NCBI GenBank assembly: GCA_004335835.1 | Contig: RWJK01001599.1 | Coordinates: 1 to 64,000, forward strand | Source of the DNA: Scenedesmus sp. ARA3 | Lineage: Eukaryota > Chlorophyta > Chlorophyceae > Sphaeropleales > Scenedesmaceae | Direction of reading: 5' to 3' | DNA: 64,000 nt | Notes under the pieces: generated by a model | Told to the model about the DNA's origin: nothing | The model's input: only the letters and a program-made list of their open reading frames with translations | The model's database searches: none | Part shown: one piece after another, positions 1 through 64,000 of the stretch | Layout: the number at the start of each line of letters is the position of its first letter | Numbering within the stretch: position 1 is the stretch's first letter | Program-made: the position numbers and the translations under genes

Positions 1-60
<60 letters not shown>
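1..60. repeat. (CA)n microsatellite
   Basis: The window opens with an uninterrupted CA dinucleotide run of 60 bases, probably truncated by the window edge. On the minus strand it is a TG run downstream of the last visible EML-like exon, so it lies in that gene's intron or 3' flank. Confidence 0.98.
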
Positions 61-62
<2 letters not shown>

Positions 63-188
63 ATTCAGGTCTGCATGCTTGCTCAAGCAACACGAGCAAC
101 ATGAGGTGCCCTTACATACCTGCTGCAGCATCACTGTGCTGACAAGGTGACACAAGGCTCCTGCCTTGGTTGTTGGCTTGCAACTCAC

Positions 189-2078
189 CTGAATTGGAAC
201 AGCGCCCAGTCCTTGCCGCCGGCGCTGCACACCATGCTGTCGTCTGCGTTGAAGCGCACGCACATTACGTGGCTGCTGTGGCCCCTGTAGGCGCGGTGTG
301 GCGCCTCCTCAACAACCACGGGGTAGTTGAACAGCTTCACCAGGCCGTAATCGTCACAAGTGACCAGGTACTTGCTGGACTTTGACCTGGGGATTCAGCA
401 CACAGGGAGGCGGCACAAACAGGGTCAGCACACAAGAGCCAGCATACATACAGTCAGCACACATGGAGGTTCACCAGGCCGTAGTCGTCACAGGTGACCA
501 GGTACTTGCTGGACTTTGACCTGGGGGCGCAGCACACCAGGAGCAGAGGGGCTCAGCATACAGGGAGCGAGCATACATAGGCAGCATGTACAGCTGATGC
601 TGCTGCTGCTGCATGTCTAGCAATTGTGTGCTGCTGCACCCACCTGTCGCATGCGTTGATGTCGCTGCCGTCTGCTGTGTCAGGCCAGATGCCCATCACT
701 GGGAAGCCGTACAGGCAGGTCCATCCACTCCACTCAGTGTCACGGCAGCTGCCGGGCACCTGCTTGCCTGCAGCCAGCACAAGCAGCACCATGCCGTGCG
801 CCTCAACCCACAAGAGTGCACTAAACAGGAAGTAGCTGAGGGCCAAGCTGCTTGCACTGGGCGGCAGCTGCCTGGCACCTGCTTGCCTGCAGCCAGCACA
901 GCCACCAGCATGCCATGTGCCTCAACCAACAAGCCTGTACAACAGCAGCAAGCTGCTGACACAGAAGTGGCTTGCACACAGTATTCTGCCGCCTACCATG
1001 GAAGGCCAGACAGTTGCAACAAAGGAAAGCCTCCAACACGGTCCACCAGCTCCCTTTGGGGCCAGCGCCCGCCCATCATGCTGTGCACAAGTTGTGAGGC
1101 AGCATGTTCATTGCTCAGGAGAGCGCACCTGTGCGTGGGTTCCAGTAGAGGATCTCCTGTGCCGCGCAGTTGCTCTGCAGCACCGAGCTGTCCACGCTCC
1201 AGTCGATGGTGCGCACAGTTGCCGAGTGGCCACTGCAGCGGGCTGCAGACATGAGACACAGCAACGAGCAAGCAAACAAGCGCAGGTGCAAGTCGGCCTG
1301 GTTGTAGCACCCAGCCCAGCACTGCAAGATGACCTAGGCAGGCTGTATTTGCAGCATGTAGCAGCTTCAAGCATTCATGTATTGGCTGTGCCACTGTGAC
1401 CAATGCAGCGAAACAAACCTACTCCATGTATGCCGTGGCTCTCACCTATGCGCTGGTATCCCTTCTCCACGTTGTACACGTCCACCCATGCATCAAAGGT
1501 GGCTGCTGCCAGCAGCTTGCCGTCAGGGCTGTAGTCCAGCTCTGAGATGCCCTGCGTGCTGTCACGGCCCTCCCACACAGGGCGCAGCTCAGTCTCTGTC
1601 ACAACCTGTACACGCACACATAGTGTAAGGATCAGTAGCAGCAGCAGCAGCAGGGCTGAGTTTGTCTGGCGCTCACAAAGCGCCAGTGGAGAGTGTATCT
1701 GTGCATGGCAACTGAGCTCTTTCCACCCAGCTGTTTTGGCTGCCAACCCATTTTGCAATCAAGCATTGTAGCCACAGCCTAGCCTACGGCACTACAGCAT
1801 CTAGCCACCTCAGTTCATGCCTCACCCTGATGTGGCCCTGCGCGCCTCCCACAGCGATGTGGTGGCCAGCAGCCGCTGCCCCTGGCGCCCCATACGCCAC
1901 TGCACTGAAGGTCACCGCCCTGCACACAAACCCAACTGACGCCGCCCGCAGCAGCTGCCTGGCCTTGAGGTCCCACACATACACCTTGTTGCCGTCACAT
2001 ACACTGGAGATGATGTGTGGCTGCTCTGAGTGGCACGCCACAGCCCACACATCGTGGGAGTGGCCAGGCACAAGGATG

Positions 2079-2117
<39 letters not shown>

Positions 2118-5100
2118 GTGCTTGAGTTTGCAGAGACCTCCCAAATGCAGCTGTCCAGGGTGCCAACCAGTATGCTGCTGCTTGCTTCATCATAGTCCAG
2201 CGAGCGCACCACTGGTGGCTTGTCACTGCCTGCAGCAGCAGTGGAAGCAGGCGACAGAATGCAGCTGTCAGTCAAGCCCTGGTTTGTCAGCAGCACCGCA
2301 GCGCAACTGCACACAACACTCCCCACCTTGCAACTGAAACATTATGCACTGCTGCAAACGCTGACGGACTGGCCGAACTGTTTGACTGGGTATTGTTGCA
2401 CGCTGGCAAGGCCCACCATATGGGTGCTCCAGTGTGATGGAAGGCGCAGCAAACTTGCCCTCCACCATGGTGCCGTCCGACACATCCCACTGCAGGACCT
2501 TGCCGTCAGCACCGCCTGCAGCCGCACAACAACACCGTTGCTGTTATGAGACAAACTTCACAAGCCGGGTGTGTCAGCGCAAGAAGACGTGCAGCTGCAC
2601 ATGCATGCACCATTTTTTTTTGCGCCGTCCAAAGCACGCTGATCCCTGATCAGTGCATTGCCTTGCTGTGTTTTGGCTAACATCGTGCATGCCCACCCTG
2701 CTGCAACACTACCAGTGGAGTTCTCACCAGTCAGCAAGGTCTTGCCCTGCTGGCACAGCCGCATGCCCCGCAGGCCCTCATAGGCCGGCTGGCCATCAGG
2801 CTGGATGGATTTCGGGCCTGGCCTGTGCGCAGCTATGGCAGACATGGGGGAGGTGCCCTGCAACAGGTTCAGCGTGTATCGCACTGCATTAGCCTTCTGT
2901 GGGATAGGCCAAGTACCTTGCTCCTTTGTGCACCAAACTTTGATAGCAGTCCCATGGCGAATGGTACCGAATGAAAAGAGAGTGCCTGCTGCTGTCAATC
3001 GCTTGGAAAATAGCTCATTGTGCACTGCCTCTAAGCAACGCCTGTCTGCCATGCCAGACAGTCGCTGTACCTCCCCCTCACCTTGAACAGGTACACCTGG
3101 CCATCTGCCATGCCTGCAGCCAGAATGCTCTCCTTCTGAGGGCCACGAGGCACCAAGAAAGCAGCAGAGACCACGTTCTGCAGTGGCAGCTTGCCGAAAC
3201 TGAGCTGCGTGGCCACCCAGGCACCGTTGGGGGCAGCTGGCTTCCACACCTTCAGGTGCTTCTTCCCAAACGTAGCAAACTGGGGCTCAATCTCATGAGT
3301 CAGCTCGTGTGGGTTCCACTCCAAGCCAAACACCTGCAAGCAACACAGGACGAGAGGCTTTCAAGTTGTGCACTAATGGCTGCACCTTTGTTTGGAGTAT
3401 TCATGCTTGTTTACTTCCTAGAGCCACAACATGCCAACATGCTGGCTGCTGCTGCTGTTGCCTCCTCTCTGTATTTCCACGCACCTGCGGCGGCTCGCCC
3501 ATGCAGCCCTTGCCCTCGCCCACCAGCCGCCAGCCGTTGCGCCAGTCCCACACGCTCACAGTGTGGCTGTTGTCTGTCGCCACGCCTGCCAGCAGGCTGC
3601 CACTGGGGCTGAAGCCCAGCGCCACGATGCCGCGCATCTCCTTGTCCAGCTGCAGCTTTGCCAGCAAGTTGTCTGGCGCTGCGCCAGCCACTGTGCTGGT
3701 GGGGCTCCTGCTGTCCCACACGTAGATGATGGGGCCGCCACTCTGCGAGCTGACCTGTAGGTGCAGCGCGTGCCAGCATCACAGCATGAAATGTGCTAGC
3801 ATGGCGTAGTGGATCTTTCTGGTATGCATAGACAACCCCCTAGCTGTCCAAGGTGTTGGGACGGTCCGCCGCACAGCTAGCCAGATATGATTATAGTTAT
3901 GCATGTTGATCTACATCAGCCAGCCTCCCTGGCTCTGAGTTTTTTTGCCCGCACCTGTCCAGTTGCCGCCAGGCTGCGTGCAGGGTACTGCTGGTCGCCA
4001 TACTGCACCTCTGCCGGGCACAGCGCCAGGGACTTCACATCATCATTATGCCCCAGGAAGAAGTGCTGGCTGTGCTGTGGGGGCTTGCTGTATACCACGC
4101 CCAGGCCTGCTAGCGTGTACACCGCCTGCCCCTGGCGATTGTAAAACAGGCACTGGCCGGTGCTCTGAGCACCTGCAGTAGCAAGGCAAAGGCGCAGTGA
4201 TGCTTGGACAGATTGCTGATAGGCGCTGACCGTGCAACAAAACACCCATGTGTTGTGGCTCATGATGCAGCTCTGCAGCAGCGCCAAGACAGCACAGCAG
4301 GGGGGCCACGTGCGATGTCAAGAAACCCTAGTGCAATTCATCAAAAGGATGTGCACCGATGCAGCCTAAGAGCGCACCTGTGTAGCCGTACACAAACTCC
4401 AGCTGCAGCCGCGCATCCGGCAGCTCCGCGCTGCGCTCCGCCAGCCGTGGGTCCCAGTCGCTGGGCGTCCACACCGGCTTGCGGCACTCCTCGTAGATGA
4501 TCTCGCCGCGGAAGTTGGCAGACTGGCCTGGCATGAATGCGCCCTTGCGCACTGCAGGACAGAGCGTGCAGGACAGCAAGCAGTGGATGTCAGCAGGTGT
4601 GGCGCGGACAGCTGAGCATGATGGGGTTTTTGCTGCATGCACTGTATGGAAGCAGTTAGTCCTGTGCATGCGTAATGTCACGCAGGACAACTGCAACGCA
4701 TGTATGCACGCATTTGTATACTTGCCTGCAGACTCCTGTGCCAGATGCCTGCTGGGCTGCGTGATGAGGTTATGAGCCCACTTCTGGTATGGCATGGCTT
4801 TGTCATAGCCTGCCCTCTTGAACAGCGCAGCAGCCTCAGCCAGGCTGACCTGCACTCCCAACTTGGCACACACGCCACAGAACTCCCCCGCGTCCACATC
4901 GTCGCTGCCGTCATCAACCTCCCTGCAACACAGCAACAGAGCAGCACAGCCAGGCAGGCCTAACGCCGATTGGTGTTGCACTAGTAGCGCAGCAGGCGAG
5001 CAACAGCAAGGTGCTGGTGTGCATACCGCTGTGTACTACTCATGCAGGGTCTCACAAGTGCATGTTACTTGTGCTGCAGCAGTATCTTGCAGTACACTGC

Positions 5101-6741
5101 AGCACACATGATTCGCCGTCTCACTTGAACAAGCGCAGGATCACTGCCTTGCTGTCCTCATACACAGAGTGCTTGTTGCGCAATGCGTCACGGATGGCAT
5201 CATCCAGTACCGCCAGTCGCCCCTCTGACAGGTCTGCCGCAGCAGCAGCTCCAGCACCAGCAGCAGGAGCACTACAAGCGTACAGCAGTGGCACAAGCAC
5301 TTGGTGGCAGAGACAGACCCGATGATAATGAAGCTGGCAAACATCAAGGTCGGGCTTGCAGGGTATCAGCTACAGCGCCTACAGCTGCTGTTAGCTGCTT
5401 TGTCATGCTGATGGGTGCAGTAAAAGCATGCTGTGCCTCACCTTACACCCAGCCGCTCAAAGCTGCTGCTAGCTGCATGTGCTCCAGCGGCTGCTGCTGC
5501 TGCTGCTGCTGTGGTGCCCGGCTGCCCAGCAAAGCTGAAGCTGGCAGCAGACGTGCTGCCAGCACCAGGCAGCGCATCAGAGCTGCTGCCACTGTCAAAG
5601 CCACTTGCAGCTGCTGCTGCTCTGCTGCTGCGCTGCCTGCCAAGCGCACTGCCCCTGACTCTGTATGCGTCATCTGGGCCCGCTGCTGCTGCTGCTGCTC
5701 TGTGGCCACTGTTTTGCATTCGAGGGCCAGCGCTCTGTGGGCGAGCTGCACGTGCAGCAGAGGCAATACCAGAGCACCAGTTTGACTGCCATGGGCTTCA
5801 TGTTGAGTGTGCATTGCCATCGTAGCATGACGCTGGTGCATGGCTGTTATGCGTGCTAGGTGCAGGTTGCTGTGTGCAGGTTCCGTGCAAAGCATATGCC
5901 AATCTGTGGTGGTCAAGCATGCACGTCGAGCTGTACACATGGCCTGCTAAAACGCCTGTGGTTCCTGTCTCCATGCAGCTGCTAGCATGCTGCTATTGTT
6001 GATGCTGCTGTGCGGCTTACTTGACGCCAGGCGCTGCGCATGCTGTGTTGCCATCTTGTTCAGCAGCGCTGCAGAGCCCTGGGGCGGTAGCAGATCCCAA
6101 ACATTCTTTGCGCCGCTGCTGGCTGGCCGCACCCTCTCTGGCACATGTTGCGGAGCTGCTGCAATTTCGCTTTTGCGTGCCTCAACTTGCGCTGCGCCAG
6201 GCCTGCAATTTACATGCATAGTTGGGCCAGTTGCAAGTGCGTGCATGTGCCACACCTCCTGGGCTTATGTATGAGGTCCCTGGAAGTGCAGCCTGTCCAA
6301 CACTTGCAGCACTGCTGACTTTATGAAGGCTTGAAGCTCACCGGATCCAGCATTGCTGGAAAAAATCAGAGGCAGCCGTACAGTCACCTAGCCGCTGCAC
6401 GGCAGCTTGCCAACAGCTGGGTGCATGCTGTATAATTGTCTGCTGCTGGGTTTGCTGTTACACTTGTCGCACCTCACAGCCTGCCCGCCCAGCAGCGGGT
6501 TGTTTGCACGCTCTGATGTACGTGGCCCAGATCTGCCTGTCGCAGCCCTTCCCCACGTTCCTGCAAGGCTGCCCTGGAAGCCTCCTATGTATGCACCTGC
6601 TGTTTTGGGCCTGCCACCTCCTGCTGCACCTCCATCACCTGGGCTGGACTTCGCTGCTGCAACCAATGCTGCCAGCCGCTGCCGAGTGGACTCGCCCATA
6701 GTTGATGGGCGCCCACCATTGCCACCTTGCTGCCCTGACAT
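189..6741 (-). CDS. EML-like WD40 protein with N-terminal EF-hand-like segment (3' end off window)
   Basis: Minus strand, 16 exons: 6473-6741, 6021-6202, 5442-5745, 5125-5271, 4726-4922, 4378-4551, 3955-4172, 3485-3754, 3082-3333, 2728-2857, 2417-2515, 1826-2229, 1446-1605, 1129-1242, 644-767, 189-386; about 1080 residues are visible. The last exon ends at a donor, so at least one more lies to the left. Residues 1-250 are low complexity (Gly/Ala/Ser). Exon 5 carries an acidic EF-hand-like segment. From about residue 425 the protein is WD40 blades with echinoderm-microtubule-associated-protein-like signatures such as GFPVMGIWPDTADGSDINA and YRGHSSHVMCVRFN. Family members bind microtubules and several are axonemal; either role here is inference. 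Exon 12 holds a poly-Q run. The intron after exon 5 needs a GC donor (AG|GCAAGT) to stay in frame. An in-frame ATG eight codons upstream (6765) could also start it. I could not see a clear HELP motif. Confidence 0.88.
470..533 (-). repeat. partial copy of EML exon 16 acceptor and 5' end
   Basis: About 64 bp nearly identical to 330-395, which holds the acceptor and first codons of the exon at 189-386. It repeats the AG acceptor and the start of the exon (SKSSKYLVTCDDYGLV), then diverges. It sits in the intron just upstream of the real exon in transcript order. Confidence 0.85.
860..933 (-). repeat. partial copy of EML exon 15 acceptor and 5' end
   Basis: Near-copy, offset about 118 bp, of 741-815. 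It carries the acceptor and first codons of the exon at 644-767 (GKQVPGSC) plus adjoining intron, and lies in the intron upstream of that exon. Confidence 0.8.
2081..2116. repeat. CTG/CAG trinucleotide run in EML exon 12
   Basis: Twelve CTG triplets on the plus strand encode the poly-Q run of the EML-like protein on the minus strand, between two WD40 blades and presumably in a surface loop. Confidence 0.93.
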
Positions 6742-8089
6742 GCTGAACTCCTGTTGTACAACCAAGCTGGCTCAGCAGGCTGCTGCCTGCGCATGCACAC
6801 ACAGCGGCCTGGCTACTTACAACCCTCGTGGCACAGTGCCTAAGTCAAAAGACATGTACTATATCTGTCGGCATGCTTATTGGTTGGCTGCCGGCTGCAT
6901 CTACGGGTCCATGGTAAGTATGCACTTTCAGGCAGCACATGTGCAGCAGCAGAGAGCAACATGACAGCAGCAGCATCCAGGCACACCGGCTGCTCCAAAG
7001 CGTGAGGTCTTGATTTTGCCTGTTATTGTTCGTGCGTCATAGCGTTTGCTCGTACAGGTCGGTGTGCTTGAAGTTCCGGGACACAAAGCGTCCTCAATCG
7101 CCTGCTTTACGCAGCAGCTACCATCGCCAAACACAATGATGATGCGATTTGCTGCAATAGCGGAAGGTGGTGCAATTTAGATCCTGTAACAAAATCACAA
7201 CACCTCGGTCAAACACACGTTTGACCGTGTAGGATGACATCACGCCATCAACGTACGGAGGGTTGCAAGAACGTACTGGCAGCCACACGGCACCGTATTA
7301 TGAGTTGCAGTAAGACATTGCATTGAAGGATCATGCAGCATAATGCACGATGAGACAGATCACTCCTGTACACTTCCGGTCAGTGGTCAAACAGTTACAG
7401 GAACACGACTCATGTTGCACGTACACCCTGGAGCAGCGGTATATGCTGCAGTGCTCACTCCAGTCAGCAGATCTACATAATGAACCCAGGCAAATTGTGT
7501 CAGACAAAAGTGCACAGGCCGCCTACTGAGTACGCGTTGGCAGTACTGCTCACGCGGTGGCGCTGCATCCTCTGCAGCCAGCACACCAACGCTGGACAGC
7601 CACATGCGGTGTTATCAGTGGGGCCACGGTTGTGTGGGGCCACAGATGCAGCTTGACAATTTACATGCACACTTGCTGCTCTGCATATCTGCTGCGCATG
7701 CTGACATCTCAGGCGGCATCAGAACACACACAAAAGCACAACATATGAAGTGCTTGTGTGCTGAAAGCTGAGCAAATAGATGTGCATTGGTTGGTGATGG
7801 TATGCAGGACCTGCAGGTCACTTGCATGATTCCAACAATCAATGAACCATGACAAGGACACTACAAAGGCCCATCACTACGCATCGCTCCCTAAATGATC
7901 ACAGGCAATGCCAAGGTACACACCACTGTCACAGACCGCTGGCCGCAAGTGCCAGCACAGGGGCACCTACTGCCTTCTCTCAACCTCTACTCTAGCTCAG
8001 ACGCCTAGCAGCAGCACCCCCGCCCTGGCGTTGTGCCTGCATCAGACAGTATGCCAAGTAGAGCTGCTGCTGTACAGCTGCTTTGACAT
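6742..8089. other. intergenic: EML upstream region / minD 3' flank
   Basis: No gene could be supported. It should hold the EML-like promoter and the minD 3' UTR. A minus-strand TGTAA (TTACA at 7671-7675) is a possible minD polyadenylation signal. A 9-bp-arm inverted repeat lies at 7206-7227. A short minus-strand open stretch at about 7037-7094, ending in TGA and reading FVSRNFKHTDLYEQTL, looks protein-like but could not be tied to a gene. Confidence 0.6.
7206..7227. repeat. short perfect inverted repeat
   Basis: Arms cggtcaaac and gtttgaccg flank a 4-base loop, in the intergenic region upstream of the EML-like gene. It could be a hairpin or a dyad protein-binding site; nothing decides which. 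Confidence 0.7.
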
Positions 8090-10860
8090 CAGCTGCTGGT
8101 GAACATCTCTCCCAGCTTCTGGAACACACCCTGCAGCAGCAGCAAAACCATAATAACCGAGTCAGCAGCAATCGTGCATCCATACAACCGCCGTCATGCA
8201 GCTTCACACCAACTTCTGCAAGCGCATCTTTGAAACTGCCCGACACAGGCTGCGAGGCATTGCAGGCGCTGGTTGATATATCTGTTCCGCCGCACCTTGT
8301 ATGGTGTGTTGAGGTCAATGAAGTAGTCCTGCTTGCCGATCAGCCGCCGCGCTGCGTTTTCAAAGGCAATGCCGCTCAGGCTCAGCTTCTTCTGCAGCAC
8401 CAGCGGCTCGCCCCTGTTTGTGCTGATGATGACCTGCTGATCCTCTGGGATGGCACCCAGCAGCGGGATGCCCAGCATTTCCTGCAAGCACAGGCAACCA
8501 CACCAAACATACGCGTCACGACTTCAATTGCTTCAGCACACAGAATATCATACCCCCTTCATGCAGTGCCTGGTGCAGCCAGTGTGAGATGCTCTGCTGC
8601 ATACAAGCACGACGTGCATCACATGCACGCTACTTGCTGTGCCAGCTCCTAGCCAGGTTCCTGTGCCTGCGCCCACCTGCACGTCGCGCACTGACATCAT
8701 GTCGTTTTTCTGGATCATGTCTGGCCGCACGCGGTTGACCAGCAGCTTTGTGTTGTAGATGTTGTTGGCCTCCAGCAGCCCAGCCACGCGGTCAGCATCC
8801 CTGCATCAAGAACCCAGTGGCAAGCACGCAATCAACAGCACAAATAGTCAGAGGCAGTAAAACTTGTGCCTGCACCGTGTAGGGCTGATGCAAACGATTA
8901 CAACAGCAGGGGCATGTGCATTACAAGCGCTTGTCATGAACATGCCGCTGCACCCAGCTACTTGATGCAAAGCTACAGCAAACTCCGCTCTTCATATCTG
9001 CCAAGCTACGCCTGACATAAGCCCAAGCTGCTGCCTTCAGCGCACCTGATGCTGGTAATCTCTGGCGTGGTCACAATCAGCGCCTCCTTTGCAGGGCTGA
9101 TAGCGTTGATGAAGCCTACATCAATGCCTGCTGGGCAGTCGATGAGCACAAACTGGTAGCCCAGCGACTGGATTGACTCTACCAGCTGCTCCATGTGCTT
9201 GCGTGTGATGTTGTACCTGCACAGCAGGCAGCAGCCACAGCAGCAGCCAAGGGGTGATGCCAGCTGTGTAGGGTATACTTTGTCATGCATACTAGATATA
9301 TGCTGAGTGATGCAGTCACAGCCATGCATCGCTGCTTGCATGCTGGCAGCAGCTGCCGAGTGCCTCCATCGCTGCCATCACTGCCTGCCTGCTTGCTGTG
9401 TGCTTGCCCTGCTGCTCCACAAACTATGTGCTGCTCACCGCTGCCTGTTCCTGCTGATAGACAGCAGGCTGAGGTTCTTCCAGCGCTTGTCGCGGATCAG
9501 CGCCTGGTCCAGCCTGTAGGGCAGCAGCATCATCACCATCAGAAGACGATGTAAAATATGTCAAAAGTGGAGCGGACCACGCAAGTGACCAGGCACCTCT
9601 GGCAGGGACAAGCAGTCTGCTACAGGCATCAAGGACCCAAGCAGCAGCCTGCCATGCACGCTTGTGTGTTGGCTGGCGCCTGGCCTGACATCTGCAGCAG
9701 CTGCCTGCACGCGTCTGGTGGCTGTTATCCCTTGCCCAGCGCACCACACCACCACCTAGTGGCTCCGCCCTCACCTGCACTCGCCATCCAGGATGTCGAT
9801 GGCTGTGTACAGCACGCGGTTCTCCAGCCCCAGCAGCAGGTCTAGGTTGCGCAGGCCAATATCTGCGTCGACCAGCGCCACCTTGTAGCCCAGCCTGAGA
9901 GGCACCACAATAGGCAGGCTCTCCACGCGTGAGTGCACAAGCGATGCGAGCCGACCATTGTGCACTCCGTGCATGCAAACAGGAGTAGCTGACAACCGCT
10001 GCTGTGATGTGAAGTTACTCTACTGCTGCACTGAATGACTCAGACGGGTTAGCACACCAGTGCTGCACTGTGTTGCAACTCTCTGTGGCAGAGGTTCTGT
10101 CTTAGATAACAGGTATTGCTGCTGTCACACCCAGAGTGGCTGTTGCATCTGCTGCTTGCACTGCTCACCTTGCTATCGACATGCCCAGGTTGGCTGATGC
10201 TGTTGTCTTTCCCACACCTCCCTTGCCTGAGGTGATGACAATCACCCTGTTCTCTGTTTGCTCGCCATTGGACTCTGCTTCACCTTCCTTGTAGCACACT
10301 GGCTGCAGCAGGGGTAGCCTTGGGGCTTCAGTGGGCCTGTCTGGTCTGCTTACCACGCTGCGGCCAGCTGGAGCAGCCTGTACCGTATAATTGAAGTTTC
10401 AACGTTGTATTTGAGCACGATCCAGGGCAACAGGAGCTCAGCATCAGTGCACCGTTGCAGAAACAGCAGCACATCATAGCGCTCGCCTACGGTGCAGAGT
10501 CCCTTACAAGCCGACACCACCTTGATATGCATCAGCCAAACAAATTATATTTGTTTATAACTCTTTTGGTTGTAGATCAGGCCCTACCTGTCGCAGAACG
10601 CCTGCTCCGCTGCGGTTAACTGCTCTGCAGACTGGGTTCCTCGCAGGCCGCACCACAGCCTGCTTGGCGCTGCCCTGACTCTGCAGTAGCCCTGCACGAG
10701 GCGACATCGAACGCGTCTGCACCGTGTCTAGGCCAGAAACAGCAGTCAATGTTTCTGGTGGTTTCGCAACGCAGGAGGATACCACAAGCAGGCACAAAGC
10801 TTTTAGGCGATCAACTTGCAAAGCCGATTTCTCTGGCAGCGTCCTACTCCAACACCACAT
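8090..10860 (-). CDS. MIND1: septum site-determining protein MinD, plastid-targeted
   Basis: Eight exons: 10588-10860, 10169-10377, 9775-9894, 9439-9513, 9046-9216, 8677-8800, 8296-8481, 8090-8131; 1200 bp, 399 residues. MinD is a membrane-bound P-loop ATPase that with MinE places the plastid division ring. Residues 1 to about 125 are a Ser/Arg/Ala-rich extension fitting a chloroplast transit peptide. Then come the deviant Walker A (TSGKGGVGKTT), the switch segment ALVDADIGLRNLDLLLG, IDCPAGIDVGF, and the NRVRPDMI nucleotide-pocket region. The last exon (GVFQKLGEMFTSS) ends in a short amphipathic helix matching the MinD membrane-targeting sequence. It is nuclear, as in Chlamydomonas; some green algae keep minD in the plastid genome. 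All junctions are GT-AG and phases chain. Its start faces the prefoldin gene across 257 bp. Confidence 0.96.
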
Positions 10861-11117
10861 GTCCCGTTCAAATCGTGCAAACCCTCCACCGCAGCACTTG
10901 TAACATTCTGCTGCCTACGCGTGTTTGGACAACAGCATCAAGAGCCTCTGACAAGCTGTTTTGTTTTCGGTTGTTTTAAGGTCACGTTGCTGGAAGCTAC
11001 ATGCACAGCTGGGTCCTTCTGTTCTCGTCAGCTCACTTGCCCGCCCAGATCGTGGTCTTCGCTTTTCTTTGCTCTGCCAGCGTCTGATCTCAACTAAAAC
11101 ATCATTTTTACAACAAC
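10861..11117. promoter_or_regulatory. short shared 5' region between minD and prefoldin 5
   Basis: Only 257 bp separate the two divergent start codons, so both promoters and 5' UTRs must overlap here. I saw no convincing TATA box. The bidirectional role is inferred from gene layout alone. Confidence 0.55.
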
Positions 11118-12380
11118 ATGGCAGCCCAGCCTCAACAAGAGGCCGTGAACATCGCTACCCTGGGGCCCCAGCAGCTGAATGTGCTGAGGGAGCAGCTGTC
11201 ACAAGAGGTGGATGACCTAGCAGACAGCCATGCGACTCTTGGCCGCTTGGCCCTGCGATCCAGCAGTGCTGCACGTGCAGTGGAGACGCTGGGCGAGTCC
11301 AAGAAAGGTGCGATGAACCAATTCTGCTTTGGCACAGCATGCATTTCACAGCATGTGCTGGCCATCGTTTGTGGTGCAGCAGCACATCCCACACGAGTTT
11401 CTGGCTATTGAGTTCATACATTTTGCTTGATGAACGTGGGCATATGCCCATCCAGTAGCCAACATGCATGCACGTTTGTCCAGAGGTGCAGCTGCGGTGA
11501 CAAGTGTGCGGTCTGCTGCTTGCAGATCAAGCAGTGCTGCTGCCGCTGACTCAGTCGCTGTACGTAAAGGGCAAGGTGGCTGACACAGAGAGGGTGATGG
11601 TCAACATCGGCACAGATTACTATGTGGAGGTGTGCGGCTGCAGATGTACAGACACACAGAACACACCAGCAGACTAGCCGACAACCAGACCAGCAGACTA
11701 GCAAGGAGCAGCTGGCAGCGCTCTACAACGCTAGCTTTTTACGGTGCTAGCTTTTTTTTGCTGCTGTTTGAAAGATGGCTTGGTGCCGCTGGGCAGGCTA
11801 GCAGCTGAGCATTGCAGGCATTTGGTCTTAGTGTGATAATCCAAAGCCAGTGTGCTAGCTCGTAAGCTTCGCCATCATGCTGTTGCGTAGCTGCAAACAG
11901 CCCCTTCTGAAGTGCGGTGCACTTTAGGATGTTTAACCTGCCGTGCTTTGCACCGGTTTGAAACTGCTGGCGTGGCCATGCAGATGACGATAGAGAAAGC
12001 AGCCGACTACTGCAGGCGCAGGACGACATTCCTGCAGCAGCAGCAGCAAGGCGTGCAGAAGGTGCGCTGGAACAACTGTCCTGCACATGATCTGCACTTG
12101 ATACACAGGTTGCTATATACACATCTGTGTGGCGCGCTGATGATGCTTCAGCTTCACAGCTCCGTACTTCGGACTTTTCCTGCCAGCGTATGCATTTGCA
12201 CTGGCCTTGTTTTGCTGCATGGTTGATATCATCAGATTCTTGCCGGCCGCTAATGCTGCTGCATGACTGCAGGCGGCGCAGGAGCGCCAGAAAGCGCTGA
12301 ACCAGGTCACAAATGTGCTTCAGCAGAAGATTCGTGCCCTGCAGTCGTCACAGCCGAGCAGCAGCGGAGGTGTCAGCTAA
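11118..12380 (+). CDS. PFDN5: prefoldin subunit 5 (alpha-class)
   Basis: Four exons: 11118-11307, 11526-11629, 11984-12061, 12273-12380; 480 bp, 159 residues, the usual size for the family. Prefoldin is a hexameric cytosolic co-chaperone that hands unfolded actin and tubulin to the CCT chaperonin. The order is N-terminal coiled coil (LGPQQLNVLREQLSQEVDDL), the conserved beta-hairpin core (LPLTQSLYVKGKV, VNIGTDYYVE) and a second coiled coil (AADYCRRRTTFLQQQQQ) ending in a Ser-rich tail. The PLTxSxYV and GTxYYVE motifs are diagnostic of PFD5/GIM5. The ATG is the first in frame and directly follows a short A/T-rich leader. All junctions are GT-AG. Confidence 0.94.
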
Positions 12381-13059
12381 GCACAGCCAGCAGCTGGGTG
12401 CTATCGTTGCACCTGGGGATGGGATGGGAGCCATGCAGTCTTCTCAAGGCATCACATTACACCTGGCATTGCCATCTCTGGGGGCTGTGCTGCGCTAATG
12501 AAGGGGCTGCTGTGCAGCTTGGATGTTGAGATTGCCTTTTGTCGGGCACTGGAGTATGCTGTACTATGTTCAATACACATGCAGAGTGAACTCTGTGGAT
12601 CGCAGCAGCATTCACAGGCATGGCCAGAGGCGCATGTGGGATGTTGTTGTCAGATACTTTGCCAGCCATAAGCGGTTCCTGCAGCCAGCAGTTCAAGATG
12701 CAAAGGCAACCAATGCCCTGGAAGACGTATTGGTACAGTACTGCAACGTGCCCTGTGGTGCCGTGTTTGGCCTGGCTGCTGGGATGCAGCTGCATTTGAG
12801 CTTCAGATCTTGAGAAATGTTGAAAAGGATCAGCATCACTCATGCACATGCTGTGCATGCATGATGCAGTTGTGTAACACTTGCTCAGCTGGTTACGTTG
12901 GCAAAACCCTGATGGGGCTACAGGGCATGCCTGGCAAGCCTTGACTAGTGCCTTCTGATGCAAAAGCATGGTGAAAGTTTGCTTCGGTGTGTCGGTTTAC
13001 AAACGGCTTCTGAAGCAAATTCACTGCCATCACACTGCTGGGTCCTCACCTCATGCAGC
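12381..13059 (+). other. intergenic: prefoldin 3' flank / HECT promoter
   Basis: No gene seen. A TGTAA at 12873-12877 is a possible polyadenylation signal for the prefoldin transcript, though about 490 bp past its stop. The remainder should hold the promoter of the HECT ligase. Confidence 0.5.
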
Positions 13060-16000
13060 ATGTCGTTCTTTAGTGGCCGAGCTGGGCCACAACGTAAAGT
13101 TGATCTGCGTGGAAAATCACGTCATGAGGAAAGTAGAGAACAGGTGTTGGAACGCACACGTCTAGAGCGCGAGAAACGACAGAGAGCAAAGCTAGAACAG
13201 AAGAGTGCGTTGGCTATTCAGGCTCGCTGGAGGCAGGTGTACACAGCTAGGTGCTACGCGGATCGCCTTCGCAGCAAGTGGATAGAGACATATGAGGCTG
13301 AACGGGGCAACAGGTAACGGCGTGGCTCGTGACCTTCAGGGTCTCTTTGGTAGAAGGTGCTCCTCATGCAGGCATGCCGTGTCTGGCACATCAGCTCTCC
13401 CTGCTCTTCTGCTGAGCTTGTTGGTTCATGTATCAGTCTATTGTTTTTGATGCCTGCAGGAACGACCTGGAGCAGCAGCAGCTGCTTTGCAGTTCATATT
13501 GCATATCTCTGCTGCTGAGGTTCTATGACCTCAATAATGTGGGGGACAGGGCAAGGCTGGCTACAGTCTGCAGGGCTCTGATGTCTGCCGCCACCGCAGG
13601 TGTGTGGCTAGCAGTGCTGCTGTGGTTCGGGCAGCTGCCTGCAGCAAACACTTTTGCACGTCCAGAGTAACAGGCCTGACTGCATCCGCGACCCTGCAAT
13701 TAGCTGCTGAGGCTGCTGGTGCGGCATAATTGCCTATTGTTGCACAGTTAAGCATGGCAGTGGGTTTCTGCAGACTTCAAGCACCACTGTGTTGACTGCA
13801 GAGCAAGTTGCAGGCTGGTCCCTACATGCTGACTGTCTGTCACACCGCCTGCCCTCTCCTTGAGCATGCACAGGCACATGTGCCTTGCTCAGTGATGCAG
13901 CAGCAGCAGCAGCAGCTGTTCCCTCGGCATCATCTGCAGGCCCAAGCAGCCAGCAGCTAGCCCTGTTCAGGGTGAACAAGCTCTCTGCGCTATGCCTCAC
14001 CACACTAGCATGCCGTGCGTGTGAGGCAGCAGCAGCGCTTGCAGGACCACTGGCAGGGCTGGCAGCTTCACTGCAGCCACAAGCAGCAATGCTAGACTTC
14101 CTTCTGAAGGCAATCAACCCTGACAGCTGGAAGCAACAGCAGCAGCAGCAGCAGCAAGAGGGCCTTGCAGCAGCTGCTCAGCAGAGCTGCCAAGCAGGAG
14201 CAGCAGCCGTGCTGCGCCACCTGTACAACAGGCAGCTGTATGGGCAGCTGCGTGTGCTGCTGCTGGCGCTGCCTGCTGGCACCCCCAGCAAGTCAGCAGC
14301 AGAGGTGCTGGTCACACAAATGACAGTCAGGTGCATCACTCTGCAGCTAGCGCCCACGCGCACAGCCCCACAAGCAGCAGCAGCTGCAGCAGCAGCAGCT
14401 GGCGCAGATGGCAGCACAACAGGCGCTGCTGAAGGGACCAACCAAGCAGCAGCAGCAGCAGCAGCAGCAGCAGAGGTGCTGAAGCATGGTGTGAGCCAGC
14501 TGCTGTTTGTGCCTGGGCTTTGGGCCAAGTGTGGCTCGCTGGCGCCTGTGACTGGCCGCCTGTGCAGCTTGTCACTTGCAGAGCTGACTCAGCAGCCCAG
14601 CAGCAGGCATCTGCTGGAAGCACTGCCACACAGCAGCTCATGGCATAGTAGCAGTACAAACAGCAGCAGCAGCAGCAGCAGACACAGAGCAGTGAGTGAG
14701 GCGGCTGCTGAGCTTGCTGTTGCTGCCAACAGCCTGGGTGCTTGGATGGAGAACTTGCTGGCTGCAACAGCAGCAGGCGCTCTGCTGAAGGGCACAGAAG
14801 GCGAGGCAGCGCTCGCAGCGCAGGCTGTGAGTGTGCTGCTGCTGGTGCTGCAGGCAGGGCGGCAGCTGGCGCTGCTGCAGAAGCACACACAGCGGCAGCT
14901 GAAGCAGCAGCAGCAGCAGCAACAACGCAGCGGGTCGCTGCATGCTGGGAGCACAGCAGCGGCGGCGCAAGCAGCAGCAGGGGATCCGAGTCGTGCCCGC
15001 GCTGGTGCTGCTTTCGTACCTGGTGCAGGATTCACGGCTGGTGCTCAGGCCATGGATGTAGACGAAGAGAGCAGCAGCAGCGGCTCAGAAGATGAAATGG
15101 ATGTGGAAGGTGTAGCCAGCCCAACAGCAGCAGCGGCAGCTGCAGCTGGCCCTAGCATCAGCACTGCAGTTGCAGCGCAGCAGCAGCAGCAGCACGCTGC
15201 TGTCGGTGCACCCAGCAAACAGGCAGTTGCGGCTTCAGCCTATTCTGGTGAAGCGGCAGCAGCGCAGCAGCAGCTACAAGGCAGCAGCAGCTGCCTGCAG
15301 CTGCTTGCAGGAACGAGCCAAGGCACGCAGCTGCTGCGCAAGCTGTGTGCGCTGCTACTGCCTGCAGCCAATGCTGACGGCGCTGCGCAGCTGCAGCAGC
15401 AGCTGCAGCAGGGGTCAACAGCAGCAGCAGCAGCAGCGGTGCTACCAGGTGGAGGCGCGCAGCAGCAGCTGTGTGCTCTGCTCTGGTCTCTCAGCAGGCC
15501 TCGGCAGTACAGGCAGCGCATATGGCTAGGCTTTAGTGTTGGTGTGCGGCTGGTGCCTCGCCTCTGGTTTAGCTACATCTTGCCGCTGCACCGAGCCACT
15601 CCCAACGGGCTTTTGTCCCCGAGCGGCGGCAGCAGCAGCAGCAGCAGCTGGGTGCAGCCGCTGCTGGTGCTTGCGCAGAGCTACAGCGCAGCGCTGTCGT
15701 TCACACACATCGAGGACTTCTACGCTGATGCTGCGCCGCTGGTGCCGCTGGCTCAGCTGTATGATGCAGCCAAGCCATCAGCAGGGCTGGTAATGCTGCT
15801 CAAGGCAGCAGTGTGGCAGGTGAGGGGTGGACATGGCCTGGTATGTTTATTGTTGTAATGCAGTGGCAAGGCACGTCAGGCAGTGGGCAGCACAGGCAGC
15901 CTACTCCTTTTTGTTGCCACGCGTTTTGTAACGTGCATCAAGCTCTCACACTGATCCTGAGGCATACACCAGCTGGCTGCTGTGCTCCACTGCATATCTG

Positions 16001-19000
16001 TTGACTTCACAGCATGAAGTGTTGACTTCATGCTGTGATCACCGCATGACGCTAAGCTGTGCTGGCTTCTGCCCCTCTGCTGCCCCAGGTGCTGTGGTGT
16101 GAGCCATCCTCAGCCAGCGCCTCAGCCACACTCACATGCTTCATCCTGCTCGCTGCCGTGCATTGTTGCGTCATGCTGCTGCCCCAGGTGCTATGGTGTG
16201 AGCCGTCCTCAGCCAGCAACTCAGCCAGCCATACTGGATATGTCAATTTCACGCTCCAATGCCCCATGTTCTGCTCGCTGCTGTGCATTGTGTCTTGCTG
16301 CTGCCCCAGGTGCTGTGGTGTGAGCCCTCCTCAGCCAGCAACTCAGCCAGCCATACTGTATATGTCGATTTCACGCTACAATGTCCCATGCTCTGCTCGC
16401 TGCTGTGCATTGTGTTATGCTGCTCTCCCAGGTGCTGTGGTGTGAGCCCTCCTCAGCCAGCAGCGCCTCAGCCAGCCCCCAGCAGCGCCAGCAGCAGCTG
16501 CTGCGCCGCTCCCTGGGAGAGCTCGGCGGCCTGCTGCTGTGCCAGCTGCACGACCGCAACTGCGTACGTGAGTTCTGCCCGCCAGCCGCATTCTTAGCGG
16601 AGGCGCTGCCGCCTGGCCGGCTCTTGCAGGAAGTTGCGGCGCGCGGCGGGATCGAGGCGCTTGCAGGAAATGCAGGAAATGACAGCAGCGATGACGACGC
16701 GGAGCATGCGACGCCGCTGGAGCAGCAGCAGCAATGGCAGCGGCAGCGGCAGCGGGCGTTTGCGGGAGCAGGCGAGGCAGCTGGTATGGAGACTGAGGAG
16801 CAGCAGCAGCAGCAGCAGCGGCATGCGCAGCCGGGGACTGGTGCTGCTGCAGCTGGCACAAGTAGTGCGGCTGCAGGCGCCGGCCGGCAACCTGGCAGGG
16901 GCGGTGGTGGCAGCGAATCTGAGGAGAGTGATGACGATGTGGGCATGCTGCCAGCAGCAGGTGCTGCAGGTGCTGCAGGAGATCCAGTGGCTGTCGGCGG
17001 CTTTGGATTTGGCACAGGCACAACAGCGCAGCAGCAGCGGCGACAAGGCACCTTAGGCGCAGCGGCAGCGGCAGCATTCGGCGCTGGGGGTGGGGGTGGG
17101 GGTAGCACGTCTGCTGCTGGCAGCAGGGTGTGGCTGGTGCTGCAGCATGCGCCGTGCTTGATTCCTTTCCAAGATAGGGTGCAGCTCTTCCAGGCAGTGG
17201 TATCCGAGGAGAAGGAGGTTGCTGCTGCTGCAGCTGCGTCTGCTGCTGGAGCCGGCGGCATGTTCACCTTTGATGACCCCATGAGCATGTTCATGGGCGG
17301 TGCTGCAGAGAACCGCTTCGTGACCATCAGGTGCGTTGTTGCGTTGGTTGCGTGTGTGTATGCGCGCTTTAGAAGCCGTGTTCAGCCGTGCAATGGGGCG
17401 GCTCAAAGGCCGGCTGTGCATCACGCTTTGTGCAGCTACCACATCTGTGCCTGGCTCTCCTGCGCAACCTCGACACATGTTGCTGCCGCGCGCACCTTGC
17501 CGCTTGCTGCCGACGCCTGCACGTATCACCTGGCTTTTGCTTCTGCTGCTGCTGCTGTGGCTGCGTGCCCACCTGCAGGCGCGACCAGCTGTTGGAGGAC
17601 AGTTTTGCGCAGCTCAACAGCATGGGCGCTGACCGGCTGAAGGGCCGGCTGCGCATTGCGTACGTGAACGAGGCGGGCCTGGCTGAGGCGGGCATTGATG
17701 GAGGCGGGCTGTTCAAAGATTTCATGGAAGAGCTGCTGCGCCAGGGCTTCAGCCCGCAGGTGGGTCCCAGTGTGCTGTTGCTGCTGCTGCTAGTGTGCCG
17801 CAGGTTTTCAACTGCATGTAAAGTGGCATGTTCAATGACTTTATGGAGGAGCTGCTGCGCCAGGGCTTCAGCCCGCAGGTGTGCTGCCTTGCGTTGTTGT
17901 ACAGGCTGTTGGTGCACTGCCTGGCTGTTTGCTCATGTATTGGTTCAGGATGGTTGGAACATAGTGTGGTGCTGCTGCAGTGGGTTTCGTGTGTATGGAT
18001 TTGGCATTCGTATTGTTTTGGCAAGCAACGAGGCGGGGCTGGCTGAGGCGGGCATTGATGGCGGCGGGCTGTTCAAGGACTTGATGGAGGAGCCCACAGG
18101 TATATAGACGTTGAGCTGCGTTGGTATCAAAAATCTTGTATCTGGATGTACATTCATTGCATTCCTACGGACTGTTTGTGGTTGTGTGGTGCTGTTTGTT
18201 GATGCAATGATTTTGAATGCTTTGTTTTTTTCATTGTCATGGGTGGAGTCTGTGCAAGTATATCATTAGAGAGCTGCTGCGCCAGGGCTTCAGCCCTCAA
18301 ATAGTTATCATTGTGCTGTTGCAGTTCCTACTATTGTCAGGGGCATGTCTGCCTCATTGAGCTTTTTTTTTCTGCCTGTTACCAAAGTGCTGTGTCTACA
18401 GTGGGTTGTGGGGGCTGGTCAAACTTTGTGAAAGAGTTGCTGTGGCAGGGCTTCAGCCTGCAGGTAGGGTTTGGTGCTGGGCACCATCTTGCTGTCTCAC
18501 CTGCTGTTTGGTCAGCGTCATGTCGTAATGATGCTGCAGTGGGGATGATGTGCAGATGCCAACAGGTATGATGCGTCAAGGGGTATTGAGGCAGACATGC
18601 AGCAGAAAGCAGCTGCTGCTACCTGGCTTCGAGCATTCTGCTGGTGGCTGTGCTTATGTACTTGACCCTCGCGCCTCCTGTTTTCATGTCAGGCCTTCGT
18701 TCTCTGTGCTCTCAACTCCCTCCCGCGGTCGCACCTGTCTTGCGAGAGCCCCCAGCGCTAGCTCTACCCCAACCCTGCAGCGCATCAACTCATTTTGAAT
18801 GCGGAGGGCCAGCTGCGCCTCCTGGGGCGCATGCTGGGGCAAAGTGTATCACGTGAAGCTGCCGAATCAGGCCGTCTTTGTGCGGCTGCGTGCTGCTGGC
18901 ACTGCCGCAGGCCACCAACCAACCACTTACACCACGAGCTACCAGTTCTCAGTTGCCATGCACTGCTGCCTGCTTTTCTCCTGCAGTCGCACCTGTTCTG

Positions 19001-20590
19001 CAAGAACCCGCAGCGCCAGCTGTACCCCAACCCCGCAGCCCACCAGCTGCTGCCAGATGCTGGGGGCCAGCTGCGCTTCCTGGGCCGCATGCTGGGCAAA
19101 AGTGAAACTGCTGACACCCGGCACTCATTGTGCTGCTGTGAGCTGCTAGAGCTGCGGCAGGCCACCTCATCAGCTGCTTTATGTTGCCATCTGCCCTCTT
19201 CCAATCGCCATGTCACGCCCTGCTGCCTCTTAACTCTTTCCCTCCTGCAGTCGCACCTGTTCTGCGAGAACCTGCAGCGCCAGCTCTACCCCAACCCCGC
19301 AGCTCATCAACTCATATCAGATGCTGAGGGCCGGCTGCGCTTCCTGGGCCGCATGCTGGGCAAGGATCCGGCTGCTGCCACCCAGCACTCACTGTGCTGC
19401 TGTGTGCTGCTGGAGCTGCCGCAGGCCACCAACCTAGCAACTCACATTGCCAGCTGCCCTCTCTCAGCTGCCCTGCCCTGCTGCCTCTTGCTCTCAACTC
19501 CCTCCGCAGTCACACCTGTTCTGTGAGAACCCCCAGCGCCAGCTGTACCCCAACCCCGCAGCACACCAACTCATATCAGATGCTGAGGGCCAGCTGCGCT
19601 TCCTGGGCCGCATGCTGGGCAAGGATCCGGCTGCTGCCACCCAGCACTCACTGTGCTGCTGCGTGCTGCTGGAGCTGCTGCAGGCCGCCAAACTAGCAAC
19701 TCATATTGCCAACTGTCCTCTCTCAGCTGCCCTGCCCTGCTGCGTCTTGCTCTCAACTCCCTCCTGCAGTCACACCTGTTCTGCGAGAACCCGCAGCGCC
19801 AGCTGTACCCCAACCCTGCAGCACACCAGCTGCTGCCAGATGCGGAGGGCCAGCTGCGCTTCCTGGGCCGCATGCTGGGCAAGAGTTTGTATGAGGGCGT
19901 GCTGCTGGAGCTGCCGCTGGCTGCGTTCTTTCTGAAGAAGATGCGCGGCGGCGTGTGTGACATCAACGACCTGCCCAGCTTGGATCCTGAGGTGTATAAG
20001 CACCTGGCGCAGCTCAAGCACTACAGCGGTAGGTGGAGGTCGTTGGGCTACAGCATGTACCACTGCCAGCAGTGCAACATATCTAGCAAGCACCTGCCTA
20101 GCCTGGACCCGGAGGCGTACAAGCACCTGGCGCAGCTCAAGCACTATGCCGGTGAGGGGAGTCAGTGAGGGTGAGGGTATATATACTGTTATCATTAGCA
20201 TCAACAGCATGACCATCGAGCTGACCGTTGTCCCAATTGGCAGCAGCGACACCATCGTGCTGTCATGCAGTAGCCAACTGACGGTGCACAGGACAGGTTG
20301 ATGAGTAGATGAAGAACATCAGAGCTACAGCACACCACTGGATGGATGTTCAAGGTAATGCACTGCTGGTTCAGACAGTGTTGTGTGCTACAGATGTCTT
20401 TTCGAAGCCTTTTTGCTGTCTCTTCGGCGTGGCACCAACCAGCTGCTGACGGGGCCTATGACGGCGCTACATGCATGTTGCCGCCCAGGAGCTTTGACCA
20501 CGCATGCATTGCGCGCTGCGCTGCTGCCGCCGCAGGTGACTTTGCGGACCTCTCTCTGACCTTCACAGCCACTGTGGTGGACGCCACCCC

Positions 20591-20621
<31 letters not shown>

Positions 20622-22626
20622 GCATCCACATCCGCTGCTCCCCGCACTCGCGAAGTGGACCTCAAGCCTGGAGGCCGCGACATTCCAGTGCGAGCAGACA
20701 ATGTGGTTGAATACATCCATCGGCTCGCCGACTTCCGGCTGAACCGGCAGATGGATCGAGCTGCGAACGCCTTTTTGGGCGGGTTTTTCGAGCTGATTCG
20801 GCCTCGCTGGGTGCGCATGTTCAATGAGGCGGAGCTGCAGATGCTCATCAGCGGCAGCGAGGAGGGCATCGACGTGGACGACCTGGTGGCACACGTGAAC
20901 TACGCAGGTGGGTCGGTGGGCGTGAATGTTGATGTCGGTGGTGTGACCAGGGGAAGGGGTGGTGGGTGACGTGGCAATGTTAGTAGCGCATGTGAACCAT
21001 CATGCAGCTGCCGGCGGCTCAAGTTGCTGGTGAGGCGAGGGGAGGGAGGCCAAGGATGGCAGGGGCGGATCGGGTTGTTGAGGTAGGTAAGGCATCGACG
21101 TGTACGACCTGGCGGCACACGTTAACTACGCAGGTGGGCTGCAGTCTCATTGCCGTTCACAGCACAGCACGCAGGTTGTGTCGCATATTGGTGTCACGGT
21201 TGCGGTGTGACGGCTTTGTGGTGTGACGGCTTAGTGGCGCTCGTGAACTACGCAGGTGGGGCTGGATCACACGGCTGGACAGTCTGTCGTGTATGTGCGT
21301 GAAGGTATGGTGGTGCTGATTTGCTTGTTGGGTAGGGCGTCAAAGGGGACGACCTGGTGGCGCACATGAACTATGCAGGTGGGGTGGCAGGGTGCCGTGT
21401 ATGCGTGCGTGCGGGCGCGCACGTGTGTGTATGTCTGCGGTCAGGCAGGGTTGTCAGCTGAATGGGGTGGTGGTGGTGACTGTGCGACGGCTTAGTGACG
21501 CAGTAAACTTTGCAGGTGGGGATCAAATTGCTGTCCAGGCTGTCGTGTGGCTAGCGCATCAGCTGGTGAATCCTGGCTGTGGCGATTTTACACGCAGCAA
21601 TAACCTGCCGTACAGTGATGCTTTTGACAAGTTCAGCTGTTGCTAGGCAAAGCTTCCTCTGGCCATATGCTTGCGTGCCGTGCACGTGGCTACCATGCGG
21701 AGCACCCCGTCATGCTCACGCTGTGGCATGCATACATGCCAAATACGTGTTTGTCGTACCAGCGTCACAGCATTGTAATGCTACAAATCATCGCCAGCTG
21801 TTGTGCTGCCGGTACACTGCCCTGCCGTGCAGGCGGCTACCACGCGGAGCACCTGGTCATGCTCACGCTGTGGCATGTATTTGTCGCACCAGCGTCACAG
21901 CATTGTAATCCTACAAATCATCACCAGCTGTTGTTCTGCCGCGCACTGCGCTGCCGTGCAGGCGGCTACCATGCGCAGCACCTGGTCATGCTCACCCTGT
22001 GGCATTCATCTGCTGAACCAGCCAGCGCTGCTTGCTTAGTGTTTTACAACCCATTACAATCTACTGCCGCACACTGCCCTGCCGTGCAGGCGGCTACCAT
22101 GCGGAGCACCCTGTCATGCTCACGCTGTGGGACGCGCTGCGCACCTTCTCCCCGCAGCAGCAGCGCCTCTTCCTCAAGTTTGTGACCTCATGCAGCCGCG
22201 CACCCCTGCTGGGCTTTAGGTGACCATGAAGCTTTATCAAGTTTGTTGGTTGTAAGCAGCGTCATGCTTTGCGTGCAGACGGGCGTCTTCAAAGTATAAC
22301 CTTGAATTTTTAGTGACAGCCTGCACCAACTTGCTTGCAGCCGCCTGTTCACCACTGCGTGTCCGTTGCGTCGAACCCGCTTCATAACACCAACATAACG
22401 CCTTGTTGCATTTTTTCTGCTGTGCATTCCCGGCCGCAGGTACCTGGAGCCGCAGCTGTGCATCCAGATGAGCGGCAGCGTGCTGGCGGCCGGCTCGCGC
22501 GAGCGGCTGCCCACGGCCGCCACGTGCATGAACCTGCTCAAGCTGCCGCCCTACCAGGACTTTGACGAGATGCGCAGCAAGCTGCTGTACGCGATCACAG
22601 CTGGTGCCGGCTTCGAGCTCAGCTGA
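13060..22626 (+). CDS. HECT E3 ubiquitin ligase with N-terminal IQ motif (UBE3B/UBE3C, UPL6/7 type)
   Basis: Nine exons: 13060-13313, 13460-13599, 13874-15819, 16432-17330, 17579-17759, 19770-20028, 20536-20907, 22090-22219, 22440-22626; 4368 bp, 1455 residues. HECT ligases take ubiquitin from an E2 onto a catalytic cysteine, then pass it to substrate. The N-terminus ([18 protein letters not shown], then an IQ motif with [12 protein letters not shown]) is the UBE3B/C-UPL6/7 signature. Residues about 130-1080 are an armadillo-like region swollen by poly-Q/poly-A. The HECT domain follows: [49 protein letters not shown]. The catalytic Cys is about residue 1423 in [12 protein letters not shown], and the protein ends AGFELS as usual. 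Three introns carry arrays of partial exon copies with splice sites, so minor isoforms are possible; exons were chosen as the only set preserving the complete domain and frame. Confidence 0.96.
16007..16038. repeat. inverted repeat in HECT intron 3
   Basis: Perfect 14-base arms (tcacagcatgaagt and acttcatgctgtga) around a gttg loop, just upstream of the exon-4 copy array. It could fold as a stem in the pre-mRNA. Confidence 0.8.
16073..16431 (+). repeat. tandem copies of HECT exon 4 acceptor and 5' end (3 extra copies)
   Basis: Three partial copies with acceptor-exon junctions near 16089, 16188 and 16310 precede the real exon at 16432. Each repeats the intron end (tgctcgctgctgtgcattg...ccag) and the exon start encoding [10 protein letters not shown] or close variants. 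The last spacing is about 121 bp. Every copy keeps an AG acceptor. Confidence 0.9.
17826..18466 (+). repeat. copies of HECT exon 5 3' end and donor (4 copies)
   Basis: After the real exon (17579-17759) come partial copies at about 17826-17880, 18026-18098, 18266-18301 and 18420-18465. The nearest keeps [16 protein letters not shown] and a GT donor. The 18026 copy covers the [18 protein letters not shown] part. The farthest is worn to [16 protein letters not shown]. They occupy the 5' part of the intron. Confidence 0.9.
18706..19769 (+). repeat. ~260-bp tandem array of HECT exon 6 acceptor and 5' end (4 extra copies)
   Basis: The exon start encoding [16 protein letters not shown] recurs at about 18728, 18987, 19250 and 19510 before the real exon at 19770, spaced 258-264 bp. 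Each unit is roughly 140 bp of intron end plus about 117 bp of exon through GRMLGK. The first, most distant copy has an in-frame TAG; the others stay open and nearly identical to the exon. Confidence 0.95.
21088..21520 (+). repeat. copies of HECT exon 7 3' end and donor (4 copies)
   Basis: The end of exon 20536-20907 ([12 protein letters not shown]) recurs at about 21088-21137, 21229-21259, 21330-21381 and 21480-21520, each followed by gtggg as at the real donor. The farthest copy is the most altered ([10 protein letters not shown]). Confidence 0.9.
21675..22007 (+). repeat. copies of HECT exon 8 acceptor and 5' end (3 copies)
   Basis: The start of exon 22090-22219 ([14 protein letters not shown]) recurs at about 21675-21730, 21820-21878 and 21945-22006, spaced about 130 bp. 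In the most distant copy the acceptor AG has become AC (gtgcacgtggctac), while its exon portion stays readable. Confidence 0.92.
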
Positions 22627-23508
22627 GCTGCCAGCTGCAGAAGGAGCGTGTGCTGCCGCTGCCTGGCTTTTCAGCCACCAAAGAGGTGTCGCAGTTACAG
22701 CTTGCGCAAAGGGACGGCTGCTTTGTGCCATATGCACCATGCAGAGGGGCCCTTTTTGCTGCAATTTGCTGCAATTTGTGCTGCATTGCCTGGTGCTTTG
22801 ACGCACTGTGCTGTACATGTACAGACTTTGCTTTGCGCATCGGCTTCACATGCGGACAGATGGGCCTTGTAACATATTTAACTCTCACTGAGACAGTGGC
22901 ACTCTGCAGATGTCTGGGTGTCAAAGGACGAACACTGTGTGTGACACTGCTCCTGGATTCTGTGTGTGCTGTGATCTGTTGTAAGCATTGCTCCTAGTGC
23001 TGGCTGAGTAGCTGGACATGCAGGCTGCTACGCTTGTTGCAGCCTGGCATTTCCCAACAAAAAGAGTCATGTGTATGCACCATGCATCAAATGCAGTGCA
23101 GCAGATGTGTCGTCCTGCAAGCAGCCCTTTGTCGCCCTCCGGAGGATCCTGTGGCTTTGCAACATACAAGGACGTAACATATGTGCTGGGATACGGCCAA
23201 TGGTCTAGGCTCCGCAGCATGTTTGGCAGCTGTGTGTGCTCACACCCTGATGACAACCACGATGCACTTTGACAGCTCCAGGTTACACCAGCATTTGAAG
23301 AGCTCAGTGAGCACGTGACTCTGCACATCAGGACTACATAAGCCACGTGCGCTAGCAACAATCTGGTGCCTGCGGACAGCACTACCAGTGCAACTGCAGC
23401 TGCAGTGGCACAGAAGCCATCAGATGTGGCTCAGCACAACTTCGAAAGTATGTGGTTTCACCAACGCCTCCTGCTCAACGTCCATCTGCTGTCTTGGCAC
23501 ACCCCATC
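22627..23508. other. intergenic between convergent HECT and TMPK 3' ends
   Basis: No gene seen. TGTAA occurs on the plus strand at 22868-22872 and 22980-22984 (HECT side) and on the minus strand as TTACA at 23283-23287 (TMPK side). All are plausible polyadenylation signals; the rest looks like 3' UTR and spacer. Confidence 0.5.
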
Positions 23509-26384
23509 CTACTCTGCTTGCTGCTGCTGTTGCTGCTCTGCCAGCGGTGTGCGGTCCTCTCCCGCCGCTGCTGCTGCTGCTCCCCACAGCTGCTGTATGG
23601 GCTGCCCCTCCTTGCAGCGCCTGACCACTTGCAGCGCTTCCGCCAAGATCTGCAGCAGCAGCAGTGTAAGCAGCAGCAGCAGCAGCAAAATAAGCAGCGC
23701 AGATGGCAGGCGCGTAGATGCATGTCCAGCGCGAATGTAACCGGGCAGCTTGACGAGTGAAATGCAACACATGTGAACCACCTTTAGCCACAAATTTGAG
23801 CAGAGACAACACCGTCTATGAAGAGGTACAGGATGCGGCTGCTACATCACAAAGGGAAAGCTGGAGCTGCTGCTAGGCAGCCCTGGGTTTGTTGCATTGC
23901 CTTTCAGCGCAACACGCAAGGCTTCGAGTAAACAATGCTGCTGACGAACAGGGCTTGCATCCGCCCCAGCATCAGTCGCTGCATTGCGCAGCGCATCATA
24001 TCATTGTAGTTCTGCTGCAGATTCATAGTGACTGCCGCCGCTGCTGCTGCCAAGAGAGCGTTGCATCCGGCAGCAGCACTGCAGCACTGCAGGGCCACCC
24101 ACCTGCTCATGTATCTGCTCCACCGACTGTGACGCATCCACCACCAGCCAGCTAGGCTCCTTCAGCTGCTGGAACGCCGCACGCACCTGCAGAGCGTGAG
24201 CACAAGAGTGCAGGTAACATAAGTAACACACGTAACAGCATGGTTGACCTGAACTTGATCAGGCAGCAAGCGCGCAGCAGCACTTGGTGTGCCGCCTAAC
24301 ATGACACTGCCTGGCACAGCATCACTCCCCATTTCTGTGGTGCTGCAGACCTCTGCAGCTTGTGCAGCAACACAACTGCATTCAGCAAAGACTATCCCCA
24401 TGCCAGCGGTCCTGTACGCCCTGCCACTCAGTCTACACACACACGCAACTGCAGATACAAACAACACTGTGCTGCTGGTCCCCGTCCCTTGTCTTACGGT
24501 CTGCTCTACCTCTCCGCCGCCCACCCTGTCTTGCAACTCCGCATTCTCATAGCGCTTCTGTTCAAGACGTTGTTCAAAGCGCTCCTCAGACACTAGATAA
24601 TTGCATGACAAGCAGCTTGAAGGTTTTGAACAAGCAGTGCTTTCAAGACGTTATTCAAAGCGCTCTTAAGACACTAGGTATATGCATGACAAGCCGCTTG
24701 AAGGTTTTGAACAAGCACGGCCTGTACAAAACCTTTAAGCTGCTTGTCATGCAAATACCTAGCGTCTGAGGAGCGCTTTGAAAAAACGTTTTGAAAAGAA
24801 GCGCTATGTGGCACAAACAACCCACTTTGGCTTGGAATTCCGCCTTCTCATAGCGCTGCCCGCCAAAGCCCGCCCGCGCAGCCGCTGCTGCATTGTCCAG
24901 CTCCAAGTACACCACCGAGCACCAACCCCACAAAACCTGCCACCCACCCCGTCCTGAAACGCCGCCTCGCTCCTGTCCCCACATTGTGTTTGAAAGCCCT
25001 CCTGACACAGTAACCTGCCTAAGGAGATACCTACAACAAGCAGCGTGAAGATTTTCAAAAGCACAAACCACCCACCCTGTCCTGAAACTCCGCCTTCTCA
25101 TAGCGCTCGCCTCCAAAGCCCGCCCTGGCAGCTGCTGCTGCATTGTCCAGCTCCAGGTACACAACCAGGTCAGGAGCAGGCAGGCCCGCATCAGGCGCCT
25201 TGCACCAGAATGCATCCATGCCTGGCAAGGCCTTGGCTGCTGAGTAGGCCACGCCAGAGTAGGCGTAGCGATCTACAACGAGGCTGGTGCCAGAGTGCAG
25301 TGCGCGTAGTAATGCATCACTGCAGGGGAGAGGGCCAATGGTTTTGCAGGAACAGCAGTTAGTGAGCAGCAGGTGATGGAGGCGTAGCGGTCTACTACCA
25401 GGCTGGTGCCGGAGTGCAGTGCGCGCAGCAGCGCATCACTGCAGGGGAGAAACACAGCAGTTTTGCGGAAACAGCAGTTGATGAGCGGCAGGTGATGGAG
25501 CAAGCGTAGCGGTCTACTACCAGGCTGGTGCCGGAGTGCAGCGCACGCAGCAGGGCATCACTGCAGGGGAGAAAAAAACGCAACGGGTTTGCAGGAGCAG
25601 CAGTTAATGAGCAGCAGGTGATGGAGCAAGCGTAGCGGATTACAACGAGGCTGGTGCCGCAGTGCAGTGCGCGCAGCAGGGCATCACCGCAGGGGAGTGA
25701 AGCAGCAACAGCAACTGCAGGGGGTCGTGTGCAGAAGATTGTGCACAACGCACACCTTTCATTCCATACACAGCAAGGCCAGCCAGCATCCTGCTTACAC
25801 ATGCTGCTAGCTGCCAAGCAGCAAGTAGAGGGTAGGGCTAACACTAGTATCAACAGCAGCAGCAGCAATGTGTTGCATAGCAGCAGCTGCTTGCCTCTTC
25901 TCCCAGCGGTTAGCGCTAAACAGCAGGTGGATCGCCCTGTCATTGTGATCCTGCTTTCCAGCCAGGTACTCGTTGATGGCGTGGCCTGTGACTGTGTTCT
26001 TCCTGTCTGGAAAGTTCCAGGACTCCACTGCTACCTGCAAGCATGTGTGTGGTTTGAACAGCTTCGTCAGCAGCACACAGCAGTGAGGAGAGGCAGCAGC
26101 TGCTGTTGTGCACTGCATGCTGACCTGTTGCTGCAGGATCAAGCAACCGACTAGTGCTAAATCCTCACCCCTTTGCTCTGGAGTGCTTTCGCCAGCAAGC
26201 TCGTTTGCGTAGACTTCCCGCACCGGTCTACACCTTCAAACAGTATGAAGGCTCCTCTGGGGCCTTGCTGCTGTTGCATCGTGCTACTGCAAGCTGCCGA
26301 CCGCCTCGACGTGAAAACACAAGTACTGACCAAACGGTTTGCAGCACTACCCCAGCGCAAATGGCGTGGTGAGGTGCTGAGCAT
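23509..26384 (-). CDS. thymidylate kinase (dTMP kinase)
   Basis: Five exons: 26169-26384, 25895-26034, 25076-25319, 24103-24186, 23509-23649; 825 bp, 274 residues. The enzyme phosphorylates dTMP to dTDP, needed for dTTP supply. The P-loop is [11 protein letters not shown] (about residues 49-59). Then come [12 protein letters not shown], the DRY-type motif [14 protein letters not shown], the lid/helix region [27 protein letters not shown] and a terminal QPIQQLW motif. Starting at 26384 gives a 35-residue Arg/Ser-rich presequence before [11 protein letters not shown]; an internal ATG at 26279 would give the cytosolic-length form, so dual targeting is possible. The exon 2 donor must be GC (AG|GCAAGC) to keep the [12 protein letters not shown] frame. 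Exon 3 is flanked on both sides by partial copies of its own edges. Confidence 0.93.
24517..24965 (-). repeat. copies of TMPK exon 3 3' end plus intron, with an inverted unit
   Basis: Partial copies of the exon end ([11 protein letters not shown]) lie near 24520-24560, 24826-24916 and 24945-24965, after the real exon in transcript order. The middle copy also repeats [17 protein letters not shown]. Between the first two lies a large inverted repeat (24548-24808) built from the same unit. Confidence 0.88.
24548..24808. repeat. long inverted repeat (hairpin) in TMPK intron 3
   Basis: The left arm at 24548-24636 is repeated in tandem at 24640-24719 and inverted at 24724-24808, with a few mismatches. 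Arms of about 85 bp could form a strong stem in DNA or pre-mRNA. The arm resembles the intron just after the real exon 3, so this is probably an inverted copy of the tandem unit rather than a MITE. Confidence 0.85.
25381..25692 (-). repeat. copies of TMPK exon 3 acceptor and 5' end (3 copies)
   Basis: The exon start ([19 protein letters not shown], with ctcccctgcag acceptor) at 25262-25330 recurs at about 25381-25450, 25502-25570 and 25627-25695, spaced about 122 bp. All keep the acceptor and an open frame, so the intron offers four similar 3' splice sites. Confidence 0.93.
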
Positions 26385-26923
26385 GCACGGCACTGTACGA
26401 GTGTCTAATGTTGCAAGCAGCAGTGTGCGTGAAACGTCGACAAGTATATCAATGTAGATTTTGAGAAATTTCCTCACGGCCTTCTGCCAGTAGAACCCAT
26501 TGCACCGACGTGGGCGTGAGCAGCCCGCCTTGTTTCAAACCCTCATGTTGCAAATCATAACAGTGTTGCCAGGAGTTCTGAGCGATCGCCACATGCAAGC
26601 TAACCATATTTGACTTTGTGGCTGCATCCAGTCATGACTGTGTTGCAGAGCGGGCAGATGCTGTTCTTGTCAGCCTGGAGTGCAGTGCAGCCTGGTGCTC
26701 CACTGTGACAACTGCGTGCAACCGTTGCTGGACAAGCACTACGCAACACACGATCAGGCCGCCCAGCCAACACTCGCTAGTAGCCAGAGCACAGCTCTGC
26801 CAACTCTGGATGGTAGGGTTCATGCTGCAATGTCAGTCACACAGCCCGCATAGGCTGGGTCACATGACTTGCGTGACAGTTACAAGCACCCGTAACATTG
26901 CGAAGAAGCTACCTGAGCTACTG
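26385..26923. other. intergenic: TMPK promoter / COX19 3' flank
   Basis: No gene seen. TTACA at 26880-26884 (TGTAA on the minus strand), about 40 bp past the COX19 stop, is a good polyadenylation-signal candidate. The TMPK promoter should lie at the low-coordinate end. Confidence 0.55.
26880..26884 (-). terminator. TGTAA polyadenylation signal, COX19
   Basis: TTACA on the plus strand (TGTAA in the transcript), about 40 bp past the COX19 stop codon. Confidence 0.55.
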
Positions 26924-28111
26924 CTATGAGCCCTTTCTGCTGCTTCTGCCTATGCTGCTGCTGCTGCTGCTGTTGCTGCCGCTGCTGTTGCTGCTGCTGC
27001 TGCTGGTGGCTGCGCCCTGCTCCTTGAACCCTAGCTCCTTGAGGTCTTGGCGGGCCATCAGGTTCCTGCAAACAAACAATGACAGTCGGCACGCCATCAG
27101 CACCTTGTTCAGTCCACTCACTTGACATGTTTAGGATCATGGCACACTGCACAAACTCAGCTGTACATTATGCTGCAGGCCCAGCACTGGAAACCATGCC
27201 TGTAGCCTGCTCTGCTGCCAACAGCTGGTACGGACAGCATCCTCATGTACCCTCCAGCCACAGTAACACCATTGATAGACCCTGACCATGAAGCCTGCAG
27301 GCCGACAACTGCTCGTGGGTAGCTCACCGCTCCATCCTGCACTGCAGGTACTTCTTGGCTAGCTCCTGGCAGGCCACTGCGTCACGCGCGTGCTGCTTCA
27401 GGCACTTCAGGTACGCGTCAGCGACCTGCGCCGCCACCACCAGCAGCAGCAGCAGCAGCACAGATGCAGCATGACAAGTTCATCTGCTCAATCTAATGAG
27501 GCTGTAGGCTGCTTGATTTATGCCTACGCAGTGCCTGCAGTAACATACGCCGTGAGGCCCCACCAGCTAACCAGTCACATTGTGTGACCGCACACATTGC
27601 GCGACAACCAGATGCATGATACAAGCATACTGTGTTGCTCAGCTTCCTGCTGGTGGTGATGGCGCTGCAAGTATTGGCTGCAAAGGCCATCCAGGCAAAG
27701 CCATGTGCAGTATTCTGTTAAGCAGCATGCGCTGCCTGCTGCGCCTCACCTGCTTGCACTCCCCAAAATGGTCCAATGGGAAGATGCCCTTCTCTGGTGG
27801 CTTGGCACTCGCACCTACACAGACAAACTGCTGAGTCAACTGCTACAGGAGCACCTGTCACGACCAGCAGCAGCAAACCATATCAACAGCAGCAGCAGCA
27901 GTAGCAGCAGCACCACTAGCACCAGCAGTAGCAGCAGCACCAGCAGCAGCAGCAGCACCAGCAGCAGCATCCTCCCTGCTGCTGATGTTGTGGCGTGCTG
28001 AATGATTCCAACAGACGACTGTTTTACATTGGCGACACGCAGAAGACAAAAGTTCGACGAAGCATGCTCCAGGTTACGCAGGTTACCTCTTGGTCCTCCA
28101 AATGCACTCAT
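26924..28111 (-). CDS. COX19: cytochrome c oxidase assembly factor COX19
   Basis: Four exons: 28087-28111, 27750-27814, 27328-27425, 26924-27065; 330 bp, 109 residues. COX19 is a small soluble protein of the mitochondrial intermembrane space involved in copper delivery to cytochrome c oxidase, imported by the Mia40 pathway. The diagnostic PPEKGIFPLDHFGEC segment is followed by twin CX9C motifs: C-KQVADAYLK-C and C-QELAKKYLQ-C, then RMERNLMARQDLKELGF, all matching the family. The C-terminus is extended by a Ser/Asn-rich tail from a CAG-type repeat. The 25-bp first exon encodes only MSAFGGPR plus one base, chosen because it supplies the only in-phase ATG. Junctions are GT-AG; the acceptor of exon 3 abuts a CTG-rich tract. 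Confidence 0.95.
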
Positions 28112-28537
28112 GTCCTGCTGCTACTGAGGTGGCATCTGTCGCTTGCGCGATGAGAACTAATGGTAGCTACGTATCCGCTATCTGCCTAAACTGCAAGCTA
28201 TTTGTCTCCGTTGACTGCTGCTACGTACCCAGCCTGGCAAGCAACAGAAGCCACAAGAGGATCACTTCGCCGGATGCGGCACGTGCACGCTACGTATGTG
28301 GACAGCGAAGCAAAGACGTATGACCAATTTCCTGACGAACGCGACACTTCAATTGTAGAGCTAGAGCAACACGCGCCACGCGACAGTTACAAGTTGCCTT
28401 GTCAGTCCTTTGTCAAACCCCAAACCACAAAGCCACAGAGGGTGGCTTGCTCTGCTTGGTGCCAGGACCCAACTAGTAACCAATCCTCTCTATGCTTCCT
28501 ATGGCCTTATCTTCAGCAAACCAGCTGCAAGCCAGCC
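28112..28537. other. intergenic: COX19 promoter / POLH 3' flank
   Basis: No gene seen. TTACA at 28387-28391 reads TGTAA on the minus strand about 150 bp past the POLH stop and may be its polyadenylation signal. The COX19 promoter must lie at the left end. Confidence 0.5.
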
Positions 28538-28814
28538 TCAGCCCGACTTCTTAAAGTACTTGCTGATGCTGCCATGCTGCGTGCCCTGCTGCTGCCTACC
28601 CCCACCCCTGCCCCTGCCGTGCCTCCCTGCCCCTCCCTTACCCCTACTGCCAGCCCCACTGGTACTGCCAGTGACCCCGCCAGTGCTGCTGCTGCCTGCC
28701 CTGGCTGCTCTGCGAACTTCCAGCTGGATCTCCAGCGGAAGTTCACTCAGAACAGCAGGGTCGATGTCTGACAGCAGCAGCGCTGGAGCCTGCCAGGTGG
28801 CTTGCGGGCTGCCG

Positions 28815-28850
<36 letters not shown>

Positions 28851-29038
28851 ATTGGTGCTGCTTCCTCTACTTCAATCGTCTGCTGCCCCTCGGTCTCAAG
28901 GCAGTAATCATGCCCTGACTGCTGATGATGAGGAGCCAGCACAATGTCACAATGCTGACCAGGCTGCTGCTGCCGCTGCTGTGGGTGCTGCTGCTGCTGT
29001 TCCTGCTGCAGGTGCGGCTGGCTGTGCTGCACCTGGCC

Positions 29039-29083
<45 letters not shown>

Positions 29084-31235
29084 AGTAGCTGCCGCATCCA
29101 ACCAGCCGCCCAGGGATGCCACCACCACCTGGCTGGGTTGCGACTGCGTGCCTAGCTGCTGCTGTGTGCTGCCGCCTGTTGTAGCGAGTTGTGCCACCAC
29201 TGATTGCAACACTCCAGTCCCAGGCGCAGCATCTTCAATGTCAGCACAGCCATCAGCAATCTGGAGGCTGTCAGACACAACGCCTGACAAACCGCCATCC
29301 TGCCGCTGCTGCTGCTGTTCTGACAGTGCCACAGCTGCTGCCAGCTCACCGCCAGCTTCCACTGCCTGCTCACTGGCCACCAAATCATCAGCTGCATGTG
29401 CACTGGCAGTGCAGCCATCTGGCTCAGCTGCTGCTTGCCGTGCTGCAGGAGTCGCTGCAAAGAAGGCATGCAGCCCACCTCCCTGAGCAGCCTTGGCCCT
29501 GCTGCGGCTGCCGCCCATATCAGCAGCAGCTGGACGCTTCTTGCTTGCTGTGCTGCCACTGCTGCCTTTGGTTGTGAGGCCTCCTGGGCTACCATCCACC
29601 TCATGCTGCTGCNNNNNNNNNNNNNNNNNNNNNNNNNNNNNNNNNNNNNNNNNNNNNNNNNNTGCTGCTGCACCAGTGCCTGTTGAGTCAGCCGGTGCTT
29701 GCTGTTGCTGCTGCTGCTGCTGCCGGCCAGCAGCCATGAACCTGTCCAGCGTTGATGCACCTGTGGGTGCCGCCACAAAGTTGGATGCTGAGATGAACAT
29801 GCCAATGATCTTCCAGCCCTGGCCCCTGCAGGCAGACACAATGCAACATGTTACGACAGCCAGAACAGGTCCTTTCACATGCACACAATCCTGTTTACTT
29901 CACAAGACTAAGTTATGCTTGACCACACATCACACACACACACTTGCTGCCAAGGACCGCTGCAGGATCCCTGCTGCTCACCATCTTCTCAAGCAAACTA
30001 AACACAACGACACCGACAAATCTGTCAATGACAAACCGCGCACCTGTCGCGTGCCCACTTCTTGACCAGCTTCAGCGCATCAGCAGCCATCACCTCGGCC
30101 ACAGGCCGCCGCAGCGGCGTGGAGCGGCTCACAGCAGCAACGCCAGCACGCCAGTTCTGCGGCGTGGCGCGCCCAGCAGCAGCAGCAGCAGCAGGGCCGG
30201 CTGCAGCAGCCTGGACGATTGCAGCGCTGGCGCCTGGAACAGCAGCGCTGTCGGGACCTGTGGGTGAATACAGCACACACAGCAGCAGGTCAGCACGTGT
30301 ACGCACTTGACTCCAAACAGCATGCACCTACACGGTGCATGGTCCTAGGAGCAGGCCTGCTGTTGCTGGGCCATGGCTTAGAGAGCACCAAATGACTGCA
30401 TGATACGGCTAGACCCACCTGCGTCAGCAGCAGCCAGTGTGTTGATCGACACCGTGAGCTGGCTGGGCATGCGCTGGTGCTGCCGCCTGTCTGCATCCAG
30501 CTGCTCCTGCAGCTCAGAAGCCAGCTGGCTCAGCCAGCCATGCACCGCAGAACACAATGTACACTCTCGCACGCGAGATCACCGCCATAGCGCTACACGC
30601 CAGTGCATTCTCCAGCACCCACCAAGCGCCAGCCAGCCACCCATCTACCCACCTGCCGCAGCGGCTGCTAGTGTGTCAATTGACACCGTGAGCTGGCTAG
30701 GCGTGCGCTGGTGCTGCCGCCTGTCGTTGTCTAGCCGCTCTTGCAGCTCAGTAGCGAGTTGGCTCAGCCAGCCATGCACCGCAGTGAGGCCTGTCAGTGC
30801 GGAGGCACCGCGGAAGGTCTTGCCGCAGCTGATGGACTTGGGCAGGGTGCGGGGCTTGACCTCTTCATCGTCCTTGCCCTGCAACACTCATGGAGCGCAG
30901 GCAAGACTGGCTGTCAGCAGTAGGGTGTTGGCTGTGTGATTATCGCTGGCAGCAGTGCATGTAGGTGTGCACGGCTTGATGTTCTGGTGCCTGCTGCAAG
31001 TGCAGCATGAAGCCAGGCAAAATCTGGCAGCTTGAGGTGCGTGCAGCTGACATAACACTGCGTCAACTTGGCATGTCATCAAATTGTTTTATCAAATGCA
31101 GTTGCGCCGCACCTGTGCCAGGCGCTGCAGCCAGGCAGCGTTCTCCAGGCCAACGAGCGCCTCAAGCCGCGGCAGCGGCACCGCAGCCAGCTCACCCACT
31201 GTGGACACGCCCAGGCCCTGCAGGAGGAGGTTCAA

Positions 31236-31281
<46 letters not shown>

Positions 31282-33275
31282 CAGGCGTCCACGAGTGGGC
31301 TATGTTCCTGTGTTTGCAACACCCGTGTGTATTGCAGCGTTGACAAAGGCAAGCCACTCGCCCAAGGACAACGATGAGCAGCAGGTTGATGCTTGAGTGT
31401 GCTGTGCAAACATAGGTTTAGTTGCTGTGGACGTGCATGGCCAGCTGCAATGCTTGCCGCTCACAGCATGTGGCGCGCCAAGCTGAAACCACACATGGCC
31501 CCCATTTTGGCAGATGCTGGTTTTGCCCAGTAGTGGGATTTTTAACTACATAGCGAACCAAGCTGTGCAATTTGGCCCGCACCGTCATGAGCTCCTCCCC
31601 AAACTTGCCGCCCAGCTGGCATGCCAAGCTGAAACCGCACATGGCCCCACTCTGAGCAGATGCTAGTATAAAGTCATTTATTTCCAAAACGTTCAACAAA
31701 CCAAGCGCTGCAGCCCTCGCACCATCATGAGCTCCTCCCCAAACTTGCCGCCCAGCTGGCATGCCAAGCTGAAAGTGCACATGGCCCCAATCTGAGCAGA
31801 TGCTAGTATAAAGTCATTCATTTCCAAAACGTTCAACAAACCAAGCGCTGCTGCCCTCGCACCGTCATGAGCTCCTCCCCAAACTTGCCGCCCAGCTGGC
31901 GCAGCTTGGGCAGTGGCAGCGGGCCCAGCAGCCCAGGCACGGCTGCAGCAGGCACCAGCGTCTGCTGCGCAGGCTTGTTCAGGCCTGCAATATGTCACCA
32001 CATTGACAAAACGCCATTGAGCGCACAGAGTGCAAGCTGTGGAGGAGCGACGCACTTGGAAGCGGGCTGGTCTGAGAACAACTCAGCATGAGGGTATGCA
32101 GCACACAGCAACGCCTGCAACGCCCCTTCCAAACATGTAAGCGTCTTGGCGCTCCGCAATGGATTGCCCAGTGCTTGACAGCATCGCAGCATCCCTCACC
32201 TGACCCCAGCTTTGCCAGGATCTTGGAGTGTGCAATGCCAGCAGAGCAGCTGTAGCCAAGCTGCTGGGCCACTGCTGCACGCAGCCGCGCCACCACCACA
32301 GCACCAGCAGCAAGCAGCAGCTCGTCATTGTTCCAGCAGGCGGCCGGGCGGGCCCACCATGCGGCCACGCCAGCTGCACCAGGCTCCTGCAGCAACATAC
32401 ATAAAACACAGTTTGTAAAAAAGCAGTTAGGAGACAGCAGCAACTCATCATTGCTCCAGCAGGCGGCCGGGCGGGCCCACCATGCGGCTACACCTGCTGC
32501 ACCCGGCTCCTGCAGCAGCATGCGCGATCCCAGGTTATAAGAGAGAGGATAGTCACATGTAGGTCCTGGCGCCATCTTGGATGGCATGAGCCACAACAGA
32601 TTGACGCAGCCGCCAGCAGCAGCTCAGGCCCCAGGCTCCTGCAGCAGCAGCATGTATGATCAAAGGTTGTGAGGCAGCAGCAGCAGCAGCAAGCAGCAGC
32701 TCATCGTTGCTCCAGCAGGCGGGGCGCCGCGCCCACCATGCGGGCACGCCAGCTGCACCAGGCTCCTGCAGCAGCATGTATGAATCGCAGATTATGAGAC
32801 AGCAGCAGCCAGCAGCAGCTTGTCATGGCTCCAGCAGGCAGCAAGGCGAGTCCACCAGGCGGCCACACATGTCTGTTGGCTGATAATCACAGCCTCTTCT
32901 TAGGGTGCGATGCATCACACAGAGCCACCCACCGCAGCATCAGCGACGTGCCACCCCTCAATCGACTCCGGCAGGGGCAGCAGCGGCCCAACCGCAGCCG
33001 GCTGCGCACCAGCATCATCAACTGCCTGCTGCTGCTGCTGGCCGCCACCAGCACCCAACTGTGCCTGCAATGCATCACCTGCAGCATCCCCACCACCTGC
33101 TGCTGCTGCTGCTGCTGCCAGCAGCTGCTGTGCGCCTGCTGTCACATCTAGGTACGCCTCATCCACTGAGGCGCGCTCACAGATCGCCCCGTCAGATGAC
33201 AGCACACTGATGACTGCAGCGCCAGCATCACGGTAGATCTGAATGTCTGCCTTGCCGTGCGCAACAGGCACCTGC

Positions 33276-33315
<40 letters not shown>

Positions 33316-34725
33316 GCGATCAGCATGGTAGATCTGAGTGTCTACCTTGCCGTGCGAAACAGGTACCTGCACAGGTCAGCAGCAGCCGCAGCAGCCGCAG
33401 CAGAAAGTGGGCAAGAGCCAGGCCGCAGAAACAATGCCTGCAGTGCGGCTGCAGCCTGGTCAACAATCTGTTCTGCTTATAATGCAGCGCAGCATGGCAG
33501 GCAGCTGCTCAGCTCAAACAGCAGCAGACTTCAACAACACTTCTTGATGATGAGGCACTGCCTCACTGGCTGGTGTGTCAGGCAAATGCATGACAGGCAG
33601 TGAGACTCGCAGCAGGCACAGGTAGAGGCGTCACAAACATGCCATGCTCGCGCCACACCTGCACAATGTTGAGCTCAGGGCACAGCTTCTTGGCTGCCTG
33701 CGCCATCATGTTTCTGCAGGCACAAGCAGCACAAGATATGTGTCGTCAGACAAAAAGCTCTGCTTACTGCCAGTTTGCTGGACCTGAGCTGTGCAGCAAG
33801 CTGCTGTGTTGTTGCAGCACCAGTTGAACCGGCTGCGCTGCCCTCACACACATGCCATGCTGTTGCCGCTGCTGCTGCTGCTGCTGCTGCTGCCGCCGCC
33901 AGTGCCGCAGCTGTGCCTGCTGCTCACCGCTTGACGCCATGCTTGCGTGCCTCATATGATACAGCGATGATGCTGCCGTTGCTGTCAGGGAACAGCCTGT
34001 TGTCTGAGGGCTTGACTGTGCGCAGGTCGCCATACTGCACCAGCATGCATGTTGCACATACAATCAGTTGCACATTCCACACTACAATGAGTAATGAGCA
34101 GCAGGCTCTGGAAGTGTACACACAGGAGATTATGTTGGGTTGAAGAATGCATTGAAACTGCACCACCTTGCTGTGTCACTGGCAGCTGCTGCTCGCTCGC
34201 CTGCTGCAACACTGCTCCGGCTGCAACAGCTGCCGCAGCATCAAGCACCATGTTTGATGCGCTGCTGCAACGACAGTTGGGCTTGCAGCAGGCAAAGCAT
34301 GCAAGAGCAAGGCTGCATGCCGTCATGACTCGAGGCTGAAGAGAGAGTGCAGCCTAACATGCCTGCAGGACAGCTGCTTTGCTACTGTACACTTGCACAA
34401 ATGTGCAGCAGCGCCACATGCGTGCTTACCGGGTTGTACTGCACCACCACTACAGGTGTACCCTTCAGGCTGGGGTTACGCTGCACCTCTACTTGAGTGT
34501 AGAACTGCATGTTGAGAGCGCAGCAGCAGCAGCAGCAGCAGCAGCACACTGTCACGCTGTGCTGAAACGTTGGATGCTGTGCATGCTGAGCTGCTGCGCT
34601 GCCTGTTGCAGGCTGGTATGAAATCTTAGCTGCTTCATTTGTAGAATGTATGTGCGGAGTTGCTGTACAGGGATAAAGATATGTATACTCACAGCATCCA
34701 GGTCCACATGAGCCAGCACACGCAT
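28538..34725 (-). CDS. POLH: translesion DNA polymerase eta (Y family)
   Basis: Eleven exons: 34693-34725, 34430-34504, 33928-34034, 33659-33713, 32933-33271, 32200-32386, 31863-31984, 31113-31217, 30653-30878, 30044-30257, 28538-29825; about 916 residues if the 50-N gap size is right. Pol eta copies past UV photoproducts. Y-family motifs appear in order: HVDLDAFY (catalytic Asp about 8), VSYEARKHGVKR, SVDEAYLD (Asp127, Glu128), SAGIAHSKILAKL, LNKPAQQTLV, LRQLGGKFGEEL, LPKSISCGKTFRG and the little-finger segment SQLTVSI. The C-terminus is Gln/Ala-rich and carries a ubiquitin-binding motif (DIDPAVLSELPLEIQLEV) and a final PCNA-interacting-like sequence (SISKYFKK). No UBZ zinc finger was seen, which fits plant Pol eta. 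Several introns hold partial exon copies. Confidence 0.94.
29047..29083. repeat. CTG/CAG-rich run encoding poly-Q in POLH
   Basis: A near-perfect run of CTG triplets on the plus strand, interrupted by one TTG, encodes a Gln run in the disordered C-terminal region of polymerase eta. Confidence 0.9.
29613..29662. other. assembly gap (50 N)
   Basis: Fifty N bases inside the last POLH exon, flanked on both sides by CTG/CAG repeats, so probably a collapsed repeat. The flanking halves are in one frame if the gap is a multiple of three away from 50; its true length is unknown. Confidence 0.99.
30417..30550 (-). repeat. copy of POLH exon 9 3' end and donor
   Basis: About 134 bp closely matching 30651-30784. 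It repeats the exon end encoding LSQLATELQERLDNDRR through SIDTLAAA with a few substitutions (LSQLASELQEQLDADRR, SINTLAAADAG) and the donor. It lies in the following intron and is open throughout. Confidence 0.93.
31580..31760 (-). repeat. copies of POLH exon 7 3' end and donor (2 copies)
   Basis: The exon end QLGGKFGEELMT at about 31855-31905 recurs at about 31715-31762 and 31580-31625 with adjoining intron, spaced about 130 bp. Each copy keeps its GT donor (gtgcgggcc or gatggtgcgagg context). Confidence 0.92.
32439..32870 (-). repeat. copies of POLH exon 6 acceptor and 5' end (3-4 copies)
   Basis: The exon start EPGAAGVAAWWARPAACW (real copy about 32305-32390) recurs at about 32439-32523 and 32695-32778, with worn pieces near 32620-32655 and 32810-32870. 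The first two keep a cag acceptor and an open frame. Confidence 0.9.
33315..33371 (-). repeat. copy of POLH exon 5 acceptor and 5' end
   Basis: About 55 bp matching 33228-33280, repeating the acceptor and the exon start encoding VPVAHGKADIQIY as VPVSHGKVDTQIYH. It lies in the upstream intron, separated from the real site by a CAG run. Confidence 0.85.
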
Positions 34726-35259
34726 CAGAGCTGTGGCTGTCTGTGCTGCTGCTGCTGCTGTTTACACGGAAGGCTCAGCACCAGGCGACGCCCCAAGGGT
34801 CAGACGGAAACATCATATTTGCTGCAGGAGGCTACAGAAGTGACATACACTGCGGAGGTAGCTGGGCACCAGTGACCCTGTCAGAGCACATGCTCAGCAG
34901 TGCAGTTCAAAATACGTTAGGCATGCGAGTGACAGAAACGTTCAAAGACGATGACGATTCGACCAGAAACTCATTACCCGCTTCCCTCTGCGATGGCTGC
35001 TGAACAGCACAGTGGCATGACAGATGACAAGGAACGACAGCACAGCCCGACCCGTGGTCCCGGTGCACGTGATCATCACGAGCATTGCTGTGAAGTTTGA
35101 TGCAGCTGGTTATTGCTGTCTTCCTAGATAATCATACAGGGGATCCGTAGTCACTGCAAAGGACAGCAAGGCAGTTGGCGAACCATCCCGAGCCCCTCTT
35201 GACCCATTTGCCGACGACTGCGACCACATCAATTACAGCATCTTAAACAAGCCATAGCA
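34726..35259. promoter_or_regulatory. shared 5' region between POLH and derlin
   Basis: 534 bp separate the divergent start codons of POLH (minus) and the derlin (plus), so both promoters should be here. No clear core promoter element was recognised; the assignment rests on layout. Confidence 0.5.
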
Positions 35260-36519
35260 ATGCCGCCTCGCGGGGTGGTGGATGTGGGCCAGGCGGGTGG
35301 GGGAGTGCAGAACTGGTGGGACAGTCTGCCTCGCATCACACGCTTTATGGCAGCAGCCTGCTTCCTGACGACCTTAGGATCGTACCTGGGCTTAGTCAAC
35401 CCATGGAGCATCGTGATAATCCGGCCTAAGATCTTCCAGGAGTACCAGGTGAGCAGCAGCAGTGGCAGCAGCAACAGCAGCAAAAGCAGCAGCAGCAGCA
35501 GGAGCTAGCGCTGTTGGCCAGCATGCAGTGGCAGCTGCGGCTGCTGGTGATCTGGGTTCGTTAAAAAGTGGTGGGCCTCATGTTTTCATGCTGTTGTTAC
35601 GGTACTCAAGTGCCAGTGTACCGGTACTCCTTGATGCTGAACAGCTTGAGCAGCAGCAGCAATAAAGAGAATGAGAGCTATTTTGTGCGCTGGCATGGTT
35701 GGCCAGCAGCAGCAGAGCAGCGGGAATACAACGCAGCAGGCAGTACACCGCCACGCAATAAGCAGTAACAGAGAAGCAGCAGCAGCAGCAGCAGCGTCAC
35801 AGCTGGTGGTGTTCTGTGCGTGTTCTGTGCATCTAACGCTTCGCCACCGACCACTGCGACTCACTCGTTTTGTCCCTACCACACATGCTGAACCACTACA
35901 TTGCAATCTTTCCCTTTGTTTCATCATGCCGCAGGTGTGGCGGCTGGTGACCAACCACTTCTTCATCGGGCCCTTCGGCATGAAGTTCCTCTTCAACATG
36001 ATCTGGCTGCTGCAGTACGGCAAGATCCTGGAGACGCAGACCTACATGTTTGCGCCAGCCGACATGGTCTTCATGCTGCTCTTCTGCGGCATCAGCCTCT
36101 CCTTGATGGCCCTGGCATTCCCATTCCTGGGGCTCTTTACGTGTGCCTCAGCCCTCATCTTCTGCCTGATCTACTTGTACAGCCGGCACTTCCCCACACA
36201 GCAGGTCAGCATTATGGGGCTGTTTCAGGTGCAGTCCTTCTACCTGCCGTTTGCATTCCTAGGCATCACAGTAGTGCTCGGAGGAGACCCCAAGCCCGAT
36301 GTGTGCGGTATCATTGTGGCTCACCTTTACTACTGGCTTACGGAGCTCTACCCCACACAGGCAGGCAGGCCGAGCCTGCTGCCGACGCCGCAGTGGCTTA
36401 AGGTGATGGTGTCGAACATGGGCATCGGGCCGCCGCTGCGGCCGGCGGATGCCACGCCGGCAGGCTTCTCGGCGTTCCGTGGGACGGGGCGGCGGCTGGG
36501 TGATCAACACCAGGACTGA
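35260..36519 (+). CDS. derlin (Der1-like ER membrane protein)
   Basis: Two exons, 35260-35448 and 35935-36519; 774 bp, 257 residues, typical for derlins. These rhomboid-like pseudoproteases of the ER membrane help retrotranslocate misfolded proteins for ERAD. Hallmarks: WWDSLPRITRFM near the N-terminus, VNPWSIVI, VWRLVTNHFFIGPFGMKFLF at the start of exon 2, then several hydrophobic segments (MVFMLLFCGISLSLMAL and following), LGITVVLGGDPKPDVCGI, GIIVAHLYYWLTELYP and a Gly/Arg-rich tail. No catalytic rhomboid Ser/His pair is evident, as expected. The start ATG sits just before PPRGVVDVGQ. The junction is GT-AG with phase 0. A decayed copy of the last coding bases lies past the stop. Confidence 0.95.
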
Positions 36520-36536
36520 GTGACTTACAGCAGCGG

Positions 36537-36556
36537 GGTGACACTCAAGTGTCACC
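36537..36556. repeat. short perfect hairpin after derlin stop
   Basis: Arms ggtgacact and agtgtcacc around ca, 18 bp past the derlin stop codon, so it would lie in the 3' UTR. Confidence 0.75.
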
Positions 36557-36595
36557 CGAGTGACAACAGCTAGTGCTGGGGGCTGGGGGCTGAGC

Positions 36596-36650
36596 TTCTC
36601 AGCGCTCAGGGGGAATGGGCGACGGCTGGGTGACGCAAACCAGACTGATG
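36596..36650 (+). repeat. partial copy of derlin 3' coding end
   Basis: Resembles 36468-36524, the codons for the FSAFRGTGRRLGDQ end of derlin and the bases after the stop, with scattered differences. It is a tandem duplicate of the gene end, offset about 127 bp. Confidence 0.75.
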
Positions 36651-37192
36651 CAGCAGCAGCAGCGGGGGGTCAGTTCTGGCGCTGTAGTGCTACAGCATGA
36701 GCAGTTGCATGCTGTGGCTGAGTCAGCAACAGCGTGTCACTCGGGTGCCAACCACTAGTTACGTACATAGTGGCTGGAGGTGCGGTGGTTGTCTCTTTGA
36801 GTCTCCACTTGTGTTGCAATGTGGATCAGTTGTGCGGAACGTTATGGTTACCTTGATGATGACGCCGTTGGCAAGCGGATCGGTGTGTGTGGCGGCTGGA
36901 CGGGTTGCCGGGGCTTCACCGCTCATTGGCCTGATCCTGGCTTAGTGTCTGTGATCTCTCTTTTCAGCAGGCAAGGACTGTGGCCCACAGACCGGGGCTG
37001 TGTAGGCTGTGATCTTGTAATGGCCCTTCATTGTAATGGCCATTCCATGGATGAAGCGGTCAGGGGTTGAGAAAAGGGGCGACTTGAAAAATCAAATAGG
37101 TTGAGACGTAGGCCAACGAAGTGGGAGTTGCGTTGGAAAGAAAGAAACAAATAGGTACATGAGTACCAAGTAACAGCATGGACTGCAGGCTA

Positions 37193-37212
37193 TAGCTAGC
37201 TAGCTAGCTAGC
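37193..37212. repeat. (TAGC)5 microsatellite
   Basis: Five perfect TAGC units in the spacer between the derlin and MARVEL-like genes. Confidence 0.95.
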
Positions 37213-37738
37213 TTGGCAAGCTGAAACACAGTAGTAGTAGTAGTGTGCCTCCTGCAGCTCCTTACAAATGTGGTACTCGTTACCATATGTCATGACCTTC
37301 AGGTCAGTGGGCAGCTGACTCGCGCTATTGTGTTGTCCTATCACTGCAGCAATCTTGTCAAGGCACTGCACTGCAGCAGCATACTCACTTCACTGAATGA
37401 ATGAATGAGCTACGCGTGGTGTGTTAAAACTCGCCACCCGCGTAAGTTAAGGGAGGGGGTGTGTGTGACGATGAGGATACCCCATGCGCCTTCACACCTC
37501 CTACCATTCACTTCACTCAAGAACTTCTTGCCCGGACCCCAACAAACGTCTGCACTTGACCATCCACCCAACCATGCAGGGTCAACAACGGAACCAACAC
37601 CCCAACCATGCTTCGCTGCGTATCTGTTCTGCTCAGTATGGTTTGCCTGCCAACAAAGTCAACGCGTTCATGCATTCACACACCCCAAAACCACGCCGAA
37701 GTCTGCATCACTCCACTGCACCTCGTGCAAGGGTCTGA

Positions 37739-39241
37739 TCAGACCGCATCTGCGCCACTGCCTGGCTTCTCACCACCTTGCGGCGCAGCGCTCACTGGGA
37801 CACCAGTCTTAACATTGCCTGCAGCTGCTGCAGCATTCGCCGCAACGCCTTTGCCGTCAGCCAGCATTGCACTGGCTGCAGCCCCAGGAGCAGCAGCAGC
37901 ACATGCAGCAGCAGCAGCAGTCTTGCTCCATGTCCAGGCCATGAGCGCTGTGCCAGCGCACCACAGCAGCCAGGAGAGCCAGGAGAAGGCCAGCAGCGCG
38001 TTGGCAAGGTCGCACACTTCGGCACCTGCACGGCACAGCACATATGCTTTTTTTGCAATTCAGCATGAAGTACGCGTCGAATTCATGCTGAGCCAATACT
38101 GCGGCAGCAAAGCCAGAGCAATACTGCTGCGGTGCACATGATGCTGCCCATGCATATTTGCAGCGCAGCTGCAGCGTATGCGAGCCCAACTGAGATGAGA
38201 ACTTAGATTAGTCAGACGTGAAGAACAAGGTGTCACACACACATACCTGCACAGTCAGTGGTGCCCTCCAAAAGGTGTGAGACGGCAGCAGCACCAGCCA
38301 GCCACATGACGGACCACAGCGTTGACAGCACCACCTCAAAAAACGGGCGCTGCAGCCATGCTGCTGTGCTTTTACTTGCCAGGGCTCCGAGTGTAGCGTC
38401 ATGCACGCGTGGCAGCAGCTGCAGAGCCACCATGAAACCATCAAGCAGGAGGCCTGTGATAGGTGGCAGCAGAGCCAGACACAGACACACAGGGTCAGGC
38501 AGTCGGTGAAGTTGCGCTCTGCCATGTGTTGGCTGTCCTGTAAACCATTCGTCTGCGCAGCTGCGCCAGGTCCATGTCTAAAATATCCCCGATCGTGTTT
38601 GGCCATGCTGTGCCATGGACAAAATGTCCTGGCGCAGCTGTGCATGCTGTACAACGTCACCAAGATGAAGCCTGGCAGGATCACAGATAGCCCAACTACC
38701 TACAACCTGTTGTGGCTCACACCTGCAGCCTACTTACGGGACACGAATTTCTTACGGTTGATGGTGCCAGGACCCACATGTAACTATCCTCTCTCAGCTA
38801 ACCCACCTACAACAGCCACAAACATCAGGAACCCCAGCCTCAAGGTCTCAGGGCCTTTCCTTGCCACGTCAGCCTCCTGCATCCAGTCAACTGTGTCCAA
38901 GCCCAGGCCCTGCAAGTACTCCATGCTCTGCTGCAGGTACTGGTTGACCTGCCTGGAGGCCTTGTTGACTTCAGCCAGCGAGTAAGCAGCGATTCCAATG
39001 ACGATAATAGCGCATACACCCTGCACAGGGTGAGAGAGAGAAAGGCGGACATACTACGTGAGAAACTTTGTTGCATTTGCCGTGCACATGTGCTGTACAG
39101 CAGCATGCTGCTGTCCATTTCAGCTGGGAGCTATGTACGCCTTCATTTCGGCGGATTGTTGCCTTAACAGCGAGTCGAGTGATGGAAAGAGCTTACTGCG
39201 GCGCAGTGTAGCGCGATGATGGAGGTCTTGTAGCCTCTCAT
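37739..39241 (-). CDS. four-transmembrane protein, MARVEL-like
   Basis: Four exons: 39197-39241, 38807-39020, 38247-38453, 37739-38025; 753 bp, 250 residues, phases consistent. The order is a short cytosolic start (MRGYKTSIIALHC), TM1 (VCAIIVIGIAAYSLAEV), a roughly 45-residue loop, TM2 (LGFLMFVAVVGLLLDGF), TM3 (VVLSTLWSVMWLAGAAAV), a short loop with two cysteines (DCAGAEVC), TM4 (LLAFSWLSWLLWCAGTAL) and an Ala-rich cytosolic tail. The four-span topology and a Cys-bearing loop followed by AFSWL resemble MARVEL-domain membrane-apposition proteins. That name is an inference from topology; no specific function can be given. Upstream of the chosen ATG the frame stays open for at least 16 codons, so the true start could be further upstream. 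Confidence 0.65.
38060..38091. repeat. inverted repeat in MARVEL-like intron
   Basis: Ten-base arms tcagcatgaa and ttcatgctga around a 12-base loop, within the intron before the last exon. The arm core (cagcatgaa/ttcatgctg) also occurs in the hairpin at 16007-16038 in the HECT intron. Confidence 0.65.
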
Positions 39242-40985
39242 GTTGCGGGTGGCCGACGGGACTCCCTGAGACAGCCTGAACAGCGTCAGGTGACAAAAGC
39301 AGCAGGAGCAGCCGCAGGAGGATCACACCACGTCAGTAGCCTTTCAGGTACTGCATTTTGCTTGATGGTTGAGCTGCGATGCCAGCTTGCAGTCCAGCAG
39401 CGGAAATAATTCGTGTCGGAGCGTCTCTTACAGTCTCGGCCGGACGCTCAGACCAAGCACATGCTGCGGCTGTTTGAAACACAAATAAAACCTGGGTTTA
39501 CCTGAAAGTATTTGCAGAGCTAACCAGCGAGTGAAACGCTTACTGACGTGCTAGCACCGATTGGTCCAAATTACGGAAGACATACAACTGCCAGCAGATG
39601 GTGTGTTGAAGTACATAGAATAATGTATGTATAGAATAATGATTCCTTGCGTTGAAAGCAACGTATATATGGCTCATCAACAAGCAGGCAGTAACACGGG
39701 AGTGATTACGCCCAGAAGGTGTCACAGCAGGTGTTACAAGAGGCCCAGGCTTAAAACTGCCAGTAACGGCAGTGGGTGCAAATTCGCTTCTGCACGCACG
39801 TGCAAGCCAGCCCAAACTTCACGACGTTCTGCGATCATATCTGCGTGCCGTGCCACCTATCTCAAAATGCAAGGGTATGGCTACCTGGCTCAAGCCACAG
39901 GCTCTTGATTGAGCTGCACTTCGAGCTCAGCACGTTGTACCAATTATATACTACACATCAACACACACCTCAGCTGCAGCTGCGGCTTTTCCCGAAAGCC
40001 CGGCAGGTAACCTGTGCACGCAGGAGCAGCCGGCACACACAAATGCAATACCTTTGTCCGTCATCACGTGCCTGTCGCTCAACACACAAGCACATAAACA
40101 ATCAGCGTGCCTGCCGCCACAACCTGACCGTTCAGGCTTGCAGCTTGTATCCCGCCACTCATGCAGCGCTAGCAGCACCTCTTGTAGAATGCAGGCGTGC
40201 AGACGCAGTGCGTATGGTGACCTTGCACAGCAGCTATTCGGCTGGAGCAGCGGCAGCAGTCGACAGGCCCCATGCGCCATTGCTGCTGCTGCTGCTGCTG
40301 CTGCTCGCCCTGCTGATCTTGCACCACAAAGCAGCAGCTAGCCAGACGTGTACGCATGGTCCCCTTCACACCGCCAGCACCATCAAATGTAATGCAAATT
40401 GAAGACACAAGCAGCTATCGCTAACAGAACTCGATCCGCCTATGATTGTTCCGCTGCTTAAAACATATCAAGGCGCCTAATTAGATGCAAGCCGGCAGCC
40501 AAGCAGTACCATGCACAGTCTGTACATTTTGTGCATGCTGTAGGCACCTCAACAGCAACCTGCCGGCTACATCGCGCCACACACAACATGCTGCAAGCTG
40601 TTGAAAACAGAGCAACTTCAACTTCAGCCTCACAGCTGTATGCAACAGTGCCTGCCTTGCGAATGTAACAACTGTCATGAAGCGCTCCTGCAGCATAGCA
40701 GCATAGCAGCAACCACTAAACTGAAGGCCTACCTAACTGGCTACCACCTCATGGCAAACCCACAGACCAGCACCACAGCCCGCAGCTTGCAGGCGCCTTC
40801 TCTGGACACGTAAACAGCACATGCTGCACACACATCAACTTGCTGGATGCACTGGCAAAAACCAATGAGCAGCCACAAGCAACTGCAACTGAACAGCTAG
40901 GCAAAGCATTTGCAGCTGTTGCTACTAGAGCCGCATGGTGTCCAGCAAGACACACGTTGCTGCTGCACTATCAGCGCTGTCCCAG
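39242..40985. other. intergenic: MARVEL-like promoter and spacer
   Basis: About 1.7 kb with no gene I can support. It should carry the MARVEL-like promoter at the left. Open stretches here are short and do not resemble known proteins. Confidence 0.5.
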
Positions 40986-41256
40986 GCACTTGCTGGCCCC
41001 AGCAGCAGACGCCAAACACGCAGCTGGCGCAGAGCAGAAGCCTTCCACCTCACTTGCTGACCCCAGCAGCAGACACCAGATACGCAGCCGCAGAGCAGAA
41101 GCGTTCCACCTCACTTGCTGGCACCAGCAGCAGACAGCAGCAGCTCCCGCAGGAACTCCTTGAGCCGCAGGTTACACTGCTGCTGGCTAACCACAGCTGT
41201 CCAAAGTCACTTGCTGGCGCCAGCAGCAGACAGCAGCAGCTCTCGCAGGAACTCCT
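40986..41256 (-). repeat. tandem copies of the exportin-T 3' coding end (about 4)
   Basis: The end of the XPOT CDS (LLLSAAGASK-stop, about 41380-41430) recurs at about 41208-41256, 41109-41160, 41049-41077 and 40986-41010, becoming shorter and more altered with distance. They lie beyond the stop codon in the 3' UTR or flank. Confidence 0.9.
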
Positions 41257-41379
41257 AGAGCTGCTTCGCCTCGCTCTGCGGCAGCACCTGCCCACACAGC
41301 TACTGCTCTTTGAGCACAGTACGGCTTCCTGCAGTCCTGCTGGACCCACGCTGCTGCTGCAGAACCACAGCTGCCCACG

Positions 41380-44300
41380 TCACTTGCTGGCGCCAGCAGC
41401 AGACAGCAGCAGTTCTCGCAGGAACTCCTTCAGCTGTTTCGCCTCGCTCTCCCGCACGTGATATGCCAGCTGCTGCTGCAGCTCGCCAGGCAGACGGCTC
41501 TCTGGCAGTACCTGCCCGCACAGGTGCACCGAAAACGCATCCCCGCACTTCTCCTGCAAAAGCTTCAGCGCAGACGCCATCTCGCCAAGCAGTGCAACAG
41601 TTGCTGCATCGCGGGCATCTAACGGGCCCAGCTGCTGGCTTGCGGGGCAGCTGCCGTTGCTGCTGGCTGCTGCTGCGCTGCTGCTGCCAAAGAGGCCTAG
41701 TAAGGCTTGGCCTCCTAGCTGCTGCACGGCAAAGCTTTTGAAGCCAGGGACCAGCTCGCTGCCGTTGGCGGCGCACCACTCCTGCAGCAGGCGCTGAAAC
41801 ACCTGCAGGCAACCAGGCAGCCGCAACAACCGTAGCATGCAACACTCAGTGCGTGTGCTGTGTGAAGCGGCGGACAGTGCCAGGCGCAGCGCTGTCACAG
41901 CTTGATGGCTGTTGAGAATGGCATGTCTTCTGTTTTAACACATGCAATGACCACGTGGCGTCGCAGAGACATGTACGGTCAGCAAGCGCATCCTGCCCTG
42001 TTCAGCTGCAGAGCTGCACAAGCGACAACAGATGTTGCCCTCTCACCTGCACGCAGACGCGCCGCACAGCTGGGTCTGTGTGCGTTGACGCGCCCTTTGC
42101 CAGTGCTGTGAGCATGCTGTCCAGCACCTGTGGCGAAGCCTGCAGCAAGCTTCCAGCAAGGTTGTTGTGCACCACACAGTGCAGCAAGCCATAGTAGCCC
42201 CGCTGTAGCTCTCCCTTCTCTCGAGCATCTTCTAGCGTGACTGCTACCTGCTGCTGCTGCTGCTGCTGCTGCTGTGGGGACTGCTGGCCTGCTGCTGCCA
42301 TTGCTGCTGGGGATGCTAGGCGGCCGCTCCAATCCCAGTCAGCTCCTGCAGGCAGCAGAAAGGGCGCCAAGCAGTGCTGGTGAGGGTGAAGCATGGAGGG
42401 GCAAGAGTGACGACACCATGTAAGCGACTGTTGTGACTGTTGTGACGGCATCAACAGAAAGGTTGGGATGCAGCAAATACCGCTTGTCATTCATGAACAG
42501 CAGCCAAAGCATCTAAGGTCCAGCAGTTGTGCTTTAGGTAGGCTGCACACACACCAGCGAAACCGCAAGACTTGCACGCAGCGCTGCAGTACACCACCAA
42601 TCGTGCCACCGTTACCCAAGCGGCAGTCAAACAGCACACAGAGCACAGCAAGCTGTCCCCTAGAACCACCTTCACGTTGCTCAGCAAAGCGTACAAAGCA
42701 TCACAAACACCCAGGTTCACAACCTAAGACAAGCATCATGGCCTGAGCGCAGCAAACACACCGCCACAAAGACACTCGCAAACAAGCAAGCTGACTCACC
42801 CAGCAAGCCGTGCACGCGTGCTACAGCAATCGGCAGCACCACCTCCACCAGCTTGCCCAGCGCCTCCTTGAACCGCGTTATTAGCTGCACAAGTAACGTT
42901 AGAACGTCCGTCATATCCGTTACATCCGCCTCTCGCGCCATGAGCGCCTCGAGAGCAGCCGGCAGGTATGGCAGCACTGTTGCCATGAGCGATTCGACCA
43001 TGCGGTGCAGGAAGGCAATGAAGCGTGCACGCAGCTGCTTGGAGCCTGGAAGGGCCTTGGGCACCGCAAGAGACACCTCTAGGCACTGCAGGAAGGCGGC
43101 ACCTGTAATAAAGGCGGGAAAAGGCAGCAGAGCAGCAAGCATAGTTGGTCAGGGACACTTGGAAAGTGACCAGGGCATGCATAATACGTAGAGGGATGTG
43201 ATTGCACTCAGAGCTACGCTGCTCTAGCCAACACCCATGCATGCACGAGTGCAACTACGCGCACATGCAGGACTGGCAGACCCCCAGAGTGCTCATGCTC
43301 TGCGTGTGTATTTACCCTGATACAAGTACAGCACGGGATGGCAGGTGCAGCGCAGGCTGGCAAGCACGATGCGGCCGAGTCATAGAACAACACCAGCAGC
43401 CTACAAACCACACTGCATCACTCAACTCACCTAGCTGTGGCCTGTTGCGCGTGCACAGCTCCCACTTGAAGCCCTTGTTCAGCCGCGCAATCGCCTCCAT
43501 GGCTTGCAGGATCACCCAGCTGCCACTGCCCAGCTGCGCAAGCCCCGCACCACCACTGCTGCTGCTGCTGCCGCTGCCGCGGCCCGCGCCCGCCTCTGCT
43601 GCTGCCTGCTGCAGGTTGCCCTCAATCTGCCGCTGCAGTGGCTGCAGCAGCGAGTGCAGCGCTGCCAGCTGCTGCTCGGCAGGCAGCTCCTCTTGCCCCA
43701 GCAGCAGCCCTACTGACTCAAACACATACAGCCGATCATCAACCAGCGCTGTCACAGGCGCGAGGTTCTTGCCAGATGCCTCGCGCGCAGTGCCGACAGC
43801 CGGCCCCTGCGGCGGCGGCTGCGTAGCAACCACCACAAGGTACGGCTGCAGCTGCCGCAGCATCTCGTCCATGTAGGGTTTGAGGTTTGACCGCAGGGTT
43901 TTGACCAGCCGGCTGAGTAGGTAGCACGCACGCGTGGCGACGTCTGGCGAAGGGTGGCCTAAGCCCTTAGGCCCTAGGAACAGGTTGAGCACTGCAGGGA
44001 TCGCGCTCTGCTCCTGCTGCAGCACGCGGCAGTAGCGCACGCACGTTTCGAGCACTGCTAGTGCTACTAGCCGGTGCTGCCCTGCTGGCAGCGCCTGGCC
44101 TTGTGTAAGCAGCAGCAGCACCAGCTGCCCTAGTCCACCACTGCCTGGCTTCAATGCATCATCCGGAGCACCCTCTCCAAGCTCATACAGCAGCGTCACT
44201 GCAACTTCAGCGTCCTGGAATGACGCCCCGCTGCTGCCAGCCCCGCTGCCACTGCCCGGCGGCTGCCCGCTGCTGCCTGCTGCTGCTGCTGCTGCTTGCC

Positions 44301-44585
44301 CTGCTGCGAGCACTGCCTGCAGCTTCCCCGCAACAAAGTTGAGAGATTCCGGAAACGCGAGCTTTGCTGCGTTTTTAAGCAGCACGAGCAGCTCCCGCCG
44401 CCGCTCTTCTACCTCCCATTGCTCTTCCCGCGCTGCAAGCATCTCTGCATCGCTGAGCCGCGCACGGCTGCCTGCTGCTGCTGCTGCTGCTGCTCCTAAG
44501 CCTGGCCCGCCGCTGCCGTCGTCTGCTTCGTTGGCGCCGTCTGCGGGGTAGCGTGCTGCTGCTGCAACACCCTCCAGCACAGCCT

Positions 44586-44639
<54 letters not shown>

Positions 44640-47600
44640 TGCACAGCAGTGAGATTGCAGTAGGGGCAGCTGCAGCTGCATCAGGCGCGTATATATCATG
44701 CCAGCTGGCAGTGCCCACGCAGCTGTACCAACAGCACAAAGGGACCGCACGACGTTTTGCACCTGGATTGCACATGCTTACTACAGCCTGTACGCTGCCA
44801 TGCAAGCCCCAGGTCGCTTGCTGCCCAGCAGCAGCTGCTGCGCCTGCTGAACTGCTCGTTTGCCACAGCAAACTTTGCACCGACGGCACTGCACTCCATC
44901 TCATAACCATCACCGTTGACACCCCAAAAAGCACATCCAAGCACGCGATTGTCACTGCTGCTGCCGCACCTGTATATGCATCTGCGCGCCTGCAGGCAGG
45001 GCCTGCCCCCGCTTAGTCAGCGCCCTCAGCCGCGCCACATAAGCAGACATAAAGGGTACCAGCGGCATGCTGATGGTGTCCAGGCCGCTGCAGAAAGCTG
45101 TGAGTGCTGCACGTGTGAGGGCTTCCAGCAGGCGGTTGGCTGCCTGTGCAGCCAGGGTGGCATCGCGTGCTGCGTCATCATCCACTCCTAGGCCAGTGAC
45201 GTTGAAGCTGATGACGACTGCAGCAGCAGTGAGAAAGACAGAGTAGCCACTGTTAGTGTCAGCATGCTTGTGCAAGGGTGGCGTCACGTGCTGCGTCATC
45301 ATCCACTCCTAGGCCGGTGACGTTGAAGCTGATGACGACTGCGGTAGCAGTGAGAAAGACAGAGTAGCCACTGTTAGTGTCAGCATGATTGTGCAAGGGT
45401 GGCGTCACGTGCTGCGTCATCATCCACTCCTAGGCCTGTGACGCTGAAGCTGATGACGGCTGCGGCGGCAGTGAGAGAGAGCCAGGGTAGCACTTATCAG
45501 GCAGAAATGTTGAATTACGACGTGCAAGATCAAGTCCGGGATGCACATGAGATGGCGGCAGTGTGGGACGGCATACAGCGGTGTGAGTGTTGCAATGGCC
45601 TCACTGTTGCAATCAGCGCACTCGCAGCACCAGCAGCCGCCCTGCTGCGGCAAGCTTTGACACCATCATGCAGCTGCACACTGCGTGCACAGCACCCCAA
45701 CACCCCAGCAGCGCCAGCCTCTTCTACCCTCACCGTTCTCCACGCGCTTGAGTGCATCCATGACCTCACTCGCCAGCGTTGCCAGCAGCTTCGCATACTT
45801 CCCCAGCAGCTCATCATCCTGGTCAAGCGCAGCAGCAGACACACCAGCACCACCACCCCCAGCTGCACCACCGCCCTGCTTAGCCTTCTCGCCACATCCT
45901 CCCACTGCCAGTGCTGCTGCAGCCGCCGCCTTATTCGCGCCGGCTGCCGCAATCAGGTTGCTGCTGAGGCGCTCGCAGGCGTCCACTACCTTCAGCTGCT
46001 GCACCAGGGCGATCTTGGCGGTGGGCTCCATGCGCTTTGAAACAACCTCGGCAAGCAAGTCGGTGGCGGCGCCGCGCAGCGCGGGGTTGGCGTGGTCCAT
46101 GAGCTCGCCCAGCAGCGGAATGAACCTGCGGCAGCAGCAATTTGTGACACAAAGAAGACATGCGTGTTCAAAATTATGTAGCGCGATAAGTCCAGCGGTG
46201 CATGGGGTGGGCAATGCTGCAGCAGTGTAGCCAATGACTAGCCGCCGGCCGCACCTATCATTTTTTGCCACCAGCCCGCTGTCCATCCAGTGCACATACA
46301 CACAGCAAACACATCAGCCACAGCCACACTGCTTTAGCAGTGCACATGTTTTTTCACCAGCTGCCGCACCTGTCATTCGCCACCAGCCCGATGTCCATCC
46401 AGTGCACGCACATGCATGTACAAAAGGCAGATGCCACAGCACACTGCTGTAGCAGTACAGCAAGCAAACCTCCCGCCCCCTTACCTGTCATTTGCCACCA
46501 GCCCGATGTCCATCCAGTGCACGTAGCGCGCCGCGCTGGCCAGCACAAACGCTGCCAGCTCTGGCCTGCTGGCCTTGTAGAGCTGCGTGAGGTTGAACCA
46601 GGCCGCTGCCACCTCAGCGATGCACTGCTCGCGCATGCTGTCCTTGAGGTGCATGCTGAGCTTGGTCTCCTCGGCAGACCTGCGGTGCAGTACGCGGTAC
46701 AGCCCGGCAGTGCACGATACACTTAGGTCAGGCGATGCAGCCGGGGCGCGCAAGATTCACCAGAGGTAAAAAGATGCAGTACAACCAACTGGAGGGACAA
46801 ATGCATGATTTTAAACAGCCAACTGGAGAAACAAAGAAAAGTGACGGTGGCAAAAGATAGTTTCACTCACCTGGGGATGTCCAGGCTGATGACGTCCTCG
46901 TCCACCGCCACCATGATGCGCCCAAACATGTCCGCCAGGCCCGGCCCGCTGCCCGCAGCCGCCACAAGCTCCCGGAAGAAGCTCGGCCACAACGCAGGGT
47001 ACTCGCGCTTGACCACAGCCACGATAGCCTGCGCCAGCTTGTTGCGCAGGAAAGGGGGCAGTGCTGGGGACTCTGAGGTGCAGTCGCGCTGCAGCCAGGT
47101 CAGCAGCGCGCCCTTGATCTGTTTGGGGGAGCAGCGAAACACAGCAGAAAACAAGAAGTTTTTTGTAGGTGAGCAGCGGCAGGTGAGAAGGGGAGGGGGT
47201 TGGTAGCAGCCAGGTCAGCAGCGCGCCCTTGATCTGTTTGAGGGAGAGGCGCAAGCAGACAGCAGGGGAAAAGACAGCAGCAGGTGAGCAGGGGAAGGCG
47301 TTGTCAGCAGCGCGCCCGTGATCTGGTATTGGCAAGCGACGGACAGGCAGCAGTAGTGGGGAAGGAAGGAAAGAGAAGAAGACAGCAGGTGAGCAGGCAG
47401 GCAGGCAGGCAGGCAAGTGGGTAGCTGGTGGAGAGGGTGGCTGGAGTGATGGGGAGGCAGTAGTGCAGAGGATAGATGCAGGGGTGGCTGCGCACTGCGG
47501 GTGGCTGTGGGGTTGGTTGCGGCTGGGGATGCAGCACGCTGTTGCTGCTGTGAAGTTGCACCTGCTGGCTGCTGCTCCTGCAGCTGCTGGTGCTGCATCC

Positions 47601-48619
47601 CAATGTTCTTTGCCAGCTGCCAATGTGCATTGCGTGCCAGTCAAGTTGTGTGCTTGCCATACACTGCAAGCCCTAGCATTGCCCAGGCAGACAAACACAA
47701 GCATAGCACCTGCTGCATGAGCGCTGCTGCTGAGCCTGTGTTCCTGCCGCTGCTGTAACGAAAGCAACAGCCGGAACATAGGGTCAGCAGCAGCACTCTC
47801 CAGCGGCGGCTGCCCTCTTGCTGCTGTTGCTGCTGCTGCTCAAGCACCTGCAGGTGCTACAGATGCTGTAGTGCACCGTGATCCGCGCGAGTGCTGCACC
47901 CAGTGTCATACTGCACTCCTGTCACAGACGTTGCTGCTGCTGGCGCAACTGCTGCGGAGGCTTCTGCTTAGGCTGCTGCTGCTGCCGCTAAGGCTGCTGC
48001 TGCTGCTGCCGCTGAGGCTGCTGCGGCTCCGTAGCTTCTGCTACTGCTGCTCTCACAGCTGCAACACCTGCAAGCTAGGCCTCACCATCTGGCGTGACCC
48101 TTCATCCAGCTGCAGGTAGCATGCACAGATGACCTGCGGCACAACACACACACGCCAGGAGTCAATGCAATGACGATACGTTGCGCTGGGGATGCAGGTG
48201 CTGCAATCTGTCTCATTGCAACCCATCCATGAAAGCCATCTGCTGCCGTATCCTGCTGCTTCCAGTGACTAGTAGCACTGTTTGGCTGCTGCTGCTGCTG
48301 CTGGCAATACCTCATGCAGCGTCTGCAGGCACCAGAACTTGACCTCCGGGTACAGGGTAGCTGGGAAGCGCTCGCAACACAGCTTCCAGCAGTCTGACGA
48401 CTGCTTGATGCTGGCAATGTATGCTGCTGCTTGCTCCTGCAGACAGGCGAGCAGCAGAGAGGGTGAGTGCCTGCCCTGGCAGCATCTGCTGCTGCCGCAC
48501 TGCTGTTGCTGCTCCTGCTGGTGCAGCGGCTCAATTGGATGCACTACCTTGAGCTGAGGGTTGATGTTTCCACCATAGTTGAAGTTGATCAGCACAGCTT
48601 TCTCAAAGTCGTCGCTCAT
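41380..48619 (-). CDS. XPOT: exportin-T (tRNA nuclear export receptor; plant PAUSED)
   Basis: Eleven exons: 48548-48619, 48311-48436, 48086-48133, 46871-47118, 46485-46679, 45734-46125, 44970-45217, 43431-44583, 42800-43102, 42047-42345, 41380-41802; 3507 bp, 1168 residues. Exportin-T is a karyopherin-beta HEAT-repeat protein that carries mature tRNA out of the nucleus with Ran-GTP. Family landmarks: PEVKFWCLQTLHEV, ALLTWLQRD with FLRNKLAQAIVAVVKREYP, KDSMREQCIAEVAAAW, YVHWMDIGLVANDRFIPLLG, DVATRACYLLSRLVKTL, QLRARFIAFLHRMVESL, LITRFKEALGKLV and TDPAVRRVCVQVF. The length beyond the roughly 960-990 of animal and plant members comes from Ala/Gln/Gly inserts in exons 6, 8 and 11. Exon 8 starts directly after a (CTG)n tract. 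Introns 3, 5 and 6 carry partial exon copies. Confidence 0.96.
44587..44637. repeat. (CAG)17 abutting an XPOT splice acceptor
   Basis: Seventeen perfect CAG units on the plus strand, i.e. (CTG)17 in the transcript, ending at the acceptor of exon 8 (first base 44583). It occupies the position of the polypyrimidine tract. Confidence 0.93.
45270..45462 (-). repeat. copies of XPOT exon 7 acceptor and 5' end (2 copies)
   Basis: The exon start (VISFNVTGLGVDDDAARDAT) at about 45160-45225 recurs at about 45278-45345 and 45400-45466, spaced about 121 bp and nearly identical, each with a gcag acceptor region. Confidence 0.93.
46252..46412 (-). repeat. copies of XPOT exon 5 3' end and donor (2 copies)
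   Basis: The exon end WMDIGLVANDR at about 46478-46525 recurs at about 46367-46412 (identical peptide) and 46252-46296 (WMDSGLVAKND), spaced about 113 bp, in the following intron. Confidence 0.92.
47206..47325 (-). repeat. copies of XPOT exon 4 acceptor and 5' end (2 copies)
   Basis: The exon start IKGALLTWL with its acceptor (47098-47125) recurs at about 47206-47240 and more worn at about 47297-47325, in the upstream intron. Confidence 0.85.
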
Positions 48620-49702
48620 TGCGCTGCTGCTGCTGCTTGTTCAGACTGTTCACACCCGGAACGGTACATGCTGGCTGCAGGTTAGGTGGCTTGCTGGTCA
48701 CAGCATCTGTGTCACAGTTGTTCGTAGACTATTAATCAGTTCACGGACAGCGACGGCAGATCACTTAGCATACGCAGTTGAGGGACCTGTTGTGGCGACG
48801 AGTGACGTCGAGCGTGACTGCTGCAAGCGTCAGTCGTGAACTTTGAATGGTTTGAGTACGTTCGAATTGGCGGATCTGCCGCCCGGCTCTGCCGCAGGCA
48901 TGTTATGGTGACCTGGAGTGACTGACACTGCTGTAACAGCAGCTCTCAGTGCCTTCCTTGAAACCTCAAGACACCAGCTTGACCCTTGCAATTCAGAGAC
49001 GGTGAAGCAAGTGTTTAATTGCTCCCTTTAAGGCTGCTTGCTGGCATGCCATGCAGTGCAACCGTGTGGATGTGTCTTGAGTGAGGCCACTCTGGGGGCA
49101 CGCTGGGGGACGTGTGATGAGGTGTGTGTTGCCATGAGTTTGTTCTCGTGACTGGCAGTTGCATGATTGCTGCCATGCTGGTTGAAAGGCAGCAGCTACA
49201 GGAGAAGCGCCTCTCCACAATCCCAGCACATGCATGATGTGCTGCATGAGCGATCATCTGCGGCGCAGAACGGCGCACACGTGAACCCTGCAGGTGGCAT
49301 CTGCAAGGCTGCCAGGGCAGTGGCAACATTCGGGTGGGAAAGCACGACTGTATTTGCTTCAAAGTGACAATCTACCTGCTTTTGAAGCTACACGCTCACA
49401 CGTGGTCATATGTGCCATGTGCATGCCATGTCATTTTCTGGTGTGAAAGGGATCAGTGTTCTCGGCCAAGCTCAGCTCAGCTGAGCGACGGATAGCAAAG
49501 GCGGAGCGGCAACTTTGAGAACCAATGTACACCATGCACCTGAAATAAAGTTGACGCGACGTTAAGCAGTACACAGTCGTGTACTGCTGGTCGCAAAGGT
49601 GCCAAACGCCTTGCTCCGTGAGCTGCCACGCACAAGATACATGCTCTCTTGGTTTACTTTCAAGGCACATACTTAGCATCAAGAACTTGAACGGGGGAGA
49701 AA
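48620..49702. other. intergenic: XPOT / coiled-coil gene divergent upstream region
   Basis: About 1.1 kb between divergent starts with no supported gene. Both promoters should be here; no core element was recognised. Confidence 0.5.
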
Positions 49703-52255
49703 ATGAGCCTCGACGGCCTACTTCGTGCCAGCCTGAGCCGCTCTCTGCAGCAGAACAGGATACCCTCGTCAATGGGACCGCCAGCAGAGATATACGAACT
49801 TGAAAGACACAGAGACCATTGCAGGCACGCCAAAGATTATAGGGGAGCACAGCAGTTGGAGGACAGGCTGACAGCCCTGAAAGACTGGTATGAGAAGAAT
49901 GGGCTCAAGGTGTGCAACGCCTTGCAGCAGTGGTACGAGGCAGAATGTCTGCCGCTGACAGTCACTTATCGGTCTGTACTGCATTAGTACTTGAGCAACA
50001 CCTGCTGAGGCTACAGTTTCGTACTCAGTTGAAGGCCTGTTGCTCAGGCTACAGTTCCGCTAACGTTCAACTGAGTTGTAACTGCCCTTGCTGCTGCAAT
50101 TGCTCATTTGGCCATCCAAGCTGATGTGCAAGCATGTACAGCTAAACTTTCTGGACTCTCCTCCACTGTAACTGATGTTCTCTCCACAAAAAACTGTCGC
50201 AGGAACTGGAAGCTCAGCAGACAGATGAGGTAGCAAGCAGTGATGCCTCCTTTCAGCAGGCACTGCAGCAGCTGCTGCAGGAATGGGACAGCCGCATCAG
50301 CGAGCTGCAGGAGCGCCTGCAGGAGGCAGAGCAGCAGCTGGTTGCCAAGCAAATTGAGGAGGCAACTGCACTGCTGGTGAGTTGCCCGCACACAGCTAGC
50401 TGCAGTGTCTCAACTGCCAGGCCTCGCGTCAATCTGTACTGCAGACCAAATCACAGCTGCACAGTCAAACACGCTGGCATCAGCTGTACTGCACACAAGA
50501 AGATAGTGCAGGGCCAGCCCATGGTGATATAATGTATCCCTGTTGTGGTCTTATCATGCCTGTATGCCACTGCCCCGTTATCCCATGTTCCTGCAGGCTG
50601 CGCAAGCCGCTGTCCAGCCCCGGCACAAGCTCTCCCCTGCGCTGCTCAACATGCGCCACATCGAGCGCACGCTGGCATTCCAAAAGGAGTTTGCAAAGGC
50701 AGACAAGGTGTGCGCCATCAGCTGCAGTAGGTGCAGTTTGACCCTCAGTGATTCTCCTGCTGGCTCTTCTGCAGGCACCAAACTAGGCTTGTTAAGAGCG
50801 GTGGCAACGCTAGCATCATGCTGCCTGATCTCTGCTCCACTTGCTGACAATGTTGCACCTTCTCATGCACTGCCACATGCGTTGCTGCATGCCTCTCCCC
50901 CTGGCAGGTGAAGCAGCAGGCAGACCAGCTGGAGCTGCTGGAGCTGAGTCAGCTGGGTGCTGACATCGCTGGCAAGCAAGAAGCAGAGCGGGCACACCTG
51001 GCAGCAAAACACAGCAAGGAGCGGGAGGCAGCCAGCAAGAAGGCATCTTCTGCTGTGCTGGCTGCACAGCAGCGGCGTGATTACGAAGTGGAGCAGCTGA
51101 CACGGCGGCACCAGGCGAGCAGCAGGCCTTGCAGGACTGGGAGTCCCAAGACAGCTGGAGGTGTAGACCTAGAGCTCTGCAAGGGGCTGCTGTGTCGCCA
51201 AGAGGGCCGCCTGCAGCATGCAGCGTGCTTCAGCTGTGCTTGTTGCTACAACGTTGCAGCAGGTACCTAGCTCAGTATGTACAGAGCCGCGTGTGCATGG
51301 ACGCCAGTGGATGTGGTTATGATCACAACGTTGAAACAGAAACAGCAACATGGTGCCAATGGCTCACCACACACAGGTAGCATGATGCAGCCTGACAACA
51401 TTGCCTTGCCCCTGTCATTTCAAACGCAGGCTGCCAAGCTGTCGCTGTCCCGCGGCCATGCGGCACAGCGGCTCAGCCTGCAGCAGGGCCTGCGCGGCTC
51501 GCTGGGCCTGGCACGCCCCACCAAGCTGCTGGGCCTACCTAGCTTCAACAGCTCCCTCACAGAGACATGCGGCCTGGTGCCTGACCCTGCTCCTGCAAGG
51601 GGGTTTGAGGCGCAGCTGCCACCCCCACCCCGCTCAGCTGAGCGCTGCAGGAGTCCTCTTGGTGCTTCTGGGCTGTATGGGGCGCGTGCAGCAGGGTCGC
51701 CACCAGCCTCGCCTCCTGCAGGAGTGCTGCGAGCTAGCCTGGGAGTTCCTGCAAGCGGCTGTAGCTGTGCAGGCAGGCTGGGCTCGCCAGGCGGGCGCCA
51801 GCAGCATTCAGCGATGTGCCGTTGCGGTGCAGTGGCAGATGCGGCAGCGGCAGCGGCAGGCTATGGCTTGGCCATGCCGCCACTAGCTGCAGCTGCTGGC
51901 AAGAAAGGAGGCAACAGCAGCGGCAGCAGCAGAGGTGCAAGGCCTTGCACAAGGGCTGGCACCAGGGTCACGCAGTCAGGCAGCTTTGTTGCATCTAGTG
52001 GAGGACTGCTGAGAAGGAGCAGCAGCGGAAATGGCAGCTTGCCTTCAGCAGCACGAGCTGCACCTGCTCCGAGGAGTCCTGGCAGTACAGCAAGCAACAA
52101 GGCAGGCAGCTTGCGGGGAGGGGGTCGAGTATCGGTGCCTAAGGCAGCAACCGTAGTGCTGGCGGCACCACTGGCAGCAGCAAGCCCGGGACAGCCAGCA
52201 GCAGCAGGGGTGGCGCAGGTGCACCACTACGTGCTACGACCAGCCACAGCGATGC

Positions 52256-52312
<57 letters not shown>

Positions 52313-53150
52313 CGGCCCTTGGCAGGCCTCCAATCCCGCGCCGCGGAGCCGGCTGCAAAGCCTGCAAGGGGCAGCTGCACAGCCGGCAGCAGTGAATGTC
52401 TGGGGGCAGGACGTGCCAGGGCAGCACACCTCAGTGCCTGCTGTTGTCTCTGATTCATGTGCTACTTGCATGGCTGATGAGGGTCAGTCACGGCAGCATC
52501 TGCCCCAGCAGTCAAGCAATGGCATGGCACCCGAACCTTCAAGTGCAGCAGACACAGCAGCGCTTTTAGCAAAAGGACTAGCGCATCCGGCGCCAGCCGT
52601 AAGTGGCGATATTGGTGTGTCATGCCAGGGCGGTGAAAGCAGCAGCCAGGCAACAGAGGCAGGAGCAGCAGCGGCACACGCCGCTGAGGCAGCAATAGAT
52701 ACAGCACAGACAGCAGGGAGTGCAGCATTAGCAGAGGCTGTAGCAGCACGGGCAGTGGGATGTGCAGCAGAGTTGAAGGCTGAATCTGGAAGTAATGGTG
52801 ATGTAGAGGGAGAACACAGCAACGCCAGCTATTGCTCAGACTTTGAGGAAGGTGCAGCTGAATTTCAGCCAGACGCAGCAGGTGCAGGAGATTTGACTGC
52901 AGGAGCAGCAACAGAACCAGAGCCTGCATCAGAACCAGGAGGAGCACTGCAGGAACCAGCAGAAACCTTGGACCCTCCAGCATCCAATGACCCGCAGAAA
53001 GCTGCTGCATGCACAGGTTCAGCAGAGCAGCAGAGCAGCAGCTTCCATTCAGATGCAACAATCGCTGTGCTCGCTGCAGCAGCTGGTGCAGTTGGCTTGG
53101 CTGGTGTTGCTGCGTTGGAGGGGTGCGTAGCATCCAACGTTGGCCCTTGA
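49703..53150 (+). CDS. coiled-coil protein of unknown function
   Basis: Exons 49703-49909, 50203-50376, 50597-50707, 50908-51114, 51430-52218 and, tentatively, 52383-53150; 2256 bp, 751 residues if all are right. I do not recognise it. The first 250 residues are charged coiled coil: RHRDHCRHAKDYRGAQQL, SRISELQERLQEAEQQL, then LLNMRHIERTLAFQKEF and KQQADQLELLELSQL. The rest is low-complexity Ala/Ser/Gly with a short acidic motif (SYCSDFEEG). The layout recalls ciliary or centrosomal coiled-coil proteins, only as an impression. The fourth intron needs a GC donor (CAG|GCGAGC) to enter the AAKLSLSRGHAAQ frame. Without the proposed last splice (which removes a long poly-Ala tract) the frame stops at 52395; the 52392-53150 frame has no ATG start, arguing that it belongs to this gene. 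Confidence 0.6.
52256..52310. repeat. GCA/CAG run
   Basis: About 18 triplets. Read through, they give poly-Ala in the coiled-coil gene; under the alternative model they lie in its last intron. Confidence 0.9.
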
Positions 53151-53854
53151 ACAGTCAGTGCTGGCACATGGACATGCACCTGCAACAGCAGATGCTGCTG
53201 GCAACATCAGCTCTCTGCTGTGTGAAGCAGTGGATGATGTGTCTGCCAGTGAAGAGGCAGCAAACACTTAGGCAGTAGCAGCCTAAACACTACATGTTGT
53301 GCAGAGAGGCACTTGGGATCTCATTTATCTGGGTATGGCAGCTGGCCTGAGGGCACTCAGTTGACCTTTGAGAAGCGATGCAATCTGGCCACACCTGCTT
53401 GTCTTGCAACATCACAAGTTAGGATTTGTATGCATCGCTTCTGGCATGACTCACCAGCAATTGCTGGTGAGTCATTGCAATGACTCAGCACGTCACACAC
53501 ACGCATGGTGCGGCGCTGCTGCACTGGATCTTGAATGCAGAAGGCATGTTCCTGTGCAGAAGCTTTGAATCTCAGCTCAAGTCATCGTTGACTGTGATCA
53601 GTCAGGTTCGAGGCAGGCAATAGGCCAGGACTCGGTGCAGGATCTGCCTTACCACAATGTCATAAAACGTTACGTTTCGAATGAATCACGGGGCTTGGCC
53701 TATTTAACAGCGCCAATTTCGCTGATCAAGCAACAGTAAGTGAGTGAGATCACAGCGGTGGTTGCTAGCTAGTTCTAGTCAGGTGTAAGTAGGCTCTACA
53801 GTGTCCAAGGACAAGCGTGCGGCGACAGCTGTACCGATCACGTAGCTTAACATC
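53151..53854. other. intergenic: coiled-coil 3' flank / transporter promoter
   Basis: No gene seen. It contains overlapping palindromes at 53447-53487. The promoter of the first MFS transporter should be at the right. Confidence 0.5.
53447..53487. repeat. two overlapping perfect palindromes with three TGAC/GTCA boxes
   Basis: tgactcaccagcaa/ttgctggtgagtca (53447-53474) is a perfect 28-bp palindrome. Its right end begins a second perfect 20-bp palindrome (tgagtcattg/caatgactca, 53468-53487). The result is TGACTCA, TGAGTCA, TGACTCA in 41 bp. TGA(C/G)TCA is the AP-1/GCN4-type bZIP core; it could equally be a hairpin in the 3' flank. Confidence 0.85.
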
Positions 53855-56800
53855 ATGATGAACACTTGTGATTGTGAAACGGATACTATCACCTTTGACG
53901 AGGCCCTTGTCAAGCATGTGGGCCAGTTTGGCCGGGGCCAGCTTCGTGTCCTGCTAGTGACGTCTCTGTACCAGGTCACGGCCGCCCTCGCTTTCATGAT
54001 CCCAGTCTTCCTCTTCAAAGACCCCTTGGCGACAAGGTCCTGGGAGTGTGATGGCGCGGCGGGAGCAGCCCAGCAGGCTGCATGCAGCAGTGCATGGGAG
54101 TCTGGCGACAGTGCTGCCTTCTGTGCCTTGGAACCTACTGCATGGCGCTGGATCAGCCACGGCAAGCATTTGCCTGCATGATAAGTGTTTAGCAGCTAAG
54201 TACATGTTATAGGCAGGTTTTCAAGGATGACTCACCAAGCATGCATCAGGAACGCTTTTCCCGCCATTAGATTCTACATGCCAGACCTCACCTGCTGCTG
54301 CTGCTGCTGCTGCTGCCTACAAGCCTGTTGCAGCATCACTGAGGCAGCTATTGGAGCTTTGACTAACAAGGTATGATTTTTAATTGTCTTTTGCTTTTTT
54401 TGCAGACAGCCTGGTGGCGCGCTTCAACCTGGTGTGTGGGCAGGCCTGGAAGGTGCAGCTCACCAACAGCCTCTTCTTCGTAGGGGCCTTTGCAGGAAGT
54501 GGCATCTTTGGCCTGCTGTGTGACCGCTGGGGCAGGAAGCTTCCACTGTTCCTGGCTACTGTCATCATCACTGCCAGTATGTTTGGTCTGCTGGGTGCCA
54601 CGTCATACTGGGCAGTTGCAGGCCTTCGTGTGCTGTGCGGCGTTGGTGCTGCTGGCCAGATCCACTGCAACTTCCTGCTGGTCACCGAGTGTGTGGGGCC
54701 AAATGCCAGGTGAGTACAATCAGCAAGCAGCGGATGCTTACTCACGCTTTGCATGACCTTGTGGCAGTAAACAGTAGGCAGGCTTGCAGGAAAGTTGCCT
54801 TCGACTGCTTGCAGGATGCAGGTTACAACGTTGGTTCACCTTGTTCGACTTGCAAGTTGCACAGCTTGCAGGAACAGCAGAAGTTGCTTTTAACACCCGC
54901 AGAAGGTCAGGTATAGCAACGCAGTGGTTGTCACTGTTGCCTAGTCAGTGTCGGCTAAATAAACAACCACCTGTTGTTTTGGCGCACTGCAGGGGCCGTG
55001 CTGGTGTGGGCGCTCTTCTGCCATTCACCATTGGCGAGTTCCTGCTCGTCGCCCTGGCTGTGGCCCTGCCTGCATGGAACCACCTGGCCATTGCTGCTGG
55101 CGCCATCAACACAGCGGGGCTCTTCCTGTTCCCCTTCATCCCTGAGAGTGCTCGCTGGCTGCTGAGCCAGGGCAAGCAGCAGCAGGCCACAGAGCTCCTG
55201 CAAGCCATTGCAGCAGCCAACGGCAGCCACATGCCCCAGCAGCCGCTGGTGTGCAGCAAGGAGACGACCGGCCCATCTGATACAGCAAGCCACTGCAGCT
55301 ACAGTGATAGCGACAGTGACACAAACAGCAGCAGGAACATTGCTGGCAACAGCAGCAGCACCGCTGCTGGTCAGCAGCTGGGGCTCATGGCGCTGCTGCG
55401 CAACCGCTCGCTGCTGATGAGGGGTGTGGCGCTGCTGATCACGTGGTATGCGCTCATGCAGGTGCGCTGCATTATATGGCTGCCAGCTGTGCCTCACGAT
55501 TGCTGCTGGCACAGCTGTTGATTGTTGAGATATGGGTTTCCTGATGATGTACCTCTTCCACACATGCTGAACAGGTATTCTTGCAAGGCTGATGCAAATG
55601 GATGCAAATGCTGTTAGCTCTTGACGTTCCTTGACAGGTGCAGCTATCTACTTTGACTACCTTGCTACGTATGCTCAACTCCCTTTCAAATCCTTTCCCG
55701 CCTTCCAACCGCACCTTGCAGGTGTATGCAGGCATCAGTCTGGGGGCTGGAGGGTTGCCAGGATCAGTGTGAGTTGCGCAATTGAGCATTGCTGGCAGCT
55801 TGCAGCCTTCCAGTGCTGTACTCGTTCTTTGAGGTCATGCAAACGCAGTGTCTGTTGCTCAGCTACAGTGGTACAAATGAAGCGTGCTGAGCTGCAACAT
55901 GTACAGCAACCACATGACGTTGCCAAAGCTGCAGTGCCACATGCTGTACTTGAGCTTCAGCTGCTGCCTGCCTGCTACACATCAACCAGCTGCATGGACT
56001 CAGGCTGTCCTGCTTTGCATCCTTTGGGTGTTGTGCAGGTATGCCACATTTGCCATGGGTACTGCGGCAGAGGTGGCAGCAGTGCTGGTTGCGCTGCTGC
56101 TTGTTGACAGAGTCGGGCGCCACAACGTTGTCAGCATAGGCTTGCTGCTGGGCGGTGGTGCCTGCCTGGCCTGCGCGGTTGTGCCTGGGACGACAGTAGT
56201 AGCAGCGCTGGCCGCCATTGGCAAGTTTGGATGCAGTGGTGAGCTAAAACCCTGATTTAGCCCAGAAGAAGCACCAAGGCAGCAGGTGTCCAAGCGCAGG
56301 CAGCTGCTGCATATCTTCAGCCTATGGTGCTCTGCGTGGCTTGGTAGTTGCACATGTGCAGCATTTCTGCCATGCAGGGTGGCAGGAGCTGTTTTACACT
56401 ACAGCTGCTAGAGGCACGTTCATTTGTTGCACCAGCAGGCAGGATGCTGAAACCCTAGCTGCTGAGAATGCGTGTGCTGCCGCTGGTTGAATTGCTGCCG
56501 TGCAGCATCCCAGTCTGTCATTCCCATCTACACTGCTGAGCTGTTCCCTACATCTGTGCGCTCAACAGCCGTGGGCATCTGCAGCCAGGTGAGCTAAGAG
56601 ACAAGCGCAGCACATTATGATATTAATACAGTTGGCTTGCTTGCACGTGGCTGGCACACAATACAAACAGCTGTCTGACCAGCAGATGTTGCAAAGCATC
56701 TGTAGCATGTCTGGGGTGCTCATCTGCTTTCAAGCAAGCATCCCAGTCTTCCACAAGCAGTTGTTGTTCATGTCCTATTTCACCTTGCATTGTGCAGGCT

Positions 56801-57317
56801 TGCCGGCTGGGCGCCATCGCTGCGCCCTTCATGCTGATGCTGGGCAGCAGCCTGCGGCTGGTGTCCCCGGTGTTCCTGCCCTACCTGGTCTTCGGCGCCA
56901 TCTCCTGCCTGGCCGGGCTCCTGGTGCTGCTGCTGCCGGTGAGCTGAAACGCGGTGTTCCCAGCTGCACTGCGCAGCGCAGACTGGACTCGCCTGTGCAT
57001 GCAGCCATGTGCGGTGTTGCATGTGTGCAGCCTTCTCCTGCTGGTGAAACTTGGTTCACTATGCCGCTGCTGTGGATGCTCTCACCAGGTTTGCTGTTTG
57101 TGCATGCGCTTACGTTCGCTGCTTGCAGGAGACGCTTGGCGCTGCTATGCCAGAGACCATGGCGGACCTGGAGCAGCTGCAGTCATTCTTCTCAGCACAG
57201 CCCTGGCGCCACGGCTGCACGGGCATCCTCGCATTCATGTTCAGGACCAGAGCTGCAACAGCCACTGTAGTCACAGCTGCCTCAGGTCGTTTTGTTGTCG
57301 TTATGCACTTCCTGTGA
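53855..57317 (+). CDS. OCT/SV2-like MFS transporter, copy 1
   Basis: Eight exons: 53855-54161, 54406-54709, 54993-55461, 55722-55768, 56039-56238, 56506-56588, 56798-56938, 57129-57317; 1740 bp, 579 residues, about 12 TMs. It belongs to the organic-cation-transporter-like branch of the major facilitator superfamily: a long Cys-containing loop after TM1 (WECDGAAGAAQQAACSSAW), LVARFNLVCGQAWKVQL, motif A GLLCDRWGRKLPLF, and PESARWLLSQGKQQQATELL after TM6. Later come GTAAEVAAVLVALLLVDRVGRH and YTAELFPTSVRSTAVGICSQ. Substrate cannot be inferred. Intron 1 uses a GC donor (G|GCAAGC) to join DSLVARFN. The C-terminal tail is shorter than in copy 2 and differs after FRTRAATAT. A second ATG follows immediately (53858). 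Confidence 0.93.
55126..55247 (+). repeat. 122-bp tract identical to 60446-60567
   Basis: Within exon 3 of both MFS paralogs, 122 bases covering FPFIPESARWLL to HMPQQP match without a mismatch, third positions included, while flanking sequence differs. This suggests recent gene conversion. Confidence 0.93.
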
Positions 57318-59162
57318 TGCTGCATGCTACTGATTTAGCTGCTTTGGTTTTACAGATAACATGGCGATCATTAGCTGCTGACTGGTTTCGGGCACGTATG
57401 CACACTTGACGCAGTGGTGACAGTACGCCCTGCTGTCATGCACACCTATCAGGTGCTGTGCTGTGCAACATTGACAGTAGCTGGGCCGTATGCATCTTGT
57501 CACATCACACGATACTGTACATACCAGCGCATTTCAAGGCTACATCACATTTGTTGCATCTGATCACTTGGTCTGCTGTTCTACTAAAAACTTGCTGTGC
57601 CAGCATATCTGGCCCCCTCAAAATGGTGGCTTGTGTGCATGCCGCTGTTTGAGTGTCATTCCAGCTGCTGCTGATCAGTGACCGGCTTGTTTAGATGGAG
57701 TAGAGTCTAGCGATGCACTGAGACCATGTGCATCCTTTACTGAGTGACATCAGTCTGTCTGCTGGGGCACTCTTTTCAAAAATTTGTGTATCCATCAATG
57801 CTGGTGACTTCAGGTTTGCCTTGTGCAGCTGAATGGTTCTTCAAGCCATGTGATTGCACAGTCACTTTGTGCACATCTTGCTGGTGCTGCACCGTATGCC
57901 TGGTCACAAAAAGGTTGTGGCAAAACCTCATTCACAGGGTTTCAACATGTGGTGCCGTTGACCAAATTAGTTCACTCTGTGAGCTGCACTGGATGCAGCA
58001 GCTGTTGAATGTGAGATGCGAGCTTTGGCAAGGAAGTTGCTCTGTATGCTCTGCCAGGGAGACTCTGGGATTGGCATGCGGAGCTGCACGCTCAACGCTG
58101 AGCTGCATGCACTGGCTCGATGCAAGGAATGAGCCTGGATTGCTCTTGTTCCCCTGATCTTTTTCATGTTCTGCTGGCAGGGTTGCAGGTAGTGGGTGGC
58201 ATGCAACTACGCAGTGTAGCAGTCGCGCACCACGTACATTTCAGACATGTGCCATGTGGTGTTGTTCTTGTCGTCTTCATCCACGTCCACTAGGGACGCC
58301 TTTTTAACTGTTGCTTGTGTTGGTCCGCATGGCGTCCAACATTCATTAGAGGTCGTTAATGTCATTGTGAACACTGTGTCATCTGACTGTGCTTGGAATA
58401 GTGTTACAACAGTTGATCTAGCTGGTGCTTCATGCAGCCGTGCGGCGGCAGTGGCAGCTGCATGTGCGATTTCCATGTTTTACATTAAAGTTTGTGTACG
58501 GCACACACGCGCATCTTCGTTGAAGGCGGTGATGAGTTGCAAATGCAGAACAGCAAGCTGCAGGTGCTGAATCACTGCAGCTGCATGCAGCTTCGGCGCA
58601 GTGTCCCACTGCACAGCTGGTGAGGAAGATTGGCCCCTGCAGCCGAATTCATAATGTCAAGCCCAATGGTGCCCTGCTATCATAAAGGAGTGAAACTCTG
58701 TTCTACATTCTCGAGTAAAGGCACCGCATCTGTTCGACGTTTTCGAGTAAAGGCACCGCAGCTGCTGAATTGTGGCAGCAGGTGGGAGAGGTTGACCCTG
58801 CCAGTGTGGCCTCCAGTTGCTGCTCTTGCGAAATATTCAGCACCTGCCAGGCTGGTACTTGAGCCCTGAGAGGACGAGGTGACCTGTTAAAGTATCAACC
58901 AAGGCAAGAAGCGTCGCATATGATACCAAGATACCAAAGATCCCGCTTTAATTTACAGCGACACGTCGACACGTCACCCTGTCATAACAGGGCAAGTCTG
59001 AACTGGTGTGACTCACGCCGTGTGCCCCTCTCCTCAGATTTCCTGTCTCACCTCACTACATCACAAACTAAGAAACATCCGCGCCCTCTGCGCGGACCAT
59101 AATAGCAGAACACTGCACATCTTTACTTGATACGGTTCCGGCGCCAAATAACGCAGGTCATC
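57318..59162. other. intergenic spacer between tandem MFS genes
   Basis: About 1.8 kb. It should contain the 3' UTR of copy 1 and the promoter of copy 2. A doubled short motif (cgagtaaaggcaccgca) lies at about 58712-58759. One minus-strand open frame at 58207-58476 is listed separately. Otherwise I saw nothing. Confidence 0.5.
58207..58476 (-). CDS. possible small ORF or terminal exon, unknown
   Basis: An 89-codon minus-strand frame with an ATG. Its second half (VFTMTLTTSNECW, then acidic VDVDEDDKNN and MYVVRDCYTA-stop) reads more like protein than the repeat-driven shadow frames around it. No family was recognised and no partner exons were found, so it may be chance or the last exon of an unseen gene. 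Confidence 0.2.
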   Translation of the reverse strand: MEIAHAAATAAARLHEAPARSTVVTLFQAQSDDTVFTMTLTTSNECWTPCGPTQATVKKASLVDVDEDDKNNTTWHMSEMYVVRDCYTA

Positions 59163-62100
59163 ATGGAGTCGCGTGACTGCGAATCAAATACTATTACGTT
59201 CGATGAGGCTTTGATCAAGCACGTGGGCCAGTGCGGCCGTGGCCAGCTGCGTATCGTCCTGCTGGCTTCACTGCTTCAGGTTGTCAACGCCCTGGCCTTC
59301 ATGATCCCGGTCTTTCTGTTCCAAGACCCCTTACTTTCTAAGTACTGGGAGTGCAATACAGCAGCTGGACCAGCCGAGCAGGCTGCATGCAGCAGTGCTT
59401 GGGAGTCTGGCGACGCTGCTGCCTTCTGCGCACTGGAGCCTACTGCATGGCGCTGGAGCAACCAAGGCAAGCATGCATGAGTGGCAGTTGAGGTCCTTCC
59501 GTAAGCTAGTCGTATTATCATGCTGCTGCTGGTAGTCTTGTTATTCTCCTTGCATGCAGGACATGCCTACCATGGTGTCTGTGATTTGATTTATCATGCG
59601 CTACTGTCGCTGCTCTTGCTGTAGCTGCGGTTGCTGACCACCTGCCCTGCCCTTGTTGCTTGCTCTTCTACCTGTGCAGACAGTCTGGTGGCGCACTTCA
59701 GCCTGGTGTGTGGGCAGGCCTGGAAGGTGCAGCTCACCAACAGCCTCTTCTTTGTAGGGGCCTTTGCAGGAAACGGCGCCTTTGGGCTGCTGTGTGACCG
59801 CTGGGGCAGAAAGCTGCCCCTGTTCCTGGCCACCAGCTTTGTGACGGCCAGCATGTTTGGCCTGCTGGGTGCCCAGTCCTATTGGGCAGTTGCAGGCCTT
59901 CGTGTGCTGTGCGGCGCTGGTGCTGCTGGCCAGAGCCACTGCTGCTTCCTGCTGGTCACAGAGAGTGTGGGTCCTAAGTTCAGGTGGGTACAGACTTGGG
60001 CAGCTGCTGCTGCTCTACCAAGGGATACAGTTAGCAGCATCCCCTTGCAGTATTGCTGCTTGCAGGAACAGCCGTTGCTTGCAGACATTGGATGCTGCTT
60101 GCAGGAAGAGTGGGAAACTGCCACCAGCATGCGATTGCAGCACAACAGCACGCACAGGTCGAGGTGCACAGCATGCAGCTGTTGCAGCTGTGCTGGAACC
60201 TGTAAGCAACGTGCAGCCTACAAGCATAGTATAATAATATAAGCAGGCAAGCCAGGTTGAAAAGCTGCAACCCGCCTGCCTTACAATGATGTGCTGCTGA
60301 CCTGCTCTGCAGGGGCCGAGCTAGCGTGGGCTCTCTCCTGTTCTTCACTGTCGGCGAGTTCTTGCTGGTTGCTCTGGCTGTGGGGCTGCCTGCATGGAAT
60401 CACCTGGCCATTGCTGCTGGCGCCCTCAACGCAGCAGCGCTGCTGCTGTTCCCCTTCATCCCTGAGAGTGCTCGCTGGCTGCTGAGCCAGGGCAAGCAGC
60501 AGCAGGCCACAGAGCTCCTGCAAGCCATTGCAGCAGCCAACGGCAGCCACATGCCCCAGCAGCCGCTAGTGTGCAGCAAGGAGTCGGAAGATGGCGGCAG
60601 CACAGATGAAACACAAATCCACTGCAGCTACAATGAGGAAGGCAGCAGCAACAACGACGGCAACAGCAAATCACAGCTGGGGCTGATGGCGCTGCTGCGG
60701 AGCCGCTCGCTGCTGATCAGGAGTGTGGTGCTGCTGATCACGTGGTATGCGCTCATGCAGGTGGGTGTGATTTTTTGTTGTAACGTCAGTGGCATGTGTG
60801 TGGGACATGTTTTGATGGCATCTCTACCAGCTAGTTTGGGCAAGCCATGTGCAGAGAGCAGCAGGGATGCGGCGAAGCCACGCGCCCTGGACATGCCGGA
60901 TTTCCCGCATGATGCGCATAACTTTTGCATAATGACTATCCCCTTTCATACAATGACTTACTCCTGCTGCTGTGCGCTTTGCTTGCAGGTGTACTTTGGC
61001 ATCAGCTTGGGTGCTGGCGGCCTGCCAGGATCAGTGTGAGTGTCACCCCCAGAGCAGCATTGGCAGCAACAAAGTATTGCGACTGAGCGCCATCAGCTGC
61101 AATCCACCCCATGCATGCTGCATGTCTCGCCAGGTGGTGCGCTGCTTGCTTTGAAATGGCACGGCTCTGCACATGCATAGGGCCCTTGTAGCACTGTTTA
61201 TACATATGAATCCTGCCATGCCCTGTGCCTGCTCTCACATCCACCGCCCGCTTCTCCACACACGCAGGTATGCCACATTTGCCATGGGCACTGCAGCAGA
61301 GGTTGTGGCGCTGCTGGTGGCAGGCCCTCTGGTGGACAAGGTTGGGCGCCACACTGTGGTCAGCATGGGCCTGCTGCTGGGCGGCGGTGCATGCCTGGCC
61401 TGCGCCAACGTGCCCGGTACCACTGTGGTGGCTGTGCTAGCTGCCATTGGCAAGTTTGGATGCAGCGGTGAGTTGCGCAGTGTTGGCAGCGCAAGGATAT
61501 GGTGCAGCTGTTTAGCTGCTGGCTGGGCTCAAACGTCAACAGGCAGCGTGGCGCAACGCCTCTGCAGAGTTGCTGATGCAGTTTGTGTTGATGCCAGCCA
61601 GGGAGTTTGTTGCTGGCAGCACTCATGTTTTGCATTGCACAGTCGGCGGCTGTTTGCAGCTCGGTGACAGAAGGCTGCAAAACATGCAACGTGGCCGCTT
61701 ACGTCTGAGCGCACGAGCTTACATGCACCCTTGTCCAAGGAAGTCTTGTCTTAAATGAGGGGCACTTGCTAGCTCCAGTTATTGGTGGCAAACACTGATA
61801 GATACAATCTTTGCCCTTGCATGCTGCCGTGCTCTCTGTTCTGCAGCGTCTGAATCTGTGATCTCCATCTACACCGCTGAGCTGTTTCCCACCTCCGTGC
61901 GCTCAACAGCCATGGGCATCTGCAGCCAGGTGAGGCTGCGACTGTGTATCTGTGTGTGTATGCGTGCCTGATTTCGTGTGTCCGACGGGCTTTTGGCAGC
62001 TGCGCGCTTCTTGCACAAGGCCTGCAAGTGCGGCGTTGCTGGTATTTGAAGCTAGCAGTGCACATGCTCCATGCCGCCAATGGCTCCTATTGGTGGATTC

Positions 62101-62972
62101 CAATTGCTGCACTTGCCTCCATTTATCCATCTTCGCTGTCACGTGTGTCCAGTATTCTGCTGCAAGCATCACATCTCAGCATGCCTCCCTACCTGCTGCT
62201 CACAGCCTACCGCTTTACTTCCCTGCATCGCCACGTAGGCTGCACGCGTCGGCGCCATCGCTGCGCCCTTCATGCTGATGCTGGGCAGCAGCCTGCGGCT
62301 GGTGTCCCCAGTGTTCCTGCCCTACCTGATCTTTGGCGCCATCTCCTGCCTGGCCGGGCTGCTGGTGCTGCTGCTGCCGGTGAGTTGTGTGCTGCTTGAC
62401 TCTTGTGTTCTGCAACATGCAGTGCATGCGCCTTCATTGACGTACTTATTGGCTATTGTGCAAGACCACAACACTGCCGTCACGGAGCACGGTGCTGGGT
62501 CGGTTGTGGCCAGTGCTGCACACTGAACCCTACTTGGTGCGTGTTTGACTGTGCTTGCCCTGGTTGCTGCTGCATGTGCTTGCAGGAGACGCTGGGCGCT
62601 GCTATGCCAGAGACCATGACAGACCTGCAGCAGCTGCAGTCCATCTTTTCGGCTCAGCCCTGGCGCCAGGGCTGCATGGGCATCCTTGCCTTCGTCTTCA
62701 GAACGAGAGCGCACACTGGCACTTCCGGTGCAGGCAAGCCCGCATCGACTCTGCCAAGCGGGAGCGCTGCTGCCACTAGCACCAAGCCACCTGTGGTGGT
62801 TGTGACAGCAGTTTGTGGGGAGTGTGATGCTGCATCAGATCACAGCGTGGCAGGCAGGTGCAACAGCAGGAGCAAGCCGCCTGCCAAGCCCTCAAATGGA
62901 GCTGTTGCTGCTGTCGACGTCAACGTCAGCTGCACGGCAGATGAGACAAAGCCCACAAACCCAGGCAGTTAG
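59163..62972 (+). CDS. OCT/SV2-like MFS transporter, copy 2
   Basis: Eight exons: 59163-59466, 59680-59983, 60313-60760, 60989-61035, 61268-61467, 61847-61929, 62239-62379, 62586-62972; 1914 bp, 637 residues. It is a tandem paralog of the gene at 53855, with all seven introns at the same places and phases, including the GC donor of intron 1 (AG|GCAAGC). Motifs: GLLCDRWGRKLPLF, PESARWLLSQGK, GTAAEVVALLVAGPLVDKVGRH, YTAELFPTSVRSTAMGICSQ, SPVFLPYLIFGAISC. The C-terminal cytosolic tail is about 65 residues longer than in copy 1 and rich in Ala/Ser/Thr/Lys. TGTAA at 63009-63013, 36 bp past the stop, is a good polyadenylation signal. Confidence 0.94.
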
Positions 62973-64000
62973 GCACGCGAGCTTCCGTATGTGCATCTCT
63001 GCTCTCATTGTAATTCAGTAGCTCAGTCAGGAGTGTATGCCCATTGCCTAGCAGCGGCTGGTTTGTTTGATGTGGTGTTGATATCAGAACCCAGCCATGG
63101 CAGCGTGTTGAGAGCAGGTATCTTGGAACTTAACTTGAGCCGACATCATGTTTGTACTTTCAATAGCACTTCTTGATTAGACTGTGCTGCGTCCATCAAT
63201 GCGGCGCTCGCTGATTCGCCGCACTCCTGGTGTGCATTGACCACGACATTCTTTGTGTGCCTGGAATGTAGCACCCAACACCATGCTGCTGCCCAAGGAG
63301 TGTGTTATCATGGCTTCACAACTCAGTGTCTGCAAAACCAGCTGATCAATAGTATTGCATGCCTTGGCAGTGCGGCTCCCTCTGGGTCATGTCTGCGGCT
63401 ATATTCTGCTACTTTACTTGATGTGTGTCAACAACCCATTGGCTGTCAGGCACGTGCGGTTGTATCCAGCGGCCATCTGCCAATCTGGGAGTGTATGCCG
63501 TCTGCATAACCTTTCATTCCTGCACCAAATTATCTGCAGGTGCCATGTGCACGTGCTTGTGTGTAGGACGGATTACATTCTGAACAGCAGCAGTTGCCCT
63601 GTGCCTTAGCTCCCTCGCAGCCTGAGGTGCAGGGCCACTCAACTGCATAGGACAAAAGTGTGTGCCTCAGCAGCCATTCTTATCTCAGGTTTGCCACCAC
63701 CTGCGTGTGCTAGTGCACTGCAGCATAGCTTCATAGCTCGTTCACATGTGCTGCATTTCCTTCAAGGCCTTGATTGCCTGTGTTTAGGTGCCATCTGTAC
63801 CAATATAGCAGATGACTGAACTTTGTGGCATTCATACGGACAAATTGAATGGCAGGGTGATTGTTTGATTGCATGTAGGCGTGTTCTTGTGATGGGAGTC
63901 GGCATCAATGCATGGATTACTTTTGACACTTTGTTGTGTACCCATGTCGGCAGTGCATGTCATTGCCAGCATGGTCAGAGCTACTTATGATTGGCTGGGC
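62973..64000. other. 3' flank of MFS copy 2, no gene seen
   Basis: Starts with the transporter 3' UTR, including TGTAA at 63009-63013. The remaining roughly 950 bp hold no supported gene; short open frames lack recognisable motifs. Confidence 0.5.
63009..63013 (+). terminator. TGTAA polyadenylation signal, MFS copy 2
   Basis: TGTAA, the usual chlorophyte polyadenylation signal, 36 bp after the stop codon. Confidence 0.6.

Follow-up and report, generated by a model that had tools for sequence, protein, structure and literature searches.

Tandem copies of exon edges were present in the adjoining introns of this genome at about one exon edge in ten (approximately 10% of sampled junctions). The copies probably arose as junction-crossing tandem duplications of about 120 bp, which survive since the extra copy leaves with the intron and by which the introns lengthen. 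The observation is genuine and extends past the window (the whole stretch of DNA that was analysed, 64,000 nucleotides). The sample comprised 284 kb of this genome, which is close to Tetradesmus obliquus, and was analysed with a self-trained gene finder and local alignment.

Exon-edge copies in the window and in the sample

The window contained 18 clusters of local direct repeats, with 28 copies at 14 junctions, including a doubtful CAG-rich one at 33313. This partly bore out the first-pass annotation, which had reported introns with tandem exon-edge copies in the genes of the window. The repeats were distributed as follows:

333..579, minus strand: EML acceptor-side array; real exon start 379, copy 134 bp upstream (513)
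743..977, minus strand: EML acceptor-side array; real exon start 767, copy 119 bp upstream
16077..16477, plus strand: HECT gene acceptor-side array; real exon start 16432, copy spacing 122, 122 and 99 bp
17667..18468, plus strand: HECT gene donor-side copies of exon end 17759, at about 17829, 18027, 18250 and 18412
18702..19886, plus strand: HECT gene acceptor-side array with a unit of about 259 bp; real exon start 19770, spacing 260, 259, 264 and 258 bp
19969..20146, plus strand: HECT gene exon-end copy 123 bp downstream; in frame, stop-free, read through by the gene finder
20863..21383, plus strand: HECT gene donor-side copies of exon end 20907, at +226 and +471
21672..22130, plus strand: HECT gene acceptor-side array; real exon start 22090, spacing 128, 129 and 147 bp
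24517..25166, minus strand: thymidylate-kinase gene donor-side copies of exon end 25076, 250 and 551 bp off
25257..25697, minus strand: thymidylate-kinase gene acceptor-side array; real exon start 25319, spacing 119, 122 and 126 bp
30413..30784, minus strand: POLH gene donor-side copy of exon end 30653, 234 bp downstream
31453..31900, minus strand: POLH gene donor-side array; real exon end 31863, spacing 140 and 140 bp
32299..32871, minus strand: POLH gene 123-127 bp repeats beside the IMS-domain exon; no clear junction from the gene finder
33216..33403, minus strand: weak CAG-rich exon-edge match (junction 33313), 97 bp; doubtful
45141..45491, minus strand: XPOT acceptor-side array; real exon start 45217, spacing 121 and 121 bp
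46248..46525, minus strand: XPOT donor-side array; real exon end 46485, spacing 115 and 115 bp
47091..47325, minus strand: XPOT intronic 115-bp tandem pair; exon part absent

In the HECT set at 17667..18468, the copy at 18027 stopped short of the donor and the intron parts were barely alignable. The far copy of the POLH array at 31453..31900 kept 38 of 38 exonic bases, with an intron part near background. An intronic 81-bp tandem pair (24561-24717) lay between the two donor-side copies of the thymidylate-kinase gene. This sub-array and the XPOT pair at 47091-47325 were wholly within predicted introns, and the repeats at 40940-41456 and 32299-32871 had no clear junction assignment; the earlier statement that the copies always cross the splice junction was not confirmed. 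A search of the whole window against Rfam gave no match at gathering scores. Several copies were taken for exons by the gene finder itself.

Local alignment over the 284-kb sample showed an exon-edge copy in the adjoining intron, on the exon's own side, at 53 of 521 junctions, as against 6 of 509 for the opposite (far-side) intron and 1 of 202 for exon interiors. The inverted and shuffled controls each gave exon-edge copies at 0 of 521 junctions. The rule that donor-side copies follow exons and acceptor-side copies precede them was confirmed by the own-side and far-side counts. The set contained 99 copies at 55 junctions and takes only copies ending at least 10 bases before the far end of the exon, whole-exon duplicates being left out by construction. 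A total of 14.3 kb lay between real junctions and last copies, against 154.9 kb labelled as intron, and this, with the proportion of junctions affected, supported the earlier suggestion of a widespread mutational habit that lengthens introns.

Spacing, junction crossing and decay

A large proportion of the 99 spacings (59) were at 110-139 bp and a further 18 at 210-309 bp, while none fell at 170-209 bp. Spacings in the window were 97-147 bp and 226-301 bp, with TRF periods of 115-140 and 259 for its arrays. The first-pass annotation had ascribed units of about 260 bp to one array only, and spacings of 226-301 bp were found elsewhere too. The spacing was near-constant within many arrays (134, 124, 123, 124 and 124 in L015), and tandem repeats of similar period occurred also without a junction, in intron, exon and intergenic sequence; both results counted for tandem duplication. 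The sample contained 46 full-unit arrays, which were head-to-tail duplications of local DNA, and 27 of them were read as crossing a junction. The unit length of about 120 bp is not accounted for by tandem duplication and is a point against it.

In the proposed course, tandem duplications of about 120 bp (or about 245 bp) arise often. Within an exon, such a duplication would mostly disrupt the reading frame and disappear, and one across a single splice junction would copy the exon edge, the splice signal and mostly at least about 45 intron bases. The outer site would still be usable and everything between would go out with the intron; we infer that such duplications are near neutral and are retained because the intervening copy is spliced out. 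Repeated duplication beside the exon, with unequal exchange within the array, would then give a longer intron. The intronic parts would diverge fast and selection on the real edge would keep the exonic part similar, so that an old array would come to resemble a row of bare exon edges, each stopping at the splice signal.

The position of the junction within the unit was not uniform (P = 2e-8). It fitted if at least 45 or 50 intron bases were required (P = 0.22 and 0.48) and fitted more poorly with a minimum of 30 or 40 bases (P = 0.001 and 0.02), the 45-base limit being picked after the fact and broken by 4 of 55 units. Among full-unit arrays in introns, 27 of 32 crossed a junction, a count inflated because exonic parts stay recognisable longer, and 41-60% was expected if units of 120 bp were placed at random, the figure varying with the maximum intron length allowed (P = 0.003 when tested against the 60% expectation). 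Junction crossing exceeds random placement only modestly, and the earlier picture of a genome amplifying exon borders was weakly supported. Crossing arrays were still somewhat too frequent, which is a point against plain tandem duplication.

In all sampled arrays with at least two copies, exonic identity was 0.926 for the nearest and 0.905 for the farthest copy (P = 0.12), and the intronic part fell with distance (alignment z 7.6 vs 2.3, P = 0.0008). The claim that the nearest copies are best preserved held for the intronic part and was not significant for the exonic part. The intron part was not globally alignable in 53 of 92 real-copy pairs with alike exonic divergence, which also stands against tandem duplication, and many copies matched over 24-132 bases of exon and just 3-8 of intron. 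These results, the above-random crossing and the recurrence of eIF3I and RAD16 copies in other assemblies count for a splicing- or transcription-tied process that copies exon edges, as far as the splice signal, to about 120 bases inside the intron without plain tandem duplication. Such a process is unlikely, as full-unit arrays share the spacing of exon-only ones and grade into them (mean of 123 bp, n=18, with a globally alignable intron part and 125 bp, n=23, without), 37% of 30 exon-only pairs still matched in the intron part on local alignment (P < 0.05), and the similar-period arrays were also intronic, exonic and intergenic. Reasoning from splice matrices, match ends at +3 to +8 are about what chance would give from the shared splice consensus. 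The mean intron z of the 38 pairs with a short intron match was 0.58, and with the local matches this led to exon-only copies being dropped as a separate class.

Divergence between real edges and copies was higher at codon position 3 than at positions 1+2 by a ratio of 3.14 (2.40-4.11), and higher in the intron than at positions 1+2 by 3.57 (2.85-4.63). Plain duplication and decay would put position 3 or intron divergence at no more than double the value for positions 1+2, and simple neutral decay was therefore ruled out as a full account. Copy-copy ratios alone stayed within the bound of 2, and changes unique to one copy (45, 47 and 86 by codon position) were inside the neutral bound. All 17 of 17 nearest-copy differences in L023 were at position 3. 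Gene conversion from the real edge alone was rejected on reasoning, as it cannot lift the ratio above 2 without allelic differences. In the copies, changes at codon positions 1+2 are too few, which suggests that diverged alleles exchanged sequence; many copies may shortly before have been real edges of other, diverged alleles, moved by unequal exchange between alleles. The real/copy substitution pattern differed strongly between genes (P = 0.0014 by locus).

Differences only or nearly only at synonymous sites with unalignable introns in some genes (L023), as two functional alleles would show, and the N runs in the assembly are also consistent with assembly chimeras, in which a second, diverged haplotype has been joined on after the first and supplies the exon edge seen as the copy. 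This origin is improbable given arrays of 3-5 copies with a near-constant, array-specific period, the amino-acid changes, stops or loss of splice sites seen in some copies, and the presence in proteins of other origin of similar copies, some of them decayed. Second haplotype contigs were rejected for the two loci tested, for which the rest of the genome gave only short or weak matches. It is unlikely that a junction-anchored process in this green algal group recreates exon edges in introns at a fixed 120 or 245 bp or so, recurring at the same edges across species, and that real edges from other alleles overwrite the copies, which then evolve as if coding.

Splicing past the copies

When spliced past the copies, the genes gave Pfam matches to HECT, Xpo1, EML, thymidylate kinase and POLH, and also Exportin-T. 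The HECT gene spliced past its copies gave one domain match (2-299 of 306), and the Tetradesmus obliquus eIF3I protein joined the outer real edges of L020; the protein check of outer-edge joining covers these two genes. No new intron between copies was seen at eIF3I in L020 by this check, and HECT was spliced likewise. From protein homology, the outer splice site appears to be the one used, and the extra copies are apparently unused.

Copies kept by selection for splicing control or isoforms, as functional decoys or alternative splice sites, would agree with the slow change at codon positions 1+2 and with splice scores at least equal to the real site in 28 of 45 copy donors and 23 of 53 copy acceptors. 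The splice dinucleotide was intact in 86 of 99 copies, however, which equals the neutral decay expectation (P = 0.42), and the spacings left remainders of 0, 1 and 2 modulo 3 in 37, 28 and 34 of 99 cases, without the bias to multiples of 3 that frame-keeping exon duplication would give. Copies compared by codon contained 4 stops, and 14 copies had gaps, 6 of them not a multiple of 3. With a substitution pattern that varies between genes, selective maintenance is quite improbable, and the proposal that the copies are a source of regulated isoforms was not upheld by the spacing, dinucleotides, stops and gaps. In-frame isoform function was rejected on the lack of frame bias and the neutral splice-site decay. 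Isoform use may occur at single cases, e.g. HECT 19969-20146.

Other assemblies and known systems

In other assemblies, 4 proteins showed similar copies at the same exon edges or close to them, and those of eIF3I and RAD16 recurred at or near the same edges. The other sequences with such copies are probably algal. The XPOT ORF search found relatives, and an exon-edge copy was recognised in none of them. No report of exon-edge arrays was found in the portion of the open-licence PMC literature covered by the wording searched.

Intron gain by tandem duplication is reportedly an older proposal of Rogers. PMC3443670 reviews intron gain via tandem genomic duplication of AGGT-containing exon sequence, citing Hellsten et al. 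2011 and Gao and Lynch 2009. The present arrays likewise involve short tandem duplication of exon sequence with splice signals, and the spliceosome would remove the extra copy. In contrast to that process, length is added to an intron already present, through copies that cross one of its junctions, no new intron was made in eIF3I (the protein-checked case), and the rate was about 10% of sampled junctions.

As with the introners described in PMC9860276, many introns within one algal genome were affected, but the sampled introns share no element sequence and the repeat is local. A spacer of at least 34 bp flanked by two near-identical edges could be read as an introner-like insertion with a long target-site duplication. 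The spacers of different introns were dissimilar (38 pairs, all-against-all, with matches only within the same array), so a mobile element as spacer origin was ruled out within the sample and is highly improbable. The spacer was itself repeated in multi-copy arrays, and the duplicated stretches (24-132 bp) were far longer than the 3-9 bp target duplication given for some introners in PMC9860276. A near-identical intron at unrelated loci was not found, the HECT stretch having one other 41-bp match in the genome.

The arrays resemble intronic minisatellites or tandem repeats in being head-to-tail with a near-constant unit length and an array-specific period, and those of the window had adjacent copies at a constant period. 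They differ in that the units mostly span a splice junction, each with an exon edge and splice signal. Reed and Maniatis are said to have engineered duplicated splice sites in 1986 for studying splice-site choice; here too, donors or acceptors duplicated together with their exon context compete, but the duplicates are natural and widespread.

Junction-crossing duplication would be a common and concrete route of intron lengthening without transposons, and its spacings of about 120 and 245 bp offer a lead on the duplication mechanism. The copies are an annotation hazard, as a gene finder can call them as exons. They also offer a natural experiment in which the spliceosome chooses among two to six near-identical splice sites.

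Sample and gene models

The sample comprised the window (contig C1208 of a genome of 87.3 Mb in 1567 contigs) and 22 tiles of 10 kb, amounting to 284 kb; it was not random, most tiles being the first 10 kb of contigs picked by number. Tile L002 duplicates the window and L001 is short. L017 is entirely N and N runs occur in several tiles (parts of L013, L015, L018 and L020), marking either gaps in the assembly or withheld sequence. All exons and introns were predicted by a hidden Markov gene finder trained on the sampled sequence itself, which gave 364 introns (median 270 bp) with donors of about CAG/GTGAG and acceptors of about TGCAG/. Pfam backed the window gene models once copies of exon borders were skipped, with HECT matched over 2-299 of 306 and further matches to Xpo1, EML propellers and HELP, thymidylate kinase, and POLH HhH and IMS.

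The eIF3I gene of tile L020 matched the Tetradesmus obliquus protein at 97.8-100% across six exon-length matches, and three L020 edges called real were exon joins in that protein. The GC content across the window (0.53-0.62 in 2-kb steps) agrees with the 57% given for T. obliquus in PMC5966456, where the mean intron of that species (462 bp) is the longest among five genomes tabulated. Based on the eIF3I match and the GC content, the genome is probably close to T. obliquus.

Exon-edge copies and their controls

Self-BLAST showed 79 clusters of local direct repeats in the sample, 18 of them in the window, and most of the 79 involved an exon edge and its intron as judged by eye. An edge was taken as real, and its repeat in the adjoining intron as a copy, where 20 or more exonic bases matched and the exon continued for at least 10 bases past them. 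With the junctions of the L014 coding-repeat stretch excluded, 56 real junctions were left, 55 with copies, giving 99 copies in total (14 junctions and 28 copies in the window). The control search covered junctions of predicted exons of at least 60 bp, omitting predicted exons that are themselves copies. It found a copy in the adjoining intron at 53/521 junctions as against 6/509 for the opposite intron, 1/202 for exon interiors and 0/521 each for inverted and shuffled matches, so the copies adjoin their own junction beyond chance, on the side that the first-pass annotation had given. Its view that the nearest copies are best preserved held for the intron part, which was more decayed in far copies, but not for the exonic part, where far and near copies were about equally similar.

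Spacings were 110-139 bp for 59 and 210-309 bp for 18 of the 99 copies, with none at 170-209 bp. The intron part was globally alignable in 39 of 92 real-copy pairs and not globally alignable in 53. Because mean spacing among single-unit nearest copies was equal in the two classes (123 bp, n = 18; 125 bp, n = 23), and intron similarity was kept in 37% of 30 nearest-copy pairs of the second class (local alignment, P < 0.05), we take both classes as versions of one process, the remaining pairs being unexplained. The junction position inside the unit was nonrandom (P = 2e-8) and fitted random placement if 45 or 50 intron bases were required, a limit picked after the data were seen; 30 and 40 did not fit. 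An acceptor could plausibly need such a length for its branch point and pyrimidine tract; the need is less evident in the case of a donor.

By our own reading, 27 of 46 full-unit arrays cross a junction and 5 are purely intronic, the remainder being exonic, intergenic or ambiguous. Random 120-bp units in array-free introns crossed in 41-60%, depending on the longest introns admitted, and in 32-50% with 46 intronic bases required. The crossing excess (P = 0.003 against an expected crossing rate of 0.60) is partly a detection effect, since exonic parts outlast intronic ones, and the proposed amplification at exon borders is only weakly supported. Other repeats and genes in the sample were as follows:

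Window 40940-41456: repeats spaced 64-394 bp apart where XPOT is predicted to end, overlapping the last predicted coding exon and beyond
Tile L016, 7493-7848: intronic minisatellite in 40-bp steps, up to 95% identical
Tile L010, 1135-3665 and 5225-6352: long and old arrays that lie outside introns, periods near 105, 147, 215 bp and 228 bp (predicted coding)
Window 52470-64000 (+): one predicted protein with two near-identical transporter-like halves, with a Sugar_tr match in ORF 60290-61039
Window 8296-10707 (-): MinD-like predicted exons, divided by the gene finder into two gene models

The L010 arrays show that the duplication habit acts outside introns as well. The transporter-like halves are probably a tandem gene pair merged by the gene finder, and the 8296-10707 (-) protein, with a GKGGVGKTT motif, is taken to be MinD-like.

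Copy evolution and splice-site choice

Across 5613 exonic sites in 99 pairs, differences between real edge and copy at codon positions 1, 2 and 3 numbered 100, 98 and 320. Among codon changes, counted with 14 gapped copies omitted, nonsynonymous ones numbered 154 (about 276 if random), synonymous ones 235 (about 106) and stops 4 (about 11). In 92 pairs from 51 arrays (short ones excluded, one weight per array), real edge and copy diverged by 5.6% at positions 1+2, by 17.6% at position 3 and by 20% in those intron parts that could be aligned. Relative to positions 1+2, this is a ratio of 3.14 (2.40-4.11) for position 3 and of 3.57 (2.85-4.63) for introns, whereas a copy that decays neutrally beside a constrained exon should reach at most 2. 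The copy-copy ratios, 2.28 (1.71-3.06) and 2.22 (1.40-3.28), do not alone exceed 2, and substitutions seen in a single copy (45, 47 and 86 by codon position) lie inside the neutral bound. Genes were heterogeneous in the real-copy pattern (P = 0.0014 by locus), with nearest-copy differences falling at position 3 in 17/17 cases in tile L023 and 3/12 in tile L024. Given the real-copy ratios above 2 and the differences between genes, we read the copies as sequences that not long ago still served as the real edge in another allele, the population being diverse; constraint acting on the copies themselves, or assembly chimeras in a few genes, are less probable readings.

Regulated isoforms had been suggested as a use of the copies. 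Spacings showed no frame bias (remainders modulo 3 of 37, 28 and 34) and splice dinucleotides were intact in 86/99 copies (neutral expectation 89%), so nothing points to selection for use, and the suggestion was not borne out. The copied sites are nevertheless not weak: 28/45 donors and 23/53 acceptors equalled or exceeded the real site in score. The spliceosome would still prefer the outer site. One HECT edge stands out:

Window 19969-20146 (+): HECT exon edge and copy sharing one open frame, 123 bp apart

The inner donor, if used, would add about 41 residues in frame, making this edge a clear isoform candidate.

Other assemblies and wider genome

Two read-through ORFs containing copies, used as queries against a protein collection, returned 197 proteins, and the 101 of at most 320 aa were scanned for internal repeats. 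Four (P0034, P0179, P0181 and P0183) were read as carrying exon-edge copies, while other high scorers were mostly WD40 repeats. P0034 (source label lgn, presumably Logan), a fragment of eIF3I, has the exon end GGGQDASQ/V and a decayed copy of that edge 204 nt on; in L020, too, this exon end is copied on the donor side. In the RAD16 pieces P0181 (ena), P0183 (jgi) and P0179 (lgn), a copy lies, respectively, 114, 111 and 153 nt upstream of the stretch that opens the L013 exon with an acceptor-side array, although the relatives' own exon starts may differ.

Tile L013, 6133-6783: three in-frame copies preceding a RAD16-like exon start, one ORF reading the edge four times

These protein sequences give signs that junction-crossing duplication may also occur in other species. 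Pfam lists of the own genome, read by eye from profile matches only, held adjacent matches with a common profile end, for example PF00271 on contigs C693, C719 and C910, and likewise PF00069 on C1086.

Two features are without explanation: why the unit measures 120/245 bp, and why codon positions 1+2 change slowly. The exon-edge copies represent a frequent and real lengthening of introns through junction-crossing tandem duplication, a variant of a known process.
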